This document shows, piece by piece, positions 1 to 64,000 of a stretch of 64,000 nucleotides of DNA. Source of the DNA: Owenia fusiformis (taxonomy: Eukaryota; Annelida; Polychaeta; Sabellida; Oweniidae); the NCBI GenBank assembly GCA_903813345.2, contig CAIIXF020000012.1, forward strand, positions 32,308,501-32,372,500, in the 5' to 3' direction. The position numbers and the translations under genes are program-made. A model generated the notes under the pieces. That model was not told the DNA's origin, ran no database searches, and was given only the letters and a program-made list of their open reading frames with translations. Positions within the stretch are counted from its first letter, which is position 1; each line of letters begins with the position of its first letter.

Positions 1-1160
1 TCACAAATTCATATCATCATATCTAGTCACAAATTCATATCATATCGAGTCATAAATTCATATCATCATATCTAGTCACAAATTCATATCATCATACCTA
101 GTCACAAATTCATATCATATCGAGTCACAAATTCATATCATCATATCTTGTCACAAATTCATATCACTATCTAGTCACAAATTCATATCACCATATCTAG
201 TCACAAATTCATATCACCATATCTAGTCACAAATTCATATCACCATATCTAGTCACAAATTCATATCACCATATCTAGTCACAAATTCATATCACCATAT
301 CTAGTCACAAATTCATATCACCATATCTAGTCACAAATTCATATCACCATATCTAGTCACAAATTCATATCACCATATCTAGTCACAAATTCATATCAGC
401 ATATCTAGTCACTAATTCATATCATATCTAGTCACAAATTCATATCACCATATCTAGTCACAAATTCATATCATATCTAGTCACAAATTCATATCACCAT
501 ATCTAGTTACAAATTCATATCACCATATCTAGTCACAAATTCATATCATCATATCTAGTCACAAATTCATATCATATCTAGTCACAAATTCATATCACCA
601 TATCTAGTCACAAATTCATATCACCATATCTAGTCACAAATTCATATCATCATATCTAGTCACAAATTCATATCATATCGAGTCACAAATTCATATCACC
701 ATATCTAGTCACAAATTCATATCACCATATCTAGTCACAAATTCATATCATCATACCTAGTCACAAATTCATATCATATCGAGTCACAAATTCATATCAC
801 CATATCTAGTCACAAATTCATATCATCATATCTAGTCACAAATTCATATCATATCGAGTCACAAATTCATATCACCATATCTAGTCACAAATTCATATCA
901 TCATATCTAGTCACAAATTCATATCATATCGAGTCACAAATTCATATCATATCGAGTCACAAATTCATATCACCATATCTAGTCACAAATCCATATCATC
1001 ATATCTAGTCACAAATTCATATCATATCGAGTCACAAATTCATATCATATCGAGTCACAAATTCATATCATCATATCTAGTCACAAATTCATATCATATC
1101 GAGTCACAAATTCATATCATATCGAGTCACAAATTCATATCATCATATCTGGTCACGAAT
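1..1160. repeat. Satellite array, 26-bp unit with a 23-bp variant
   Basis: The first 1.16 kb is a near-perfect tandem array of a 26-bp unit (tagtcacaaattcatatcac plus catatc), interspersed with a 23-bp variant containing catatcgag. The array is open at the left edge of the window, so its true length is unknown. Variant units recur in blocks (26/26/23), which suggests local amplification of small groups of units. It ends around 1160 in a degenerate copy. Confidence 0.97.
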
Positions 1161-1659
1161 TCATATCATCAATCAAAAGATATTATAATATGGGCCTACG
1201 TGCTTGTATGAATGGGTTGGTACTAATTATGATGTATAACACTTCAGAACCGTTCTAGGCCATACTGTGACAAAACTAAAACATTTTCCTTGAATTATCA
1301 ACTCTACTTAATAACACCAGCGAGCACAAAAAACGTTACCCCTTTGGTTCGTCTTACCTTTATCTTAGTATTGCACCGATGCACACGTTTCGATATCTCG
1401 AACGGTTGGTGAAACTGACTTTGTATTGGAATCTGACACCATCGCTGAATTTGCACTCGCAGACCTTTCCGAATTAGAGAAGATAAAAGTTCAATTGAAA
1501 AAGAAACTGAGAGAACTCTTTATTTGTACACTCCCTCCAAAAATTTGGCAACCTGAACTCTTCATTTTTTCATTCAATAGCAAGTTGAAGTCTGCTAATG
1601 TCTGACTCTTTATTTTGTTCCTTTATTGTAAAATTTGGGAAAATGGCAAATTCGATAAA

Positions 1660-1885
1660 TTTTCAGGGTGTAAAGTCCCCCTGAAGCAAGGGGACTCCCA
1701 TTTTCCATACTTTATAGAGGGTGTAAAGTCCCCCTGAATCAAGAGGACTCCCACTTTCCATACTTTATAGAGAGTGTAAAGTCCCCCTGAAGCAAGGGGA
1801 CTCCCAATTTCCATACTTTATACTGGTGTAAAATCACCCTGAAGCAAAGGAACACCCACTTTCCATACTTTATGGAGGGTGTATA
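1660..1885. repeat. 53-bp tandem repeat
   Basis: About four copies of a 53-bp unit containing gtgtaaagtccccctgaagc and ending in catactttatagag. Copies begin near 1666, 1719 and 1772, and the last copy is diverged. The unit holds a short internal inversion (ccccctgaagcaagggg). Confidence 0.9.
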
Positions 1886-3740
1886 CTGTATAGCACTATA
1901 GTCTGGATCTCTTAAAATACTAGTACAGTTAATTAATTAACTTTACTCGACTTTCTTCTGAAGTATTTGTTTGTTTACTTTCCACCCGTGTTTCGAGTGT
2001 TTCCAGTAATGTTATCTTCTGGGCTGGAAAGTCAATTTAAGGTATTTTGGCACTGGTATATTTTGGTATGAGGATAAAACCCTGAAAATTGGTTCCCTAT
2101 CATACAGGGAGGATTTTACAAACGTTACCTTCCCTAGCCTACCATGCGCACCGGGTGTAAAGGGTAGGAGGTCCTATCAAATTATGGCCCTACTCTCCAT
2201 TGATTTATATGGTGACCTAAATACAACTCTTTCCCTCATTATCTTATACACAATCAGGGCCAGTAAGGGCCTTTAAAAGGGGGACCATAATCCCTGGGGG
2301 ACAATAATTTCTTTCACACCGGGACCTAGTACATACATAATTAGGTGGGTGAAACTCTCGTTTAAAAAAACCAATTGGAAAGGGTGAGACCCCCCCCCCC
2401 CCCCCCCCTTCAAGGTGCACTGATATTTTTTAAGCACTTCCACATTTTGAGAATAATGACTGGGCGATTGTCCGGACTAATCATCCGTGTTTCGTCCAGA
2501 ATGCTTCAATCAGCTGAAAATGAGTCGGGTAATCGGGCAAAAACAGTAGATACAGGGGCCAAACATGTTTGGCTTTTTCCAAATGGACCCATCTCATTTT
2601 CCGCTTTTTGAGTCGCAGGTCCCAATCACTATTACGTAATTACAACCATTTGGGCACACTAAATCTGCAAATGGAATACACTGGAGATGTTGAAAAGCCC
2701 TCCGGAGTTATATACATAACAAATCCAGGGCTGAATCTGACTATTTACGAAAATACAAAAATAAATCAACAGCGAGATCTGGGAATCAATTAGCGTTTTC
2801 TGACCTTACCGGTCTACCGGGACACTTAAACGTTCCAAATAATTATATTTCGAGACCTTTCCCGTTACATTCTCTTTAGAAAACATAGATTTATTTAACC
2901 CCTGCCTAGACCAATTGTTAACATCATTCATCATTCTAAATACACAAAGTTTTGGTCCCAGAAAGAGCTCTTTGTCCCAGGCTTATTACTATCAGCTTAA
3001 TGATTGTCATGCTTCTAAAACTAATGAGGGATGTAGGTGAAGAATCGCTCCACTGGAAGAGACATGTTCCTCATAATGATGAGGCTGATGGTGTTGTTGA
3101 TGACAGAATTATGATTGATATCACATGATATGACTTGAATCTTGAATCACAATTCAAAAACCCAAAGGAAGTACCAATCGATATGATGATAAGGAAACGA
3201 TTGAATGTTTTAATTCAGCGTTGAAGTTTCTGCTTCACCAAAAGTGCTGGACAACCCTTCTTTAAAACTATCATAACTCGTGGACCGTACTAAGCTCTTT
3301 ACACTTCATTGGGATATCGAAAACATTTGGTTCAGACCAAAAGCAACCTTACTTGATGTTACTCGAGCCTGAGCTAAGATTCGCGAACTCAATGCCAGCT
3401 GTCGGCTGACGGTTTAACCTACCTAAATTATATGAAAATGGGGTATATGATATAAGATGTTGCAATTAAAAAACTGTAGTCCCCCTAAATTATAGTCCTC
3501 GTTCAGACCGGTGTAAAAGAAATTATTGTCCCCTCGGGATTATGGTCTCCTTTCCTTACGGCCCTTACTGGCCCCGACTGTGTATAAATAATAAGGAAAA
3601 TAATTGTAGTTAGGTCACCATATAAATCAATAGAGAGTAGGACCAAAAGTTGATAGGACCACCTACCCTTTTACAGCTGTGTTAAAGAAATAGGTATTGC
3701 CTTTGTGCATATTTCTGGGATCCAAATCTAATACATAAGG

Positions 3741-3878
3741 GTTATGTACTGGGAGGTTTTGGATACAGGGTTTATCCCAAGGGAAAAATGTGTATCTCCC
3801 GAGGGACCGCAGGGACCGAGGGAGATACACATATTTCCCGCGGGATAAACACTGTATCCAAAACCGACCGTACATAAC
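3741..3878. mobile_element. Palindromic hairpin element
   Basis: Two ~65-bp arms are inverted copies of each other. The left arm starts gttatgtactgggaggtttt and the right arm ends in the complementary tacataac, with a GC-rich centre around gagggaccgcagggaccgag. A partial copy occurs near 4240-4320, a half copy near 24790-24880 and a full relative at 27618-27768. This is a dispersed foldback family without coding capacity. Confidence 0.75.
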
Positions 3879-5287
3879 AGATGTATTTCATACCTACTGA
3901 GGATCTAGGTACATCATACCTTATAAAGTTAAGGTACTAGGCGTTTTCTTGGTCTTAAAGTTTGCGAGATTTTCAAAAAATTGAAAAAAAACAAATTAAA
4001 AAAATACTGAAAAAATTGAAAAAATGTGAAAAAATTGAATTTTGGAAAAAAACTTTTTTTAAAACTTTGAAAAAAAAATTGAATAAAAAATTTGAAAAAA
4101 ATTTTGGAAAAAAATTTTCAATTAAATTTTTTTTTCAGGAGCGGGACCAGGAGGGATACAGCGTGTATCCATCCCGGTCCCTAGATATACTATATATTCC
4201 CGCTCGATATGTTCCTAGAACCTCAGTAGGTATGAAATACATGAGGGTAATGCAATGGGAGATTTTGGATACAGGGTTTATCCCAAGGGAAATATGTGGT
4301 GTATCTCACAAGGGACCGATGGGGCAAGGTAGGTATGATATAAAGGAGGGCAATATCCCCCTGGGGGGGGGGCAATATTTTCTTTTACACGAATTGATTT
4401 TGGAATAGAAAAATTAGTCGACAAGATCCCCAAAAAATCTAATGGTCTGCCCTCACTGCGGTCGTAATGTTATCTAGTGGAACGTATTGTTTTCCTAAAT
4501 CAGATAGAATTTAAAAGGTAAGACCGAATCGTTTACCTTCAACAACTGTTCATACAAGATGCTTAGTCTAGTTTATAGAGAGGTGGAATTAATTTAAGTA
4601 GTGCGGGAAATCCGGGTTCCAAGTCCAAAGCATTTTATTTTACCAAGAAACAAAACAGCAGTTATGTACCTAATTCTGGCTCAATTTTTCACTTGGTTTC
4701 CCTTCGACTTTGTTTCGATGCTTGACTCATTGATTCAGTTTCTATTCTATATCAGGAAGTAATTGCTTTCTGGTAAAGGTTGCAAAACAGAAAACAGATA
4801 TAGAAGTTATGATATTTAATTTCCGACCAGATTCAAAACGAAGCACTTAACCCAGGACCTGTTGATTAAAACATGAAAGGTCCACTTTTGCACACCTTTC
4901 TGTTGTGTGAAGAAGCCACAAACAACCATGGGAATCTAGTTATATATCATAAAAGCTGGATTCCCATTAGTAAGAATGATATGCAGAGATTTATGGGTAA
5001 CCACCTCCTGTCAAAAAGTTAAATCCCCAGAAAACTGCTACAGAACATTTTTATCTCCAAAACACACTTCGGTATCATCAATTGCCATTCTCAGGTGCCA
5101 TTCTCTCTGGTCTTCATAAACTTTCTTATGAGATTCCAACGATAGGTACTTATCGGAAGCAAATGTAAGATGAGTGATAAATTTACACGTAAAGTTACCT
5201 GTATGTGTTTTTATCCGTTTGCTGCGGATCATCAAACTACGATTTATCTTCTGAGTAAGTGGTTTACCTATTGGCTAAGATCATGCA

Positions 5288-5960
5288 TGGCTCACATCGA
5301 CCGTGGTCTTTGACAGATGAGGGTCATGTGAAGCCTTAAATTAAATATACACATGATCATGTAATAGTCGAGCCAGACACGATCGTTCAAATTGATCGTA
5401 TTTTGAAAAGCTCACATCGACCGTGGTCTTTGACAGATTAGGGTCATGTGAAGCCTTAAATTAAATATACACATGATCATGTCATAATCGAGCCAGACAG
5501 GACTCTTAAAATTTAACGTGTTTTGAAAAGCTCACATCGACCGTGGTCTTTGACATAATCATGTGATAGTCGAGCCAGACACGGTCGTTCAAATTAATCG
5601 TATTTTGAAAAGCTCAAATCGACCATGGGATTTGACAGATGAGGGTCATGTAAACTTAAATATAAACAGCCAGTAATACGTGATTGTCGAGCAAGACACG
5701 ACAGATAAAATTTAGAGTATTTTGACAGATTGGGGTCATGTAAAGCCTTAAATATACACATAAACAGTAACACGTGATAGTCGAGCAAGATACGACCGAC
5801 CAAAATCATTTTGATAGAGCAAGACACGACCATTCAAATGAAGTGTATATTGAAGAGTTCACATAGACCGTGGTCTTTAACAGATGAGGGCCATACGAAT
5901 CCTTAAATAAACACATAAACAATAACTATAATGATTCTCGAGCAAGACACGAGCGTTCAA
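5288..5960. repeat. Tandem repeat of about 120 bp
   Basis: The unit begins gctcacatcgaccgtggtct and contains gagccagacacga. Copies start near 5290, 5410 and 5530, then shortened copies start near 5611 and beyond as the array degenerates toward 5960. No coding content. Confidence 0.88.
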
Positions 5961-8529
5961 AGCATTAATACGATAATGTGTACCTTTTTGACAAGCTAAC
6001 ATGGGTTAGCAACCAAAACATTAATCCAGACAAGGCAATAATCTACTTAATGGAAAAGCAAGGCACGACATTCCATTCGATGCGATAACCTTCCCTGATT
6101 CTGGGTACACCCACCTCAATAAGCTTGACAACCGGGAATTCCCTTCTTGATCGCATGTTAAAGCCAGCTTTTGTCAAGGGGGGGGAGGTCAGTTTTCCAA
6201 AATTAGTAGGGGATTCACATTTGATAAGTTTGGACCAAAATCAATTAAAAGGCGTTCAGAATGGTGATGGTGAAAAACTGCATGATTTTGAAAATCTAGG
6301 CCGAAGGAGCGAGGGGGGGTCGTTTGCCTGTTTAAATTTATGTTTGCCGATTCTAAATTATTCATTGGAAATAAAACTCGAAGCTATTGTGATTAAGGGT
6401 CAGTAAAGGAACGAAATAAAAATTCAAACATTCAGCAACTCTTGAACACACTATCAATACCCCCTTAAATGTGAGGGTTGATTCAAGTTTTTCTAATTTC
6501 TGATATTTTTCAGGCATGCTGGATTTGGATAAAAAATGTCAAAAATAAGAAATAAAAACACGACCTCTGGGGGTAACCCATCAAACGAAAACTTCCGTTT
6601 TCCAAACTTATTGAGGGGAGTGTACCAATAGTAATGAAAACAGCGCTAGAATAACACTTACACCCCTGGACAAGTCAATCACGTACTTAACAGTGTATAT
6701 TAAAGAAATTCAATCTTATCTCTGATTATTCCTTATCGGCTCATTTATGCCAGTTTAAACAATGGAGCTCAATCGTAATTACATCGACTCTTATATTTCA
6801 ACGGATTATGCAATGAAACTGAGGCAAAATACTAAGTGTGACTAAGTGGTCCTTTGAAGTCGAAATTATTTTTTACTCAACCTGAAAAAGGAAAAACACA
6901 AAGGGTGATAAGCTGAAGAACATGCGACACTAGAGAAAATAGAACACACGATCGTGAGGCAACATGAAAAACACAATTTCAGAGAACATTAAAAAGCTAT
7001 ATCCACCAATTTCATGGGTGCAATCAGGCATAAGGGAGGTGAATCATCAAAATGTCACAAAGATATATTTTGAAACGTTTTTTACTAAAACTGTAGAACT
7101 GTAGAAGTAAAATTAAAGGAAGAAATATTCCACTTTAGTAGCTTCAATTTTCCCCGCCTATTAATTTTTGCTGCGTCTAATTTTAGATTCTGACCACGTT
7201 CCTCCTTATTAGTTAATTTATTCAGTTATTTTGTTAATTTCTTAAACATATTCATTACCATTACAATACAAGACGGGAAAATAACACCAATATGCCAATT
7301 CCATTGCTAATTTGAAGACAATCACGAATCAAAAAGTGGCAGTGCAAGTATTTAACGTTCGTTATTTCTGTGGAACAGAACTGGTATTTGAACGTCATGG
7401 CGCCTGCAAATAGAACGCCATGTTGAGCAGGTGGTCTATAGCCTTCCAAATAGCGCAGAGGTTTAAAAAGTGAAATAAACAGGAATGCTATCGATTAAAG
7501 TGCCCATCAGTGCAAGAAAATCCGATAAATTGAGTTTTAATTTTAGAGATTTTCATGAAAAATCTTGCAATACTGAAATGTCATTTAAGCAAGGGAACAT
7601 CGAATTTGCTCAAAATTGGTTATAAAAACAGTGATATTTGACTTATTCTGCTATTACCAAATCAATAAAATCCAGGCTTAGCGACCAGCCAGTTCGAATT
7701 ACTTTGTTCCCATCTGACTAGCTTGATAAATAAATCGAATAGAGAAATGTAAAAACAATCAAAAGTTATAAGTCTCGCGAGTGTGCCATATTTCATTGTA
7801 ATCCATCTGTTGTTCCGCTTTGAAGACAGGGGATCGCGATCGATGAATGTCGGACCTTATCTCCAGTAGTACATAAGAGCCTAGAGAGCATGTGGTATTA
7901 TTGGTATATCAGTTATATTATCATTCAATGCATTTATTTTATTGTGTTTTCGACTGGTATATTTAGTTTTAAAATTTTGTACCAGTTTTAAAATTCAGTA
8001 CCAGTCATCTTTTTATACAGTACAAAATATATAGATTCATTTTGACCCAACGTTATGAATTAATTTTTTGATAACTCCTACTATTTCTGACATCAAACCT
8101 AACAATCTTAATATAAACATTTCTTACATCAAAACAAACTTCTGGATTCATATTTTTTTAACATTTTGATATGTTCTTTATTTTCGGCCAATCAACAGAA
8201 TAATTTGTTATTACTGTTAGGCCAAAGTAAATAATATGTTTCACGTCCTCTTGATCGAGTGCCAAATCTTAGGAGGGAGGGACGTTAAATATATATATTT
8301 AACTTTAAATCACCTTAAAGTAACTGTTTTACCGTTCTGGTGCAAATGACAATAAAGAACAATAATCAACTCTACAAAAAGTATTGCTGAAAAACATTTT
8401 GTACAACGTTCATAATTCAAACTTCTTAATTCATACCTAGGTTCAAAGTCAATGAATTTTACAGTTTTCAAAATCTCCCACTTAGTTTCCTTTTATCGCC
8501 TAAAATTACAACAAAATTTTGTTTTTCAG

Positions 8530-8981
8530 GAAACTACAAACTGCGGATTGATATGGAAGATTGGGACGGTCATCGGTATTTCTCGGAATACGATAGTTTC
8601 ATGATCGATAACGAAGACGATCTCTATAGACTACACATTCGTGGTTACCATGGCAACGCAGGGGATTCCCTGACGCCATACTGGGATAACCATAACAACC
8701 AACCGTTTAGTACCAAAGATATGGACAACGATGAACGTTACTACGACAACTGTGCTGAGCATTACCATGGAGCTTGGTGGTTCAAAAGTTGTTTTAAATC
8801 ACATTTAAATGGGATATACTACCAAAAAGGTTCCCACAGTGACTTCTTTGTTAGAAACGGAATACAGTGGGATACAATACACCGCCATTCCTCGTTAAAA
8901 TATGTAGTGATGATGATAAAACCATACAAGGTCATACTCGACAGTGATTCTAATTTAGACAGTTCAATCAACGAAGTGTAA
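8530..8981 (+). CDS. Fibrinogen-related protein, terminal exon (second half of FReD domain)
   Basis: An acceptor (gtttttcag) at 8521-8529 opens an exon that reads in phase 1 to a stop at 8979-8981, about 150 residues. It holds the C-terminal half of a fibrinogen-like domain: YRLHIRGYHGNAGDS, the calcium-loop pattern FSTKDMDNDE, and the NCA...WWF..C pair that makes the last disulfide. Such domains are usually secreted and bind acetylated or other glycans (ficolin, angiopoietin and tenascin type). The N-terminal half must lie in upstream exons that I did not find in 1161-8529. The tail after the conserved ...MMIKP end is about 17 residues and unlike the family. Family call is firm; ligand and subfamily are unknown. 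Confidence 0.88.
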
Positions 8982-9773
8982 TGTCGTTCAGTTTGAACTA
9001 GTTTCATCAGTACCAATATGTTCAATACAGCCTCGGCAAGGTTATCTTCAATCCCCGGGTAACCATGTGAAATGGACGAAAAGCGTCTAATGTGTCCAGT
9101 ACTGAAAGGACCGTGGGCACAGTTTGGTTCATTCAGCCGAAATGAGGTTTTATCAGTGCGTTGTCTCTGATTACGTTACACCCATTAATAATTACTAACT
9201 GAATGTTTGACGTTTCAATTTGAAGGCCTAAATGACGTATACGACGTCCAATCAACGTTGACTTGATTGTAGAAAGTCAGAAAAGTCTTGTGAAAATAAA
9301 TACTAGTAACCTCAATTCCAAGCAGCACCATGCTATTCCAACAGACGTGCAGATTAAGAAGGATGAATCTTTAAATATACTATGTTTAATGTTTTACCAA
9401 TATGTGGTAACGTTCTATCGTAGCAGAAAATAGGATAACATTCCAATGGCGATGGGAAGTTATCTAGAACGTTCAAAAATGACTTGGAACTACGTTGTTA
9501 TCACCAAGTACATTTGACATTCAATAAATACATGTACGTAGTTCGTTTGACATTTTCAAGAGAATGGTACATCTCCCTGTACCGGGGTTCCATCATTGGC
9601 AAAAGTTCTTTTGATGTTTCTAAGTTGAAAAGAATGGTACATTTTACTGTACTGGCTGAATAGAATTCTCGTCATTAGCCAGAGGGGAAATAATCCAGAA
9701 TTCTAAGATGAACCTGTCTCAATATAAAGGTGAACATCTTGAGGTTCATTCTGGGCTGCTTTCTCCTCTTATG

Positions 9774-10136
9774 TCAAATTCTCGAATTAGCTGTCGAACT
9801 CTCGAATAAGCTGTCGAAATCTCGAATAAGCTGTCGAATTCTCGACTAAGCTGTCGAATTCTCGAATTCGCTGGAATTCTCGAATTAGCTGTCGAATTCT
9901 CGAATTAGCTATCGAACTCTCGAATTAGCTGTCGAATTCTCGAATTAGCTGTCGAACTCTCGCTTTAGCTATCGAATTCTCGAATTAGCTGTCGAATTCC
10001 CGAATTAGATATGGAACTCGCGAATTATCTGTCGAATTCTCGAATTAGCCATCGAACTCTCGAATCACCTGTCGAATTCTCGAATTAGCTGGAATTCTCG
10101 AATAAGCTGTCGAATTCTCGAATTAGCTGTCGAATT
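9774..10136. repeat. 20-bp minisatellite
   Basis: About 17 copies of a 20-bp unit, ctgtcgaattctcgaattag, with variants (ctatcgaactctcg, a shortened ctggaattctcg form). Ends near 10136. No coding role visible. Confidence 0.93.
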
Positions 10137-11919
10137 ATTGAAGAATCATCGAAAAATAATAGGAAGATCCTTTAAAATATATTCTATGTTAAGTGGATGT
10201 TCCACTGCTCTGATTACCTGGTCGAACCCTTTCTCAAGAGTTACTAGATCTGAACCAGTTTTATTTAATTTCACATAGGATAAGATTTGCAACTGTATAA
10301 GATGGAATCATGGCAGATAATTGCCATGTAGGGTTTGATAAATTAATACATACATGAACGAAGGGTGCATGATTTCAGTCCGATTTGAATTTCAAAGTAA
10401 AATAATTTTCCAAACATTATTCAATGAGGCCTGGGAATGCAGTAGTAAAATATTGCGCTAAAATCCATTGGTTTCAACTTTATTTACGTCTTATATATTA
10501 AAGGAATATTTGAAAATTGTTTGAGATAAGATACGTTTTTAAAATTAAACTAATACAATCAAATACGCACAATATATTACACATAGACAACTCTGTACAT
10601 TTTATTACTTATTTCCGGGCCTCAGGTTTAAGAAGTTTTGTGGACACCACCCTATCAACTTCACAAACACCATAGGTTGTAGTGGGGGGAGTCACACGGG
10701 CTAGTAGCTCGAATATGATTTAGAGCGCAGTATCAATAAAATTTCAGCAGAGAACATTTGAGAGAGACATCTATAAAACACAATGGAATATATTTAGATT
10801 TGTACATAATATTTAGTATTTTAGATACATTAGAATTCTATTGTCATATCTGAAATATTTTGTTAAAACATCATCCATTTTGTCACGTTGAAGGGTGCCA
10901 TTGTGTTTTTGAAAGTGTGAATCAGATTTGGAAAATTTGAGGTATTTTCACCCTGCCTTTTTCTCCAAATGAAGACCATTTTTTTAAATCCGCCAGTGAT
11001 TCAAGTAATGCATGAGATGGCTGATGCCACGAATACAAGATGCGAGAAATTCATTTTACATATTAATTTAAAATATTTATTGTACATGTACGCCATACAT
11101 TTAAATTTTATTATGAGATTCACTTTGTAGATATTGTAGAATAAAACTGTCATAATGTAAATAAATAAATAAATGTATCGTAACTGTAAAATATATATGT
11201 CCTTTAAAAGCGTCTGTCTGTTTATATTTAAAATCATAACATTTTTGGCTATCAAATGTTGAATATGTTATCATGTTTCAAGTACCCTCACAGATAAGAT
11301 TGAAGGGCAAAATTTCAGATAACAAAAAATACCGAGGTTCCAAAAAGTTGAAAAATTGAGCGCGAGATGCTCTTCTATTGAATAATAATGAAAAAAATAT
11401 GGTGATGCCCAACCCGTTCTAAGACATGACTTTCAGACGGCTCTTACCACTTTTTACCATATATATAAAATTCTTTGTAATTTATAGTCATAATAGATTC
11501 ATGAGCAACTGTAACAAAAAGAGCTTGTAATTCATCATAATAATCTTGCTATAGCAGAAAGTTTGAAAAAAATTCATTCTGTTTGAACTGGACATTTAAA
11601 CTGCCATATTTGGCTGTTGTGGGCCGTCCAATCTGCCTTTTATACCCGGGTTTGGTCTAGAGAGATGTTCGAATATATTGTGCTTTCCATGAAACCAATG
11701 ATTGAAAATAATCTGTGATACATCCGTTAGTATGAGAAAAACTATAACACGAAATGGGTTGAATCATATAAAAATATATTTATTATACAATTTAAGTGTA
11801 AATTATTATAATCATTAAATTATTTTCTATTTATACAATTGTGGTAAAAAAGCAATCAGAGACTGATCAGCTTTGCGAACCCTAATTCATTATCATCCCT
11901 TCCCCTTATCACATATCAC

Positions 11920-12151
11920 TAGTGTAATGACCCGAGGGCGCCCCAGTGGAATGACTAATACCTACAAGTGAGTGTAACAGGCCAGATAGAGAACTTGAGA
12001 GAAAGTGTGCTGAATTCAACGCCCCATGTGGGAATCGAACCTGGAATCCTTGGATCAAAAGACTGATGCTCTACCAACTGAGCTATAAAGGCTTAAGCCA
12101 CTTCAGTTGGGCCGTAGTAGCAACTTGTTATCACCAAGGGTCGTTACACTA
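11920..12151. mobile_element. Inverted-repeat element carrying a tRNA-like sequence
   Basis: Ends are inverted: tagtgtaatgaccc at 11920-11933 and gggtcgttacacta at 12138-12151 (one mismatch). Inside, on the minus strand, is a 73-nt tRNA-like segment (12020-12092). The left end recurs, with gagggcgcccca next to it, at about 54042-54068 near ARL6IP4, so this is a dispersed family. It looks like a short non-autonomous DNA element that captured, or was built around, a tRNA. Confidence 0.7.
12020..12092 (-). tRNA. tRNA-like sequence (Lys-type, probably a pseudo-tRNA)
   Basis: On the minus strand the segment starts gcctttatagctcagttggt, with good A-box and B-box (ggttcgattcc) sequences and a paired T arm. 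The seven-base anticodon loop reads cttttga, placing TTT (Lys) in the anticodon. The anticodon stem pairs poorly and the acceptor stem has mismatches, so a working tRNA is unlikely. Its place inside an inverted-repeat element also argues for a mobile relic. Confidence 0.5.
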
Positions 12152-12677
12152 CGGGACATATTCTTCACAAAATTAAGTCCAATTTAAATATCTATCTATA
12201 GCCATCTGTACTAGGTGCTTTGGTGCCAGTTTACAGTTTCATTCACAGGTATTTCAAGGAATATGCAAATTGAATATTACCCAGTAATTGGTAAAATTGT
12301 AGTTATGATAAAATATTTTGGAATGGAAGCTGGACTTGTGTAGATGGCAATTCACTTATTTTCTCTAGTGGGCTGTCTGCGGTTCAGCACATTCGTTCCA
12401 TTGGTTTATATGTAAATATTGCTGTTTCAAACATCAACTACACTTCATGAATCAAATTACTAGTATTAGGTATTTGATTTTCATTTAACCTAATTTTGGG
12501 TTATTTTGAAGCAAATTTCTAAACTGTATTAAAGTATACATTTCATCTGTGTTCTTTACCATCTATAGACAGTCTTTCATGCTATTCACCAGGGTGCTAA
12601 AACCAGTCAATGGAGACCCAATCACACACAAGATGGGATACTGCAATTCTTCTCCCAAATCACCAACTCCAATGTTC

Positions 12678-12836
12678 TCAAAGTTTAGCACCAGGTTTTA
12701 GGTATTTCACATACTCAAATCTGGCAACTGCCCTTGTGTGGACCTCATCAGGACCGTCAGCTATTCGTAGAATCCTGGCCCAGCTGTACAGAGCTGCCAA
12801 GGGAAAGTCTTGGCACACACCAGCGCCCCCATATGC
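12678..12836 (-). CDS. ACAD10: ACAD10-like terminal exon T4 (ends -AKL)
   Basis: The acceptor (gtatggttccag) gives a phase-0 exon of 52 codons and a TGA at 12678-12680. It begins [20 protein letters not shown], carries the family motif [10 protein letters not shown], and ends PGAKL. It is closest to terminal exon T3 (shared GVCQD and -AKL). AKL is an accepted PTS1 variant. Copies of its acceptor and first ~40 bases continue as a ~106-bp array on the upstream side (to about 13270). Confidence 0.88.
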
Positions 12837-15800
12837 CTGGAACCATACATAACACATGAATTAAGAAATATAGAATTTTAGTTCAGAAATAAAACTTGAC
12901 AATAGGAAAGTCTTGGCATGCTCTAATCACCCCACAAGCCTGGAATCATACATGGATATGAAAATTAATTTAAAATATAAAACTTTAGCCAAGACAGAGA
13001 TTGGCCAGAGGAAAGTCTTGGCCTACTCAAAGTCCCTAATATGGGTTTGGAATCATACATTTATGTAAAAATGAATAAATAGTGTAGAATTTTTGCCCAA
13101 ACAGAGAGATTCATCTGAGGAGAGTCTTGACTTACTCAAACCATATGGTGTACCTGGAATCATACATGAATGTAACAAATGAATGGATTAATACATAATT
13201 GTAGGCCAGACATAGACATCTATAGACCAGAGTGAGAAACGTTGGCACACTACACTCTGGAATCATACATAGATACAAATATAACCAGTGAATTAAACTG
13301 TCACATTTTCAAAATATTTTGAGTTCTCATCATTCCATGCCATGCCTGTTTTAAAAAAAGTTCAATAGTTCTTATGTCAAACATATTTTCAGGTCATGCA
13401 ACATACTCCCAAGACATGCAGAAATGTTGCATTTTTAAGTTATGCAACATGTTTCTCAGTTATGCACTGTTTTCATCTTTTGTTTTCCATTCGCCAATAT
13501 ATCTTCTATTCTACAAACAGCATATTGTCAAATTATCATTTCAATTAGTCATGCAGCATGCTTTTCTGCTATCTGGCATGGTGTCCAACTATGTAGCATG
13601 CTTTTCAGTTTTGCACTTGTTTCTAAGCTATGCAATATGTTTTAGACTTGTGGAACATATTTTTATGCTATGCAACATGTTTCCTGATGTAATCTATTTT
13701 TCAGTTTTAAGTTTTCTTATTATACAACTTGTATTACACATTTTCAAATTAAACTAATGTTTTCCAGTTATGCAACATGTTCTCAAGCTATGCAGCATGT
13801 TTCAGTGATGCTGTTTTCAAACCATACTGCATGCTTTCTCATCATCTGGCATGTTTTCTACTATGCAACATGTTTCCCAGTTATGCAACATGATCTCGAG
13901 CTATGCAACATATTTTCCAGTTATGCAACATGTTTCCCAGTTATGCAATATGTTCTCGAGCTATGTGACATGTTTCCCAGTTATGCAACATGTTTTCTAG
14001 CTATGCAACGTGTTTCCCAGTTATGCAACATGTTCTTGAGCTATGCGACATGTTCTCCAGTTATGCAACATGTTCTTGAGCTATGCAGCTGCCCATTCTC
14101 AAGCTATGCAACATGTTTCCCAGTTATGCAACATGTTCTAGAGCTATGCAACATGTTCCCCAGTTATGCAACATGTTTTCTAGCTATGCAACATGTTTCC
14201 TAGATCTGAACTTTTTAGGATACAGTAGACATCATAATGCTATTGATTTCTAGTAGATTACTATTATTATGAAACAATGAAGCTACTTTCGACTGCAGTC
14301 CAGATTGCCCTTCAAACAAGTTTTCGAGATGACTTCAGAGCACTGTCTCGTCAATGGCTTGAATGCAACCTACTGTGCACTAAACATGAGGGAGAATATT
14401 TCTAAAACCTTATGGGACAATAGTTGCTACTATTATTACATGTACATTAAGTAATATCATGTACAAGTAGAAAGCGGAGAAGAAATTCATGTGATATACT
14501 CATAAATTGCCTACCATTCTGTTGTTTTTCTAATGAATAATGTGACATAAAAAGTGCCCCGCCTACCCAAAAGTCAAGTTACCATAGTAACCCTTATTTT
14601 TGACCAATCAAATAAGAGATGCTGATATTTTCAGAATCAATCAGAAAGTATTTTTTATACATTGTGTGAAAATTTCATGAGAAAATATCAAAAATCCTTG
14701 AAATGAGAGCGTTTTTCCGTGAACTTATTGAACGACCTGGTATATCTCTCTTTCTCAAATGGTATCCCTTCTAGTTCTCTTATTCTCCAAATCACTTACA
14801 CCGTGCTTCTCTCTTTTTAACTGTCAACAAACTCATTGTAACCCCATAGAGGTATTTTTAACTTAATTTGCATAATATTTATTTATTTGGATATATGCTT
14901 TTCATAAGAATGGCACTCTACATACACTTACATAATGTATACAATACTGTACAAAAAAGCTGCATCCAAGTTTATTTAAAATTATAGTAAAAAGATATAA
15001 TAAAATAACAAAAACTCCATAAAATCATGAAATATCTACATTATCAACAGTATAATTTTTTAAGGATAAAATAAATGAAATACAATAACAAAAAAAAACA
15101 GATATTAATAATTGAGCAATTAACAATGTATAACTTTCATAGTATTCATAATACTTATAAGCAAGACCGATTTTATCCTATTTTTTCTGTGAACTAGTGC
15201 GATTTCAGGATCACCATCATCGCAGGGTATCAATTCTAAAATAATGAGGTTTACAATTACTGCAACATACACCTCAACTCATTGGTGTCTCGGACATAGT
15301 ACTCATAATATGCAATTTAAAAATACATTTAATGTTCACATTTATTATGGAATGATGTATTTTTGCATTCTGCATGCATGCTCTAAGCAAGCATCAGGTG
15401 AAATGCTCTTATATTCATCAATTTTTCAGTTCTTATGACATCTTCCAATTTCAAGTAATCAGGGGGCCATTAACAGAAACTTCATGAAGTTAAGAATTCA
15501 TAAAACCCATTGTTCTCTAACTGTGACGTCATTATATCCATGGTTACAACAATTAATTTACGAATTCATAACTTTACTAAGTTTCTGTTAATGACCCCCA
15601 GTTTCACTTGTTATATGTCTTCAAACTAATAGAATTCTTTGTAGCACAGTAAAACCTGTCAGATTGACACCTCTCTGTAAAAGGGTTCCTTCTAATATGG
15701 AAATTTTTCAAAACAACTAAGTCCCATTGACTTACATGTTAAGTGACCCCCTCTGTAAGGAACACCAATCAACATGAACTCTTCAATATATGCAGATTTC

Positions 15801-18800
15801 TCAGTATTGTTAAAACTAAATATTTACAGTTTTAAAATCATCTGGGGATTTTCTGTTTTTCAGTCTCTCAAAACCTCATTTACGGAATGAGCTTATATGT
15901 TAGAGAAAAACATTAACTATATTTGAATGAATAATATGCCATACTTGAACTATAATAGGTTCTATTAGTAAATAATGAAGCTGATAAATGTTTGTTCAGT
16001 TGTTTCTTGTCATAACTAAATTTTGGCCTATTGTTTATTGTTATGACTAAAGTTTGGCCTATTGTTTTTTGTCATGACTAAAGTTTGGACTGATATTACT
16101 TCTCATGACTAAAGTTTGGACTGTTGTTACTTCTCATGACTAAAGTTTGGCCTACAGTTTCTTGTCATGACTTAAGTTTGTTCAGTTGTTTCTTGTCATG
16201 ACTAAAGTTTGGCCTGTTGTTTCTTGTATTGTCTGTAGAACTCAATCCTGGCAACCATTCTGCGGTGGACCTCATCGGGGCCATCTGCGATACGTAGGCA
16301 GCGGACTCCTGCATACATCGGTGCCAGTGGTGTATCCTGACATACCCCCATTCCTCCAAATGACTGGAAAACAAAAAATACTGGAACTGTATTTGCAAAA
16401 TTTACAACGACAAACCATCTGGCATCTGTTACAGATGCCGACTGCTGAACACTGTTACAGATGCCAAACACCAGCCACGAAACAGTGGCCACAAAAAAGT
16501 TGGAGACTAACAATATGTCACCACTTCTGGACAATATGACACTACTTCTGGTGGTGACATAGCAACAAATTGTTGTCACATACAATGGTACATTACAAAA
16601 ACATGGGTGGTGACCAAAGCTCACTCAGGTGTGAGCATACATGTATAATCCCTCCAACTTGGTCAAAATTGTACATTATTTGGGGCAGCCATTCCAGATT
16701 GTTGCCCCGTAATATCATTGATATTTGTTGATACCGGGGACCATTATGACTAATGACTCCTTACAAAAATAACAGAACTCTATAAATCATTCATACAACT
16801 AGGCTTTAAAAAGTACAACAACAACACAAAGGAGCACACTGATTTCGAACTCGCAACATCGTGTTCAGGCGCCCATATACCTACCTCGACAAATTCATAA
16901 AATCAATTCATAAAATTTTGTAATTGGGGAAGAAAATTAAGATTCAAACATAAATCACCTCCCACCTCATTATTGAGGACTTCTTGTCAAACTGATGGAC
17001 AGGGGGTGAACAGTACCCTGGAATAATCTACAAGATTGATTTCATATGTCTCCCACATATCTAATCTACCTTCTAGTTGAAAGCCCATGCTAATATAAAG
17101 GACATTTTTAAACTTCAATGGTTAATGGGGTTAAGATACAAAAACAACTAAGACAAAACTATTCATTACTTTGTGCATTACTTTGTTTATTTTTTATTAA
17201 TTTATTTATATACAATTTAGCAAAAATAAATTATATTTATCATAAGATCCTTAACAAATAATACTGTAGTCCATAATTACAATATCATAACAACAAAGAT
17301 AATTTTCCATTGAACTTGATCAATTTTTCTAGTTCATCATTTAAAAAATGGATGCCTTCAACTTAGTTCTGAATACCATACATACAACTTAATTCCTCAG
17401 TCAGCTATTTTTCTTTCTCGAAGTACTGCATGTTGCGATGACTTATATTTATCTAGAAACATTTGGCATATTTCTATTGATCCATAAATTGGTATCATGC
17501 TCATCCAAAATCACAGCTTTCATAAATTGCATATTTTCGGCTCTCATGTTGAGTAAATTTTATGTTACCAAAGCTCTCCATAAATATAAGGTCCATGGCT
17601 TGGTAATCATATTCATCTAGAATGACCTGGCCCGTAGCCAGGATTTGCCGAGGGGGGTTCACTATTTGAAAAATTTCAGGGGGAGTTTACTCGTGACAAT
17701 TTTGGTCCAAAAATGGCCAAAATCACTTAAAAGGTGCTCAGAATGGTGAAAGCTGCAAGATTTTGAAAGATTTTTTGTCCAGGGGGGTTCGCTCGAAACC
17801 ATCAAACCCCCCTGGCTACAGGCCTGATGACATTCCATAAATCTTTGAATTGGTATGGTACTCATCTAAAATCACAGCTTAGCTGTGGCATATTTTCTGC
17901 TCTCGTTAAATTTTGAGCAATTTAATGTTAGCGAAGCTTTTTGTTAATATATGTTCCATGGTTTGAATTTCAAATTCTTCTTGAATGATATTCCAATAAT
18001 CCTTAAACTGGTCTAGTCATTACATACCTCATCCAATTCCAAAATCATAGCTTAAATATTGCTATTTTCTGCTCTCGGATTGAGCAATTTTATGTGAGTA
18101 AAAGCCCTTCATAAATATATGATCAATGGATTGGTAATCATATTCATCTACATGTAGAATCACATTCAATTGATCCTTCAATTAGTATAATGCTCATCCG
18201 TAATTAAAGCTTAGAAATTGCATATTTTCTGCTCTCGTGTTGAGCAATTTTCCGTTTGTGAACCTCATCTGGGCCATCAGCTAAACGTAGCGTTCGCACC
18301 TTTGTGTAGAACTTTGCTAACACAACATCTGAGCTCACACCAGCACCTCCAAATGCCTTTAAAAATAAATTACGTCATCTTAATTTCTGTTTATTGTCAT
18401 TTCGATCAAGAGAGACTATATGGCAGCATGGGTGAAAACGTGTATAGTTTGTGATTTTCCAAAACTAAATTGAGCCTTGGAAAATGTTAATATCCATCAC
18501 AAATATAAAATCCAGAATTTTCTATATGCATCCAATTCTAAAGCTTGGAAATTGCATATTTCCTGCTTTCATATTGAGCGATTTTCCGAGCGTGGACTTC
18601 ATCGGGACCGTCAGCAATGCGTAGCGTTCGAACATTGGCGAACAGATGAGCCAATACAACATCTGAGTTGACACCCGCTCCGCCAAATGCCTTGAAAATA
18701 AAAACAAGACACAAGGTGATAAATATCGCACTTTGAATACCACCATGTAATTTACCCAGAATGCCCAAAGCCTAATCAGATACTGAAGCTAGTCTACTCT

Positions 18801-21800
18801 TGCAACTGTAGAAATGTCAAGTTGAACGGATAAGCGTTTTTCCTGGAATTCTGACGACAAAATTCATATGCCACCCATTCAGACGCACGCACAGCAGCAA
18901 AAGCAAATGTAGCATTTTTTCAAAGTGCGATAGTAAATGTCTTTATTTTAATGCAGTCATCACGTTCCTTAAATGCGAATCTCAAAGAATGCTTCAAAAA
19001 TCCAAATACATCACTAAGTGAGATGCGATTTAACTGCAATGAATCCTTCTTAACTCATTTCGATTGTTTGGACATTCATCCAAACTATCTTCGATAATCT
19101 TCTTTAGTTCATTCTTCAAACTCTTGATGAAATATCCAAATGGCTGTTAGATCTTTTATAAACCTGTATGCAAAATTCAACCTTTGACTGAAATTCTACC
19201 TCTGTAGTTTATACCTCAATAATCCAGAGCTTTGAGGTTCAATAATTATCCATCATAAAACTTTACTCTATGATAATTACGAAAACATATAATCAATGTA
19301 TTCTCATATTTATCACTAGAAGTACCTAACTAAAACCTAAAACATTTGAAGCAAAAGAGATACAAAGCAAAACCCATTCATATATTATTATACATTACAT
19401 ATTATTAAAAAGCAAATATCATATCATATGACATACAGTACAAATAGTAAATACATGCAGTTATGAGGACATATTATATGGTACATATACGAGTACAAAC
19501 AAATCAAAGAAATGTATAAAGAATATAGAAGATTTTCACATATATAATACCTTTAAATAACTTATATGCTGGTCTTAACAAAAGTTCAATAAGCACGAAC
19601 ATTCCATTTGAGAGATTATGTATGCAATCTGCACAATACTAGGGAGTTTAAGCTTACAATGTTTTTCACAACCTTAACATGAACGGAAAATATTTAACCA
19701 ATGCATTTGTATGGGCGATTCATCATACGTATAGCTTGGCATTTCAATTTTATATGTAAGCTTAAACTCCCTATTGACAGATTGAGCTGTATCATTATTG
19801 CAAATTGGAAGTGGATTCTTGCAACATTTTGAGTCTTTCAATTAAGGCCTATGAATAAATTTGCATATGACCTGCTGGTATGCTATTCATTAGTTATTAG
19901 TCTACTATACACACCTGAATTGCTCTGTCTATCACGCGTGCTGCCATATTTGGTGCTGCCACTTTAATCATCGCAATCTCAGGTGCTGCCACCTATCAAA
20001 AAACAATTATTCAAAATTTGATTTTTTAACTTAATAAAATGAGTTTCATTCACAATGCTTTTCCATTTGCCATAAAGAAAATCATGGAAACAACAAATTG
20101 TGTAATTTGCTTTGTCGGCGTGGAAAAATACACCAATTTAAATGCATTTTAACAAAAATTAATTCACATTTTACATCATTTTCTCTGAAATGTTATCTTT
20201 ATCTATCTTAAATATAAAAATCAAACTAAAATATATGGGAGTTCAAAAATTGTACCTTGTTCCCAACTGTGTCCATCATATGAGCAGCTTTCAAAACCAA
20301 TAGCCTTGTCTGCTCAATCTCAATACGACTCTGGGCAATATCAGCCTGTATAGTTCCCTGGGCTCCTATAGGTTTACCAAATGCTATACGGTCTTTCACC
20401 TGCAAATATAAAAATAATATGTGTTAAGAGAAAATAAAACTTGTGTACAAAACACGGTGCAATGCATAATTAAGAAATATAGACCTCAGAATAGGGCTAC
20501 TATTTTCGAATACACCCCGCAGGGCTTGGCACAAACGTTTTCTGTACCCCAAAGACTTAATCCATCTTGATCTTGGAGCCCTGTGATCGTAGCATCGGGT
20601 ATTCGGATATACATGTACATGTTTTCCAGTATTGTTTTTGTTCCAGAAGCACCTAACAATGCCCCTTTTACTGGAGCCGAAGACTGCTTTCGGCTACCTG
20701 ATGGTATTCATACAATAACTCCCAAAAATGGTAAACAGTTTCTTGCAAGGTGTGAAGCTGGTTGGCTTATTCTCGCACATCGCTTCGACGGAAGTGTTGA
20801 TTTCAACGTTGAATGGATCTTATACAAACATGGCTTTGGTTTTCTCAAAGGAGGACACTTCAAAGGAATGGACAATATTGTGGCTGTGTTACAACAGAAG
20901 AAGTTCAAGGCCAGGTTTGAGTTGACAACATGGGAGAATGAGACACGATACGCTGAATATACGACATTTGACATTAATGATGAGAAAGACAAATACCGGT
21001 TGAATATTGATGGCTATAATGGTACAGCAGGTGATTCAATGAGAGCAAGTAATGGTGATCAGTTCTCTACGAACGATTCTGATAACGATGGTCCTTATTG
21101 GTTTGGAGACGGTTGTAGTGGGGCAGTTGCTTCCATATTTGGTGAATATCCAAATGGTCCTAAATGTCCAAACGCACATTATTGTATATCTTGGTACTTT
21201 TGGCCTACTGATCTTCCAGGGGTTGATAGCAATTCACTTTATTCTTTTAAAGAAGTTAAACTCAAAATTCAACCTATTCCAATGTAGCTTTCAGAAGTCG
21301 ATCTCAAATCAAACCTTAATTCAAATATAGCTTTCAGAAGTTGAGCTCCAAATTTCAAGCAACTTAAAGGGTGACGCATATCGTTTAGCAAATCGAATGC
21401 TCGTTTCTGGTGTTGCTCACCATTTAGTATAAAAGGCTCGATCCCGGAATAATACTCAAGGGTTCAAAGGCTTGAGGTCGTTGTGTCAACACCTCTAACT
21501 TTTATATAACATTGGCACAGTATAGATTGTCACACATTTATAAAAGGGAGATTTTCATTTTATACGGGAAGCTTATCGCAACCCTTTAAATTCAGCTTGA
21601 GCAAGTTGCAATCAGAATTAATCAATTTAAATGGAGCTTTTAAAAGTTGAGTTAAAAATCAACCCAATGTAGCTTTAAAAATAAATTGACATAATCAATC
21701 ATTATTACTGTCTGATAATTGCAACAAAAATTACTGGTGATACACTTGTACCATGGATTTTCTGATTTTCACATTTACAATAAATAAAAAAAAAAAATTT

Positions 21801-24800
21801 GATTAAGGTATTTTAGTATTTTATCAAAACCTCATTTGAGATTAAGACCCCTATTGTCAGAATTAACAGAGATGACATTGAATATACGAGATACTGACCT
21901 TTTCGATAAACCTTGTGACCTTATGAAACATTTCAATTCAATTTTCAATTCAATTCAATTTATTTATTTCATAATTCTTCTATAATATACACTATAAAAA
22001 CATGCTGCTAGACACCCTAGTGGGTATATGTTGCAGTTTAACAGAAATTATTAAAATTACATCTAGACTACATATAAAAGAAAACACTTATATTATGTTA
22101 GACTACATATAAAAGAAAACACTTATATTATGTTACATGTAGGTATATAAAAGTTGTATTTAAGAAAGATTAACGATGGAACAGGTTGTGGGTAAATCTG
22201 TCCAAGCAAATGATGGGATCAACGAATTGCCAATTTTGAAATGGCGATGCATAAAAGCTTCAGCCATCTAACCAACTATACACACCTTTTGATATTTTAT
22301 TTTCCTAGGAAGGATCAAGGACATTAAGAAGGATTAACTGAAAAATATATCGTACAAGAGAAACCTACCCTATTGCACATTAGTTCAAGGGCCCTTTCTG
22401 CATTTCCAATCAATCTCATGCAGTGATGTATTCGCCCCGGTCCTAGCCTTCCTTGAGCAATTTCAAATCCTCTGCCTTCTCCGAGTAGCATATTTCCCAG
22501 GGGAACCTAAATGTTAATATTAGATTTAATATGTTCAATTAAAATTAGGTACAGTTTTACGTTTATATGTTATACCAGTGATCTCCTCAGCATTAAAGCA
22601 AGTGGGTGCAGCACCCATCCGAACATTCATTTCCACCCACTTGAAAATGAGAAAATCATGAAAAAAGGGCATATTTTTACCAATTTCGGTCCTAATTGTG
22701 AAGATGAGAATTCTGCAACCACTTAAGAAAAATCCTGTGGTGAAAACTGTACTGTATAATTCAGATGTTATGCATCTCATATTATCCATTTTGGTCATCC
22801 TCATATTTAATTCATAATTCATGATGCTTCACGTTATTAAGAACAAAGTGCTACAAAAAGGGACAGTCATATTCTTTGAGCACATCTAGCAATGTGATGA
22901 ATCTTAAGACTAATGCCTCAGTCATATTTGATCTATGTCAAAACTCAAATAATTTGTATAGATAGTGCACCTTGAACACCATTTTTTATGAATGCTGGGG
23001 ACTCAGTATTAAAAGGATAATTTCAAAATATATAGGTCTGGGAAAGGTTTAAGGCACACTGCGTCGCTATAGAATGAATTGCGCTACTATTTTCACAATT
23101 GTATTGATATTTGGTGTCAAATACACATATCTTGGTATATTTGAAGTGCCAAAACGGCTTAGTTTCAGAAATATCCCAAATTTAAATTCAAAAATGACCG
23201 TTAGCTCCACACCCTCCGCTCATTTGCGCCGCACCCAATATTTCCCACAGGCTCTGTCTGCATAGGGTGGTATACTTATTGTATTCTTACCTTTACATTT
23301 TCAAAGATCACCTCAGCATGTCCATGTGGTCCATCATGGTAGCCGAAAACTGTCAATGGGCGAATTATCTTCACACCAGGGGCATCCATAGGGACAATTA
23401 TCATACTCTGTTGTCTGTGCTTGGCAGCTCCAGTGTCTGTCTTTCCCATAAATATACACACTTTACATCTTGGGTCCATAGCACCTAGAATACATAGAGA
23501 CAATTATCATACACTGCTGTCTGTGCTTGGCAGCTCCAGTGTCCGTCTTTCCCATAAATATACACACTTTACATCTTGGGTCCATAGCACCTAGAATACA
23601 TAGAGACAATTATCATACTCTGTTGTCTGTGCTTGGCAGCTCCAGTGTCCGTCTTTCCCATAAATATACACACTTTACATCTTGGGTCCATAGCACCTAG
23701 AATACATAGAGACAATAATCATACTCTGTTGTCTGTGCTTGGCAGCTCCAGTGTCCGTCTTTCCCATTAATATACACACTTTACATCTTGGGTCCATTGC
23801 ACCTAGAATACATAGAGGCAATTACCACACTCTGTTGTCTGTGCTTGGCAGCTCCAGTGTCTCTCTTTCCCATAAATATACACACTTTACATCTTGGGTC
23901 CATAGCACCTAGAATACATAGAGACAATAATCATACTCTGTTGTCTGTGCTTAGCAGCTCCAGTGTCAGTCTTTCTCATAAATATACATACTTTACATCT
24001 TGGGTCCATAGCACCTAGAGTACATAGAGACAGTTATCATACTCTGTTGTCTGTGCTTGGCAGCTCCAGTGTCCGTCTTTCCCATTAATATACGCACTTT
24101 ACATCTTGGGTCCATAGCACCTAGAATACATAGAGACAATTATCATACTCTGTTGTCTGTGCTTGGCAGCTCCAGTGTCCGTCTTTCCCATTAATATACA
24201 CACTTTACACTTGGGTCCATAGCACCTAGAATACATAGAGACAATTATCATACTCTGTTGTCTGTGCTTGGCAGCTCCAGTGTCCGTCTTTCCCATTAAT
24301 ATACGCACTTTACATCTTGGGTCCATAGCACCTAGAATACATAGAGACAATTATCATACTCTGTTGTCTGTGCTTGGCAGCTCCAGTGTCCGTCTTTCCC
24401 ATTAATATACGCACTTTACATCTTGGGTCCATAGCACCTAGAATACATAGAGACAATTATCATACTCTGTTGTCTGTGCTTGGCAGCTCCAGTGTCCGTC
24501 TTTCCCATAAATATACACACTTTACATCTTGGGTCCATAGCACCTAGAATACATAGAGACAATAATCATACTTTGTTGTCTGTGCTTGGCAGCTCCAGAG
24601 TCTATCTTTCTCATAAATATACACACATTACATCTCAGGTACATGGCACCTTGAAAGAAACATTTATTTTGATTGTATCACATGTACATTTACCTACTGG
24701 AGTTCTAGGTGCATAACATGTGGGCATATGGAATGTTTCTAGGGAGCTAGATGGATATTTCTGTATCTATCCTGCTATCTTTGCTGTATCAATTCTGGTC

Positions 24801-27800
24801 CTGTGGTTTTTTGGAGATACACATAATTTCCTCGGGATAAACTCTATATCCAAAACCTCCCAGTACATAACCCTTATGCACACCTGAGCTAGTAAATGCT
24901 TACCTGAAGTCCACCATTTGTGCCCATTGATGAGGTAACCATCTCCCACATTCTTTATTGAAGCCTCAATGTTTGTAGCATCAGATGAGGCAACATTGGG
25001 CTCTGTCATTCCAAAACATGACCTGAAATCACAAGATTCAATACATTGGGCTCTGTCATTCCAAAACATGACCTGAAATCACAAGATTCAATACATTGGG
25101 CTCTGTCATTCCAAAACATGACCTGAAATCACAAGATTCAATACATTGGGCTCTGTCATTCCAAAACATGACCTGAAATCACAGGATTCAAAACATTGGG
25201 CTCTGTCATTCCAAAACATGACCTGAAATCACAAGATTCAATACATTGGGCTCTGTCATTCTAAAACATGACCTGAAATCACAGGATGAGAGGTTTAGTA
25301 ACTATGAAATCATGGGATATGCCTGAGATATGCTACTATAGACCAACCTTGGGAGGCTTCTGCCTTTGTTCAAAGTTGCATATAAGACCTTAATGCATAA
25401 TTCCTTGAGCCCTGAGCTTAAATCCTTTATTAAATGTACCTTATTTCACCATTTAGTAGGGGTGTGAGCCATTGTTTCTGCTGCTCAGGTGTGCCATATC
25501 TTGCCAATACTTCCATATTCCCAGTGTCTGGGGCAGAACAGTTAAACACCTAAAAGTACAGCTGAATGTGAATAGGCAACTGATGGTGTTTTTAGAAGAA
25601 ACTTTCAACACCTTAAGTTTACACCCATACAGGCTCATTTAACCAAAGTTGATTGATACAGTGAAATCTGCAAGTGGAACACAAGGTACCATGAACCTCT
25701 ATAAATGGAACATCTCACAAGTGGAACACATCTTAGAACACAGAAAAGTGTTTCATTTACAGAGGTCAGGCCCGTAGCCAGGATGGGTGGCCAGAAATTC
25801 TCTCAAAATCATGCAGATTTTCAACATTTTGAGCATTTTTTCAAAATTGTCACCTCTGGAATTGTTTGTAGAAACTGGACCCCTTTGTTAAAAACTGGCT
25901 ATGGACCTGAAGGTGTTCCACTTTACAAGTTTTACTGTAAAATGGGATACACAAATAGTTACCTCGGATGACAATGGGTACTTTCCCATAAGTTCACAGA
26001 CAAAGGCATATTCTAAGTTGGTGAGACCAGCACCAAATCGCCCCTTGTCTGTCTCCACTGGTAGGAAAAGATTCCAAAGTCCCTCAGCCTTTGCTTTAGC
26101 CTGCAATCAAACAAACAGACAAATAAGAAATATTGGGTATTCTTGAGGTATGTTATTTTTTAATAATCTAGTGAGGTAAGAGACAAAAAGATAATCATTG
26201 CACTTTGATGAGCAAAATGGCTGCCATGTAATTCAATCAGCATGTCCAAAACCTAATCAGATGTTGACAATATATATAATAATATATAGAGATTATCCTA
26301 TATGAGGTTCAGGATATTGGGATTATCCCGAGGCCAATATAATATATTTGCCCGAGGGCCGCAGGTCCCGAGGGAAAATACATTATATTGGCCAAGGGAT
26401 AATCCCAATATCCTGAACCGACTATAGGATAATATGTTTATCCCATACCAATCTTGGTCATCTGGTTCACATTGTTCAATCGTGGAAATATTTTAGAATA
26501 TTCATGCCCAGTTTTGTTTTCTTGGCCGTGGGTGGGTTCTCCTGTTCCCTCAAATATTCCCACATTTATTTTCTCGAATTTTTGATTGATTAGGTGGATG
26601 CTCCTTCAATTTTTTAAACTATCAAACAGATCCCGATTGTCTGTGTTTTCTCCATTGTCGTGTACAGTCATTACGCGAACGTTACAAATTATGAAAAAAT
26701 ATGCGAGCGGCGATTATGACGTAGCGGGCAGATATAGTATATCTGCCCGCTCGGAGCGGGACGTATAGCTATATCTGCCCGCTGATGAAAATATAAGTTT
26801 TTACAAACCGGCTTTATGTACCTGTAACACGTCCAAGTATGGGATAAATATTTATCCCATACTTGGACGTGTTACAGGTACATAAAGCCGGTTTGTAAAA
26901 ACTTATATTTTCATCAGCGGGCAGATATAGCTTTACAACCCGCTCCGAGCTATGTCATAATCGCCGCTCGCATATTTGTTCATTGTAACGTTCGCGTAAT
27001 GACTGTAAACGACAATGGAGAAAACACAGACAATCGGAATCTGTTTGATGGTTTAAAAAAGGGAAGGAGTATCCACTTAATCGATCAAAAAAATCGAGAA
27101 AATAAATGTGGGAATATTTGAGAGAACGGGAAAATCCGCCCATGGCCAAGAAAACAAAACTGGACAGGAATATTTTAAAATATTTCCACGATTGAACATT
27201 GTGAACCAGATGACCAAGATTGGTATGGGATAAACATTAGTATTCCATACCTGATGAGGTTTCAGGGACATATCAACCGGGAATATATTCCATATCCGGG
27301 CAAATATTTTTCGTATGTCCCGCTCCAGCGGAGCTCCGGGACATATAAATCGTATGTCCCGCTCAAAAAAAATTTGAAAAAAATATTTAAAAAATAAATT
27401 CGGGAAAAAAAATTTGAAAATAAAAATTTGAAAAAAAATTGTGGAAAAAATTATGTAAAAAAAAGTTGGGAAAAAATGTGAAAAAAAAATTTGGAATAAT
27501 TTTCAAAATTGGAAAAAATTGATTTTTTTAAAAATGATAACATATTTTGCAAGTAAACACACCGAGCATATGGGATACATGCTTATTATTTCAAACCTCA
27601 TCAGGTATGGAATACAACAGTTATGCACGGTCGGTTTGGATACAGGAAATATCCCTTGGGATATAGAATATATCTTCCCTTGGTCCCTTCGGTCCCTCGG
27701 GAAGATATATTGTATATCCCTCGGGATATTCCCTGTATCCAAAACCTCCCAGTGCATAACCCCTATTTATCCTAAATTCGGTTCAGGATATTGGGATTAT

Positions 27801-30800
27801 CCCTTGGCCAATATAATATATTTTCCCTCGGGACCTGCGGCCCTCGGGCAAATATATTATATTGGCCTCGGGATAATCCTAATATCCTGAACCTCATATA
27901 GGATAATCTCTATTTATCCCATACTTGGACGTGTTACAGGTACATAAAGCCGGTTTGTAAAAACTTATATTTTCATCAGCGAGCAGATATAGCTTTACGT
28001 CCCGCTCCGAGCGGGCAGATATAGTATATCTGCCCGCAACGTCATAATCGCCGCTCGCATATTTGTTCATAATTTGTAACGTTCGCCTAATGACTGTAAA
28101 CGATAATGGAGAAAACACAGACAATCGGGATCTGTTTGATGGTTTAACAATGAAAGGAGCATCATCCACTTAATCAATCAAAGATTCGAGAAAATAAATG
28201 TGTGAGTATTTGAGAGAACAGGAAAATCCGCCCACGGCCAAGAAAACAAAACTGGACATGCATATTCTAGAATATTTCCACGATTGAACAATGTGAACAA
28301 GATGACCAAGATTGGTATGGGATAAACATATTATCCTATAGTCGGTTCAGGATATTTGGACTATCCCTTGGCCAATATAATATATTTTCCCTCGGGACCT
28401 GCGGCCCTCGGGCAAACATATTATATTGGCCTCGGGATAATCCCAATATCCTGAACCTCATATAGGATAATCTCTATATATAGTACTATATTTTTTTGTT
28501 CTTTATTCCTGTTAAATACATTCAAATATACAACAAATAGACTGCCAAAGTTAAAAACATTGGTAGCAATATAGTTTTCTCTTGCATCTGTAGTTTCCTG
28601 GAATTTTGATGACAAGATTTATATGGCACCGGCCACAAACGCACGCTCATCGGACACTGACAATATAGCACTTGAAAAAGTGTGATAAAAATCTTTGTAG
28701 GCTTCGATCATAACTCTATGTTTCCCAATTATAAATGTCCATGTACATTGCATAAAACACTCTGAGGTAACTTTATATTCTCACCTTGAGTTCTTCTACT
28801 AGAGGGTGTACATCCCATTTATCAGGCCAAACCAGGGCGGTGCCATGTTTGCCTATAGGTTCTTCAGCTGGAGCTACGTGTTTCTCGATGAATGCTTCAA
28901 CACGTTTGTAGATATCTTGTGCCTGAGGGGATAAGTCCTTGACAGTTGTAGCCATGCCTTAAACAACAGGTTTATACTTAATGTGGGTTTCACTAGTTGA
29001 ACCAAACTTTGAGTACAGTAAAACCTGTCTAAGTGGAACACCTTTGGTACCTCTTAAACTGTTAAAAGTGTTCCACTTGGAAGGTGTTCCACTTATAGAG
29101 GTCATTTAACATTAAGTCAGTTGGGACTTTGAAGTGTTCCATTAACAGGTGTTCCACTTTACAGATTTCACTGTAAAATGTATTAAAGCTTGCTGTGGCA
29201 TATGACTAGTGTACATCAATAAAAATTTGTTCACATAAAATAGGGTACAAGGGCACTTTATAAATGAATAAATAAATAAACAAATATATAGATATATAAA
29301 CAAGTAAAGGAATAAATATACAGATAAATAAATGAAAAAACATAAAAATAAAGAAATGAATAAATAAATAAAATAAATAAATGAATTAAGTACAACAATT
29401 TATTTCAAAAGCTATCACATACCTTGTTGTGCCATGTTGCTAGGGTGATCTAAATTGTTGTTGTTGCTATTGTTGTAATTGCTATTGTTGTTATTGCTAT
29501 TTATGCTATTGGTGTCTTTACAGGCTATGTCCCAACCTATAGTAGCAATGAACTCAGCGAGAGCCCCGACTTGTTCACTGTCTGTAGAACTGGCCTGTCC
29601 TAGAACACAATTCAGGAAAGCATTTAGGGATGGCGTCAAATTGCAATTATCAACAGGTTAATGTCATTATGATCTGACACCCTCCCCTCATGAAAAGAAA
29701 TTTTAAAATGTTTATTTGTTTTTAGCTTGAATCAACACTATTTGGTGACAAAACCATCATTTACCCCCTCCCCTAAAGAAATGAACTTTGTTTCTTTACA
29801 ACTGTTGATAATTTGACAACATCCATTAATGCACAAAGAAAAAATTATCTGCTCATGTACAGTAAAACCTGTCTAATCTGAACACCAGTGGTACCAGTCA
29901 AAAGCATTCAGTTTTTCCCATGATGTCTTGTAGCAAATGAATGAAACACATTACAATCTCTGATATCTGCTTGGCCATTAATAACATTTCAGTGACACAA
30001 GAGATTAGTACTATTTTTTAGTTTGTTCTGAATTGAAATTCTATATGCCTGTTGTTACCCATATGAGCACACAAGATAGATATACATTGTATATGTGAGT
30101 CAATAAAAGATAACAAAATAAGGGCTGAGAAAAAGTGTTCACAATGAGAGGTGTTCAGATAAGAGAGGTCTTCGGATAGACAGGTTTTAAAATACTTTTT
30201 TTTGCTGAATTTTTTTGCTGAATCACTCTCAGATTGCATAAAATCAAGGTATATGTACATATGTATTTGAACTGGAAGAATTGAAAATATATGAAAGCTT
30301 ATATTTGCTTAAACAAAATTTAAAGCAATTTGCTCAATGTCTATACATGTACATGTATGTTAAAATATTTTTACATGCAAATTTTAACCAATGTTCGATT
30401 GAACATCTCAAGATATTCACATTATCTTATCTTTTTTAACAAACATTATTCACTCTAACTCTTGATATAACACAATAAATCATAATACATGTACATCAAT
30501 GCTAGTGTTCTTTTGATAGTTTCTACCTGAGGCAGCCCCGGAATGCAGCAGTTAAACATTGTAAAATCAAGTTTCTTGTATTTTATCAATGTCCATATTT
30601 TTAGTTTAATTTGTTTAAAGTACTGTATGATGAACTATTTGAATTAAATTTGATTTCTAGATAAAAAGTACCCTACATAAATAATTCAGTGCACTTGGAG
30701 ACATTTTAAACATTTCTAAATCATATTCCTCCTGGGCCTCAGGTTTCTACTATTGCATCAAGCAAGAGGGAGGAGGTGTGTGTGTGTGTGGGGGGGGGGG

Positions 30801-33800
30801 GGTTCAGGATGCAAGACTAGCTATTGAAACTTCTAAAATCTGAATATATTAAACTATTTTTAACGCTTTCAAAAAAGATGTAAGAGCAGTTAAATGTATA
30901 ATGCAGTTTGAAATAAAAACTGTCCATTGAACTTTAAATAAGATGGACTGCAAAACATAAACTGCAGGGCAAAAGTGCAGGACAAAAGTGCAGGACAAAA
31001 ATTAAAAAAACTAGGATAACATTAGGATAGCAAAATCAGACAAAACTGAACCTACCTTTCTCCTATGTCTGTTATTGTCAGGTGAACTTGGGACTTTATA
31101 CTCACGTGGTACAATGTCAAAAAGTAGGACTATTAAGTTAATATTTAACTACACTTAACACTTCAGACATGATCTATAGTACCAAACCCCTTGAATACCC
31201 AGAGTGATGGATATATCAGTCACAGAATTTCTCATTAAAATTGCTCTTTGACAAGTTTTGTTCAATTCACACAAGACATGTATAACAAGGCATTACCATG
31301 CACTCCCTGCCATTTGTTACAGATGCCAAACTCGGAATAATGACTTCCTAACCCCAGATGTTGAATATCCATGAAAAAGTTGGAGACTGTCACTATTAAT
31401 AGATTGAATTTATCAAATAGCCGAAGCATATACGAGGGGTGATCCAAAAGTCTTGGACGCCCTGCTCTAACTTTGCTATTCTTTAATATAACTACATGAA
31501 ACTTTCAGATAATAAAGATCAACATCTTAACAACTTTATGTATAAGTTTCAACAGAAAATAATATATTTTAGCTACTTTTCTACATATCTTTTAATACCG
31601 GGTCCCTGCCACCCGGAACGGTATATAAATATAGCAAATCACGTCACAACTGTTATAATATGGCAAATACTTTAGGTGCATGTGCACAACCTAACACCAG
31701 CCATGATATGAGAGACTTTTCGATTTTCAATCTGAGTGTCATCTCCCATCATCATCTTCACATATTAAGACATACTTTTCAACATATTTTCCACGAATTT
31801 GAACACATTTTTCAAACCACTTTACCAATGAATGGAAGACATTTATGAAACCGTCATTGCTTTTGTGATACAAATGCTGCTGGAGTGCTACTATAAACCT
31901 CATTCAATGAGTAAAAAACATTTTCTTTCAACCATCCTTTCAACTTGGAGAAAAGGAAGAAAATTACATGCAGCCATAGATAGACTGTATCGTGCATATG
32001 GTAGCTGCTCAAGGTCAATAATAGTCAAAATATCTTGTAGTATTCTTTGTTCCACTTTGATTTCTTTCGTGTTCTGCAGTTCAGGAGCCATCTTGCAGCA
32101 AAAATGATACCAGAATGAGGGTTGCTTGTCTGATGGCATTTTCTTAGAATTTGACATGTGCGGCCATTGTCATATGTGACATTATAATTAAAACACAATT
32201 AATTGGTTGCCTACTAACAAAGGAATTAAACTAACATGGTTTAACATTCAAAATTCAAAAAATATAGTGGTCAAGACTTGCGAAACAAGTGAAATGGCGG
32301 TAACATTTAAGGCTGAAAGTTGCCATGTGCGAATACCGTTCCGGGTGGCAGGGTCTCTGTATTGAAAACTATCTAGAAAACTATATAAAATATATCATTT
32401 CTCCATGAAATTAATACACAAAGTAGTTAGGTTGTTGGTCTTTATTATTGGAAAGTTTAAAGTAATTTTAACAAAAACCAACAAAAATAGAGCAGGGCGT
32501 CCAAGACTTTTGGATCACCCCTCGTACATACATATACATGTCGATGACAAATATACAGAAGAAATCCTGATATAATACATGTAAGTACTAAGGGCAGGTG
32601 CGAAAAGCCAGTCCAACCAAGCGGGGACTGAACCAAAATATCAAACAATAGTTATATAACATTAGTTATATACATGTACATGCAAAGCATCACCTACCAC
32701 TTTTCACTCTTTTGAAGACTCCTTGGATGATGGCCCGAGTCAGAATCAATAAAACACTTATATACATGCTTCACCTACCACTTTTCGCTCTTTTGAAGAC
32801 CCCTTGGATGATAGCCCCCAGTCGGAAACAATTGTAGGCATTGTAAAAGCTCATACTCGGTATTGCCTTATATCCCATCAGGCCAAAATAGTTACGTGTA
32901 TATTCATCGCCATCTGGTATTCCTAGCGGCTTGAGATCCATACCGGCCATGCCTCGTAACGCTGTAACCCAGATGCTTTAGAGAGGGGTCATCGGAAGGG
33001 GGGTGGGGGTCATGGGAACTGATGTTTGGCCAACAGTAAATCACATTTCACATAATGGAGAATTTGCCATTTTTTATAAGGAGAATACATTTCTCCATGT
33101 ATCAAATACTTTTTACCATTGCCTTTGTACGGATGGGAGGGTGGATGTTATGCATCTTATACTTACACAGGCTTCTGCTTAAAGGAAGTACAATTAAACA
33201 TACAATTACTCAACATACAATAATCACATTGTATGTTTATACATACCCAATGGGACCACTTCAAAACTTCAATGTTGCACATGAGATCAAATATATTTTT
33301 AGCTTATAGTTTCAAAGATGGCAGCACTGTTTTGGGGTAAACAAGAGTAACTGAAGAAGTCAGCCAATGGCAGACAAAATGTCTTACAAATAAAGTGTGT
33401 ATTTCCAACCAATATTCATAACCTAGAAGTCAATCGGTCAAAGAATCTTTGAATCAAAAAATTTCACTCACAATGTGTTCTACATAGAGAGGTGTTCTTC
33501 TAGATAAGGTAGAGAGATTCATTATGGTACATGTAATTTATCATCCAACTAATTGAAGTTTTGATATGATCCCTGAACTGCTGATACATGAACTGTACAT
33601 GTGATTCTACTGACCATTCTTATAATTATCTAAAATGCATGTAGCAAGCCTTGTGTAGGTATCAGTTATACAAGTACACCCCCTCCATTAGTTTGGTAAC
33701 CCGAATTCCCAATTTGAATCACTTATCAAAGCATGTTTATGTTTGATGGTTTGAAAAAATTCATTGAAATTGTCATAAATTTCTAAACTATTGTTAACTA

Positions 33801-36800
33801 CCTGTAACATTGGTAGGCTTTGATATGCTCTCAGTTGCCAAACTTATGGAGGGGAGTGTAACTTCCATGTGACTTTCACACACAACTGGCACATTATCAA
33901 AGAATAAAGAAATTATAACTATGATAATAAAACAAGTCTTCATTTGAGACTTTTTGTATGTTTGTTATATTCCACTTTATTTGATTGCCAATTAGGGTGA
34001 TTTTCACAGATTTTAATTGCGGGTGACTTTTGTGAATATTTCCTCAAAATCTCAAAAGTGCCACACGTACCATCAAGAGCACGCTTATATACACCCTGCA
34101 ATATGGCGGCTTTTCTAAAGAACTGGAATACTAACTGGAAGCGCCACCTAGTGTCAGTTAAGTGGGGAAGGCCCATGTAATCGCAATATGTGTCCAGATA
34201 TTGCCTTGGAGTGGGTATGCCTAATTTCATCAAGATTTTGTCACTCATATCTGGATGGATGAAAATGTTCATGAATATGAAAATGTTCATGAATGTTCAT
34301 GAATATAACTGGGCAGCTAGGGGGTTAAGAGGCTTGGGGGTATGATTGAAAGTATGCCAAAATTGATGGTCAAAATACGTTGGATCATTTTGAAAATTAT
34401 TGTGATATTTTTTACAAATAAAATGCCAGGCATTCAAATGTATAACCCATTGCATAGATTTTGTACACTTTCAAACGAAGAAATTCAAATTTTCCAATAA
34501 CCTTGACCTTTAATTTTGGTATAGCCTCACACCCAAAACATTTAACCTTAGCAACATACCGGAAATAGCCCTTTTGTACACCCCCTGTGCGATAGCAGCT
34601 GTTCGGAAGAAATTGAACGCGATATAGAAATACCACGTCTTTAAAGGGATTGTAGGGATCCCCATGTGTTGACAGTATGTTGCTATGTATTCTTCTACAG
34701 TAGGAAAGCCTTGTGGTTTCAGTTCAACAGCCTGCTCTTCAACTTTGAGGAGAAAGTTTGTTATTTTGTGAATTACAATGTTGACTAAATATTTGTTGAT
34801 TTAATGACACAATAGATCTTTTTTGAGAAAAATCTCACACTATACAAAGTGAATGGAGAGAAACCATATGGATATATGGTCAAGGAAAAGCTGAATAAAA
34901 TCTTTTAAAGATGAATATATACTTTATCTGGCCAAATATTCTTCAAAATCATACAGTTTTCCAACATTTTGAGCACTTCTCAATTGATTTTGGGCCAGAA
35001 TTGTCTAACTTGAATTCAAATCGAACCTCTGGCATGGAATTTTTTCAAATATTTTAAGGACAAAAATACCTAAGATCATGTATCAGCAGTAACAATTATC
35101 AGTATGGGTTAAATAAACCTAGGAAATGTTTCTTGGCCAAATTCATTGATGTTATGAATGTGTATATTTGCATGTTTATGTATACTACGCAACAATAAGA
35201 CTTAATCATTTTAATTCAGCTATGATTTGGCATGACTATAATTAAACAGGTCTAAATGCATAACAAAAATGTTCTCAATCACAACCCAAAAAAAACATAT
35301 TTTGGGTAGTGTAAGTGTGAGTACACACTGCCCATAATAAATCTCTTTGGTGAGGTCTAAATGCCATAAATATCCTTCATTTAACTTATAAACCATTTCT
35401 GTTTTCCTATGTCATTAAAGCCAATATTTTATTCAAAACAAAGCATAGAAATATTTCCTGAATTATCATATAAAATGTATGCAATTGAAGTTTCATATAA
35501 TTCAGAACATCAAAATACACATATGCATAATGAATTTCATTTAAACAGTGTGAGCATATTTTGAATTCCATTTCCAAAACTGGAACATACAGGGTGTCAA
35601 AAAAGACTCTTTACTTTACAATACAAAGTCTGAAAAGTGTAAAGAGACTAAGAACACCATGTATATTTAATTCAATGAAAAAATAAATTGAAAATAGTTC
35701 GAACTTATTCATCCATCATGAAGAAATCAGGTTTGTTTGTTATATCCATTTTGTCACATAAATATACATCTAAATTCAAACAATACATGTTGCTACAGGG
35801 GCGGATCTGGGAACCAACAAGGGGGGGGGCCAAATTTTTTTGGGCCCCTAAAAGGCAAAAGTGGGCCCAAATTTTGAAATTTTGAGGCCCATTTTCTTCA
35901 AAATTTGGCCTGAATTTGAAAAATTAGGCCTTAAAAGGCCCAGTAATGACCAAAAAGGCCGACTTTTTGGGGCCTTAAGGCCTTTTTTTTTCTGGGCCCA
36001 CCCAAGGGGGGGGGCCCGGGCCCCCAATGATTATCATTTACCATATTATATTTACCATATTATATTCACCATACCATACTGTACTATATGAGTCTATGGT
36101 ACCGTATGGTACTCTTGTGGATGAACCAGCATTAAGTTTACTTTAAGCATTTTGGTAACACACAAAATATATTTACACCAACCAAATCCTTTATTTTAAA
36201 ATCAATTCAATCTAAAATCAATAAATAATTCATCAAAAATAACCTAAAATTTAAACAAAAATTATATTTCCGCAATAAGCAATGACTAATTTTTACTTAC
36301 CTGGGAATGCCCCAAAAGATTGTGGTGAATAATACGCCATGCAGTTTGTAGCGAGGTCAGTTAACGGATCTCCTATAGTGGAGAGCTCCCAATCAAGGAC
36401 GGCAACGACCTTGGGTTCAGTTGGGTGAAATATCAGATTGTCAAGCCTGGAAGAAGAAATAGTACCATGGGTACTGGGTTCACATGGTGAAGTGCTGAAA
36501 ACCAGATTTTTTCGCAATAAAAGTGACTGTCAATTTAGAATAATGGAGCTTTTAAGACACCACTTTGTGACAATTGAACTTAAATGAGTCGGCATAATTT
36601 TTTTTATCAAGATGAGGGGGGCTAGAGGGAGATGAGAGAGGGTTCTACCTGAAATCTCCATGGGCAATGGTGATCATTTCATCCTTTGGCATGTTTTCAG
36701 GTATCCATTTCATTAGATTATCCATGGCAGGTATTTCATGGGTCTTACTTGCTTCATACTGCTTGGCCCATCTCTTGAAGTTACGGGCAACATAGCCACC

Positions 36801-39800
36801 TTAAACAGACAAACAATATTAACTCAGTGCTTCTGCCACAAAAAGCTTTACTTCTTTCATGACCTAACAGCAGTCTGATAGCCAGCTTTTTACACGGGCG
36901 TTAGTTTTGAAAATTTCAGGGGTTCAAGTCTGAACCTCAAAAATTGTTAAAAAGTGGCTGATTTTGAAAGAATTTGTGTCCAGGGGGTCCTGGAATTTTA
37001 TGACAAAATTGATGTGGCACCCGCCTGCCTACCCAAATGCTTGCCTGCACATCTAGCAGCACATGACGACGACAATGAAGCACTCATTTGTAATAAAAAG
37101 TGCAATAAAATATCATAAAATACCTTTTTTGCCATAGTCATCAAGTCCTGCCTTGCTGATGTCAACTTTGTGAATTTTAGCTAACACCTCGCACATGGCA
37201 TTATAGATGGCGGTGCGCTCTTTTGGTTCCATGTTTGGCAAAAGTGGGTCTTTGAATATACGTCCTGGCATATGCTCCATTACGTAGAATGGCGTCCCGA
37301 TCACACTGAAATGTGGAAATAGTTTTGTTTATGGGGCATATCAAGAAAAAAGGTTTTTAGGAAACCCTAAGTAATATTGAAATATCTAATTAATGTGAAT
37401 CTCTCAAAATAATGAGCATTACGTATCTTATTTCAACTAACCTACTATCTTCACAAAGACCAATCATGGTAGGAACAGGGACCCCTTGTGAACCTAGGGC
37501 ATCCATTATCTTGTACTCCCTCTCTACAGCATGGGCAGAGGGCAGTAGCTTACCTGGCTGTAATGTACAAGACAGAACAGATACATTATTAGCATGGTCA
37601 GGCCTGTAAGGGGGAGGGGGGAGGGAGTTCAAGCGAACCCCCTCGGACTAAAATTCTTTCAATATCATACAGTTTTTCACCATTCTGAGAACTTTTCGAG
37701 TGATTTTGGGTCAAAACTGTCAAATTTGAACCCCCTGAAATTTTTTAAAAACTGAACCAGCCTTCGCAAAAGCTGGCTGTGGGCTTCAGGTGTAAAGCTC
37801 ACAGCTTCCTGAATGCCAATGGCAATCACTTTTCAATCCTAGCTATGAATATTGAAAAAGATGTTGCTTAATGGGGAAAGGATTTAGGCAAATACATTAC
37901 AAATAAATTGTGGTAATTATGTTTTTGACTTTGGTTTTTAAACCTGATGGCTCTTTAAAAGTTACTTACAGGTTTTTTACGTAGCACCATTCTCTTGCCT
38001 CCATAGCCAACAAAGTATGTGGGATTAGATTGGCCATGTTTATAACATCTAATGTTGGCTTCGTCTGAAAGGAAGATGATCTAATCTACTGAGCAACTCA
38101 AGCAACTCAAAGCCCTGGCCAAAAAGTTCATAAAAATCAATCACCATTTGTAGCACTTTTTAAGTCATTTTGGGCCAAAATTATCAAATTCAAACCCCCC
38201 CTGGAATTTAAAATAAAAACCTTGAAAAAAACTGGTTACTTGCCCGCAAATTATAAGCAAAACACACTGAAAGCTGTCTAATCTGAACAGCCCTGAGACT
38301 GGCCAAAAGTGTTTGGATTCAGGTAAGTGTTCTCATATCAAGGATTTGGACATTGAAGTCTCTGGAAGAGGTTTCTTGTAATTATATTTCAGATTGGCCG
38401 CTCACTCCCTAAAAAGTAGGAGTATCTTGGGAAAAATTTCTGATACACACCTGTGAAATTTGTTGTGTTGTATTTGGCTCCTAGGACCTGCCTAAGATAT
38501 TCTTTCAGTTTATCTACTTCTAATTCTAGTCTCTTTGGTACAGCGATTGTCCCATCTACATAGCCCCTCAATGGGAAACCTAGGATCGCTTCCAATTCCC
38601 CAAGTGCTTGTTCTGGTCCAGACACCTACAATGTTAACACGTTAATCACCTTAATATATGATTGACAACCATAATAAGGCTTTGACCTACAAAATGTCAC
38701 CTTTTGCCATTTGTTACAGACACCAACTACACAATCCCAAACACCAATCGCTGAACACCATCCAAAAAAAAGTTGTAGACAGTGGTGACAATTTTTATTT
38801 ACCTACATTTAATTATTACCGAAACCATTTCCATTTGGAGTTATTTCTATATATTGTTGCTACAGTGCACATTATTTATCACTCTATAGATTAATTTTGT
38901 TTTGAAGTTTTCCCATACCTTAATGGTTTGAATTCCCATTTTCTGCGCTGGTATCAGATTAGATCCTATATCATCAAGGAAGACAGACTCTTCAGCTTTG
39001 ACTCCTAGTTTTTCTAAACACATCTCATAGATCCTTGGGTCTGGTTTACGCATACCCACTTTACATGATTCTATCACCTACAACATACAGAGCCACCTTT
39101 AGGAATACATATAAGGTAAAGTATGTATGAGGCAGAGGGCAGAGAAATTACTCATGGAAATGGCAATGTAAAGAATCAATAATATAAATAAAAATGTAAT
39201 TCACATAAATAATAATTGATTATTCCTTTAATTGCCTTATAAACTTAAAGAAAGACACGCAAAGGCATGATATATATAAATCCTTTAGCTGTATATCCGA
39301 GGCTGAGACTGTTAGGTTACTATTCTTTTTCATTCCCTTAATGCCATTATTATTTGATGTTGATTATTAAAGGCAGATTTATAGTTGCAAACATGGCGCA
39401 CATACACTGCAGGAGCTTTAGTTTGAGTAGACAAGTTGATCTACAAAAAAATATTTAACCTGTTGTTCTATAAGGGGTCTTATATTACATTAGATCCTTG
39501 TCTTATAAGGGGTCTTTTTTCATGACTCACCACATCAAATTTTTCAGGTTGAACACCGTCAGGAAGAGCTGAAGCTCCAGATTTATCCACAATCCAGTTA
39601 TTTGTAATTATTGCCGTTTTTATGCCCTCTGCCCTTATGCAGTCAAAAGCATCAAGCATACTTTTATAAGGCGTTGAGATATCTGGGAACTTCATAAACC
39701 CCATCATCATTGGTTGTACATCAACTTGTCTACCCAACTGCCAAAAAAATATTGAAATTGAATGTATGAATGTAAAAATGGTTTTAAGGTGGGTTTTTAA

Positions 39801-41857
39801 TGGTCAACTATGGATTTCTTCATTCAGAATTTGATACTTATCAATTTTAAGTACTAAAACTTGATGTTTGTGTGTCCAGATATGCATCGTATAGCATGTT
39901 CTTTAATGCGCCATTCAAAGGTTTGCGTGAGACTGACAGCTCAATTTTTATTTTTTCAAATTCCCAACCCATATTGGCAAATTCCCGTACCCTGGGAGCA
40001 ACCTAATCAATCAATTCCCCATCCTATGAGCAATAATAGCGGATCAAATAAAGCCAAAATTCCAATTACTCGGAATAAGCATTTCAAAAGTAGCTACTCC
40101 TGGAATGTCCCTTAGACAATACTACTTCACAAATTCCCATCTGGGGCCTAGGAGGGTCTCAAACAAAACTTTGATTGGCCCATAACAAATGATTGATTGA
40201 AGAATATCCATAATTAAACCACACCCTTGTATCATTCACTCACAACATTAAACATATCTTTATCTACAGGGCAGTGGCTCTTAGTGTCATTGATCTTCCA
40301 ATTGTTGGTCAAAAGTGCTGTTTTTACACCTTCAGCATTGATACAATTTATAGCATCAACCATAGCTGGGATTGGTGCTCCTCTCTCTAGACCTGCGAAT
40401 TTGTCTATAATACCACGCATATTCACAGTAACTTGCCGACCAAGCTGAAATATTTGTCAAATATTATATCCCTTTATTTATTTATATACAGTAAAACCTG
40501 TAGAAGTGGAACACCCTGTAAGTTGAACACTTTTCAGTCCCATGATCAACTGTCTTCAACGTAAGTAAAACATTTCCTTAGTGGAACACTTTTTATCAGA
40601 GGTACCAACGGTGTTCCACTTCTGAAGGTTTTACTGTAATTATAAATGCCGCAGAATTTACCAATCATAAAGGTCATACAAATAAAATTTAGAGTTTTTT
40701 TGTTGAAATACAATCTCTATAAAACATTTATCATTTCTATACATTAAAATAATTCATGGACTTTATATTAATTTATATAAACAATGATTCCTGTTACATA
40801 GGTGGGGATAAACTGCTTTACAAAATGCTTTCTTATTTCTTGTTTTTCCACTTTGTTCTGCAATACAAACATTAGACGTCCTCAAGGCATTAACTAGACT
40901 ACCCATGTACAGCAAAACCTATATCTGAACACCTCTCCAAACTGAACACCTCTCAATGTGAACCCTTTTTAGTCCCATTTCACATCTTCCATCTGAGATT
41001 ACCATGATAACGACACTTTTTGGATTAGAAAGGTTTTACTGTATATTTTTGGTATATTACCTGTTTGGAGACCTCTTCACTGAAAGGCTTCCCAAAATCT
41101 TCAGCTGTTAGTTCTCCCCGATCGAGTGCTGCCCAAGACCCTGTCTCTCCACTAGCAACAATTGTCTTCAGTATGATTCCCTGTGGTAAACCATTCTGGG
41201 CCTCAAAATCTACAATGGAGTTTCTAATTTATCAAAAAATTTTATAAAATCTATTTCTAAATGTTCTAAACTTCAACATACCTAGCGTTGTTATACATAG
41301 AAATTCTTCTAAACCAAGTCTAGAGAGTGAAATACTGGACGGAATGCTATTTTGTGATCATGTTGTGTTGTGACAAAATAACATGGAGCCCCTTGACAGT
41401 ACTGTATCACATGCACTAGGACAAATAGGGTTTTCCCGATAAAAAATCAGCAGACCCTCCACTCTCCGTCCCAAGAACTTCAGTACATAAAGAGTGATAA
41501 AGAGGGATTTTCTTTTCATTCTCTCCTTTACACTTAATATTAATTCATCAACATGAATGCACTAATTTATTCATCTTTTTTATTCACACTTTTCAAGACT
41601 TTTTGGACAGCCCTCGTAAATATAAATCATTAAATTACATGTACACATGCATTACACCTATTTACAAATGTCAAATGAACTCACCAAAGAACACTTTGAA
41701 GGGAGGGGGGAGAATGACTCCTCCCATGTCAAATATGACAGCTTTGGTGCTCTTATCACGGCGTTGACTTGTGGTTGCCATAGCAACATTTTGGGTATGC
41801 TTATCTAGATGATGACGCAAAGTCTTTGTGCGGAGAACTTGACTGGCACGCATCATG
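12678..41857 (-). CDS. ACAD10: ACAD10-like multidomain acyl-CoA dehydrogenase gene, whole locus
   Basis: Twenty-one coding exons in one transcript path join with consistent phases: 41857-41685, 41209-41061, 40444-40244 or 39737-39531, 39077-38919, 38625-38451, 38064-37970, 37557-37442, 37305-37124, 36799-36649, 36446-36301, one of three kinase-end exons, 29599-29423, 28957-28785, 26100-25963, 25549-25440, 25022-24904, 23484-23291, 22506-22369, 20399-20256, 19992-19915, and one of four terminal exons. Coding length with the first copies is 3153 bases including stop (1050 residues). Domain order is HAD-like, APH-type kinase, acyl-CoA dehydrogenase, as in ACAD10; ACAD11 lacks the HAD part. Known role of the family: catabolism of 4-hydroxy fatty acids, in which the kinase phosphorylates the 4-hydroxyacyl-CoA and the dehydrogenase fold removes the phosphate. 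An acceptor (tattttcag) directly before the first ATG implies at least one further 5' exon upstream of 41857. Confidence 0.93.
12837..13275. repeat. Array of ~106-bp units copying the T4 acceptor and exon start
   Basis: Four degenerate copies of gggaaagtcttggcacacac ... cctggaaccatacat follow the real exon edge, near 12904-12955, 13010-13065, 13117-13170 and 13225-13270. Each carries the splice-acceptor region and the first ~40 bases of exon T4. Copies are diverged (for example catatggtgtacctgg), so they are older than the 23.5-kb array. Confidence 0.8.
13375..14205. repeat. ~20-bp minisatellite in ACAD10-like intron
   Basis: Tandem copies of agttatgcaacatgtttccc alternating with a gagctatgcaacatgttct form. 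It is regular from about 13750 to 14205 and degenerate before that. The open frames seen through it on the + strand translate to repetitive peptides and are artefacts of the repeat. Confidence 0.93.
14206..15464. other. Intron of ACAD10-like gene, no feature seen
   Basis: AT-rich sequence between terminal exons T3 and T4. I see no exon, no clear repeat unit and no long ORF. Confidence 0.5.
15465..15600. mobile_element. Small inverted-repeat element (MITE-like)
   Basis: The ends ggggccattaacagaaactt and aagtttctgttaatgacccc are inverted copies (~20 bp, near-perfect) about 135 bp apart. The interior has no coding capacity and is itself partly palindromic (gaattcataa on both sides). Confidence 0.75.
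15990..16235. repeat. ~35-bp array copying the T3 stop-codon end
   Basis: About seven copies of tcatgactaaagtttggcct plus gttgtttcttg. Read on the minus strand, the last unit is the real 3' end of exon T3, encoding ...KKQQAKL and its TAG; the other units lie downstream of the stop. The array therefore starts inside the coding sequence and runs on into the 3' untranslated region. Confidence 0.85.
16202..16363 (-). CDS. ACAD10: ACAD10-like terminal exon T3 (ends -AKL)
   Basis: The acceptor (ttttgttttccag) gives a phase-0 exon of 53 codons and a TAG at 16202-16204. It begins [20 protein letters not shown], carries [10 protein letters not shown] and ends QQAKL, a PTS1-type tail. Same intron phase and core motif as T1, T2 and T4, but with its own stop, so it must be an alternative last exon rather than an added one. 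Confidence 0.88.
16400..16625. mobile_element. Member of the GTCACCAC repeat family (minus orientation)
   Basis: Contains gatgccaaacacc, aaaaaagttggagac and catatgtcaccacttctgg-type segments shared in order with copies near 31294-31395, 38690-38790, 60893-61015, 62080-62165 and 63246-63395. The short inverted ends are of the gtcaccac / gtggtgac type. A non-autonomous, dispersed element. Confidence 0.65.
17485..18130. repeat. Degenerate duplicates of the T1/T2 3' end and 3' flank
   Basis: Fragments near 17500-17600, 17865-17945 and 18040-18115 repeat the sequence that ends exons T1 and T2 (in plus orientation: ttagaaattgcatattttct, gctctcgtgttgagcaattt). None has an intact frame or acceptor. 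They are remnants of further terminal-exon copies or of tandem duplication of the 3' edge. Part of 17630-17830 is a separate gtagccagg-type dispersed repeat. Confidence 0.65.
17630..17830. mobile_element. Dispersed repeat with cccgtagccagg / cctggctacaggcc ends
   Basis: The ends ggcccgtagccagga and cctggctacaggcctg are inverted, and the interior (aaaatcacttaaaaggtgct...) has no ORF. Related pieces occur near 6130-6320, 25768-25912, 36880-36990, 37600-37790, 38100-38250 and 55795-56005. A short non-autonomous element common in introns of this locus. Confidence 0.7.
18204..18356 (-). CDS. ACAD10: ACAD10-like terminal exon T2 (ends -SKL)
   Basis: The acceptor (tttttaaag) gives a phase-0 exon of 50 codons with TAA at 18204-18206. 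It begins [20 protein letters not shown], has [10 protein letters not shown] and ends YAISKL. By my own hand comparison it is about 82% identical to T1 (9 of 50 residues differ). SKL is the canonical PTS1. Confidence 0.88.
   Translation of the reverse strand, partial: AFGGAGVSSDVVLAKFYTKVRTLRLADGPDEVHKRKIAQHESRKYAISKL
18390..18395 (-). terminator. Candidate polyadenylation signal AATAAA for T1 isoform
   Basis: AATAAA on the minus strand lies about 145 bases after the T1 stop and before the T2 acceptor. This would let a transcript ending in T1 be cleaved before T2 is spliced. Hexamers of this kind are common in AT-rich DNA, so support is modest. Confidence 0.35.
18538..18690 (-). CDS. ACAD10: ACAD10-like terminal exon T1 (ends -SKL)
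   Basis: First of the four terminal exons in transcript order. The acceptor (ttattttcaag) opens a phase-0 exon of 50 codons and TAG at 18538-18540. It begins [20 protein letters not shown], has [10 protein letters not shown] and ends YAISKL. This segment forms the last helices of the acyl-CoA dehydrogenase fold. In most acyl-CoA dehydrogenases the matching ...YEG... region is near the active site; ACAD10/11 proteins have ADGPDEVH there. Confidence 0.9.
   Translation of the reverse strand, partial: AFGGAGVNSDVVLAHLFANVRTLRIADGPDEVHARKIAQYESRKYAISKL
19640..19773. mobile_element. Small inverted-repeat element with TA ends
   Basis: The ends tagggagtttaagcttaca and tgtaagcttaaactcccta are perfect inverted copies about 134 bp apart. 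The outermost TA on each side is consistent with a Tc1/mariner-type target site. No coding capacity. Confidence 0.8.
19915..20399 (-). CDS. ACAD10: ACAD10-like exons encoding the C-terminal helical domain (two exons)
   Basis: Exon 20399-20256 (48 codons, phase 0) starts [20 protein letters not shown] and ends HMMDTVGNK; exon 19992-19915 (26 codons) runs [10 protein letters not shown] to ARVIDRAIQ. Both belong to the C-terminal four-helix part of acyl-CoA dehydrogenases, where the R-x-x-F-G-K-P segment helps bind FAD of the neighbouring subunit. The next exon is one of T1-T4, all in phase 0. Confidence 0.92.
20583..21287 (+). CDS. Fibrinogen-related protein, single-exon FReD nested in ACAD10-like intron
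   Basis: One open frame of 234 codons holds a whole fibrinogen-like domain: first Cys and [13 protein letters not shown] near residues 35-50, [16 protein letters not shown], the [10 protein letters not shown] block, [13 protein letters not shown], and a calcium loop [10 protein letters not shown]. The usual NCA...C..NLNG end is replaced by GDGCSGAV...YCISWYF, so the binding pocket is altered. The 452-base exon at 8530 covers only half of such a domain, so this copy has lost at least one intron, which suggests retroposition. The start is uncertain: the first ~25 residues are weakly hydrophobic, and acceptor-like sites (gttttccag, tttgttccag) at about 20627 and 20647 could instead mark an exon. 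It lies antiparallel inside the intron between 22369 and 20399. Confidence 0.82.
   Translation: MIVASGIRIYMYMFSSIVFVPEAPNNAPFTGAEDCFRLPDGIHTITPKNGKQFLARCEAGWLILAHRFDGSVDFNVEWILYKHGFGFLKGGHFKGMDNIVAVLQQKKFKARFELTTWENETRYAEYTTFDINDEKDKYRLNIDGYNGTAGDSMRASNGDQFSTNDSDNDGPYWFGDGCSGAVASIFGEYPNGPKCPNAHYCISWYFWPTDLPGVDSNSLYSFKEVKLKIQPIPM
22369..22506 (-). CDS. ACAD10: ACAD10-like exon, dehydrogenase core
   Basis: Phase-0 exon of 46 codons starting [20 protein letters not shown] with [11 protein letters not shown] following. The G-x-G-R-I-H-x-C-x-R segment is typical of the acyl-CoA dehydrogenase C-terminal domain and of ACAD10/11 in particular. The donor is gtaggt. Confidence 0.93.
22575..22745. mobile_element. 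Dispersed ~190-bp repeat (cagtgatctcc family)
   Basis: It begins ccagtgatctcctcagcatt and includes gcaagtgggtgcagcacc. Copies occur at about 43660-43795 (opposite orientation) and 50065-50270. The unit has no ORF of note and is probably a small non-autonomous element. Confidence 0.75.
23291..23484 (-). CDS. ACAD10: ACAD10-like exon, dehydrogenase beta domain
   Basis: Acceptor (tgtattctag) in phase 1, 194 bases. Translation begins [17 protein letters not shown] and continues [30 protein letters not shown]. This is the middle beta domain of the dehydrogenase. Directly upstream of its acceptor lies a 106-bp tandem array made of this acceptor and the first ~92 bases of this exon. Confidence 0.94.
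23485..24650. repeat. 106-bp array of acceptor plus 5' exon copies
   Basis: Eleven units. The gcacctaga landmark falls at 23481, 23587, 23693, 23799, 23905, 24011, 24117, 24222, 24328, 24434, 24540 and 24646. On the minus strand each unit is the splice acceptor tctatgtattctag followed by the first ~92 bases of the adjoining coding exon, with no donor. A unit is 35 codons plus one base, so successive units do not share a frame. Copies are over 95% alike by eye, so the array is young or homogenised. Confidence 0.95.
24904..25022 (-). CDS. ACAD10: ACAD10-like exon, FAD/substrate-binding segment
   Basis: 119 bases, phase 2 in and phase 1 out. It encodes [20 protein letters not shown] and later [10 protein letters not shown]. 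The M-T-E-P-x-V-A-S-S-D-A run is the FAD-contacting motif of ACAD10/11-type dehydrogenases, and the GxKWW(I/T)SG motif is shared across the superfamily. Its acceptor and first ~30 bases are copied in the 50-bp array next door. Confidence 0.95.
25023..25290. repeat. 50-bp array of acceptor plus exon start
   Basis: Six acctgaaatc landmarks at exact 50-base steps (25021, 25071, 25121, 25171, 25221, 25271). Each unit holds, on the minus strand, the acceptor gatttcag and the first 30 bases of the exon that encodes [10 protein letters not shown]. Units are nearly identical. Confidence 0.95.
25440..25549 (-). CDS. ACAD10: ACAD10-like exon, dehydrogenase N-terminal domain end
   Basis: 110 bases, phase 0 in and phase 2 out; donor gtacat. 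It encodes [20 protein letters not shown] followed by [26 protein letters not shown] is a hallmark stretch of ACAD10/11. Confidence 0.92.
25963..26100 (-). CDS. ACAD10: ACAD10-like exon, dehydrogenase N-terminal domain
   Basis: 46 codons, phase 0 both ends. It begins [20 protein letters not shown] and continues [18 protein letters not shown]. It is strongly ACAD10/11-like. The donor is gtaact. Confidence 0.93.
26289..26435. mobile_element. Palindromic hairpin element (ggttcaggatattggg family)
   Basis: Arms run from tatcctatatgaggttcagg to the complementary cctgaaccgactataggata, centred on gagggccgcaggtcccgagg. Near-identical hairpins lie at 27775-27905 and 28335-28465. No coding capacity. 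All three sit beside copies of the larger foldback element in this intron. Confidence 0.8.
26436..27237. mobile_element. Large foldback element, ~400-bp inverted arms
   Basis: An ~802-bp inverted repeat with almost no spacer, centred near 26849 on gggataaatatttatccc. Both arms contain, in mirror order, the segments tggtcatctggttcacattg, ttttgttttcttggcc, cgctcgcatat and cgtccaagtatggg. The arms are similar but not identical, so the sequence is not a simple assembly mirror. A single arm is present again at 27915-28333. Confidence 0.85.
27618..27768. mobile_element. Palindromic hairpin element (ggttttggatacag family)
   Basis: The arms ggtttggatacaggaaatat and the complementary ccctgtatccaaaacc enclose a GC-rich centre of the ccctcggg/cccttcgg type. 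Related to the hairpin at 3741-3878. Confidence 0.75.
27915..28333. mobile_element. Single-arm copy of the foldback element, flanked by hairpins
   Basis: Matches the right arm of 26436-27237 from cccatacttggacgtgttac to ccaagattggtatgggataa. Hairpin elements of the ggttcaggatattggg family flank it at 27775-27905 and 28335-28465, in the same way as at 26289-26435, so the hairpin and the arm may move together. Confidence 0.8.
28785..28957 (-). CDS. ACAD10: ACAD10-like exon, start of dehydrogenase domain
   Basis: 173 bases, phase 1 in and phase 0 out; donor gtgaga. It encodes [20 protein letters not shown] then KHVAPAEEP and VHPLVEELK, the first helices of the acyl-CoA dehydrogenase domain. It contains an internal Met at its second codon; a start here would give a stand-alone dehydrogenase, but I see no evidence that it is used. 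Confidence 0.92.
29016..29173. mobile_element. Pogo/Tigger-like MITE, TA-flanked
   Basis: It begins cagtaaaacctgtctaagtg after TA and ends in agatttcactg before TA. The interior consists of tggaacacc / ggtgttccac motifs. One of many copies in the window (see 40489-40636). Confidence 0.75.
29423..29599 (-). CDS. ACAD10: ACAD10-like linker exon with Asn-rich tract
   Basis: 177 bases, phase 1 at both ends; acceptor gtgttctag, donor gtatgt. It starts [20 protein letters not shown], a stretch conserved in ACAD10 after the kinase domain, then passes into a run of about 20 residues rich in Asn (tracts of NNNN and SNYNNS) encoded by a ttg/ctattg microsatellite. The tract lies in the interdomain linker, where length change should be tolerated. 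Confidence 0.9.
31433..32524 (-). pseudogene. Decayed mariner-type transposon
   Basis: Ends cgaggggtgatccaaaagtc and its inverse lie at 31433 and 32524, each flanked by TA. The inverted similarity extends about 190 bp inward, through ccctgccacccggaacggta. On the minus strand, the translation around 32000-32060 and 31750-31860 recalls the C-terminal part of mariner-family transposases (a YS..M..C.FLPF pattern, then WFEKC...G.Y). Frames are broken and the N-terminal half is absent. Confidence 0.7.
32698..32750 (-). pseudogene. Fragment of a fourth kinase-end exon
   Basis: The sequence encodes [13 protein letters not shown] followed by the same donor (gtaggtg) as exon J3, but the first two thirds of the exon and the acceptor are missing. 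It appears to be a partial tandem duplicate of the 3' part of J3, about 80 bases downstream in transcript order. Confidence 0.8.
32779..32961 (-). CDS. ACAD10: ACAD10-like alternative kinase-end exon J3
   Basis: 183 bases, phase 1 at both ends; acceptor gggttacag, donor gtaggt. It encodes [20 protein letters not shown] and then [19 protein letters not shown]. It is homologous in position and pattern to J1 and J2 (EY...Y...MG, FR..AI.QGV.KRA..G) but the most diverged, with [10 protein letters not shown] where J1 has [10 protein letters not shown]. Confidence 0.88.
34071..34250 (-). CDS. ACAD10: ACAD10-like alternative kinase-end exon J2
   Basis: 180 bases, phase 1 both ends; acceptor catccatccag (weak pyrimidine tract), donor gtacgt. 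It encodes [20 protein letters not shown], then [20 protein letters not shown]. The core ILQGVYKR is the ACAD10 consensus. Confidence 0.88.
34560..34742 (-). CDS. ACAD10: ACAD10-like alternative kinase-end exon J1
   Basis: 183 bases, phase 1 both ends; acceptor tctcctcaaag, donor gtatgt. It encodes [20 protein letters not shown], then [20 protein letters not shown]. It has the closest overall pattern to the vertebrate ACAD10 exon at this position. It is first of the three copies in transcript order. Confidence 0.9.
35810..36030. repeat. ggggcggatct / gggcccccaa repeat element
   Basis: It begins caggggcggatctgggaacc, runs through G-runs and repeated gggcccaaatttt / ttttggggcc motifs, and ends with ggggggggcccgggccccca. 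The ends are GC-rich within AT-rich DNA. No gene. It is a dispersed-repeat type element in the intron between 36301 and 34742. Confidence 0.6.
36301..37557 (-). CDS. ACAD10: ACAD10-like exons encoding the APH-type kinase core (four exons)
   Basis: Exons 37557-37442, 37305-37124, 36799-36649 and 36446-36301. In order they encode [20 protein letters not shown] and [33 protein letters not shown]; the Brenner-type catalytic loop split over an intron as HGDFR|LDN (Asp and Asn of the HxDxxxxN motif present); and [17 protein letters not shown], which carries the metal-binding Asp. All key residues of an aminoglycoside-phosphotransferase fold are there, so an active kinase is expected. Phases 0-2-1-2-1 join without error. 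Confidence 0.94.
37970..38625 (-). CDS. ACAD10: ACAD10-like exons joining HAD and kinase domains (two exons)
   Basis: Exon 38625-38451 (phase 0 in, 1 out) encodes [20 protein letters not shown] and the linker [10 protein letters not shown]; exon 38064-37970 encodes [20 protein letters not shown] and [16 protein letters not shown] is the glycine-rich start of the ACAD10/11 kinase, and V-L-R-K-K-P holds the ATP-contacting Lys. Confidence 0.93.
38919..39077 (-). CDS. ACAD10: ACAD10-like exon, HAD motifs III and IV
   Basis: 53 codons, phase 0 both ends. It encodes [20 protein letters not shown], then [10 protein letters not shown]. The K of GMRKPDP is HAD motif III and the DD of FLDD is motif IV, so the late part of the HAD active site is intact. 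Confidence 0.94.
39531..39737 (-). CDS. ACAD10: ACAD10-like alternative HAD exon C2
   Basis: 69 codons, phase 0 both ends; acceptor ttttttggcag, donor gtgagt. It begins [20 protein letters not shown], has [10 protein letters not shown] (HAD motif II T-N-N) and ends PEKFDV. Homologous to C1 by start (LGRQV), middle (DA.(D/N)CI.AEG.KTA) and end (F(D/N)V), so the two are alternatives for the same protein segment. Confidence 0.88.
40244..40444 (-). CDS. ACAD10: ACAD10-like alternative HAD exon C1
   Basis: 67 codons, phase 0 both ends; acceptor aatatttcag, donor gtgagt. It begins [20 protein letters not shown], has [10 protein letters not shown] (HAD motif II) and ends DKDMFNV. In transcript order it precedes C2. 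Including both would repeat HAD motif II and disrupt the fold, so one-or-the-other use is inferred. Confidence 0.88.
40489..40636. mobile_element. Pogo/Tigger-like MITE, TA-flanked, complete
   Basis: 148 bp from cagtaaaacctgtagaagtg to aggttttactg, with TA on both sides. Sub-terminal gtggaacacc / ggtgttccac inverted motifs. The CAGT start, TA duplication and lack of ORF fit a non-autonomous pogo/Tigger relative. Other copies or fragments: 15650-15780, 25660-25760, 29016-29173, 29860-30195, 38270-38345, 40909-41040, 59805-59995 and 61295-61590. Confidence 0.82.
41061..41209 (-). CDS. ACAD10: ACAD10-like exon, HAD cap region
   Basis: 149 bases, phase 1 in and 0 out; acceptor ccattgtag, donor gtaata. 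It encodes [20 protein letters not shown], then [20 protein letters not shown]. It corresponds to the helical cap part of the ACAD10 HAD domain. Confidence 0.9.
41685..41857 (-). CDS. ACAD10: ACAD10-like first coding exon with basic leader and HAD motif I
   Basis: Start at 41854-41856 (Met-Met). The acceptor tattttcag immediately precedes it, so the 5' untranslated region begins in another exon. The first ~37 residues are basic and nearly free of acids ([20 protein letters not shown]), consistent with a mitochondrial leader. The HAD motif I follows as [14 protein letters not shown] with the nucleophile Asp at residue 43; the second motif Asp is replaced by Gly, as in vertebrate ACAD10. Donor gtgagt, phase 1. 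Confidence 0.88.
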
Positions 41858-44330
41858 CTGAAAATAAATATCTGATTGTAAGATGCATTCAACTGGGAGA
41901 ACTATAGCCTGGGGTACATCACATCTTTCAAAATGTCCACCATCAAAAACCTCGGCAATACTTTCCAAATGGATTAACAAATTATACCTAAATGAATGTA
42001 CAATGCACATTTGAAACCTGGATAAAAAATGTCAGGCGAATGACTCAGCAAGTTGAGACTGCCAAAACTTTTGTCACTGAGTGAGAATGTGTGTAGAGTA
42101 CATTTCACTGTTTAACTACGTCAGTAAAAGCTAAAAAATTAGAAATCAAAATATCATTTTGCAATAATATATGGAAAAATATATTCGTATTGTACACGAA
42201 TGACATTTGTATATCTTGGATTGCTTCTAGTTTGGCTTATAAAGTGTGTGGCCTCTTATATTTGGATGCGTCTCTGCCATGTTATTTTCAATAAATTAAC
42301 ATGGCTGAAATTCTTCAAATTACAAGACGGCACAGGCTTATTGCACAAAAACTAAAAAATCTGAAATATACAAATGTCATTCATGTACATTATGAATATA
42401 CTTTTCCATATATTATTGCCCAATGGTCTCCCAATTTCTTATTTTTGCCGTTCTACTGACGCAATGAAGCACTAGTGCAATGGACTCTAGCAAATGAATG
42501 TTTGAATCAACTGAGATGAGAAGTATGTGTATAGCTAGATTAATGCCAACAGTTATTGACTTTTGAAATATAACATAGGGCTGAACAAGACCTCCTCTGT
42601 ATGACTAAACTTTAGCCAAGTTCACGGTAGGTATGGAACTCGATAATGTATAATGCCTAACTGTAAATTGAAATTAATATATATGACCAATTCATGGGTG
42701 TAGCGCTATACTTATGAGTAGTACGCCACCATGGGAATATGGGGTGAGCGAAGCGAAAACGAGCGTTCAGGGGGGGGAATTTTGAGTTTTTTTGTACATG
42801 TATTTGAAGTGTATTTGCAACCATTCTGGTACGCCTGTACAAACCAGTCGTACTGGGAGCTTCGCCTATGCAATTATAAGGCTTATATTTGCTCAAAATC
42901 ATAAAAGGGTAAACTATTCCATAAATTGTACTAATGGTGTACTTTTATTTAGATGTTTTGAACCTTTGAACTTTGTCACAATTTTTTACAAACTTTTATT
43001 GCAGTTTCTAAATTGCGATAAATTGACGTATAATACATAATCACACGAGATATTAAAAACTTACATTCTATGGGGAATATCCAATAAATGATACAATGCA
43101 TGGATCGCTTACTCCATCATACACCAAGATATTTTGGAAAAACAAGTCAAAATAGAACTTTTGGACTTTACTGAGTGAAAGTAGGTCAAGAGCTGCACTC
43201 AGAAATTGTACATTTTGGTAATACAATGATTATAATCTTGAATCCACACTTCCTCGTATAAAGAATATGATCTAAATATGAACAGGACGACTAAACATAT
43301 AAGCCTGAAGGGTTACTAGGGAAACAGATATCTCAATCTTCACATGGTATTTGGATTTATCATTTTACTCTGATATGTACAAATTGGTAGTCTTATTAAA
43401 ATGCACAACAGGCAAATCTCAGAATCACAAATATTACACTAAATCCCAATTGCCAATAATAACACAAACAGCAGAAACTCCATCATTTAATTACTGCGGA
43501 AATATATACTGGAAAACAGCTAGTTTTTTTTATATCAGCTGTACAGTTCCATACTTGCATAAGTTCAGTAAAAGTTAATTTTGTGTTTTATGTTCTGATG
43601 AGGGTCAAATCTAAGTAACAAATAAATAAAAAAATCGTTGTTCATTCCATATTGTATGCAGTTTTGTCCACAGAATTTTTTCTCAAGTGGGTGCAAAATT
43701 TTCTTTTTCACAATTCAAACCAAAATTGGTCAAAATATGCCAATTTTCATGATTTTTTAGGTGCTGCTTTAATGCTGGGGAGATCACTGGTATGCATTAA
43801 TTATTTATTGAAGAATATTATATTATAAATACATAACACATACTAAGAGAGAAATTGATAATTGAAGGTTGAAATATACAATCTGTAAAAATTTTCAATC
43901 TGGCAACTCCTTTCACTATTTTGTTAGTTTCCTTAACCATATTTTGCCCTTTTTTCAAAATATGACTTGCCCATTTTAAAATGGAAAATGAGACCAAAAG
44001 ACCACCAAAAATAACTGACATTGGGGGATGAATAATAAATAGCCAAAATAGTGTTCATATATCGAATACTTTGGCCTTAGGAAACAACTGAAATGTATAA
44101 ACCTACAAAAACAATACAACAACTAATAGTACTCCATCTATTTCAAAGTACCATACATGTACATAAAAATACAACTATGTTACATTTATTATAGATTGTT
44201 TATTTTTCTTATATTATAAAAACTTGTACACATGTACTAACAATATGCAATCACATTGTATTAACTCAGAAACATAATCACGACAATGTTAGTAGTCTCT
44301 TATGTATATTGTTCATTTGTATTCTCACAG
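41858..44330. other. Upstream region of ACAD10-like gene
   Basis: The promoter and non-coding first exon of the ACAD10-like gene should lie here, but I cannot place them. Repeats present: a ~340-bp inverted-repeat element (42119-42461), a patch near 42690-42780 with repeated gcgaagcgaaaacgagcg, and a cagtgatctcc-family copy (43660-43795). No coding exon seen. Confidence 0.5.
42119..42461. mobile_element. MITE with ~60-bp inverted ends
   Basis: The ends cgtcagtaaaagctaaaaaa and the inverse ending ttctactgacg match over roughly 60 bp, including gcaataatatatgg / ccatatattattgc. Another member with the same interior (gcttctctgccatgttattt) is at about 55060-55290, in LRRC43 intron 1. Confidence 0.78.
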
Positions 44331-44586
44331 TCAGGTGGGGGGGTGTATAGAGATATCGTATATCGTATAAGAGCGTGAAAATTTATTGTATATTGTATAA
44401 GAGGGGCCAAAATTTATCGTATATGGTACAAGAGAAGAAAAAAATATGGTATATGGTACAAGAGAAATATATGGTATATGGTATCTAAAGGAATCTGAAG
44501 TCTTAATATGTCACCAGTTACCTAAATATTTTATCTAAAACAATTAAACATGCCTAATATGAATAGCCATTAGCACCACAACATAA

Positions 44587-45171
44587 ATGCTTGACTTTAG
44601 TAGACTGTTCCCACACGCCGTGGATAATTTAATCATGAGAGCAGGCAATCTGCCATTTATTTATCATACAAATGAAAAATACTACGAGCGAATGGCGTCT
44701 AATATACACATGACTCTTGATAAAATGCCCCAAATTCCCAAGCAGGAGCATAATCATCTGGATCCTGGAGAAGTACAACTCCTGCAAGACTATAGAAAAT
44801 CATACCTTCAAGGTGTTCGGCAGCTGGCCATACGAAGTCAAACTACAAAAGACAAAGTTGGTACACTTCCGCTGTACGCTTATTCTACACCAACAGTAAA
44901 GGAGGATCATGAATATGTCAATATGGAAATGGATGATATCTTCAAAGGTCAAAACACACCACAACTTATAGCTAGATTCGCAAAAACCTCAATATTATGT
45001 GTAAAAACGAAAAGAGAGGTCCGTCTATGTGTTGTATCGATTGAGGTAACAGACGATGACAGACTGATTCAGGCCAAATGGCTTGAAAATACAGAAAGAG
45101 ATGTTACATCATTCAGGGCTGTCAACTTGGGACCACCTAATATGAGTGACTTCAAAATGTTGGACACCTAA
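44587..45171 (+). CDS. Unrecognised 194-residue ORF inside the 5-kb element
   Basis: The longest non-repetitive ORF without a family match. Composition is that of a globular soluble protein, with no signal peptide or membrane segment: acidic/basic mix, two Cys-containing strands near residues 138-150 (ILCVKTKREVRLCVVSIEV) and a helical middle (GEVQLLQDYRKSYLQGVRQL). The last ~10 codons run into a gaacacc-type repeat, so the true 3' end may be an intron or a truncation. It could be a captured host-gene exon or an element protein. I do not assign a function. Confidence 0.45.
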   Translation: MLDFSRLFPHAVDNLIMRAGNLPFIYHTNEKYYERMASNIHMTLDKMPQIPKQEHNHLDPGEVQLLQDYRKSYLQGVRQLAIRSQTTKDKVGTLPLYAYSTPTVKEDHEYVNMEMDDIFKGQNTPQLIARFAKTSILCVKTKREVRLCVVSIEVTDDDRLIQAKWLENTERDVTSFRAVNLGPPNMSDFKMLDT

Positions 45172-45310
45172 GTCCAAATCTGAACACCTTTGTCCAAATT
45201 TTGAACACCTTTGGCCAACTTTTAAACACCTTTGGCCAAAGTTTGAGCACCTTTGCCAAACTTTGAACACCTCAAATTTTTCGCGCTCGCTACGCTCGCG
45301 ATATCGTCAA

Positions 45311-45311
<1 letters not shown>

Positions 45312-45349
<38 letters not shown>

Positions 45350-45358
45350 AGGTACGAA
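45312..45358. repeat. Poly-G run of 47 bases
   Basis: An uninterrupted G homopolymer followed by taggtacgaac. Long G runs like this are prone to length error in sequencing; the frames through it are artefacts. A comparable C run (24 bases) lies at 55830-55853. Confidence 0.95.
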
Positions 45359-45583
45359 CAATTTCCAATGAACATGCGTGACACATACGGGATTTGCGTG
45401 ACAAATCCGAACAAATTGCGTTCGGTTTTTTCCGGCGTTCGTATTTTTACCGTATCGTAAACATATTTCGAAAAAATTTCTACAGAAATATTTTTGCTTG
45501 ACAATTACCAGGTAAAATGCGTATTTTGCGTGACATTTTCTGTCACGCAAAAAAAACTGGCGTGACTTCAAATTATTCAGCAA

Positions 45584-45880
45584 ATGCGTGACAAATACGC
45601 AAATTGCGGGACAGTTGACAGGCCTGCATCATTTCATCAAGCTGAAAACACCATCATCCATTTGACGGAAGTTGTTGAAGTTCTTTCAGACATGAGGTTT
45701 AATGAAGAGGGTGTTTTGAACCTTACTATTGAGGAATATGAGAATTTATTCCAAACACCATCAGATGATGAAAATGATGAAATTGATGAACCTTTAGTGC
45801 AAAAAAAGGTGACAGGGGTATCTCGAGGAAATAGAAGGCAGACAAGGGTACCCTCATATCTTAATGATTATGTAAATTAA
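45584..45880 (+). CDS. Unrecognised acidic ORF inside the 5-kb element
   Basis: 97 codons from the first ATG, but an acceptor-like site (gttgacag) at about 45612-45619 suggests an exon that begins at FHQAENTIIHLTEVVEVLSD. It has an acidic stretch (SDDENDEIDE) and ends RRQTRVPSYLNDYVN. A basic-then-LxDYV tail like this is often seen at the C-terminus of retroelement polyproteins, but this alone is weak evidence. It could be the second exon of the protein starting at 44587. Confidence 0.4.
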   Translation: MRDKYANCGTVDRPASFHQAENTIIHLTEVVEVLSDMRFNEEGVLNLTIEEYENLFQTPSDDENDEIDEPLVQKKVTGVSRGNRRQTRVPSYLNDYVN

Positions 45881-45948
45881 TGATCATCATTCCTGAGTTA
45901 CATCATACATGTTCACTTGATTTTAAACTTTATAAATACTATTTATTA

Positions 45949-48270
45949 TTATGTCACCACTAAAAGTGGTGACATATTGTTATGGTCTCCGTTTTTTGCG
46001 ACGGCGGTTGGTGGTTGGAGGTTGGAGGTTGGCGTCCGGCGTCTGTAACAATTTCTTACAACTTACTATAACTTAACAAATACTGTTTAGACTGACTTCA
46101 ATTTTTTTTCTAAATCATCTACATGTTCTCAGAAGTTCAAATCTGACTTTAGATTTGACATTTGACCTTCAATGACCTTCTCAAGGTCAAAAAGGTCTTT
46201 TTTCAACTTGCTTCCCATTGACTAAATTTTTTTTCAAAATCATCTACATGTTCTCAGAAATTCAAATCTGACTTTAGATTTGACTTAAGATTTGACATTT
46301 GACGTTCAAATCTGACTTTAGATTTGACTTTAGATTTGACATTTGACCTTCAAATCTGACTTTAGATTTGACATTTGACCTTCAATGACCTTCTCAAGGT
46401 CAAAGAAGTCAAAAAGGTCTGTTTTCAACTTACTTCAAATTGACTAAATTTTTTTTTCAAAATCATCTACGTGTTCTCAGAAATTCAAATCTGACTTAAG
46501 ATTTGACTTAAGATTTGACATTTGACCTTCAATAACCTTCTCAAGGTAAAAAAGGTCAAAGGGTCTGTTTTCAACTTGCTTCAAATTGACTAAAAATCTT
46601 TTTCAAAATCATCTACGTGTTCTCAGAAATTCAAATCTGACTTTAGATTTGACTTTAGATTTGACATTTGACCTTCAATGACCTTCTCAAGGTCAAAAAG
46701 GTCTTTTTTCAACTTGCTTCAAATTGACAATTTTTTTTTTCAAAATCATCTACATGTTCTCAGAAATTCATTCTGACTTTAGATTTGACATTTGACCTTT
46801 AATGACCTTTTCAAGGTCAAAAAAGGTCTGTTTCAACTTGCTTCAAATTGACCAATTTTTTTTTCAAAATCATCTACATCTTTTCAGAAGTTCAAATTTG
46901 ACTTTAAAAGTTCTCAGAAGTTCAAATCTGACTTTAGATTTGACCTTTGACCTTCAATGACCTTCTCAAGGTCAAAAAGGTCTTTTTTCAACTTGCTTCA
47001 AATTGACTAATTTTTTTTTCAAAATCATCTACATGTTCTCAGAAGTTCAAATCTGACTTTAGATTTGACATTTGACCTTCAATGACCTTTTCAAGGTCAA
47101 AAAGGTCTTTTTTCAACTTGCTTCAAATTTACTTAAATTTTTTTTCAAAATCATCTACATGTTCTCAGAAATTCAAATCTGACTTTAGATTTGACATTTG
47201 ACCTTCAAATCTGACTTTAGATTTGACATTTGACCTTCAATGACCTTCTCAAGGTCAAAGAAGTCAAAAAGGTCTGTTTTCAACTTACTTCAAATTGACT
47301 AAATTTTTTTTTCAAAATCATCTACGTGTTCTCAGAAATTCAAATCTGACTTAAGATTTGACTTAAGATTTGACATTTGACCTTCAATAACCTTCTCAAG
47401 GTAAAAAAGGTCAAAAAGGTCTGTTTTCAACTTGCTTCAAATTGACTAAAAATCTTTTTCAAAATCATCTACGTGTTCTCAGAAATTCAAATCTGACTTT
47501 AGATTTGACTTTAGATTTGACATTTGACCTTCAATGACCTTCTCAAGGTCAAAAAGGTCTTTTTTCAACTTGCTTCAAATTGACAAATTTTTTTTCAAAA
47601 TCATCTACATGTTCTCAGAAATTCATTCTGACTTTAGATTTGACATTTGACCTTTAATGACCTTCTCAAGGTCAAAAAAGGTCAAAAAGGTCTGTTTCAA
47701 CTTGCTTCAAATTGACCAATTTTTTTTTTTCAAAATCATCTACATCTTTTCAGAAGTTCAAATTTGACTTTAAAAGTTCTCAGAAGTTCAAATCTGACTT
47801 TAGATTTGACCTTTGACCTTCAATGACCTTCTCAAGGTCAAAAAGGTCTTTTTTCAACTTGCTTCAAATTGACTAATTTTTTTTCAAAATCATCTACATG
47901 TTCTCAGAAGTTCAAATCTGACTTTAGATTTGACATTTGACCTTCAATGACCTTTTCAAGGTCAAAAAGGTCTTTTATCAACTTGCTTCAAATTTACTTA
48001 ATTTTTTTTTCAAAATCATCTACATGTTCTCAGAAGTTCAAATCTGACTTTACATTTGACATTTGACCTTCAATGACCTTCTCAATGTCAAAAAAAGTCA
48101 AAGAGGTATTTTTTCAACTTGCTTCAAATTGACGAATCTTTTTTTCAAAATCATCTACATGTTCTAAGAAGTTCAAATCAAACCTTCTTAAGGTCAAAAG
48201 GTATTTTCCAACTTGCTTTAAATTGACCAAATTGTTTTAGGTGGTGACATTTTGTCATGTTAATGCCTTG
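45949..48270. repeat. GTCACCAC-type element with an 855-bp higher-order array
   Basis: It starts tatgtcaccactaaaagtgg and closes ggtggtgacattttgtcatg then ttaatgccttgtt, the same ends as the short copies at 60893-61015 and 63246-63395. Between them about sixteen ~125-bp units alternate tttttttcaaaatcatctac, ttctcagaagttcaaatctg, actttagatttgacatttga and ccttctcaaggtcaaa. Units are grouped in a higher-order repeat: the rare caaagaagtc variant recurs at 46401 and 47256 (855 bp). Confidence 0.88.
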
Positions 48271-49150
48271 TTATAATTTATAACCTATCATATAGCATGT
48301 GAAAGCTGATTCAGTTGATCAGTGTTGCTAAACATCTCTACAAAAAGGTACCCATTTCTAAGTACATAATCTAAATGCAACCTTTTCTCAAACACCAACA
48401 CTGTACCTTGCTAAATGCAACAGTTACTTCCAAACATAACTTCACAAATTATGTTCCCATTTATCGATCATGACGATACATGTGTATGTGACCCATAAAT
48501 CCATACTGTATAAGGTTTTTTATGATATAAAGATTGTAAAGGTATATAACCTAGGATTGACTTTGGATGGGAGGACATTCATCATGAAACACCCTGAACA
48601 TAATTATGAAATCAATTGATATTATATGTAGGCTAACTATTATTTACTATTGTTAAGGTAAGCCAGTATGTTTTTGGCAATCCTCATTGAAGTCATGCTA
48701 CTTTCAATTATTAATAACTTGATCCAACATTGTCCACAAAGAATACACTTTATAGACAAGACAAGAGTGTAGAGATGTTTAAAAATATGAGAACTTTCAG
48801 TGATCTACTTTCAGTAGTTTCAAAAGAAGTAGGTCACCAATTTTTAAACATTTTATTGAAACTGGCAAACAAAACTTCTATGTGGAAATGAATTATTTAA
48901 GGTCAATTGACATAAGTCATAAGAAAGAAGTACATTAAGTTGTACAATTTGTCTTCTTGACAATAATATGGAGTTACAGAATTTTTGACCATGGGGTTGT
49001 GTCCAAAATGAATATTGTTGATAATGTATAAAATGGAATTATTGTGGTCTAATTATGTGCACTGTGCAGTCTATTTGCCTCATAATAATATATTTGGTAG
49101 TACATGGATTCCCTCCTAATATTATTTCCTTATAAATATCCAAACATTAA
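48271..49150. other. Non-coding interior of the 5-kb element
   Basis: About 0.9 kb of AT-rich sequence without ORF, tandem repeat or motif that I can name. Confidence 0.5.
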
Positions 49151-50064
49151 TCAACAGCAGTTTCAAAATTATCGTATATTGTATTTCACCTAAAATATCG
49201 TATATGGTATAAGAGAGGCAAAAAATATTGTATATGGTGAAAAAATATTGTATATGGTATAAGAGGGCTGAAAAATATTGTATATGGACTTCCAAGACCC
49301 CCTATACACCCCCCCCTCAGGTCGGCTGTGTTGATCAAAAATATTACAGAACATGTGATATCCATCATTCTATAAAGAAATTGCAATAAGACACCATTTA
49401 TTCCATGATGATGATGATACACAAAATGTTGAAAATTTGCAAAGTGGTTCTTCAAAGGTCAACTTTGCGAATTTTCAACATTTTGTGGCAAAATAAAGTC
49501 TTACATTTGAATTTGTATTCAAATATTTCCAATGGATTGATAAGTACTTTATCTTTCATTTAACACCAAAACAGGTCCAACGGGCCACATCGAAGCTTGC
49601 AGTATGTAATCAAAAAATATTTTTGTTCTGTCAAGCTTTATATATCAAGTTTTCATCAATGCCAATGAAAGATGGCGAAGTAGTTTTTTTACATGATACA
49701 TTCACTTTTATTATAGAAGTGTCGCCATCTTTTAAATCAAGGGTAATTTAAAACATGCACTTTGTCAAAAATGTGCATGCACTTCTAATGATCTCTGAAC
49801 TTCAAATGCCATTTTCTATGTGAGTTATTTTTTCCTTGGTTTAATATTACTGCGGATCAAACTTTGTATCATATTTAATTGAAAGAATATCTTATTATAT
49901 TCTCCAGCACTTTTATTTTTAAGTAATTCAATGTCTAAAATTATCAATAAAAATTCATGCAAATCATATGTATGTTACTATTCTAGTACATGTGGTATTG
50001 AATTGAATTCTTTACACATATCATTATGTGAATCGTGATAGCTGAAAGTTACACAAGTTAAATC

Positions 50065-50275
50065 ATTCCAGTGATCTCCCCAGCATTGAAGCAAGTGGGC
50101 GCAGCGCTGCCCCCACCTGAGATTTTGAAAATAGGATTGAACCCACCTGAAAATCCATTTGCACCCACCTCGAAAATCATGGAATATGGGCATAATTTAA
50201 CCAATTTTGGTCTGACTTGTGAAAATGAGAATTGTGCACCCACTTGAGAAAAAACCTGTGGGGATCACTGCATTC
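50065..50275. mobile_element. Dispersed repeat (cagtgatctcc family)
   Basis: From ccagtgatctccccagcatt to cctgtggggatcactg, whose ends are themselves inverted (cagtgatc / gatcactg). Copies are at 22575-22745 and 43660-43795. Confidence 0.75.
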
Positions 50276-50439
50276 CATACTGGGGTATAAATGGAAAGTG
50301 AATATTATTGGTTTTATACCCATAGGCAATACAATATTTCCCTTTGTCCGTTCCTAAATTCCATATTCAATGCCTCCTAGTAAATAAAACATATTTGGTG
50401 ATATTTTACAATATCTAAATAATTCTTAAACCTACATTT

Positions 50440-50880
50440 TCTTGTCTTAGATTTAGTGATTTTGTTCAGGGCTTAATCCTATATTTAGTGGTATTGGAGT
50501 TTATTCCTATATTTAGTAATTGTTCTGAGTTTAATCCTATATTTAGCGATATTGTGAAGCATGTAATCCTATATTTAGTGATATTGTCCAGCTTTAATAC
50601 TATATTCAGTAGTATTGTCTTAGATTTAGTGATATTGTCCAGTTGTTTAATCACACATTTAGTGCATCATGGTAAGCCACACCCTCTCCATCTCTATCCT
50701 TCTGGATAGGTTAGTGATATTGTCCAGAGGTTAATTCTACATTTAGTGATATTGTCCAGAGTTTAATCTTATATTTAGTGATATTGTCCAATGTTAATCC
50801 TATATTCAGTGATATTATTCTGAGTTTAATCCTATATTCAGTTATATTGTTCAGAGTGATTATTCTATATTATTTAGTGA
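50440..50880. repeat. ~31-bp array running into the ARL6IP4 stop codon
   Basis: About 13 copies of tttaatcctatatttagtga plus tattgtccagag, some degenerate. On the minus strand the unit reads ctctggacaatatcactaaa; the ARL6IP4 coding end reads ctggattatatcactaa, which is the outermost unit and supplies the last codons and the TAA. Confidence 0.85.
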
Positions 50881-53800
50881 TATAATCCAGTGTGTTTCTG
50901 AAATGATCTTCCATCTGCCAAAGTAGCTGCCTGAAAGGGAAAAAAAACAAATAAATTAGTGTTAATAAGTTAGGACCAAAAGGTTTTATAGAAAAAACTC
51001 TGCTCGTAGTCGAAAAGGGTATACAATTAGATTGTATTAAGGAGTTCAGTGCAAAGCTGGGGCCAATTTTGGAATTTTCTTCATTGATTCGGAAAAAATG
51101 AGACGAAAGGACACGCTATATCGTAGACTTGACACAATCTGAAACAATTTTTCATAATCATGTTGACTACAGTTCTCTCTATGCACCACTTGTACTAAGA
51201 CTACACCACCAACCTTATTGATTTCCTTCTGTCTCTTCTTGCTGACAATCTCTTCAATCACTTCACCATCTCCTTTAATCAACCTGGTTCTACCAGACTC
51301 CTCATCATAAACATGTCTGGTTACACTCTGCTTTTTGTCCCATTGTTCCTTTGTCATTGGAGCCATGCTGCGAGATGACTCTCTCTTCGCCTTTTCTATA
51401 AAGCGTTGAAGATATGTATTTTTTAACATGTTTTAATTCCATTTATTCACTAAAGTATTCATCGCCAACCTTTCATAAAATTTGTAATTTTGTAATTGTT
51501 TCAAGTTCATTTTATTGTCAAAGTAAATGCTTTTGTCTTTAGGAAATTACAAAATAATTTTAACCAAAATTACTTGTTTAGGTGAATGGAGGATAGTATT
51601 TTCAAACATCAGGTTACTTGAGTTTATATTTTCATATGACACCATAACTTTGTGTCATCACATCATAGTCAGCCGACATTTTTCATGACATCATAACATC
51701 TTCCATGACACCCCGACATTGACATTTTACACACAAAAATTTATTCCTTCTTACCAAAATTAGGCCCAATGTCACCATCCCCTCCACCAGGATTAGCCAT
51801 CCCTGCCATTGCCAGAAGCTTATTCTGAATACCATCCAGGCTTGGCTTTGATTTGTTGCCACTTTTAAGCAATTTTTCAGATTTTCTTTTTTCCTTCTTC
51901 AGCTTTTTCTTCAGTTTTTTCATCTTCTTTTTCTCCTTTTTCTTCTTGTCTTTCTTGCGTTTTTTCTTTCGTCTTCTTTCCTCTTCACTAGACGAGGAAG
52001 AGTAAGATGAGGATGATGAGGATGACCTGGCCCTGAAAGAGTTAAATATGAATTATCATCTGGCCTTGGAAGAGTTAAACATAAAGGACAGTGCAACCCC
52101 AGAGGAGTTTTAAACATAAATGATGATCTAGCCCTGAAAGAGTTAAACATTAATTATCATCTGACCTTGGAAGAGTTAAACATTAAGGACAATGCAACCC
52201 CAGAAGAGTTTTAAACATAAATGATGATCTGGCCCTGGAACAGTTCATCATTTATGATGATCTGGCTATGAAAGAGTAAAACATTCATGATCTACCGTGG
52301 AAGAGTTAATCATAAATGATGATCCAGCCCTGGAAAAGTTAAACATTAATTATCAGCTGGACCTGGCAGAGTTAAACACAATAATTATGATCTTTGAGAA
52401 GTTCAACTTTAATTATGATCATAAATGATGATCTAGCCCTGTAAGAGTTAAACATTAGTTATGATCTGGCCCTGGAAGAGTTACACATTAATTATCATCT
52501 GGATCATGAACAAATGGGATTTCATAAGACAATCATAGAATACAATTAATTTAGCTACCTTTTCTTTTTCTTCTTTTTCCTTTCTGGTTCAGAATCTGAG
52601 CTATCCATATCACTATCAGATGTGGAATCATACCGAGCCTTGCGTTTTGCTTTTGAAGTATTATCCATTTGTTTTGTGTCTTTATCATTTTCAGACAGTC
52701 TGTTCATATCCTTTGTCATTGATCTGTGTTTTGGTGATACGCTAGTATTCCTTAATTTGGATGATGCCATCTTATTTGATTGGGATTCTTCTGATCTTCT
52801 TGGCCTACTTAAATCCCTATTTTCACTGGATGATTGTTTATTTGAATTAACTTCTTGTTTATCTCTAGATTCCCTTGAAGTGTAAGATTCCTTAGTTTCT
52901 TTTGCATTGCCTCGGTCATCATGTGATTCTGACCTTCCATTTGACCTTGATGACCTCCCATGGAATTTAGAGCTAGTAGATGAGTCGCGTCTTTGTCTTT
53001 TTGGAGAAACTAATTCAGTCTTTGATTTTTCATCCAGTCTCGAAGATTTATTTTTTGCATTATCTTGTGATACTGATCTTTTACGAGAACAATCATATTG
53101 TGGCTGGGGAGATCGCGATCTAGATCTTTCACTTCCACTACTGGACTTAGATCTTCGAAGTGTTTTCTTGCTGTTTCTGGAAGTATCAGGTCTTGATTTT
53201 CTCTTTGAATTTTCAGATTGGTAAATTTCTTCAGTACCTGTTCTGTGTTTCTTCAATTTTTCATCCTTAGGATATAGTTTCTCACGGGACACTGATCTAT
53301 CATATGACTGGTGCCTCTGTCTGTTCGATGAATCATTCCTTTCTCTTGATTTGGACCTTTTAGGAGATCGAGATTGTTCTCTCCGTCTTAATTTTTTATC
53401 ACTTGATTCGGAGATGTATCTTTCTTTTTTCAATGTCTCATATTTTTCTTTTGATTGAGGTCTTTTTTTCCTAATTGGTGAACTTGATTCTTCTCTTGAA
53501 TAAGATCTTTCTTTTGACCTTTTGACCTCTCTTGATCTTGACCTTTTACGTGAATGTGACCTTGAACCTCTTGATCTAGTTTTGGAATACTTCTCCTTTG
53601 ACTTTGACCTGGAAGTATGCCTCTTATGTTTGTCTCTGGATCGCTCTCTATCCCTCGACCTGGATCTATGCTTGTTTCTATCATTCGACCTGGACCTTTG
53701 CTTGTTTCGGTCTCTAGACCTGGACCTATACTTATTTCGATTCCTGGAGTTGGAGAGCTCCTTGGAAAGAGACCGTGAATGTCTTCTAGTTTTTCGAGAT

Positions 53801-53929
53801 CTTTCCCTTGAATAAGACCTTGATCTCCTATGATCCCTTGACCTAGATCTACGATCTCTTGATCTCGACCTATGATCTCTTGACTTACGATCCCTAGATC
53901 TTGATCTGGATCGTCCACCCATTTTGTAT
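50874..53929 (-). CDS. ARL6IP4: ARL6IP4 (SR-rich nuclear protein, SRp25-like)
   Basis: Four exons with matching phases: 53929-52559 (ATG at 53920-53922), 52032-51755, 51395-51214 and 50930-50874 (TAA at 50874-50876), giving 626 residues. Exon 1 is an RS-rich region ([20 protein letters not shown] and similar) ending in poly-Lys. Exon 2 has a Ser run, EEERRRKKK, and Lys-rich stretches. Exon 3 carries the conserved tail [20 protein letters not shown] then [20 protein letters not shown]; exon 4 ends [14 protein letters not shown]. This tail is diagnostic of ARL6IP4, a nuclear-speckle protein linked to splicing. The protein is longer than vertebrate forms because of the RS region. An acceptor just before the ATG (tgatttcag) implies a non-coding first exon nearer 54000-54600. 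Confidence 0.93.
52033..52500. repeat. ~32-bp array copying the ARL6IP4 exon-2 acceptor
   Basis: Degenerate copies of ggccctgaaagagttaaaca (plus ttaattatcatct). On the minus strand the unit contains tttaactctttcag and the first bases of exon 2 (ggccag), so the acceptor is repeated about 12 times across intron 1. Confidence 0.82.
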
Positions 53930-54640
53930 CTGAAATCAAAATAAAACAATGTACAATTGAAACAAGCTACATATACTGCGACACTTATAGGTAGGAGTGG
54001 CACTTGATACCAATGCTCTGATCCCACATCTGACACCAATGTAATGACCCGAGGGCGCCCCAGGGGAATGAAGATTACATTACATTACACATGTACATTA
54101 CACACGTATTAGAACTTCATTTCGTTGCCTGTGATTTCTGCTTTTACAATTTTTTGAAAATGTTCGACCTAAATTCCTAAGATGTGCAAAAGATATGACA
54201 TCCCTAGCAAATAGAGTACAATGAATGGTACTTTATCAACAATTATACAGGTGAATAATAATACCTGGTGCAGCTATTGCTTAAAAATTCACCAAAACAT
54301 GGACAGATTTAGAACAGATCTAAAAAGTACATGTGTAGTGACCTTGAGGTCAAATAACACAAGTTATCCACTAATAATTAAATTATGATTTATTACTTGA
54401 AGTCACAAAATATATATCTTAAAAAACATCAACAATTCATATTCGAGAAATATTTGATAACAGAAGTATTTAATTCCATTTCATTACGTTAATTAATTGA
54501 TTTTATTGTCAAAATTTAGGGTATAAAGTTTTTGACATGACAAGTTTTAAATCCAAGATGGCGGATCGTGTTGCTAAAACAAAATTTGAAACTTGAAAAA
54601 TGGCTATAAACTCAGACTTCTTTAATCAATTACAATTAAA
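53930..54640. promoter_or_regulatory. Divergent ARL6IP4-LRRC43 promoter region
   Basis: The two genes start on opposite strands with about 0.7 kb between their first recognised coding exons. A perfect YY1-type motif, aagatggcgg, sits at 54555-54564, 77 bases before the LRRC43 ATG. A fragment of the tRNA-bearing element (tgtaatgacccgagggcgcc) lies at about 54042-54068. A shared promoter is inferred from the spacing. Confidence 0.55.
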
Positions 54641-57600
54641 ATGACAGCAATAGCAGCAACACCAGCATTTGCAGCATTTGAAACGCAGCTTAGAACGCTG
54701 TGTTTAACAGAATTCCCATGCGGAGGTGGTAGTTGGGTAAGATTTATTTTTTGAAATTATTTCGATTTTTAATTTTATTTTTACTTTAGCATATTACCTG
54801 ATTACAGTACACATCAGCCAATTACATTGGACATTATATAAAAATCATCCAGAAAATACAGACCATTTATTCTATTGCCTGTCATTATATAATCATATCG
54901 GCTGGCATGGAGACCAGGAGGATTGTCTCCCAGTATTGGCCTTATAGGTCATGTAAAGTCAAATTCATAATTCCATTGAGTATTTTGAATCTACAAAATA
55001 AGCAATCAAAGGACCACATTGAATCAGTATATAAGAAATAGAAACATTCATACATGGCCTAACTTTTGTATATTTTGGTTTGATTTGTAATTCGGCTATC
55101 ACATGTATGGCCTTCTATATTTTGATGCTTCTCTGCCATGTTATTTTTGGAAAAATTAATATGGCTGAAAAAATTACAAAAGGCCACAGCTTTTCTGCAC
55201 ATTAGACCTACATGTAAGTATCTGAAATATACAAAAGTTATAGGCCTTGTACGTGTACATATGTTTCTATGTTTCGATCCATAAACTGTTGCAATATATG
55301 TCATTTTATTGATTATTTTTAAGTTCAAAGTACTCAATAGAATTTTGAATATGACCGTACCTTACAAAACATTTCAAAATACAAGAAATTATCAAAGTAC
55401 ATGTATTAGTTTAAACCTTTTGGATTGCTATTATGACATGTCTGACAAAAGGAATATGAAGAATAATCAGAAGGCATATAAAAGTTTAACACCAAGTTTC
55501 AAAAAGTGTAATTAATAAAAATCTCTATATGTAGGACTAGTTTACATACAAAAATGTACATATGAGATAAATATATACATGTATTTACATGTACATGTAC
55601 ATGTACCAGCATCATACAATTCAATATTTGATTTCGTATTTGAATGTTAATGAATGATGTGCAGCGTTGTACTCTCATATAATCATGGATTTGTTCCATT
55701 CCATCCCTTATCCAAAACCCTAATAAAACATACCTTACGTATCAGAAACTTGTCCATAAATATTACACGTAGGTTAAGATAGCAAGATGGCCAGTAGCCA
55801 GGGTGGGTTCGCAGGGTTCGGGCCGGCGACCCCCCCCCCCCCCCCCCCCCCCCGGCCAAAAATTATTTCAAAATCATGCAGTTTTTCACCATTTTGAGCA
55901 CTTCTCAAGTGATTTTAGTCATATTTGTCCATAATTGTCAAATATGAACCCCCTGAAAATTTTTGAAAACTTAACCCCCCTTGGCGAATCCTGGCTACGC
56001 CTAATTACACTGTTATAGACTGTAATATTTTCTCCTCGTTGCTTTAAATCTGATGTTATTCATTACAGAGAGAAACTGAAGGAAAATCACTTGCAAAGAA
56101 GACCAAAGGAACAGGAAACAGAGTATCCAACCATTTTTCTGTGACACTAAAAGGTAAACTAATTGCATTGGACAATTGTATTTGATAGATGATCTTCAGT
56201 ACATATGAAATAAGGGAGCATTTCCAAAGATTAATGTTGGAAAATTAACTGTATTTCACCAGCAAGGGGAGAGGGGGTCATCAGCCTTAAAAGTTAGCTT
56301 TCTAACATCATTCCCAGGAATTTTATGAGTGCAAATTTTGTTGAATATAAACTCAGGATTATACAGTGAGATATGTTTATGCTGATACTGTAAAAAAATA
56401 TCAACATTTCTTAAACAATGGAAGGGGGTTCACAGATAAACTATTCAACAGTTAGTTATCCTACATTGAACTTTTGAGATGCTCCAAAATGTGCAGAAAT
56501 ATGAGGACAAATTTTGGTTGAACTATGCCATAGATCATTCAATTTGAGAAAGGGTAGCTGGAAATAGTTCTAAAATGGCTGCCAGGGGTACAATATTTCT
56601 GATTTTTACACATGTAACAAAGTCTTTTGACATATCATATTTAGTGTAATTTTAGAGGTGTTGAGCTTTTCATTACATTTCACTTTCTAAAGTTCACAAA
56701 ATAAAGTGTTCCATGTAGTAAGTTACAAGTGTTCACATACCATGAAGTGTTTATATTTTAGTTCAACATCTGATCATTTTCTTAATTATGCAGATTACGG
56801 GGCCCAGCATGAAAAGACAGAGCTCTTAGAGGAATATGTAAAAGCCAAGAAGTCGCCCTGGAACCTGGATTATAGCTGGAGTGATGAAGCGAAACAATTG
56901 CGGGAAATAGCAGTGAAATCACCATGGTTGATTGACGACAAATTCATTCTAAGTCACTTTAAAACTCTACGTATTGTAGATAAAAATGTGAGATCTTAGG
57001 GGTGATGTCAAAGTTTGAAATGCATGTTCAAAATAGTTATGTATCTTAGGGATGATGTCAAAGTATCAATTGTTCAAAATAATTAAGTATCTTAGGGGTG
57101 ATGTTTGAGCATCAATTGTTCAAAGTAGCTGAGACTAACATAAATTTTATGATGGTCTCAGAAAGTAGTTATAGCATCTTTGGGGTGAGGTAAAATAATC
57201 GAAGTCCTAAATTTTATTATATTATTTGTATTAGTTCACATTATTTAAGATCATAAAAGAAGAATTGGAGATTATTGCGCTGATTAAAACATACTTAATA
57301 AAATAAATTTTAAATATAATATTTTGTGTGGAAAATTTGAAGGAGAAACAACATCACAATTTGACTAATTATTTCACATTTTTTCTTTTTAGGTGTCTGA
57401 AGTTGACCCTAATTTACTGCAATTTCCCAATTTGGAAGAATTGACGCTCACAGCAAACCTCTTGGAGACAGTGAACTCACGCAACCTTCCCCCAAACCTA
57501 CATGTACGTAATCGTAAAGCTTAGAGCTAGAATAATAGGTGAAAATACACAGAATTCATAGGACTGGTGATCTTTTCTCATGTAAAAATATACATTCAAC

Positions 57601-60600
57601 TATGAATTCTGGGTTATTTTCCCCTCTTATCTCATGTTAAGATATATGTTCAACTATGAATTCTGGGTTATTTTCCCCTCTTATCTCATGTTAAGATATA
57701 CATTCAACTATGAATTCTGGGTTATTTTCCCCTCTAATCTCATGTTAAGATAGAGTTTCAACTATGAATTCTGGGTTATTTTCCCCTCTTATCTCATGTT
57801 AAGATAGAGGTTCAACTATGAATTCTGGGTTATTTCCCCTCTTATCTGGAATCATAATATGCAGGGGTGACAAAATTGTAAAGGTATTGTACAAAATGTT
57901 ACTTTTGGATCATCCTGTAGATATTAGTTAAGTTAGTATATATGTAATAAGAGTGTATTGAGTTGCAGATTTTTTAGCCATCCTGTATATTTATATTATT
58001 TATATTACAGGTACTGGAACTATGTGCCAACAAGATAGAAGACTTGGCAGATTTGGTACACAACCCCCCTCCCCTTATCCATCTTGGTCTAGGGTACAAC
58101 AACATTACATTCACTGATGATTACATCACTGGAGAATACTGGTATGTCCCCCCTCTTGCTTATATAAAAAACTGTATATCTGAACACCTCTCTCATTCTA
58201 ACACCTCCCATCCCCTCCCCACATCCATCTTGGTCTAGGGTACAACAACATTACATTCACTGATGACTACATCACTGGAGAATACTGGTATGTCTCCCCT
58301 CTTGCTTATATAAAAAACTGTATATCTGAACACCTCTCTAATCTGAACACCTCCCATCCCCTCCCCACATCCATCTTGGTCTAGGGTACAACAACATTAC
58401 ATTCACTGATGACTACATCACTGGAGAATACTGATATGTCTCCCCTCTTGCTTATATAAAAAACTGTATATCTGAACACCTCTCTCATTCTAACACCTCC
58501 CATCCCCTCCCCTAATCCATCTTGGTCTAGGGTACAACAACATTACATTTTCTTATGATTAGATCACTGGAGAATACTGGTATGTCCCCCCTCTTGCTTA
58601 TATAAAAAACTGTATATCTGAACACCTCTCTCATTCTAACACCTCCCATCCCCTCCCCACATCCATCTTGGTCTAGGGTACAACAACATTACATTCACTG
58701 ATGACTACATCACTGGAGAATACTGGTATGTCTCCCCTCTTGCTTATATAAAAAACTGTATATCTGAACACCTCTCTAATCTGAACACCTCCCATCCCCT
58801 CCCCACATCCATCTTGGTCTAGGGTACAACAACATTACATTTTCTTATGATTAGATCACCGGATGATACATGTATGTCCCCTTCTTGCTCATATAATAAA
58901 ACCAGTGTATCTCCAAACCCCTCTCTAATCTGAATGCCTCTACATTGGGTTTTCAATGCAGAAAAACACATTTTTGTAGTTGCAAGTTGAGAAAACCCAT
59001 TGCAGTTGTCCTTCAATCCAAAAACCTTTGACTGATCCCAGTAGTGTTCTCTTTTAATGTAAAGATAAAATTTCACGAAAATAAAAAAGTGGATACTTAA
59101 TTTTTCAGGCCTGGTGTGCTGTCATTAGACTTGAGTCACAATAGCCTGTGTGACCTCATGGACATAGTGAGAAAGCTACAGACCATGCCAAAACTCAGGA
59201 ATCTCATATTACAAGGCAATCCACTTGCAGTAAGTTACAATAATGATTTGGATAAATCAACTAGTCCTGTAGCTCAGTAGTAGTATGCTCTTCCAGATGG
59301 CAAAGGGTCGTGGGTTCAATCCCCACTGGGTTGGACTGATTTTTCACAAAAGTCATTTTCATTAATTTAAGTAAAGGAATGTAAACTCATCGTTTCGCAG
59401 CCATTCACATTCTAATATAAAAGTGACATACTATCAACAAAAAACAAACTAGCCAGTGCAGAGAGTGCTCTCTTTATACTGTATATTGACCAAGTAAAGT
59501 TAAAAGCAATGTAGGCTTGTGCAATATTTCATCAAACACAAAAATGTATAAACATATTGGTAAATTACTTCTTATGTAAATGTATGAAGCTATTCATAAC
59601 AGTACTTGCGCTTTAAAGTGTTTATTCAATCATTTATATTTATTACATTTTAGCTTGTACCAGGCTACAGGGGCTACGTCATAGACAGCATTAGACGTCT
59701 TGATGTCTTGGATGATATTCGAATTACCGCAGACGAGAAGCATCATTTCAAGGGATTGGCAAGACGGAGAGGTAATGCTTTATTTAGCAGATGTAAATAT
59801 GGAAATAACCTGAATATGTGAACACTTTTCTAATCTGAATATCTCTCAATGCGAACACTTTTTTCTCTCAGTCCCAGTTTTATTATCTCCTATAAACTCA
59901 CATATTATTTAAGAAAATCTTGAAATGTGAACACCTGCTAATCCAAACACTTTTGATTGGTTCTAGAGGTGTTTGGTCTAATTAAAGGGATGGACCAAAA
60001 ATTGTTACAGATTGTTGCAGCAAGTAAAAGAAAACATCTATGAGTACACCAGTCATAAGAAAAAACAAACCCCAACTATCCCCACTAAAATGGAAAGATC
60101 TTGATCTTCATATCAAAACTCTGTATCATTGCAATTCCTCAGATGGTAGCATTTTACTGCTTATAACCCCCCCAACCCCCCACCCCAGGTTTCAGGGTTT
60201 ATGATTGGCACTTACTTTCTGAATGCTTAACTTTTCAGAATTTATCCTAGATGAATGTAAATTGATCATTAAAGTTCCACATCTTAATGGCCTTTTGATG
60301 CCAGATGAAATTAAGGTAAGTTACAAATTGGTGTTTTTTATGACATAATAACTTTTATTTGAATATATAATTATCAATGAAAGTTTAACAACATGGCAGT
60401 TAAATAACATAACACAGAAACTTGTCTGTAATTTATTTCTTACCATCGTAGAGGCCAGATGAACAGCCAGAGTACCCCGTTGTCACCAGGACATACTATG
60501 TTCAGTTCATGATACCAGAGGATCCTTCGAGCAATGCAGATGTCTACCAGATTACACAGGATGAAGAGCAGGGATTGGCTGATGAAGAAGCAGACCTGGT

Positions 60601-63600
60601 TGACGCAGCAACTATGCAACATTCTGACAATCCAAAGTTAGGTCAAAAGCAGGTAATTTCAGGTCGTTCAATAAAAATGCTCTTTTTTGTTTTTCAATCT
60701 TTTTCCTTGAAACTTTCACAAGAGATACAAAAAATATCTCTGCATTGAAAGGAAAAAGAAGAATTACTTTGATTTGATTGGTCAAAAGATATGGTTGCTA
60801 AGCCACTTTGCGATACAGTGATAATATATCATGGGGTAGCAAGGCATGAGGCACCAAATTCATACAAAGCTATTTATTCAGATGTTTTTTTATGTCACCA
60901 CATCAAGGGTTGACATATTGTTATACCCTCCAACTTTTTGTTTGGCAATTGTTGGTTGTAGTTTGGTAAATTGGAGGCAGTTGCATTTTGCATGTTTTGC
61001 AATGCCTTGTCTGAATAATCGTAAATATTTCAGATAAAGATTACCGAGCAATTATCAAAAGCCAATCTTTGTCTCACACCTTGTAATTCAATGCTTAGAG
61101 GAAAAACTAAAATTAAATCTTCAATTTCTTCCAGATGACTACAATTACGGAAATTACGGAAGAAATAGCCGATGGTACAGAGTTAGTCATAGAGCAGTCA
61201 CAAACACCTGCTGCAGTGGACATTGACAGAAATGTGGCATTTGCTGCCGAGAATGAGACCTATGAAGCACCTATTGCTCAAGGTACAGAATGGAATTACA
61301 GTAAAACCTCATATGTACAAACAACTCTCTTCTTTGAGCACCCCTAAAAGTGACCACCTTTTCTCCGTCAAATTTTGTTGTCAGCCATTCACTGCTCAAT
61401 GTACAGCATGTAGTTACACTAAAACCTGTATATTTGAACACTTCTCTTATTTGAACACTTCTAACACCTCTCACCTTTTCTCAGTTCCAATTTTGGCAAC
61501 TTCCATTCACATATTAAAAAACCTTGAACTGTGAACACCTGCTAAACTGAATACTTTTTGCCTGTCCCAGTGGTGTTTGGATTAAACACAATTAAACCTT
61601 CATTGATCATGGCAGAGTCTAATGACTCCCAAAGAAACTTTCACACTAGACAAATTCCACTCATTTCTTGAATTTAATTGTTTGATTTTGATGGAACAGA
61701 TGAATTAATTATTCTAATCAGTTATCATGATACAGTATTAAATGTTTTGGAAATTTTGATCAACTTAAATAGATAACATAAAGTTGACCCTTTAATTGTA
61801 GAAAAGAAAGAAGACACGATAGTTGAAGAAGAAGCCAAAAGTATTAAATCAGAGTCCTCGCAACCAAGTTCAGAGATACCCGAACAAACATTCGTCCTGG
61901 AGGCAGCAAAAACAGACACCTGTACATGGGCAGAGGAGGTAAGAACTTATGTAGTAGGATTAATGTTTGCCATAACAACAGTTACCATAGTGATTGCAGT
62001 ACAAAGTAACCTGTATTTTTGAACTCTTTCTATAATCTGAACACCTCTCAATGTGAACACTTTTTCTTGGTGTTTGGCATCTGGCTATTGGCGTTTGGCA
62101 TTTAGAGTGGCATCTGTAGCAAATGGCAGGTTGTGACATTTTGCATGTAAATGCCTTGTCTTAATCTTCTACAGAATTCTACGTTAAAAAACTTGAAATG
62201 TGAACACCTGCCAATCTGAAATGTGGACACCTGCCAATCTGAAATGTGAACACCTGCCAATCTGAAATGTGAACACCTGCCAATCTGAAATGTGAACACC
62301 TGCCAATCTGAGATGTGAACACCTGCCAATCTGAAATGTGAACACCTGCCAATCTGAAAAGTGAACACCTGCCAATCTGAAATGTGAACACCTGCCAATC
62401 TGAAATGTGAACACCTGCCAATCTGAAATGTGAACACCTGCCAATCTGAACACTTGGCCAGTTCCAGTAGAGCTTGGATGACACAATTTTTACTGTGCAT
62501 GTAGAAGTTAAAAATGTCTAACTCCCCTTTTATTTTTTCAAGGTGAACCTACTTTGGGCTAAGATCTTTACCAGAGACAACCTGCTTGGAATGAGAGATT
62601 TTCTTAAACAAGGAATGGACATCTCTGTCATCGAAGAGAAAGTAAGATTCATGAATTAATAGAATTTACTACCATTAGTCCTATTCTGCTGATTTTCTCC
62701 CCAAAATCAGTGAAATTTCTGTTTAGTTACATTTGTCGGATTTGTTAGTGATTTTAGTGGGTTTGTGTTCTTCAAATGTTGCCCCTTGCACTTTTTCATA
62801 TTAATTAGTTGATCTATGCATTTTATTGTATTTATTGCGAAACCAATTCTTGATTAGAGATGTCTTTTATCTGTCAGTGGCTAGAGGTATTACATTCATA
62901 AGAATTCCAGTCACCATAAGCAGGATTCCCAACTAAAGTTGAAAAGTGAAAACATATTTGCCCAATTTAGTATATTGGCATTCAGTCAATTGCTTCCAGA
63001 ATATTTGGGTATATAAAAACCAGTTTTTAAATGCTATACTTTCCGACAATAGGTGTTGTCTTATCCTGTTCCTGAGGAACCGACAGAGGACAGCCGGACA
63101 GATTCACGAAAAGATAAAGATGGCGCTAAAAAGGATGACAAAAAGAGCGGGAAGAAAGATGACAAATCTAAAGATAAAAAAGATGAGAAGGTAATTACAT
63201 TAAATGACTTTTTTCAATGATTACAGCTTACAGAAGCTAATTTTTATGTCACCAACACAAGTGGTGACATCTTGTTATTGTCTCCAACTTTTTTGTGAAC
63301 AGTGTTCAGCAGTTGGTGTTCGGCGGTTTGCATCTGGCAGTCAGTATCTGTACCAAATAGCAGGTGGTGACATTCTGCTTTTAATGCCTCGTTCTTATTG
63401 TAATGTCCCTGACTGTTCTTGTTATTGTGATGTCATTATTGTCTTTGTAATGTAGATTTGCAGTTATTGTTATGTCATTGTTGTTTGATACGCAAAGATT
63501 CATTTTTCATGTGAGTAATAAAATTTAAAAAAACTGAATTTTTGCTTCTAAAACTAATGATATTTGCCCAATTGATTAAAATTATATGAGTTGATTTTTC

Positions 63601-63678
63601 TTTATATTGTAATTTTGTATATAGAAACAAAAACCAAAAAGTGGAAGGGCCATGAGTGCTAAAAATACAAAAGGAATC
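54641..63678 (+). CDS. LRRC43: LRRC43 (leucine-rich repeat-containing protein 43), partial at 3' end
   Basis: Fourteen exons join in phase for 570 codons and the frame stays open at the last donor, so the gene continues beyond the window: 54641-54736, 56069-56153, 56794-56987, 57393-57503, 58011-58141, 59109-59229, 59654-59771, 60239-60315, 60452-60652, 61135-61282, 61802-61938, 62543-62641, 63053-63190, 63625-63678. The N-terminus LRTLCLTEFPCGGGSW is a strong LRRC43 signature. Exons 3-6 hold four or five leucine-rich repeats (LEELTLTANLLETV, LELCANKIEDL, LSLDLSHNSLCDL, LRNLILQGNPL) capped by YRGYVIDSIRRLDVLDD. Later exons encode an acidic then Lys-rich tail (KKDDKKSGKKDDKSKDKKDE). In vertebrates LRRC43 is linked to motile cilia; its precise role is little known. 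Confidence 0.93.
54737..56068. other. LRRC43 intron 1
   Basis: It contains a relative of the 42119-42461 MITE (about 55060-55290) and, near 55795-56005, a gtagccagg-type dispersed repeat holding a 24-base C run (55830-55853). No exon seen. Confidence 0.6.
57550..57848. repeat. 54-bp minisatellite in LRRC43 intron 4
   Basis: Five copies of tatgaattctgggttatttt plus cccctcttatctcatgttaagatata and ttcaac, starting 57601, 57655, 57709 and onward at 54-base steps. The intron's last part is unique and leads to exon 5. Confidence 0.92.
58142..58885. repeat. 146-bp array copying the 3' part and donor of LRRC43 exon 5
   Basis: The exon segment starting atcttggtctagggtacaac occurs at 58081 (real exon), 58227, 58373, 58519, 58665 and 58811, exactly 146 bases apart. 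Each copy has the last ~60 bases of exon 5 and, in most, the donor tggtatgt; the copy at 58373 has lost it (tgatatgt) and the last copy is diverged. No copy has the exon's acceptor. The rest of each unit includes a gaacacctctct piece from the pogo-like repeat family. Confidence 0.94.
59264..59336 (+). tRNA. tRNA-like sequence in LRRC43 intron 6 (probably SINE head or pseudo-tRNA)
   Basis: 73 bases from gtcctgtagctcagtagtag to ggttggac, with A box, B box (gggttcaatcc) and a perfectly paired T arm (gtggg/cccac). The acceptor stem has a mismatch and the anticodon stem pairs badly (cttccagatggcaaag). A diverged tRNA or a tRNA-derived SINE head is more likely than a working tRNA. Confidence 0.5.
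60893..61015. mobile_element. GTCACCAC-family element
   Basis: It begins tatgtcaccacatcaagggt, has ccctccaacttttt and ends gcaatgccttgtctgaa. The same order of blocks is seen at 63246-63395. Confidence 0.65.
62205..62460. repeat. 23-bp minisatellite
   Basis: About 12 copies of tgaaatgtgaacacctgcca plus atc. The unit is a fragment of the pogo-like repeat family (gtgaacacc...). The three overlapping minus-strand frames through it are repeat artefacts. It lies in LRRC43 intron 11. Confidence 0.95.
63246..63395. mobile_element. GTCACCAC-family element, short complete copy
   Basis: About 150 bp from tatgtcaccaacacaagtgg to ggtggtgacattctgctttt with following aatgcctcgtt. Inner blocks ttgttattgtctccaacttt and ggcagtcagtatctgtacca are shared with other copies. 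It shows what the family looks like without the large inner array of 45949-48270. Confidence 0.72.
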
Positions 63679-64000
63679 GTAAGTTGTGAACAGGTAGTGA
63701 GATGTGTGGAAACCCAATGCTATTATTTAATTCTTTGGTATCTGCACCAATAGAAGTGGGGCATGGACCAAAAAATTAAATACAATATGGCTGATGCAGT
63801 TTAATATATTTTATTTGATATTTTTTAATGAAATATCATTAAATGCATTAATAAAGTCAATAGACACTATTATTATATCACTGTCATATTCCCCACTCTC
63901 CCATTGGTCTACACATTACATGTGACAAAGGAATATGAAGACGTATTCAACGGCCATGCCTGTGACGTCAATAAAAAGATGTATTCAACGGGTGTACTCA

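Follow-up and report, generated by a model that had tools for sequence, protein, structure and literature searches.

Insect Dscam carries several arrays of homologous exons within one gene, and MTHFD1L is a metabolic enzyme. Choice among several exon clusters in one gene is known mostly from adhesion, muscle and channel proteins (in part from PMC2257972 and PMC5740500), and excerpts of both papers report the sizes of the Dscam arrays. In arthropod Mhc, several clusters of alternative exons give many combinations (480 in Drosophila) and replace a gene family (PMC2257972), while human MTHFD1L has been reported with three clusters of mutually exclusive exons (PMC5740500). Proposals and surveys in the literature trace mutually exclusive exons and competing structures to tandem exon duplication (PMC6071210; PMC9741552).

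The chemistry by which ACAD10 and ACAD11 act on 4-hydroxy fatty acids was worked out only in 2024-2025 (PMC12440821; PMC11342911). Mammals have a peroxisomal ACAD11 and a mitochondrial ACAD10 (PMC12440821). The HAD domain of ACAD10 has an incomplete DxD motif and negligible phosphatase activity, and it restrains the kinase (PMC11342911). A term search of these two papers gave no passage on exon choice, and PMC7227031 mentions ACAD10 a single time, in connection with an exon skip that forms part of a tumour signature. Among the papers listed on ACAD10, acyl-CoA dehydrogenases or metabolic enzymes with exon duplication or splicing, none was seen to describe such exon sets in ACAD10/11.

Here we analyse a window of 64,000 nt, the whole stretch of Owenia fusiformis DNA under study, in which an earlier reading of the letters had proposed an ACAD10-like gene with three sets of alternative exons. 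The best overall explanation, to which we assign a probability of about 0.78, is that the window holds a single ACAD10-type gene with three duplicated exon sets, that one exon of each set would be chosen and that the products would be peroxisomal; the use of the exons is judged from constraint and anatomy.

Gene architecture

The gene is intact on the minus strand, with its ATG at 41856 and its farthest stop at 12678. It comprises 27 exons at 21 positions, 18 of them single-copy and 3 multi-copy (C with 2 exons, J with 3 and T with 4). Exon borders were placed manually and then checked, with their phases, by script. The features are as follows.

41685-41856, minus strand: E1, first coding exon found (ATG ATG), with the HAD motif I nucleophile D43 and an Arg/Lys-rich N-terminus
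41061-41209, minus strand: E2, constitutive HAD exon
40244-40444, minus strand: C1, alternative HAD exon, phase 0-0, 67 codons, motif II TNN
39531-39737, minus strand: C2, alternative HAD exon, phase 0-0, 69 codons, motif II TNN
36301-39077, minus strand: E4-E10 as a block, constitutive, end of HAD and kinase through catalytic D465/N470
38919-39077, 38451-38625, 37970-38064 and 37442-37557, minus strand: E4-E7, constitutive
37124-37305, 36649-36799 and 36301-36446, minus strand: E8-E10, constitutive
34560-34742, minus strand: J1, alternative kinase-end exon, phase 1-1
34071-34250, minus strand: J2, alternative kinase-end exon, phase 1-1
32779-32961, minus strand: J3, alternative kinase-end exon, phase 1-1
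19915-29599, minus strand: E12-E20 as a block, constitutive, Asn-rich linker and dehydrogenase up to the catalytic-base exon
29423-29599, 28785-28957, 25963-26100, 25440-25549 and 24904-25022, minus strand: E12-E16, constitutive
23291-23484, 22369-22506, 20256-20399 and 19915-19992, minus strand: E17-E20, constitutive
18538-18690, minus strand: T4, alternative last exon, catalytic Asp, C-terminus ISKL-stop (TAG)
18204-18356, minus strand: T3, alternative last exon, catalytic Asp, C-terminus ISKL-stop (TAA)
16202-16363, minus strand: T2, alternative last exon, catalytic Asp D1027, C-terminus QAKL-stop (TAG)
12678-12836, minus strand: T1, alternative last exon, catalytic Asp, C-terminus GAKL-stop (TGA)

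All nine exons of the three proposed sets were found in the phases first given for them (C 0-0, J 1-1, T 0-stop). Their borders, claimed to be GT-AG, proved so throughout the gene, with GT at all 23 donors and AG at all 26 acceptors. The figure of up to 24 isoforms likewise agrees with the anatomy, since all 24 combinations of one exon per set are open and in frame, contain no internal stop and encode 1049-1055 aa. No second full copy of any other exon was found in the 64-kb window.

Along the protein, Pfam families occur in the order PF00702 (HAD), PF01636 (APH kinase), PF02771, PF02770 and PF00441 (among 8 families listed). TIGR02247 (epoxide-hydrolase-type HAD) matches over its full length with 197.0 bits when C1 is used and 205.0 when C2 is used, against a cut-off of 125.4. 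The domain order HAD, APH-type kinase and acyl-CoA dehydrogenase in one polypeptide is the ACAD10 architecture, and the assignment of the gene as ACAD10-like is borne out by this order and the TIGR02247 match.

Two borders leave room for variation. J2 has a further in-phase acceptor at 34220, 30 nt inside the exon, so its 5' border is a choice. A strong acceptor-like site (41857-41875, score 9.8) sits one nucleotide ahead of the E1 start codon, so E1 may not be the first exon and the gene could have a further 5' exon that supplies a different N-terminus or targeting signal. ACAD10 is directed to mitochondria by an N-terminal signal; the N-terminus encoded here is basic.

The copies are separated by introns of 506 nt (C), 309 and 1109 nt (J) and 181, 1840 and 3365 nt (T). 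It might be asked whether, instead of one alternatively spliced gene, the locus holds a number of partial genes or overlapping transcription units that share out the copies: the T exons, with these introns, span 6 kb, and the frame of T2 stays open for 261 nt upstream of the exon. The repeats are, however, single exons at a matching place and phase in one gene, and we regard separate units as hardly credible.

Several other elements were noted in the window. Imperfect 15-bp repeats at 29454-29511, within constitutive E12, add an Asn-rich stretch to the kinase-dehydrogenase linker; mammalian ACAD10 is cleaved in this linker region (PMC11342911). The E13-E14 intron holds, at 26260-28480, long inverted and direct repeats that by eye resemble mobile elements. 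An uninterrupted ORF for a fibrinogen C-terminal domain (PF00147) lies inside an intron of the gene on the opposite strand (20583-21287, plus strand) and another at 8553-8981 (plus strand); both are possibly intronless fibrinogen-related genes or retrocopies. At 51046-54039 (minus strand) lie an RS-rich ORF and, after it, one that encodes an SR-25 domain (PF10500); we take the two to be perhaps one ARL6IP4-like splicing-associated gene, the joining of the ORFs being putative. A segment at 12010-12095 looks tRNA-like by eye; ARAGORN found no tRNA in the window.

A single gene in the genome

The genome (498.3 Mb, 525 contigs) was searched with the whole protein, for which 38 of 41 rows fell in this locus and the other three had E values of 0.006, 0.04 and 0.4. 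With the dehydrogenase domain of ACAD11 as query, 19 of 22 rows fell here, and the remainder had E values of 0.05, 0.06 and 0.45. Within the limits set by assembly gaps, these two protein searches thus found no second ACAD10/11 gene. A PF02771 search returned 14 places and missed even this gene, which is why the genome-wide absence is taken from the two protein searches only.

Age of the copies and selective constraint

Protein identity is 48% between C1 and C2, 37-47% among the J exons, 82% between T3 and T4 and 52-65% in the other T pairs. Across copy pairs, pS is 0.57-0.92, near saturation, and pN is 0.11-0.48; pN is below pS in all ten pairs (bootstrap P <= 0.003). The ratio dN/dS is finite in five of the ten, at 0.25 for C1/C2, 0.14 for J1/J2 (which rests on an unreliable dS of 3.9), 0.31 for T1/T3, 0.29 for T1/T4 and 0.11 for T3/T4; the other five are dS-saturated and no ratio is claimed for them. 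The original prediction had named a dN/dS near 1 or frame breaks as grounds for its rejection, and the five finite between-copy values of 0.11-0.31 give no such grounds. In the flanking introns, 150 nt on each side, none of 20 comparisons exceeded the best of 100 shuffles, with one tie (T2/T4 downstream).

Neutral evolution was simulated for eight of the ten pairs with substitutions only and no indels, using d = 2.0 where dS was saturated. At d >= 1.0, none of 2000 simulated copies was stop-free and as similar as observed, and at d = 0.5 the fraction that was both ranged from 0 to 0.053. All nine copies are intact, correctly phased, old and under purifying selection; we call them old because synonymous sites are near saturation and the introns retain no similarity.

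The fit of the copies to their protein families was assessed with HMMs built from bacterial rows only, drawn from the best 80 of at least 572 confirmed bacterial relatives. The T profile used 80 loci (60 distinct rows). Of the 60 loci that matched the kinase, 56 went into the J profile (55 distinct). T1, T2, T3 and T4 scored 78.7, 80.0, 78.4 and 74.2 bits, as compared with 76.4 for human and 88.1 for mouse ACAD11, while J1, J2 and J3 scored 53.7, 44.3 and 42.1 bits, as compared with 59.7 for mouse ACAD11 and 63.9 for 3dxp. In all seven J and T cases the real exon scored above the best of 200 neutral mutants (d = 0.3) derived from that copy itself. Among the 19 T columns conserved at >=90% in the 60 bacterial rows, T1-T4 keep 18, 19, 18 and 19; among the 11 such J columns in 55 rows, J1-J3 keep 9, 9 and 8. 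PF00441 reaches 131.7-137.3 bits with each of the four T exons and 93.4 without T.

Trees of the exon segments (41-54 columns), which took the first 25 of 60 (T) and the first 25 of 55 (J) bacterial rows, place J1 on the shortest J branch and J2 and J3 on long ones, with long-branch warnings. They do not date the duplications.

Partial duplicates at the locus

Besides the complete exons, the locus contains partial duplicates.

23387-24655: array of the E17 start and acceptor, 12 units of 106 bp, 95% matches
24993-25287: array of the E16 acceptor and start, about 6 units of 50 bp, 97% matches
12905-13214, minus strand: partial copies, now decayed, that cover the acceptor and first part of T1, three matches scoring 79, 75 and 62 (shuffled maximum 48)
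17445-18150, minus strand: partial copies, now decayed, that cover the 3' end of T3 and the sequence after it, scoring 65 (shuffled maximum 43)

Each unit of the E17 array holds the acceptor and the first 32-35 codons or so. Only the last unit continues into the rest of the exon, and this is where the actual E17 starts; splicing would have to single it out among many near-identical acceptors. A fourth match to the T1 piece, with a score of 42 (below the shuffled maximum of 48), was excluded. The T3 score of 65 compares the T3 exon with non-overlapping downstream sequence; in the decayed T3 copies the peroxisomal signal is lost, and one has a premature stop. T4 and T3 are spaced by 334 nt, and the decayed T3 pieces follow at similar steps of 332, 361 and about 160 nt. 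The repeats and the stepped decayed pieces indicate that local tandem duplication keeps producing copies here. Incomplete copies decay, and complete alternatives persist. The decayed T1 and T3 pieces serve as an internal comparison for the fate of unselected copies, and their presence beside the kept ones displays the raw process behind the exon sets.

A locus that makes useless duplicates (12 E17 starts, about 6 E16 starts, the T1 and T3 pieces), together with the short branch of J1 and the long ones of J2 and J3, could suggest that only one copy per set is used and that the others are relics of tandem duplication whose decay is still to come. We consider this very improbable. Frame, splice sites, family columns and peroxisomal signals have all been kept despite near-saturated synonymous sites, and the neutral simulations fail to reproduce the kept copies.

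Active-site residues and the position of the variable segments

Residues were compared with the ACAD11 of PDB 8v3u/8v3v, which we assume to be the mouse protein because of the residue numbering used in PMC12440821. The chain index in these entries is the residue number minus 1, an offset confirmed by the mutated sites in both. Identity to this protein is 51% in the kinase (145 of 287 aligned residues) and 57% in the dehydrogenase (227 of 396). The ACAD11 catalytic base D753 corresponds to D1027, which lies within the T exon and is kept in all four, and the T copies differ on both sides of the catalytic-Asp motif. The substrate-phosphate residues R626, H634 and R637 correspond to R900, H908 and R911 in constitutive E18, and the kinase residues D220 and N225 to D465 and N470 in constitutive E9 and E10.

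The J exon encodes the final part of the kinase C lobe, as the original prediction had it in placing the variable kinase part at the end of the domain. The variable HAD part had been placed at motif II, and motif II is indeed TNN in both C1 and C2, its residues being, as placed with the sEH numbering, T153 and N154. In motif I the first Asp is kept (D43) and G45 replaces the second, which makes phosphatase activity of the HAD domain doubtful.

Given the restraint exerted by the HAD domain of ACAD10 and the positions of the segments, the choice of C, J and T could tune restraint, kinase and elimination, respectively. An effect on substrate is a guess, as the catalytic residues of the kinase and the phosphate-binding residues of the dehydrogenase sit in constitutive exons. 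The extra exons may thus be genuine alternatives whose variable parts alter regulation, assembly or stability instead of substrate choice, for example HAD-kinase restraint or the contacts of the tetramer or the kinase dimer. The restraint of the kinase by the ACAD10 HAD domain (PMC11342911), the retention of D43 with G45 for the second Asp and the constitutive substrate-phosphate residues are all in keeping with such a role. Against it, each T exon brings its own catalytic base with the surrounding residues, and the copies differ on both sides of the motif. We lean against a purely regulatory role and take it as a serious contender nonetheless.

Peroxisomal signals on all C-termini

The canonical type 1 peroxisomal signal (PTS1) has the consensus [SAC][KRH][LM]. 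T1-T4 end in AKL, AKL, SKL and SKL, that is, in a PTS1 in four of four exons. By composition, a PTS1-like tripeptide has p = 0.0023, and four would arise by chance with about 3e-11, or 1e-8 with T3 and T4 counted as one. Exon choice would leave the organelle unchanged and the enzyme varied, because all four T exons end in a PTS1. Judged from its predicted signals, this one gene joins the domains of ACAD10 with an ACAD11-type address.

Splicing choice within the sets

The T exons are mutually exclusive because each ends the frame; as had been claimed, each carries its own stop (TGA, TAG, TAA and TAG in T1-T4). The C and J sets each consist of adjacent homologous exons, similar in length and alike in phase, the anatomy of mutually exclusive clusters, and mutual exclusion within both sets is likely. 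Phase alone proves no exclusion here, since skipping, doubling and tripling stay open: in all seven combinations tried, in which C or J was skipped or 2-3 copies were included, the frame was kept.

The C and J exons might then be ordinary cassette exons that can be included together as internally repeated segments, with only T exclusive. This would suit the preserved frame of every double and triple inclusion tried, the introns between the copies (309 and 1109 nt in J, 506 nt in C), which are too long for steric exclusion, and the failure of four tests to find a docking/selector pattern. Yet each copy replaces the same stretch of a compact domain, C1 or C2 alone gives a full-length TIGR02247 match, and a doubled segment would presumably break the HAD or kinase fold. 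Joint inclusion is, in our judgement, improbable, and we retain a choice of one C and one J exon.

Docking/selector pairing for C and J gave no signal in four tests of low power on one genome, in which 22-59 of 100 shuffles were as good. The Dscam-like choice of the original prediction therefore finds no support here in its mechanistic sense.

One C exon shows a candidate structure of another kind.

39423-39446, minus strand: intron arm complementary to the first 24 nt of C2 (39714-39737), 24 nt, 92%

With z 8.0, this pairing ranks first among 52 exon/flank tests run on the 26 exons other than E1. The fold of the C2 region has z -4.08, better than 100 of 100 shuffles, and the 81-nt surroundings of the arm match only themselves in the genome. 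The corresponding test of C1 showed no hairpin (fold z -0.93, stability matched by 20 of 100 shuffles), so the hairpin is no general property of the C set. It may loop out C2 and its acceptor and so favour C1 by default; the complementarity is possibly a functionless inverted duplicate. In the other exon/flank tests, E16 had z 6.6, T3 6.0, T2 4.0 and the remainder <= 2.5. The E16 pairing was set aside as a product of its own tandem array, and no conclusion is built on the weaker downstream pairings of T3 and T2. None of the J exons stands out in this test (z -1.2 to 0.7); the list of inverted repeats places 20 in the J region.

With a small PWM, two alternative splice sites score below every constitutive site: the acceptor of J1, at -0.1 (59th percentile among intronic AGs), and the donor of C1, at 1.9 (69th percentile). 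The remaining alternative sites lie within the constitutive range or, for the T4 acceptor, above it. Within 1200 nt after the stops, candidate poly(A) signals occur as AATAAA at +143 for T4 (before T3) and +163 for T2, as ATTAAA at +278 or AATAAA at +998 for T3, and as TATAAA at +268 or AATAAA at +894 for T1. The two low-scoring splice sites, the missing docking signal, the distance of AATAAA from T3 and T1 (0.9-1.0 kb) and the simplicity of the null models weigh against the reading proposed below.

A model of exon choice

We propose that local tandem exon duplication occurred at three places of a single ACAD10-type gene, one inside each domain. A transcript would take one C and one J exon by mutually exclusive choice and end in one T as an alternative last exon. 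The products would be 4-hydroxyacyl-CoA kinase/dehydrogenases, each of them competent for peroxisomal import. They would vary in three places: a portion of the HAD domain, the last stretch of the kinase C lobe and the base-bearing segment of the dehydrogenase. Exon choice would tune activity or substrate range within one compartment, with splicing doing part of what two genes do in mammals, and C2 may be kept out of default splicing by the hairpin between its first 24 nt and the following intron.

A more ambitious form of the model would be a combinatorial enzyme, with independent choice at the three sites, up to 24 peroxisomal isoforms with different restraint, kinase and elimination replacing the mammalian gene family, an address held by selection as the active-site segment varies, and a hairpin that keeps one HAD exon off by default. 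Taken as a whole, this is speculative and rather doubtful. New beyond the original prediction are the four PTS1 signals, the catalytic Asp in T, the apparently single gene, the decayed partial copies and the C2 hairpin.

In this lipid-catabolic enzyme, exon choice appears to touch each of the three domains. Provided that the isoforms are made, they would offer a natural set of matched exchanges, in a single background, for the HAD segment, the end of the kinase and the dehydrogenase segment with the base. The control of substrate range and of HAD restraint would then be directly testable, as would the question of whether splicing replaces the ACAD10/ACAD11 pair.

Comparison with known systems

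The gene resembles mammalian ACAD10 and ACAD11 in its kinase and dehydrogenase, its catalytic Asp and its phosphate-binding Arg and His; it has the HAD domain of ACAD10 and the peroxisomal signal of ACAD11. Two features mark ACAD11, the lack of a HAD domain and a C-terminal PTS1, and only the second is found here. Mammals have two genes, one mitochondrial and one peroxisomal (PMC12440821), whereas here there is one gene with three exon sets and a PTS1 on every C-terminus.

Human MTHFD1L is alike in having three clusters of mutually exclusive exons in one gene (PMC5740500). It is a different enzyme, and the excerpt on human multi-cluster genes mentions neither terminal sets nor shared targeting signals. 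Exon choice of this kind had been called unusual for a lipid-catabolic enzyme; this needs a caveat because multi-cluster choice in a metabolic enzyme has a precedent in MTHFD1L (PMC5740500). Human tandem duplicated exon substitutions similarly keep functional residues, differ conservatively and are mostly ancient, but they are enriched for brain and skeletal muscle structure terms, and the summary of that work contains no ACAD10/11 case (PMC9741552).

Insect Dscam differs in having dozens of copies, as compared with 2-4 per set here, in being an adhesion receptor and in its docking/selector pairing, a pairing that our four tests did not find here. Arthropod Mhc shares the several exon clusters in one gene, the many combinations and the replacement of a gene family, but encodes a muscle motor, and some of its alternative exons are confirmed by ESTs (PMC2257972), whereas those described here are known from sequence. 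It differs also in that one set here consists of alternative last exons with their own stops. In architecture the gene is of the ACAD10 and not the ACAD11 kind, and by analogy its three-set exon layout would act like that of Mhc, with splicing in the place of a gene family.
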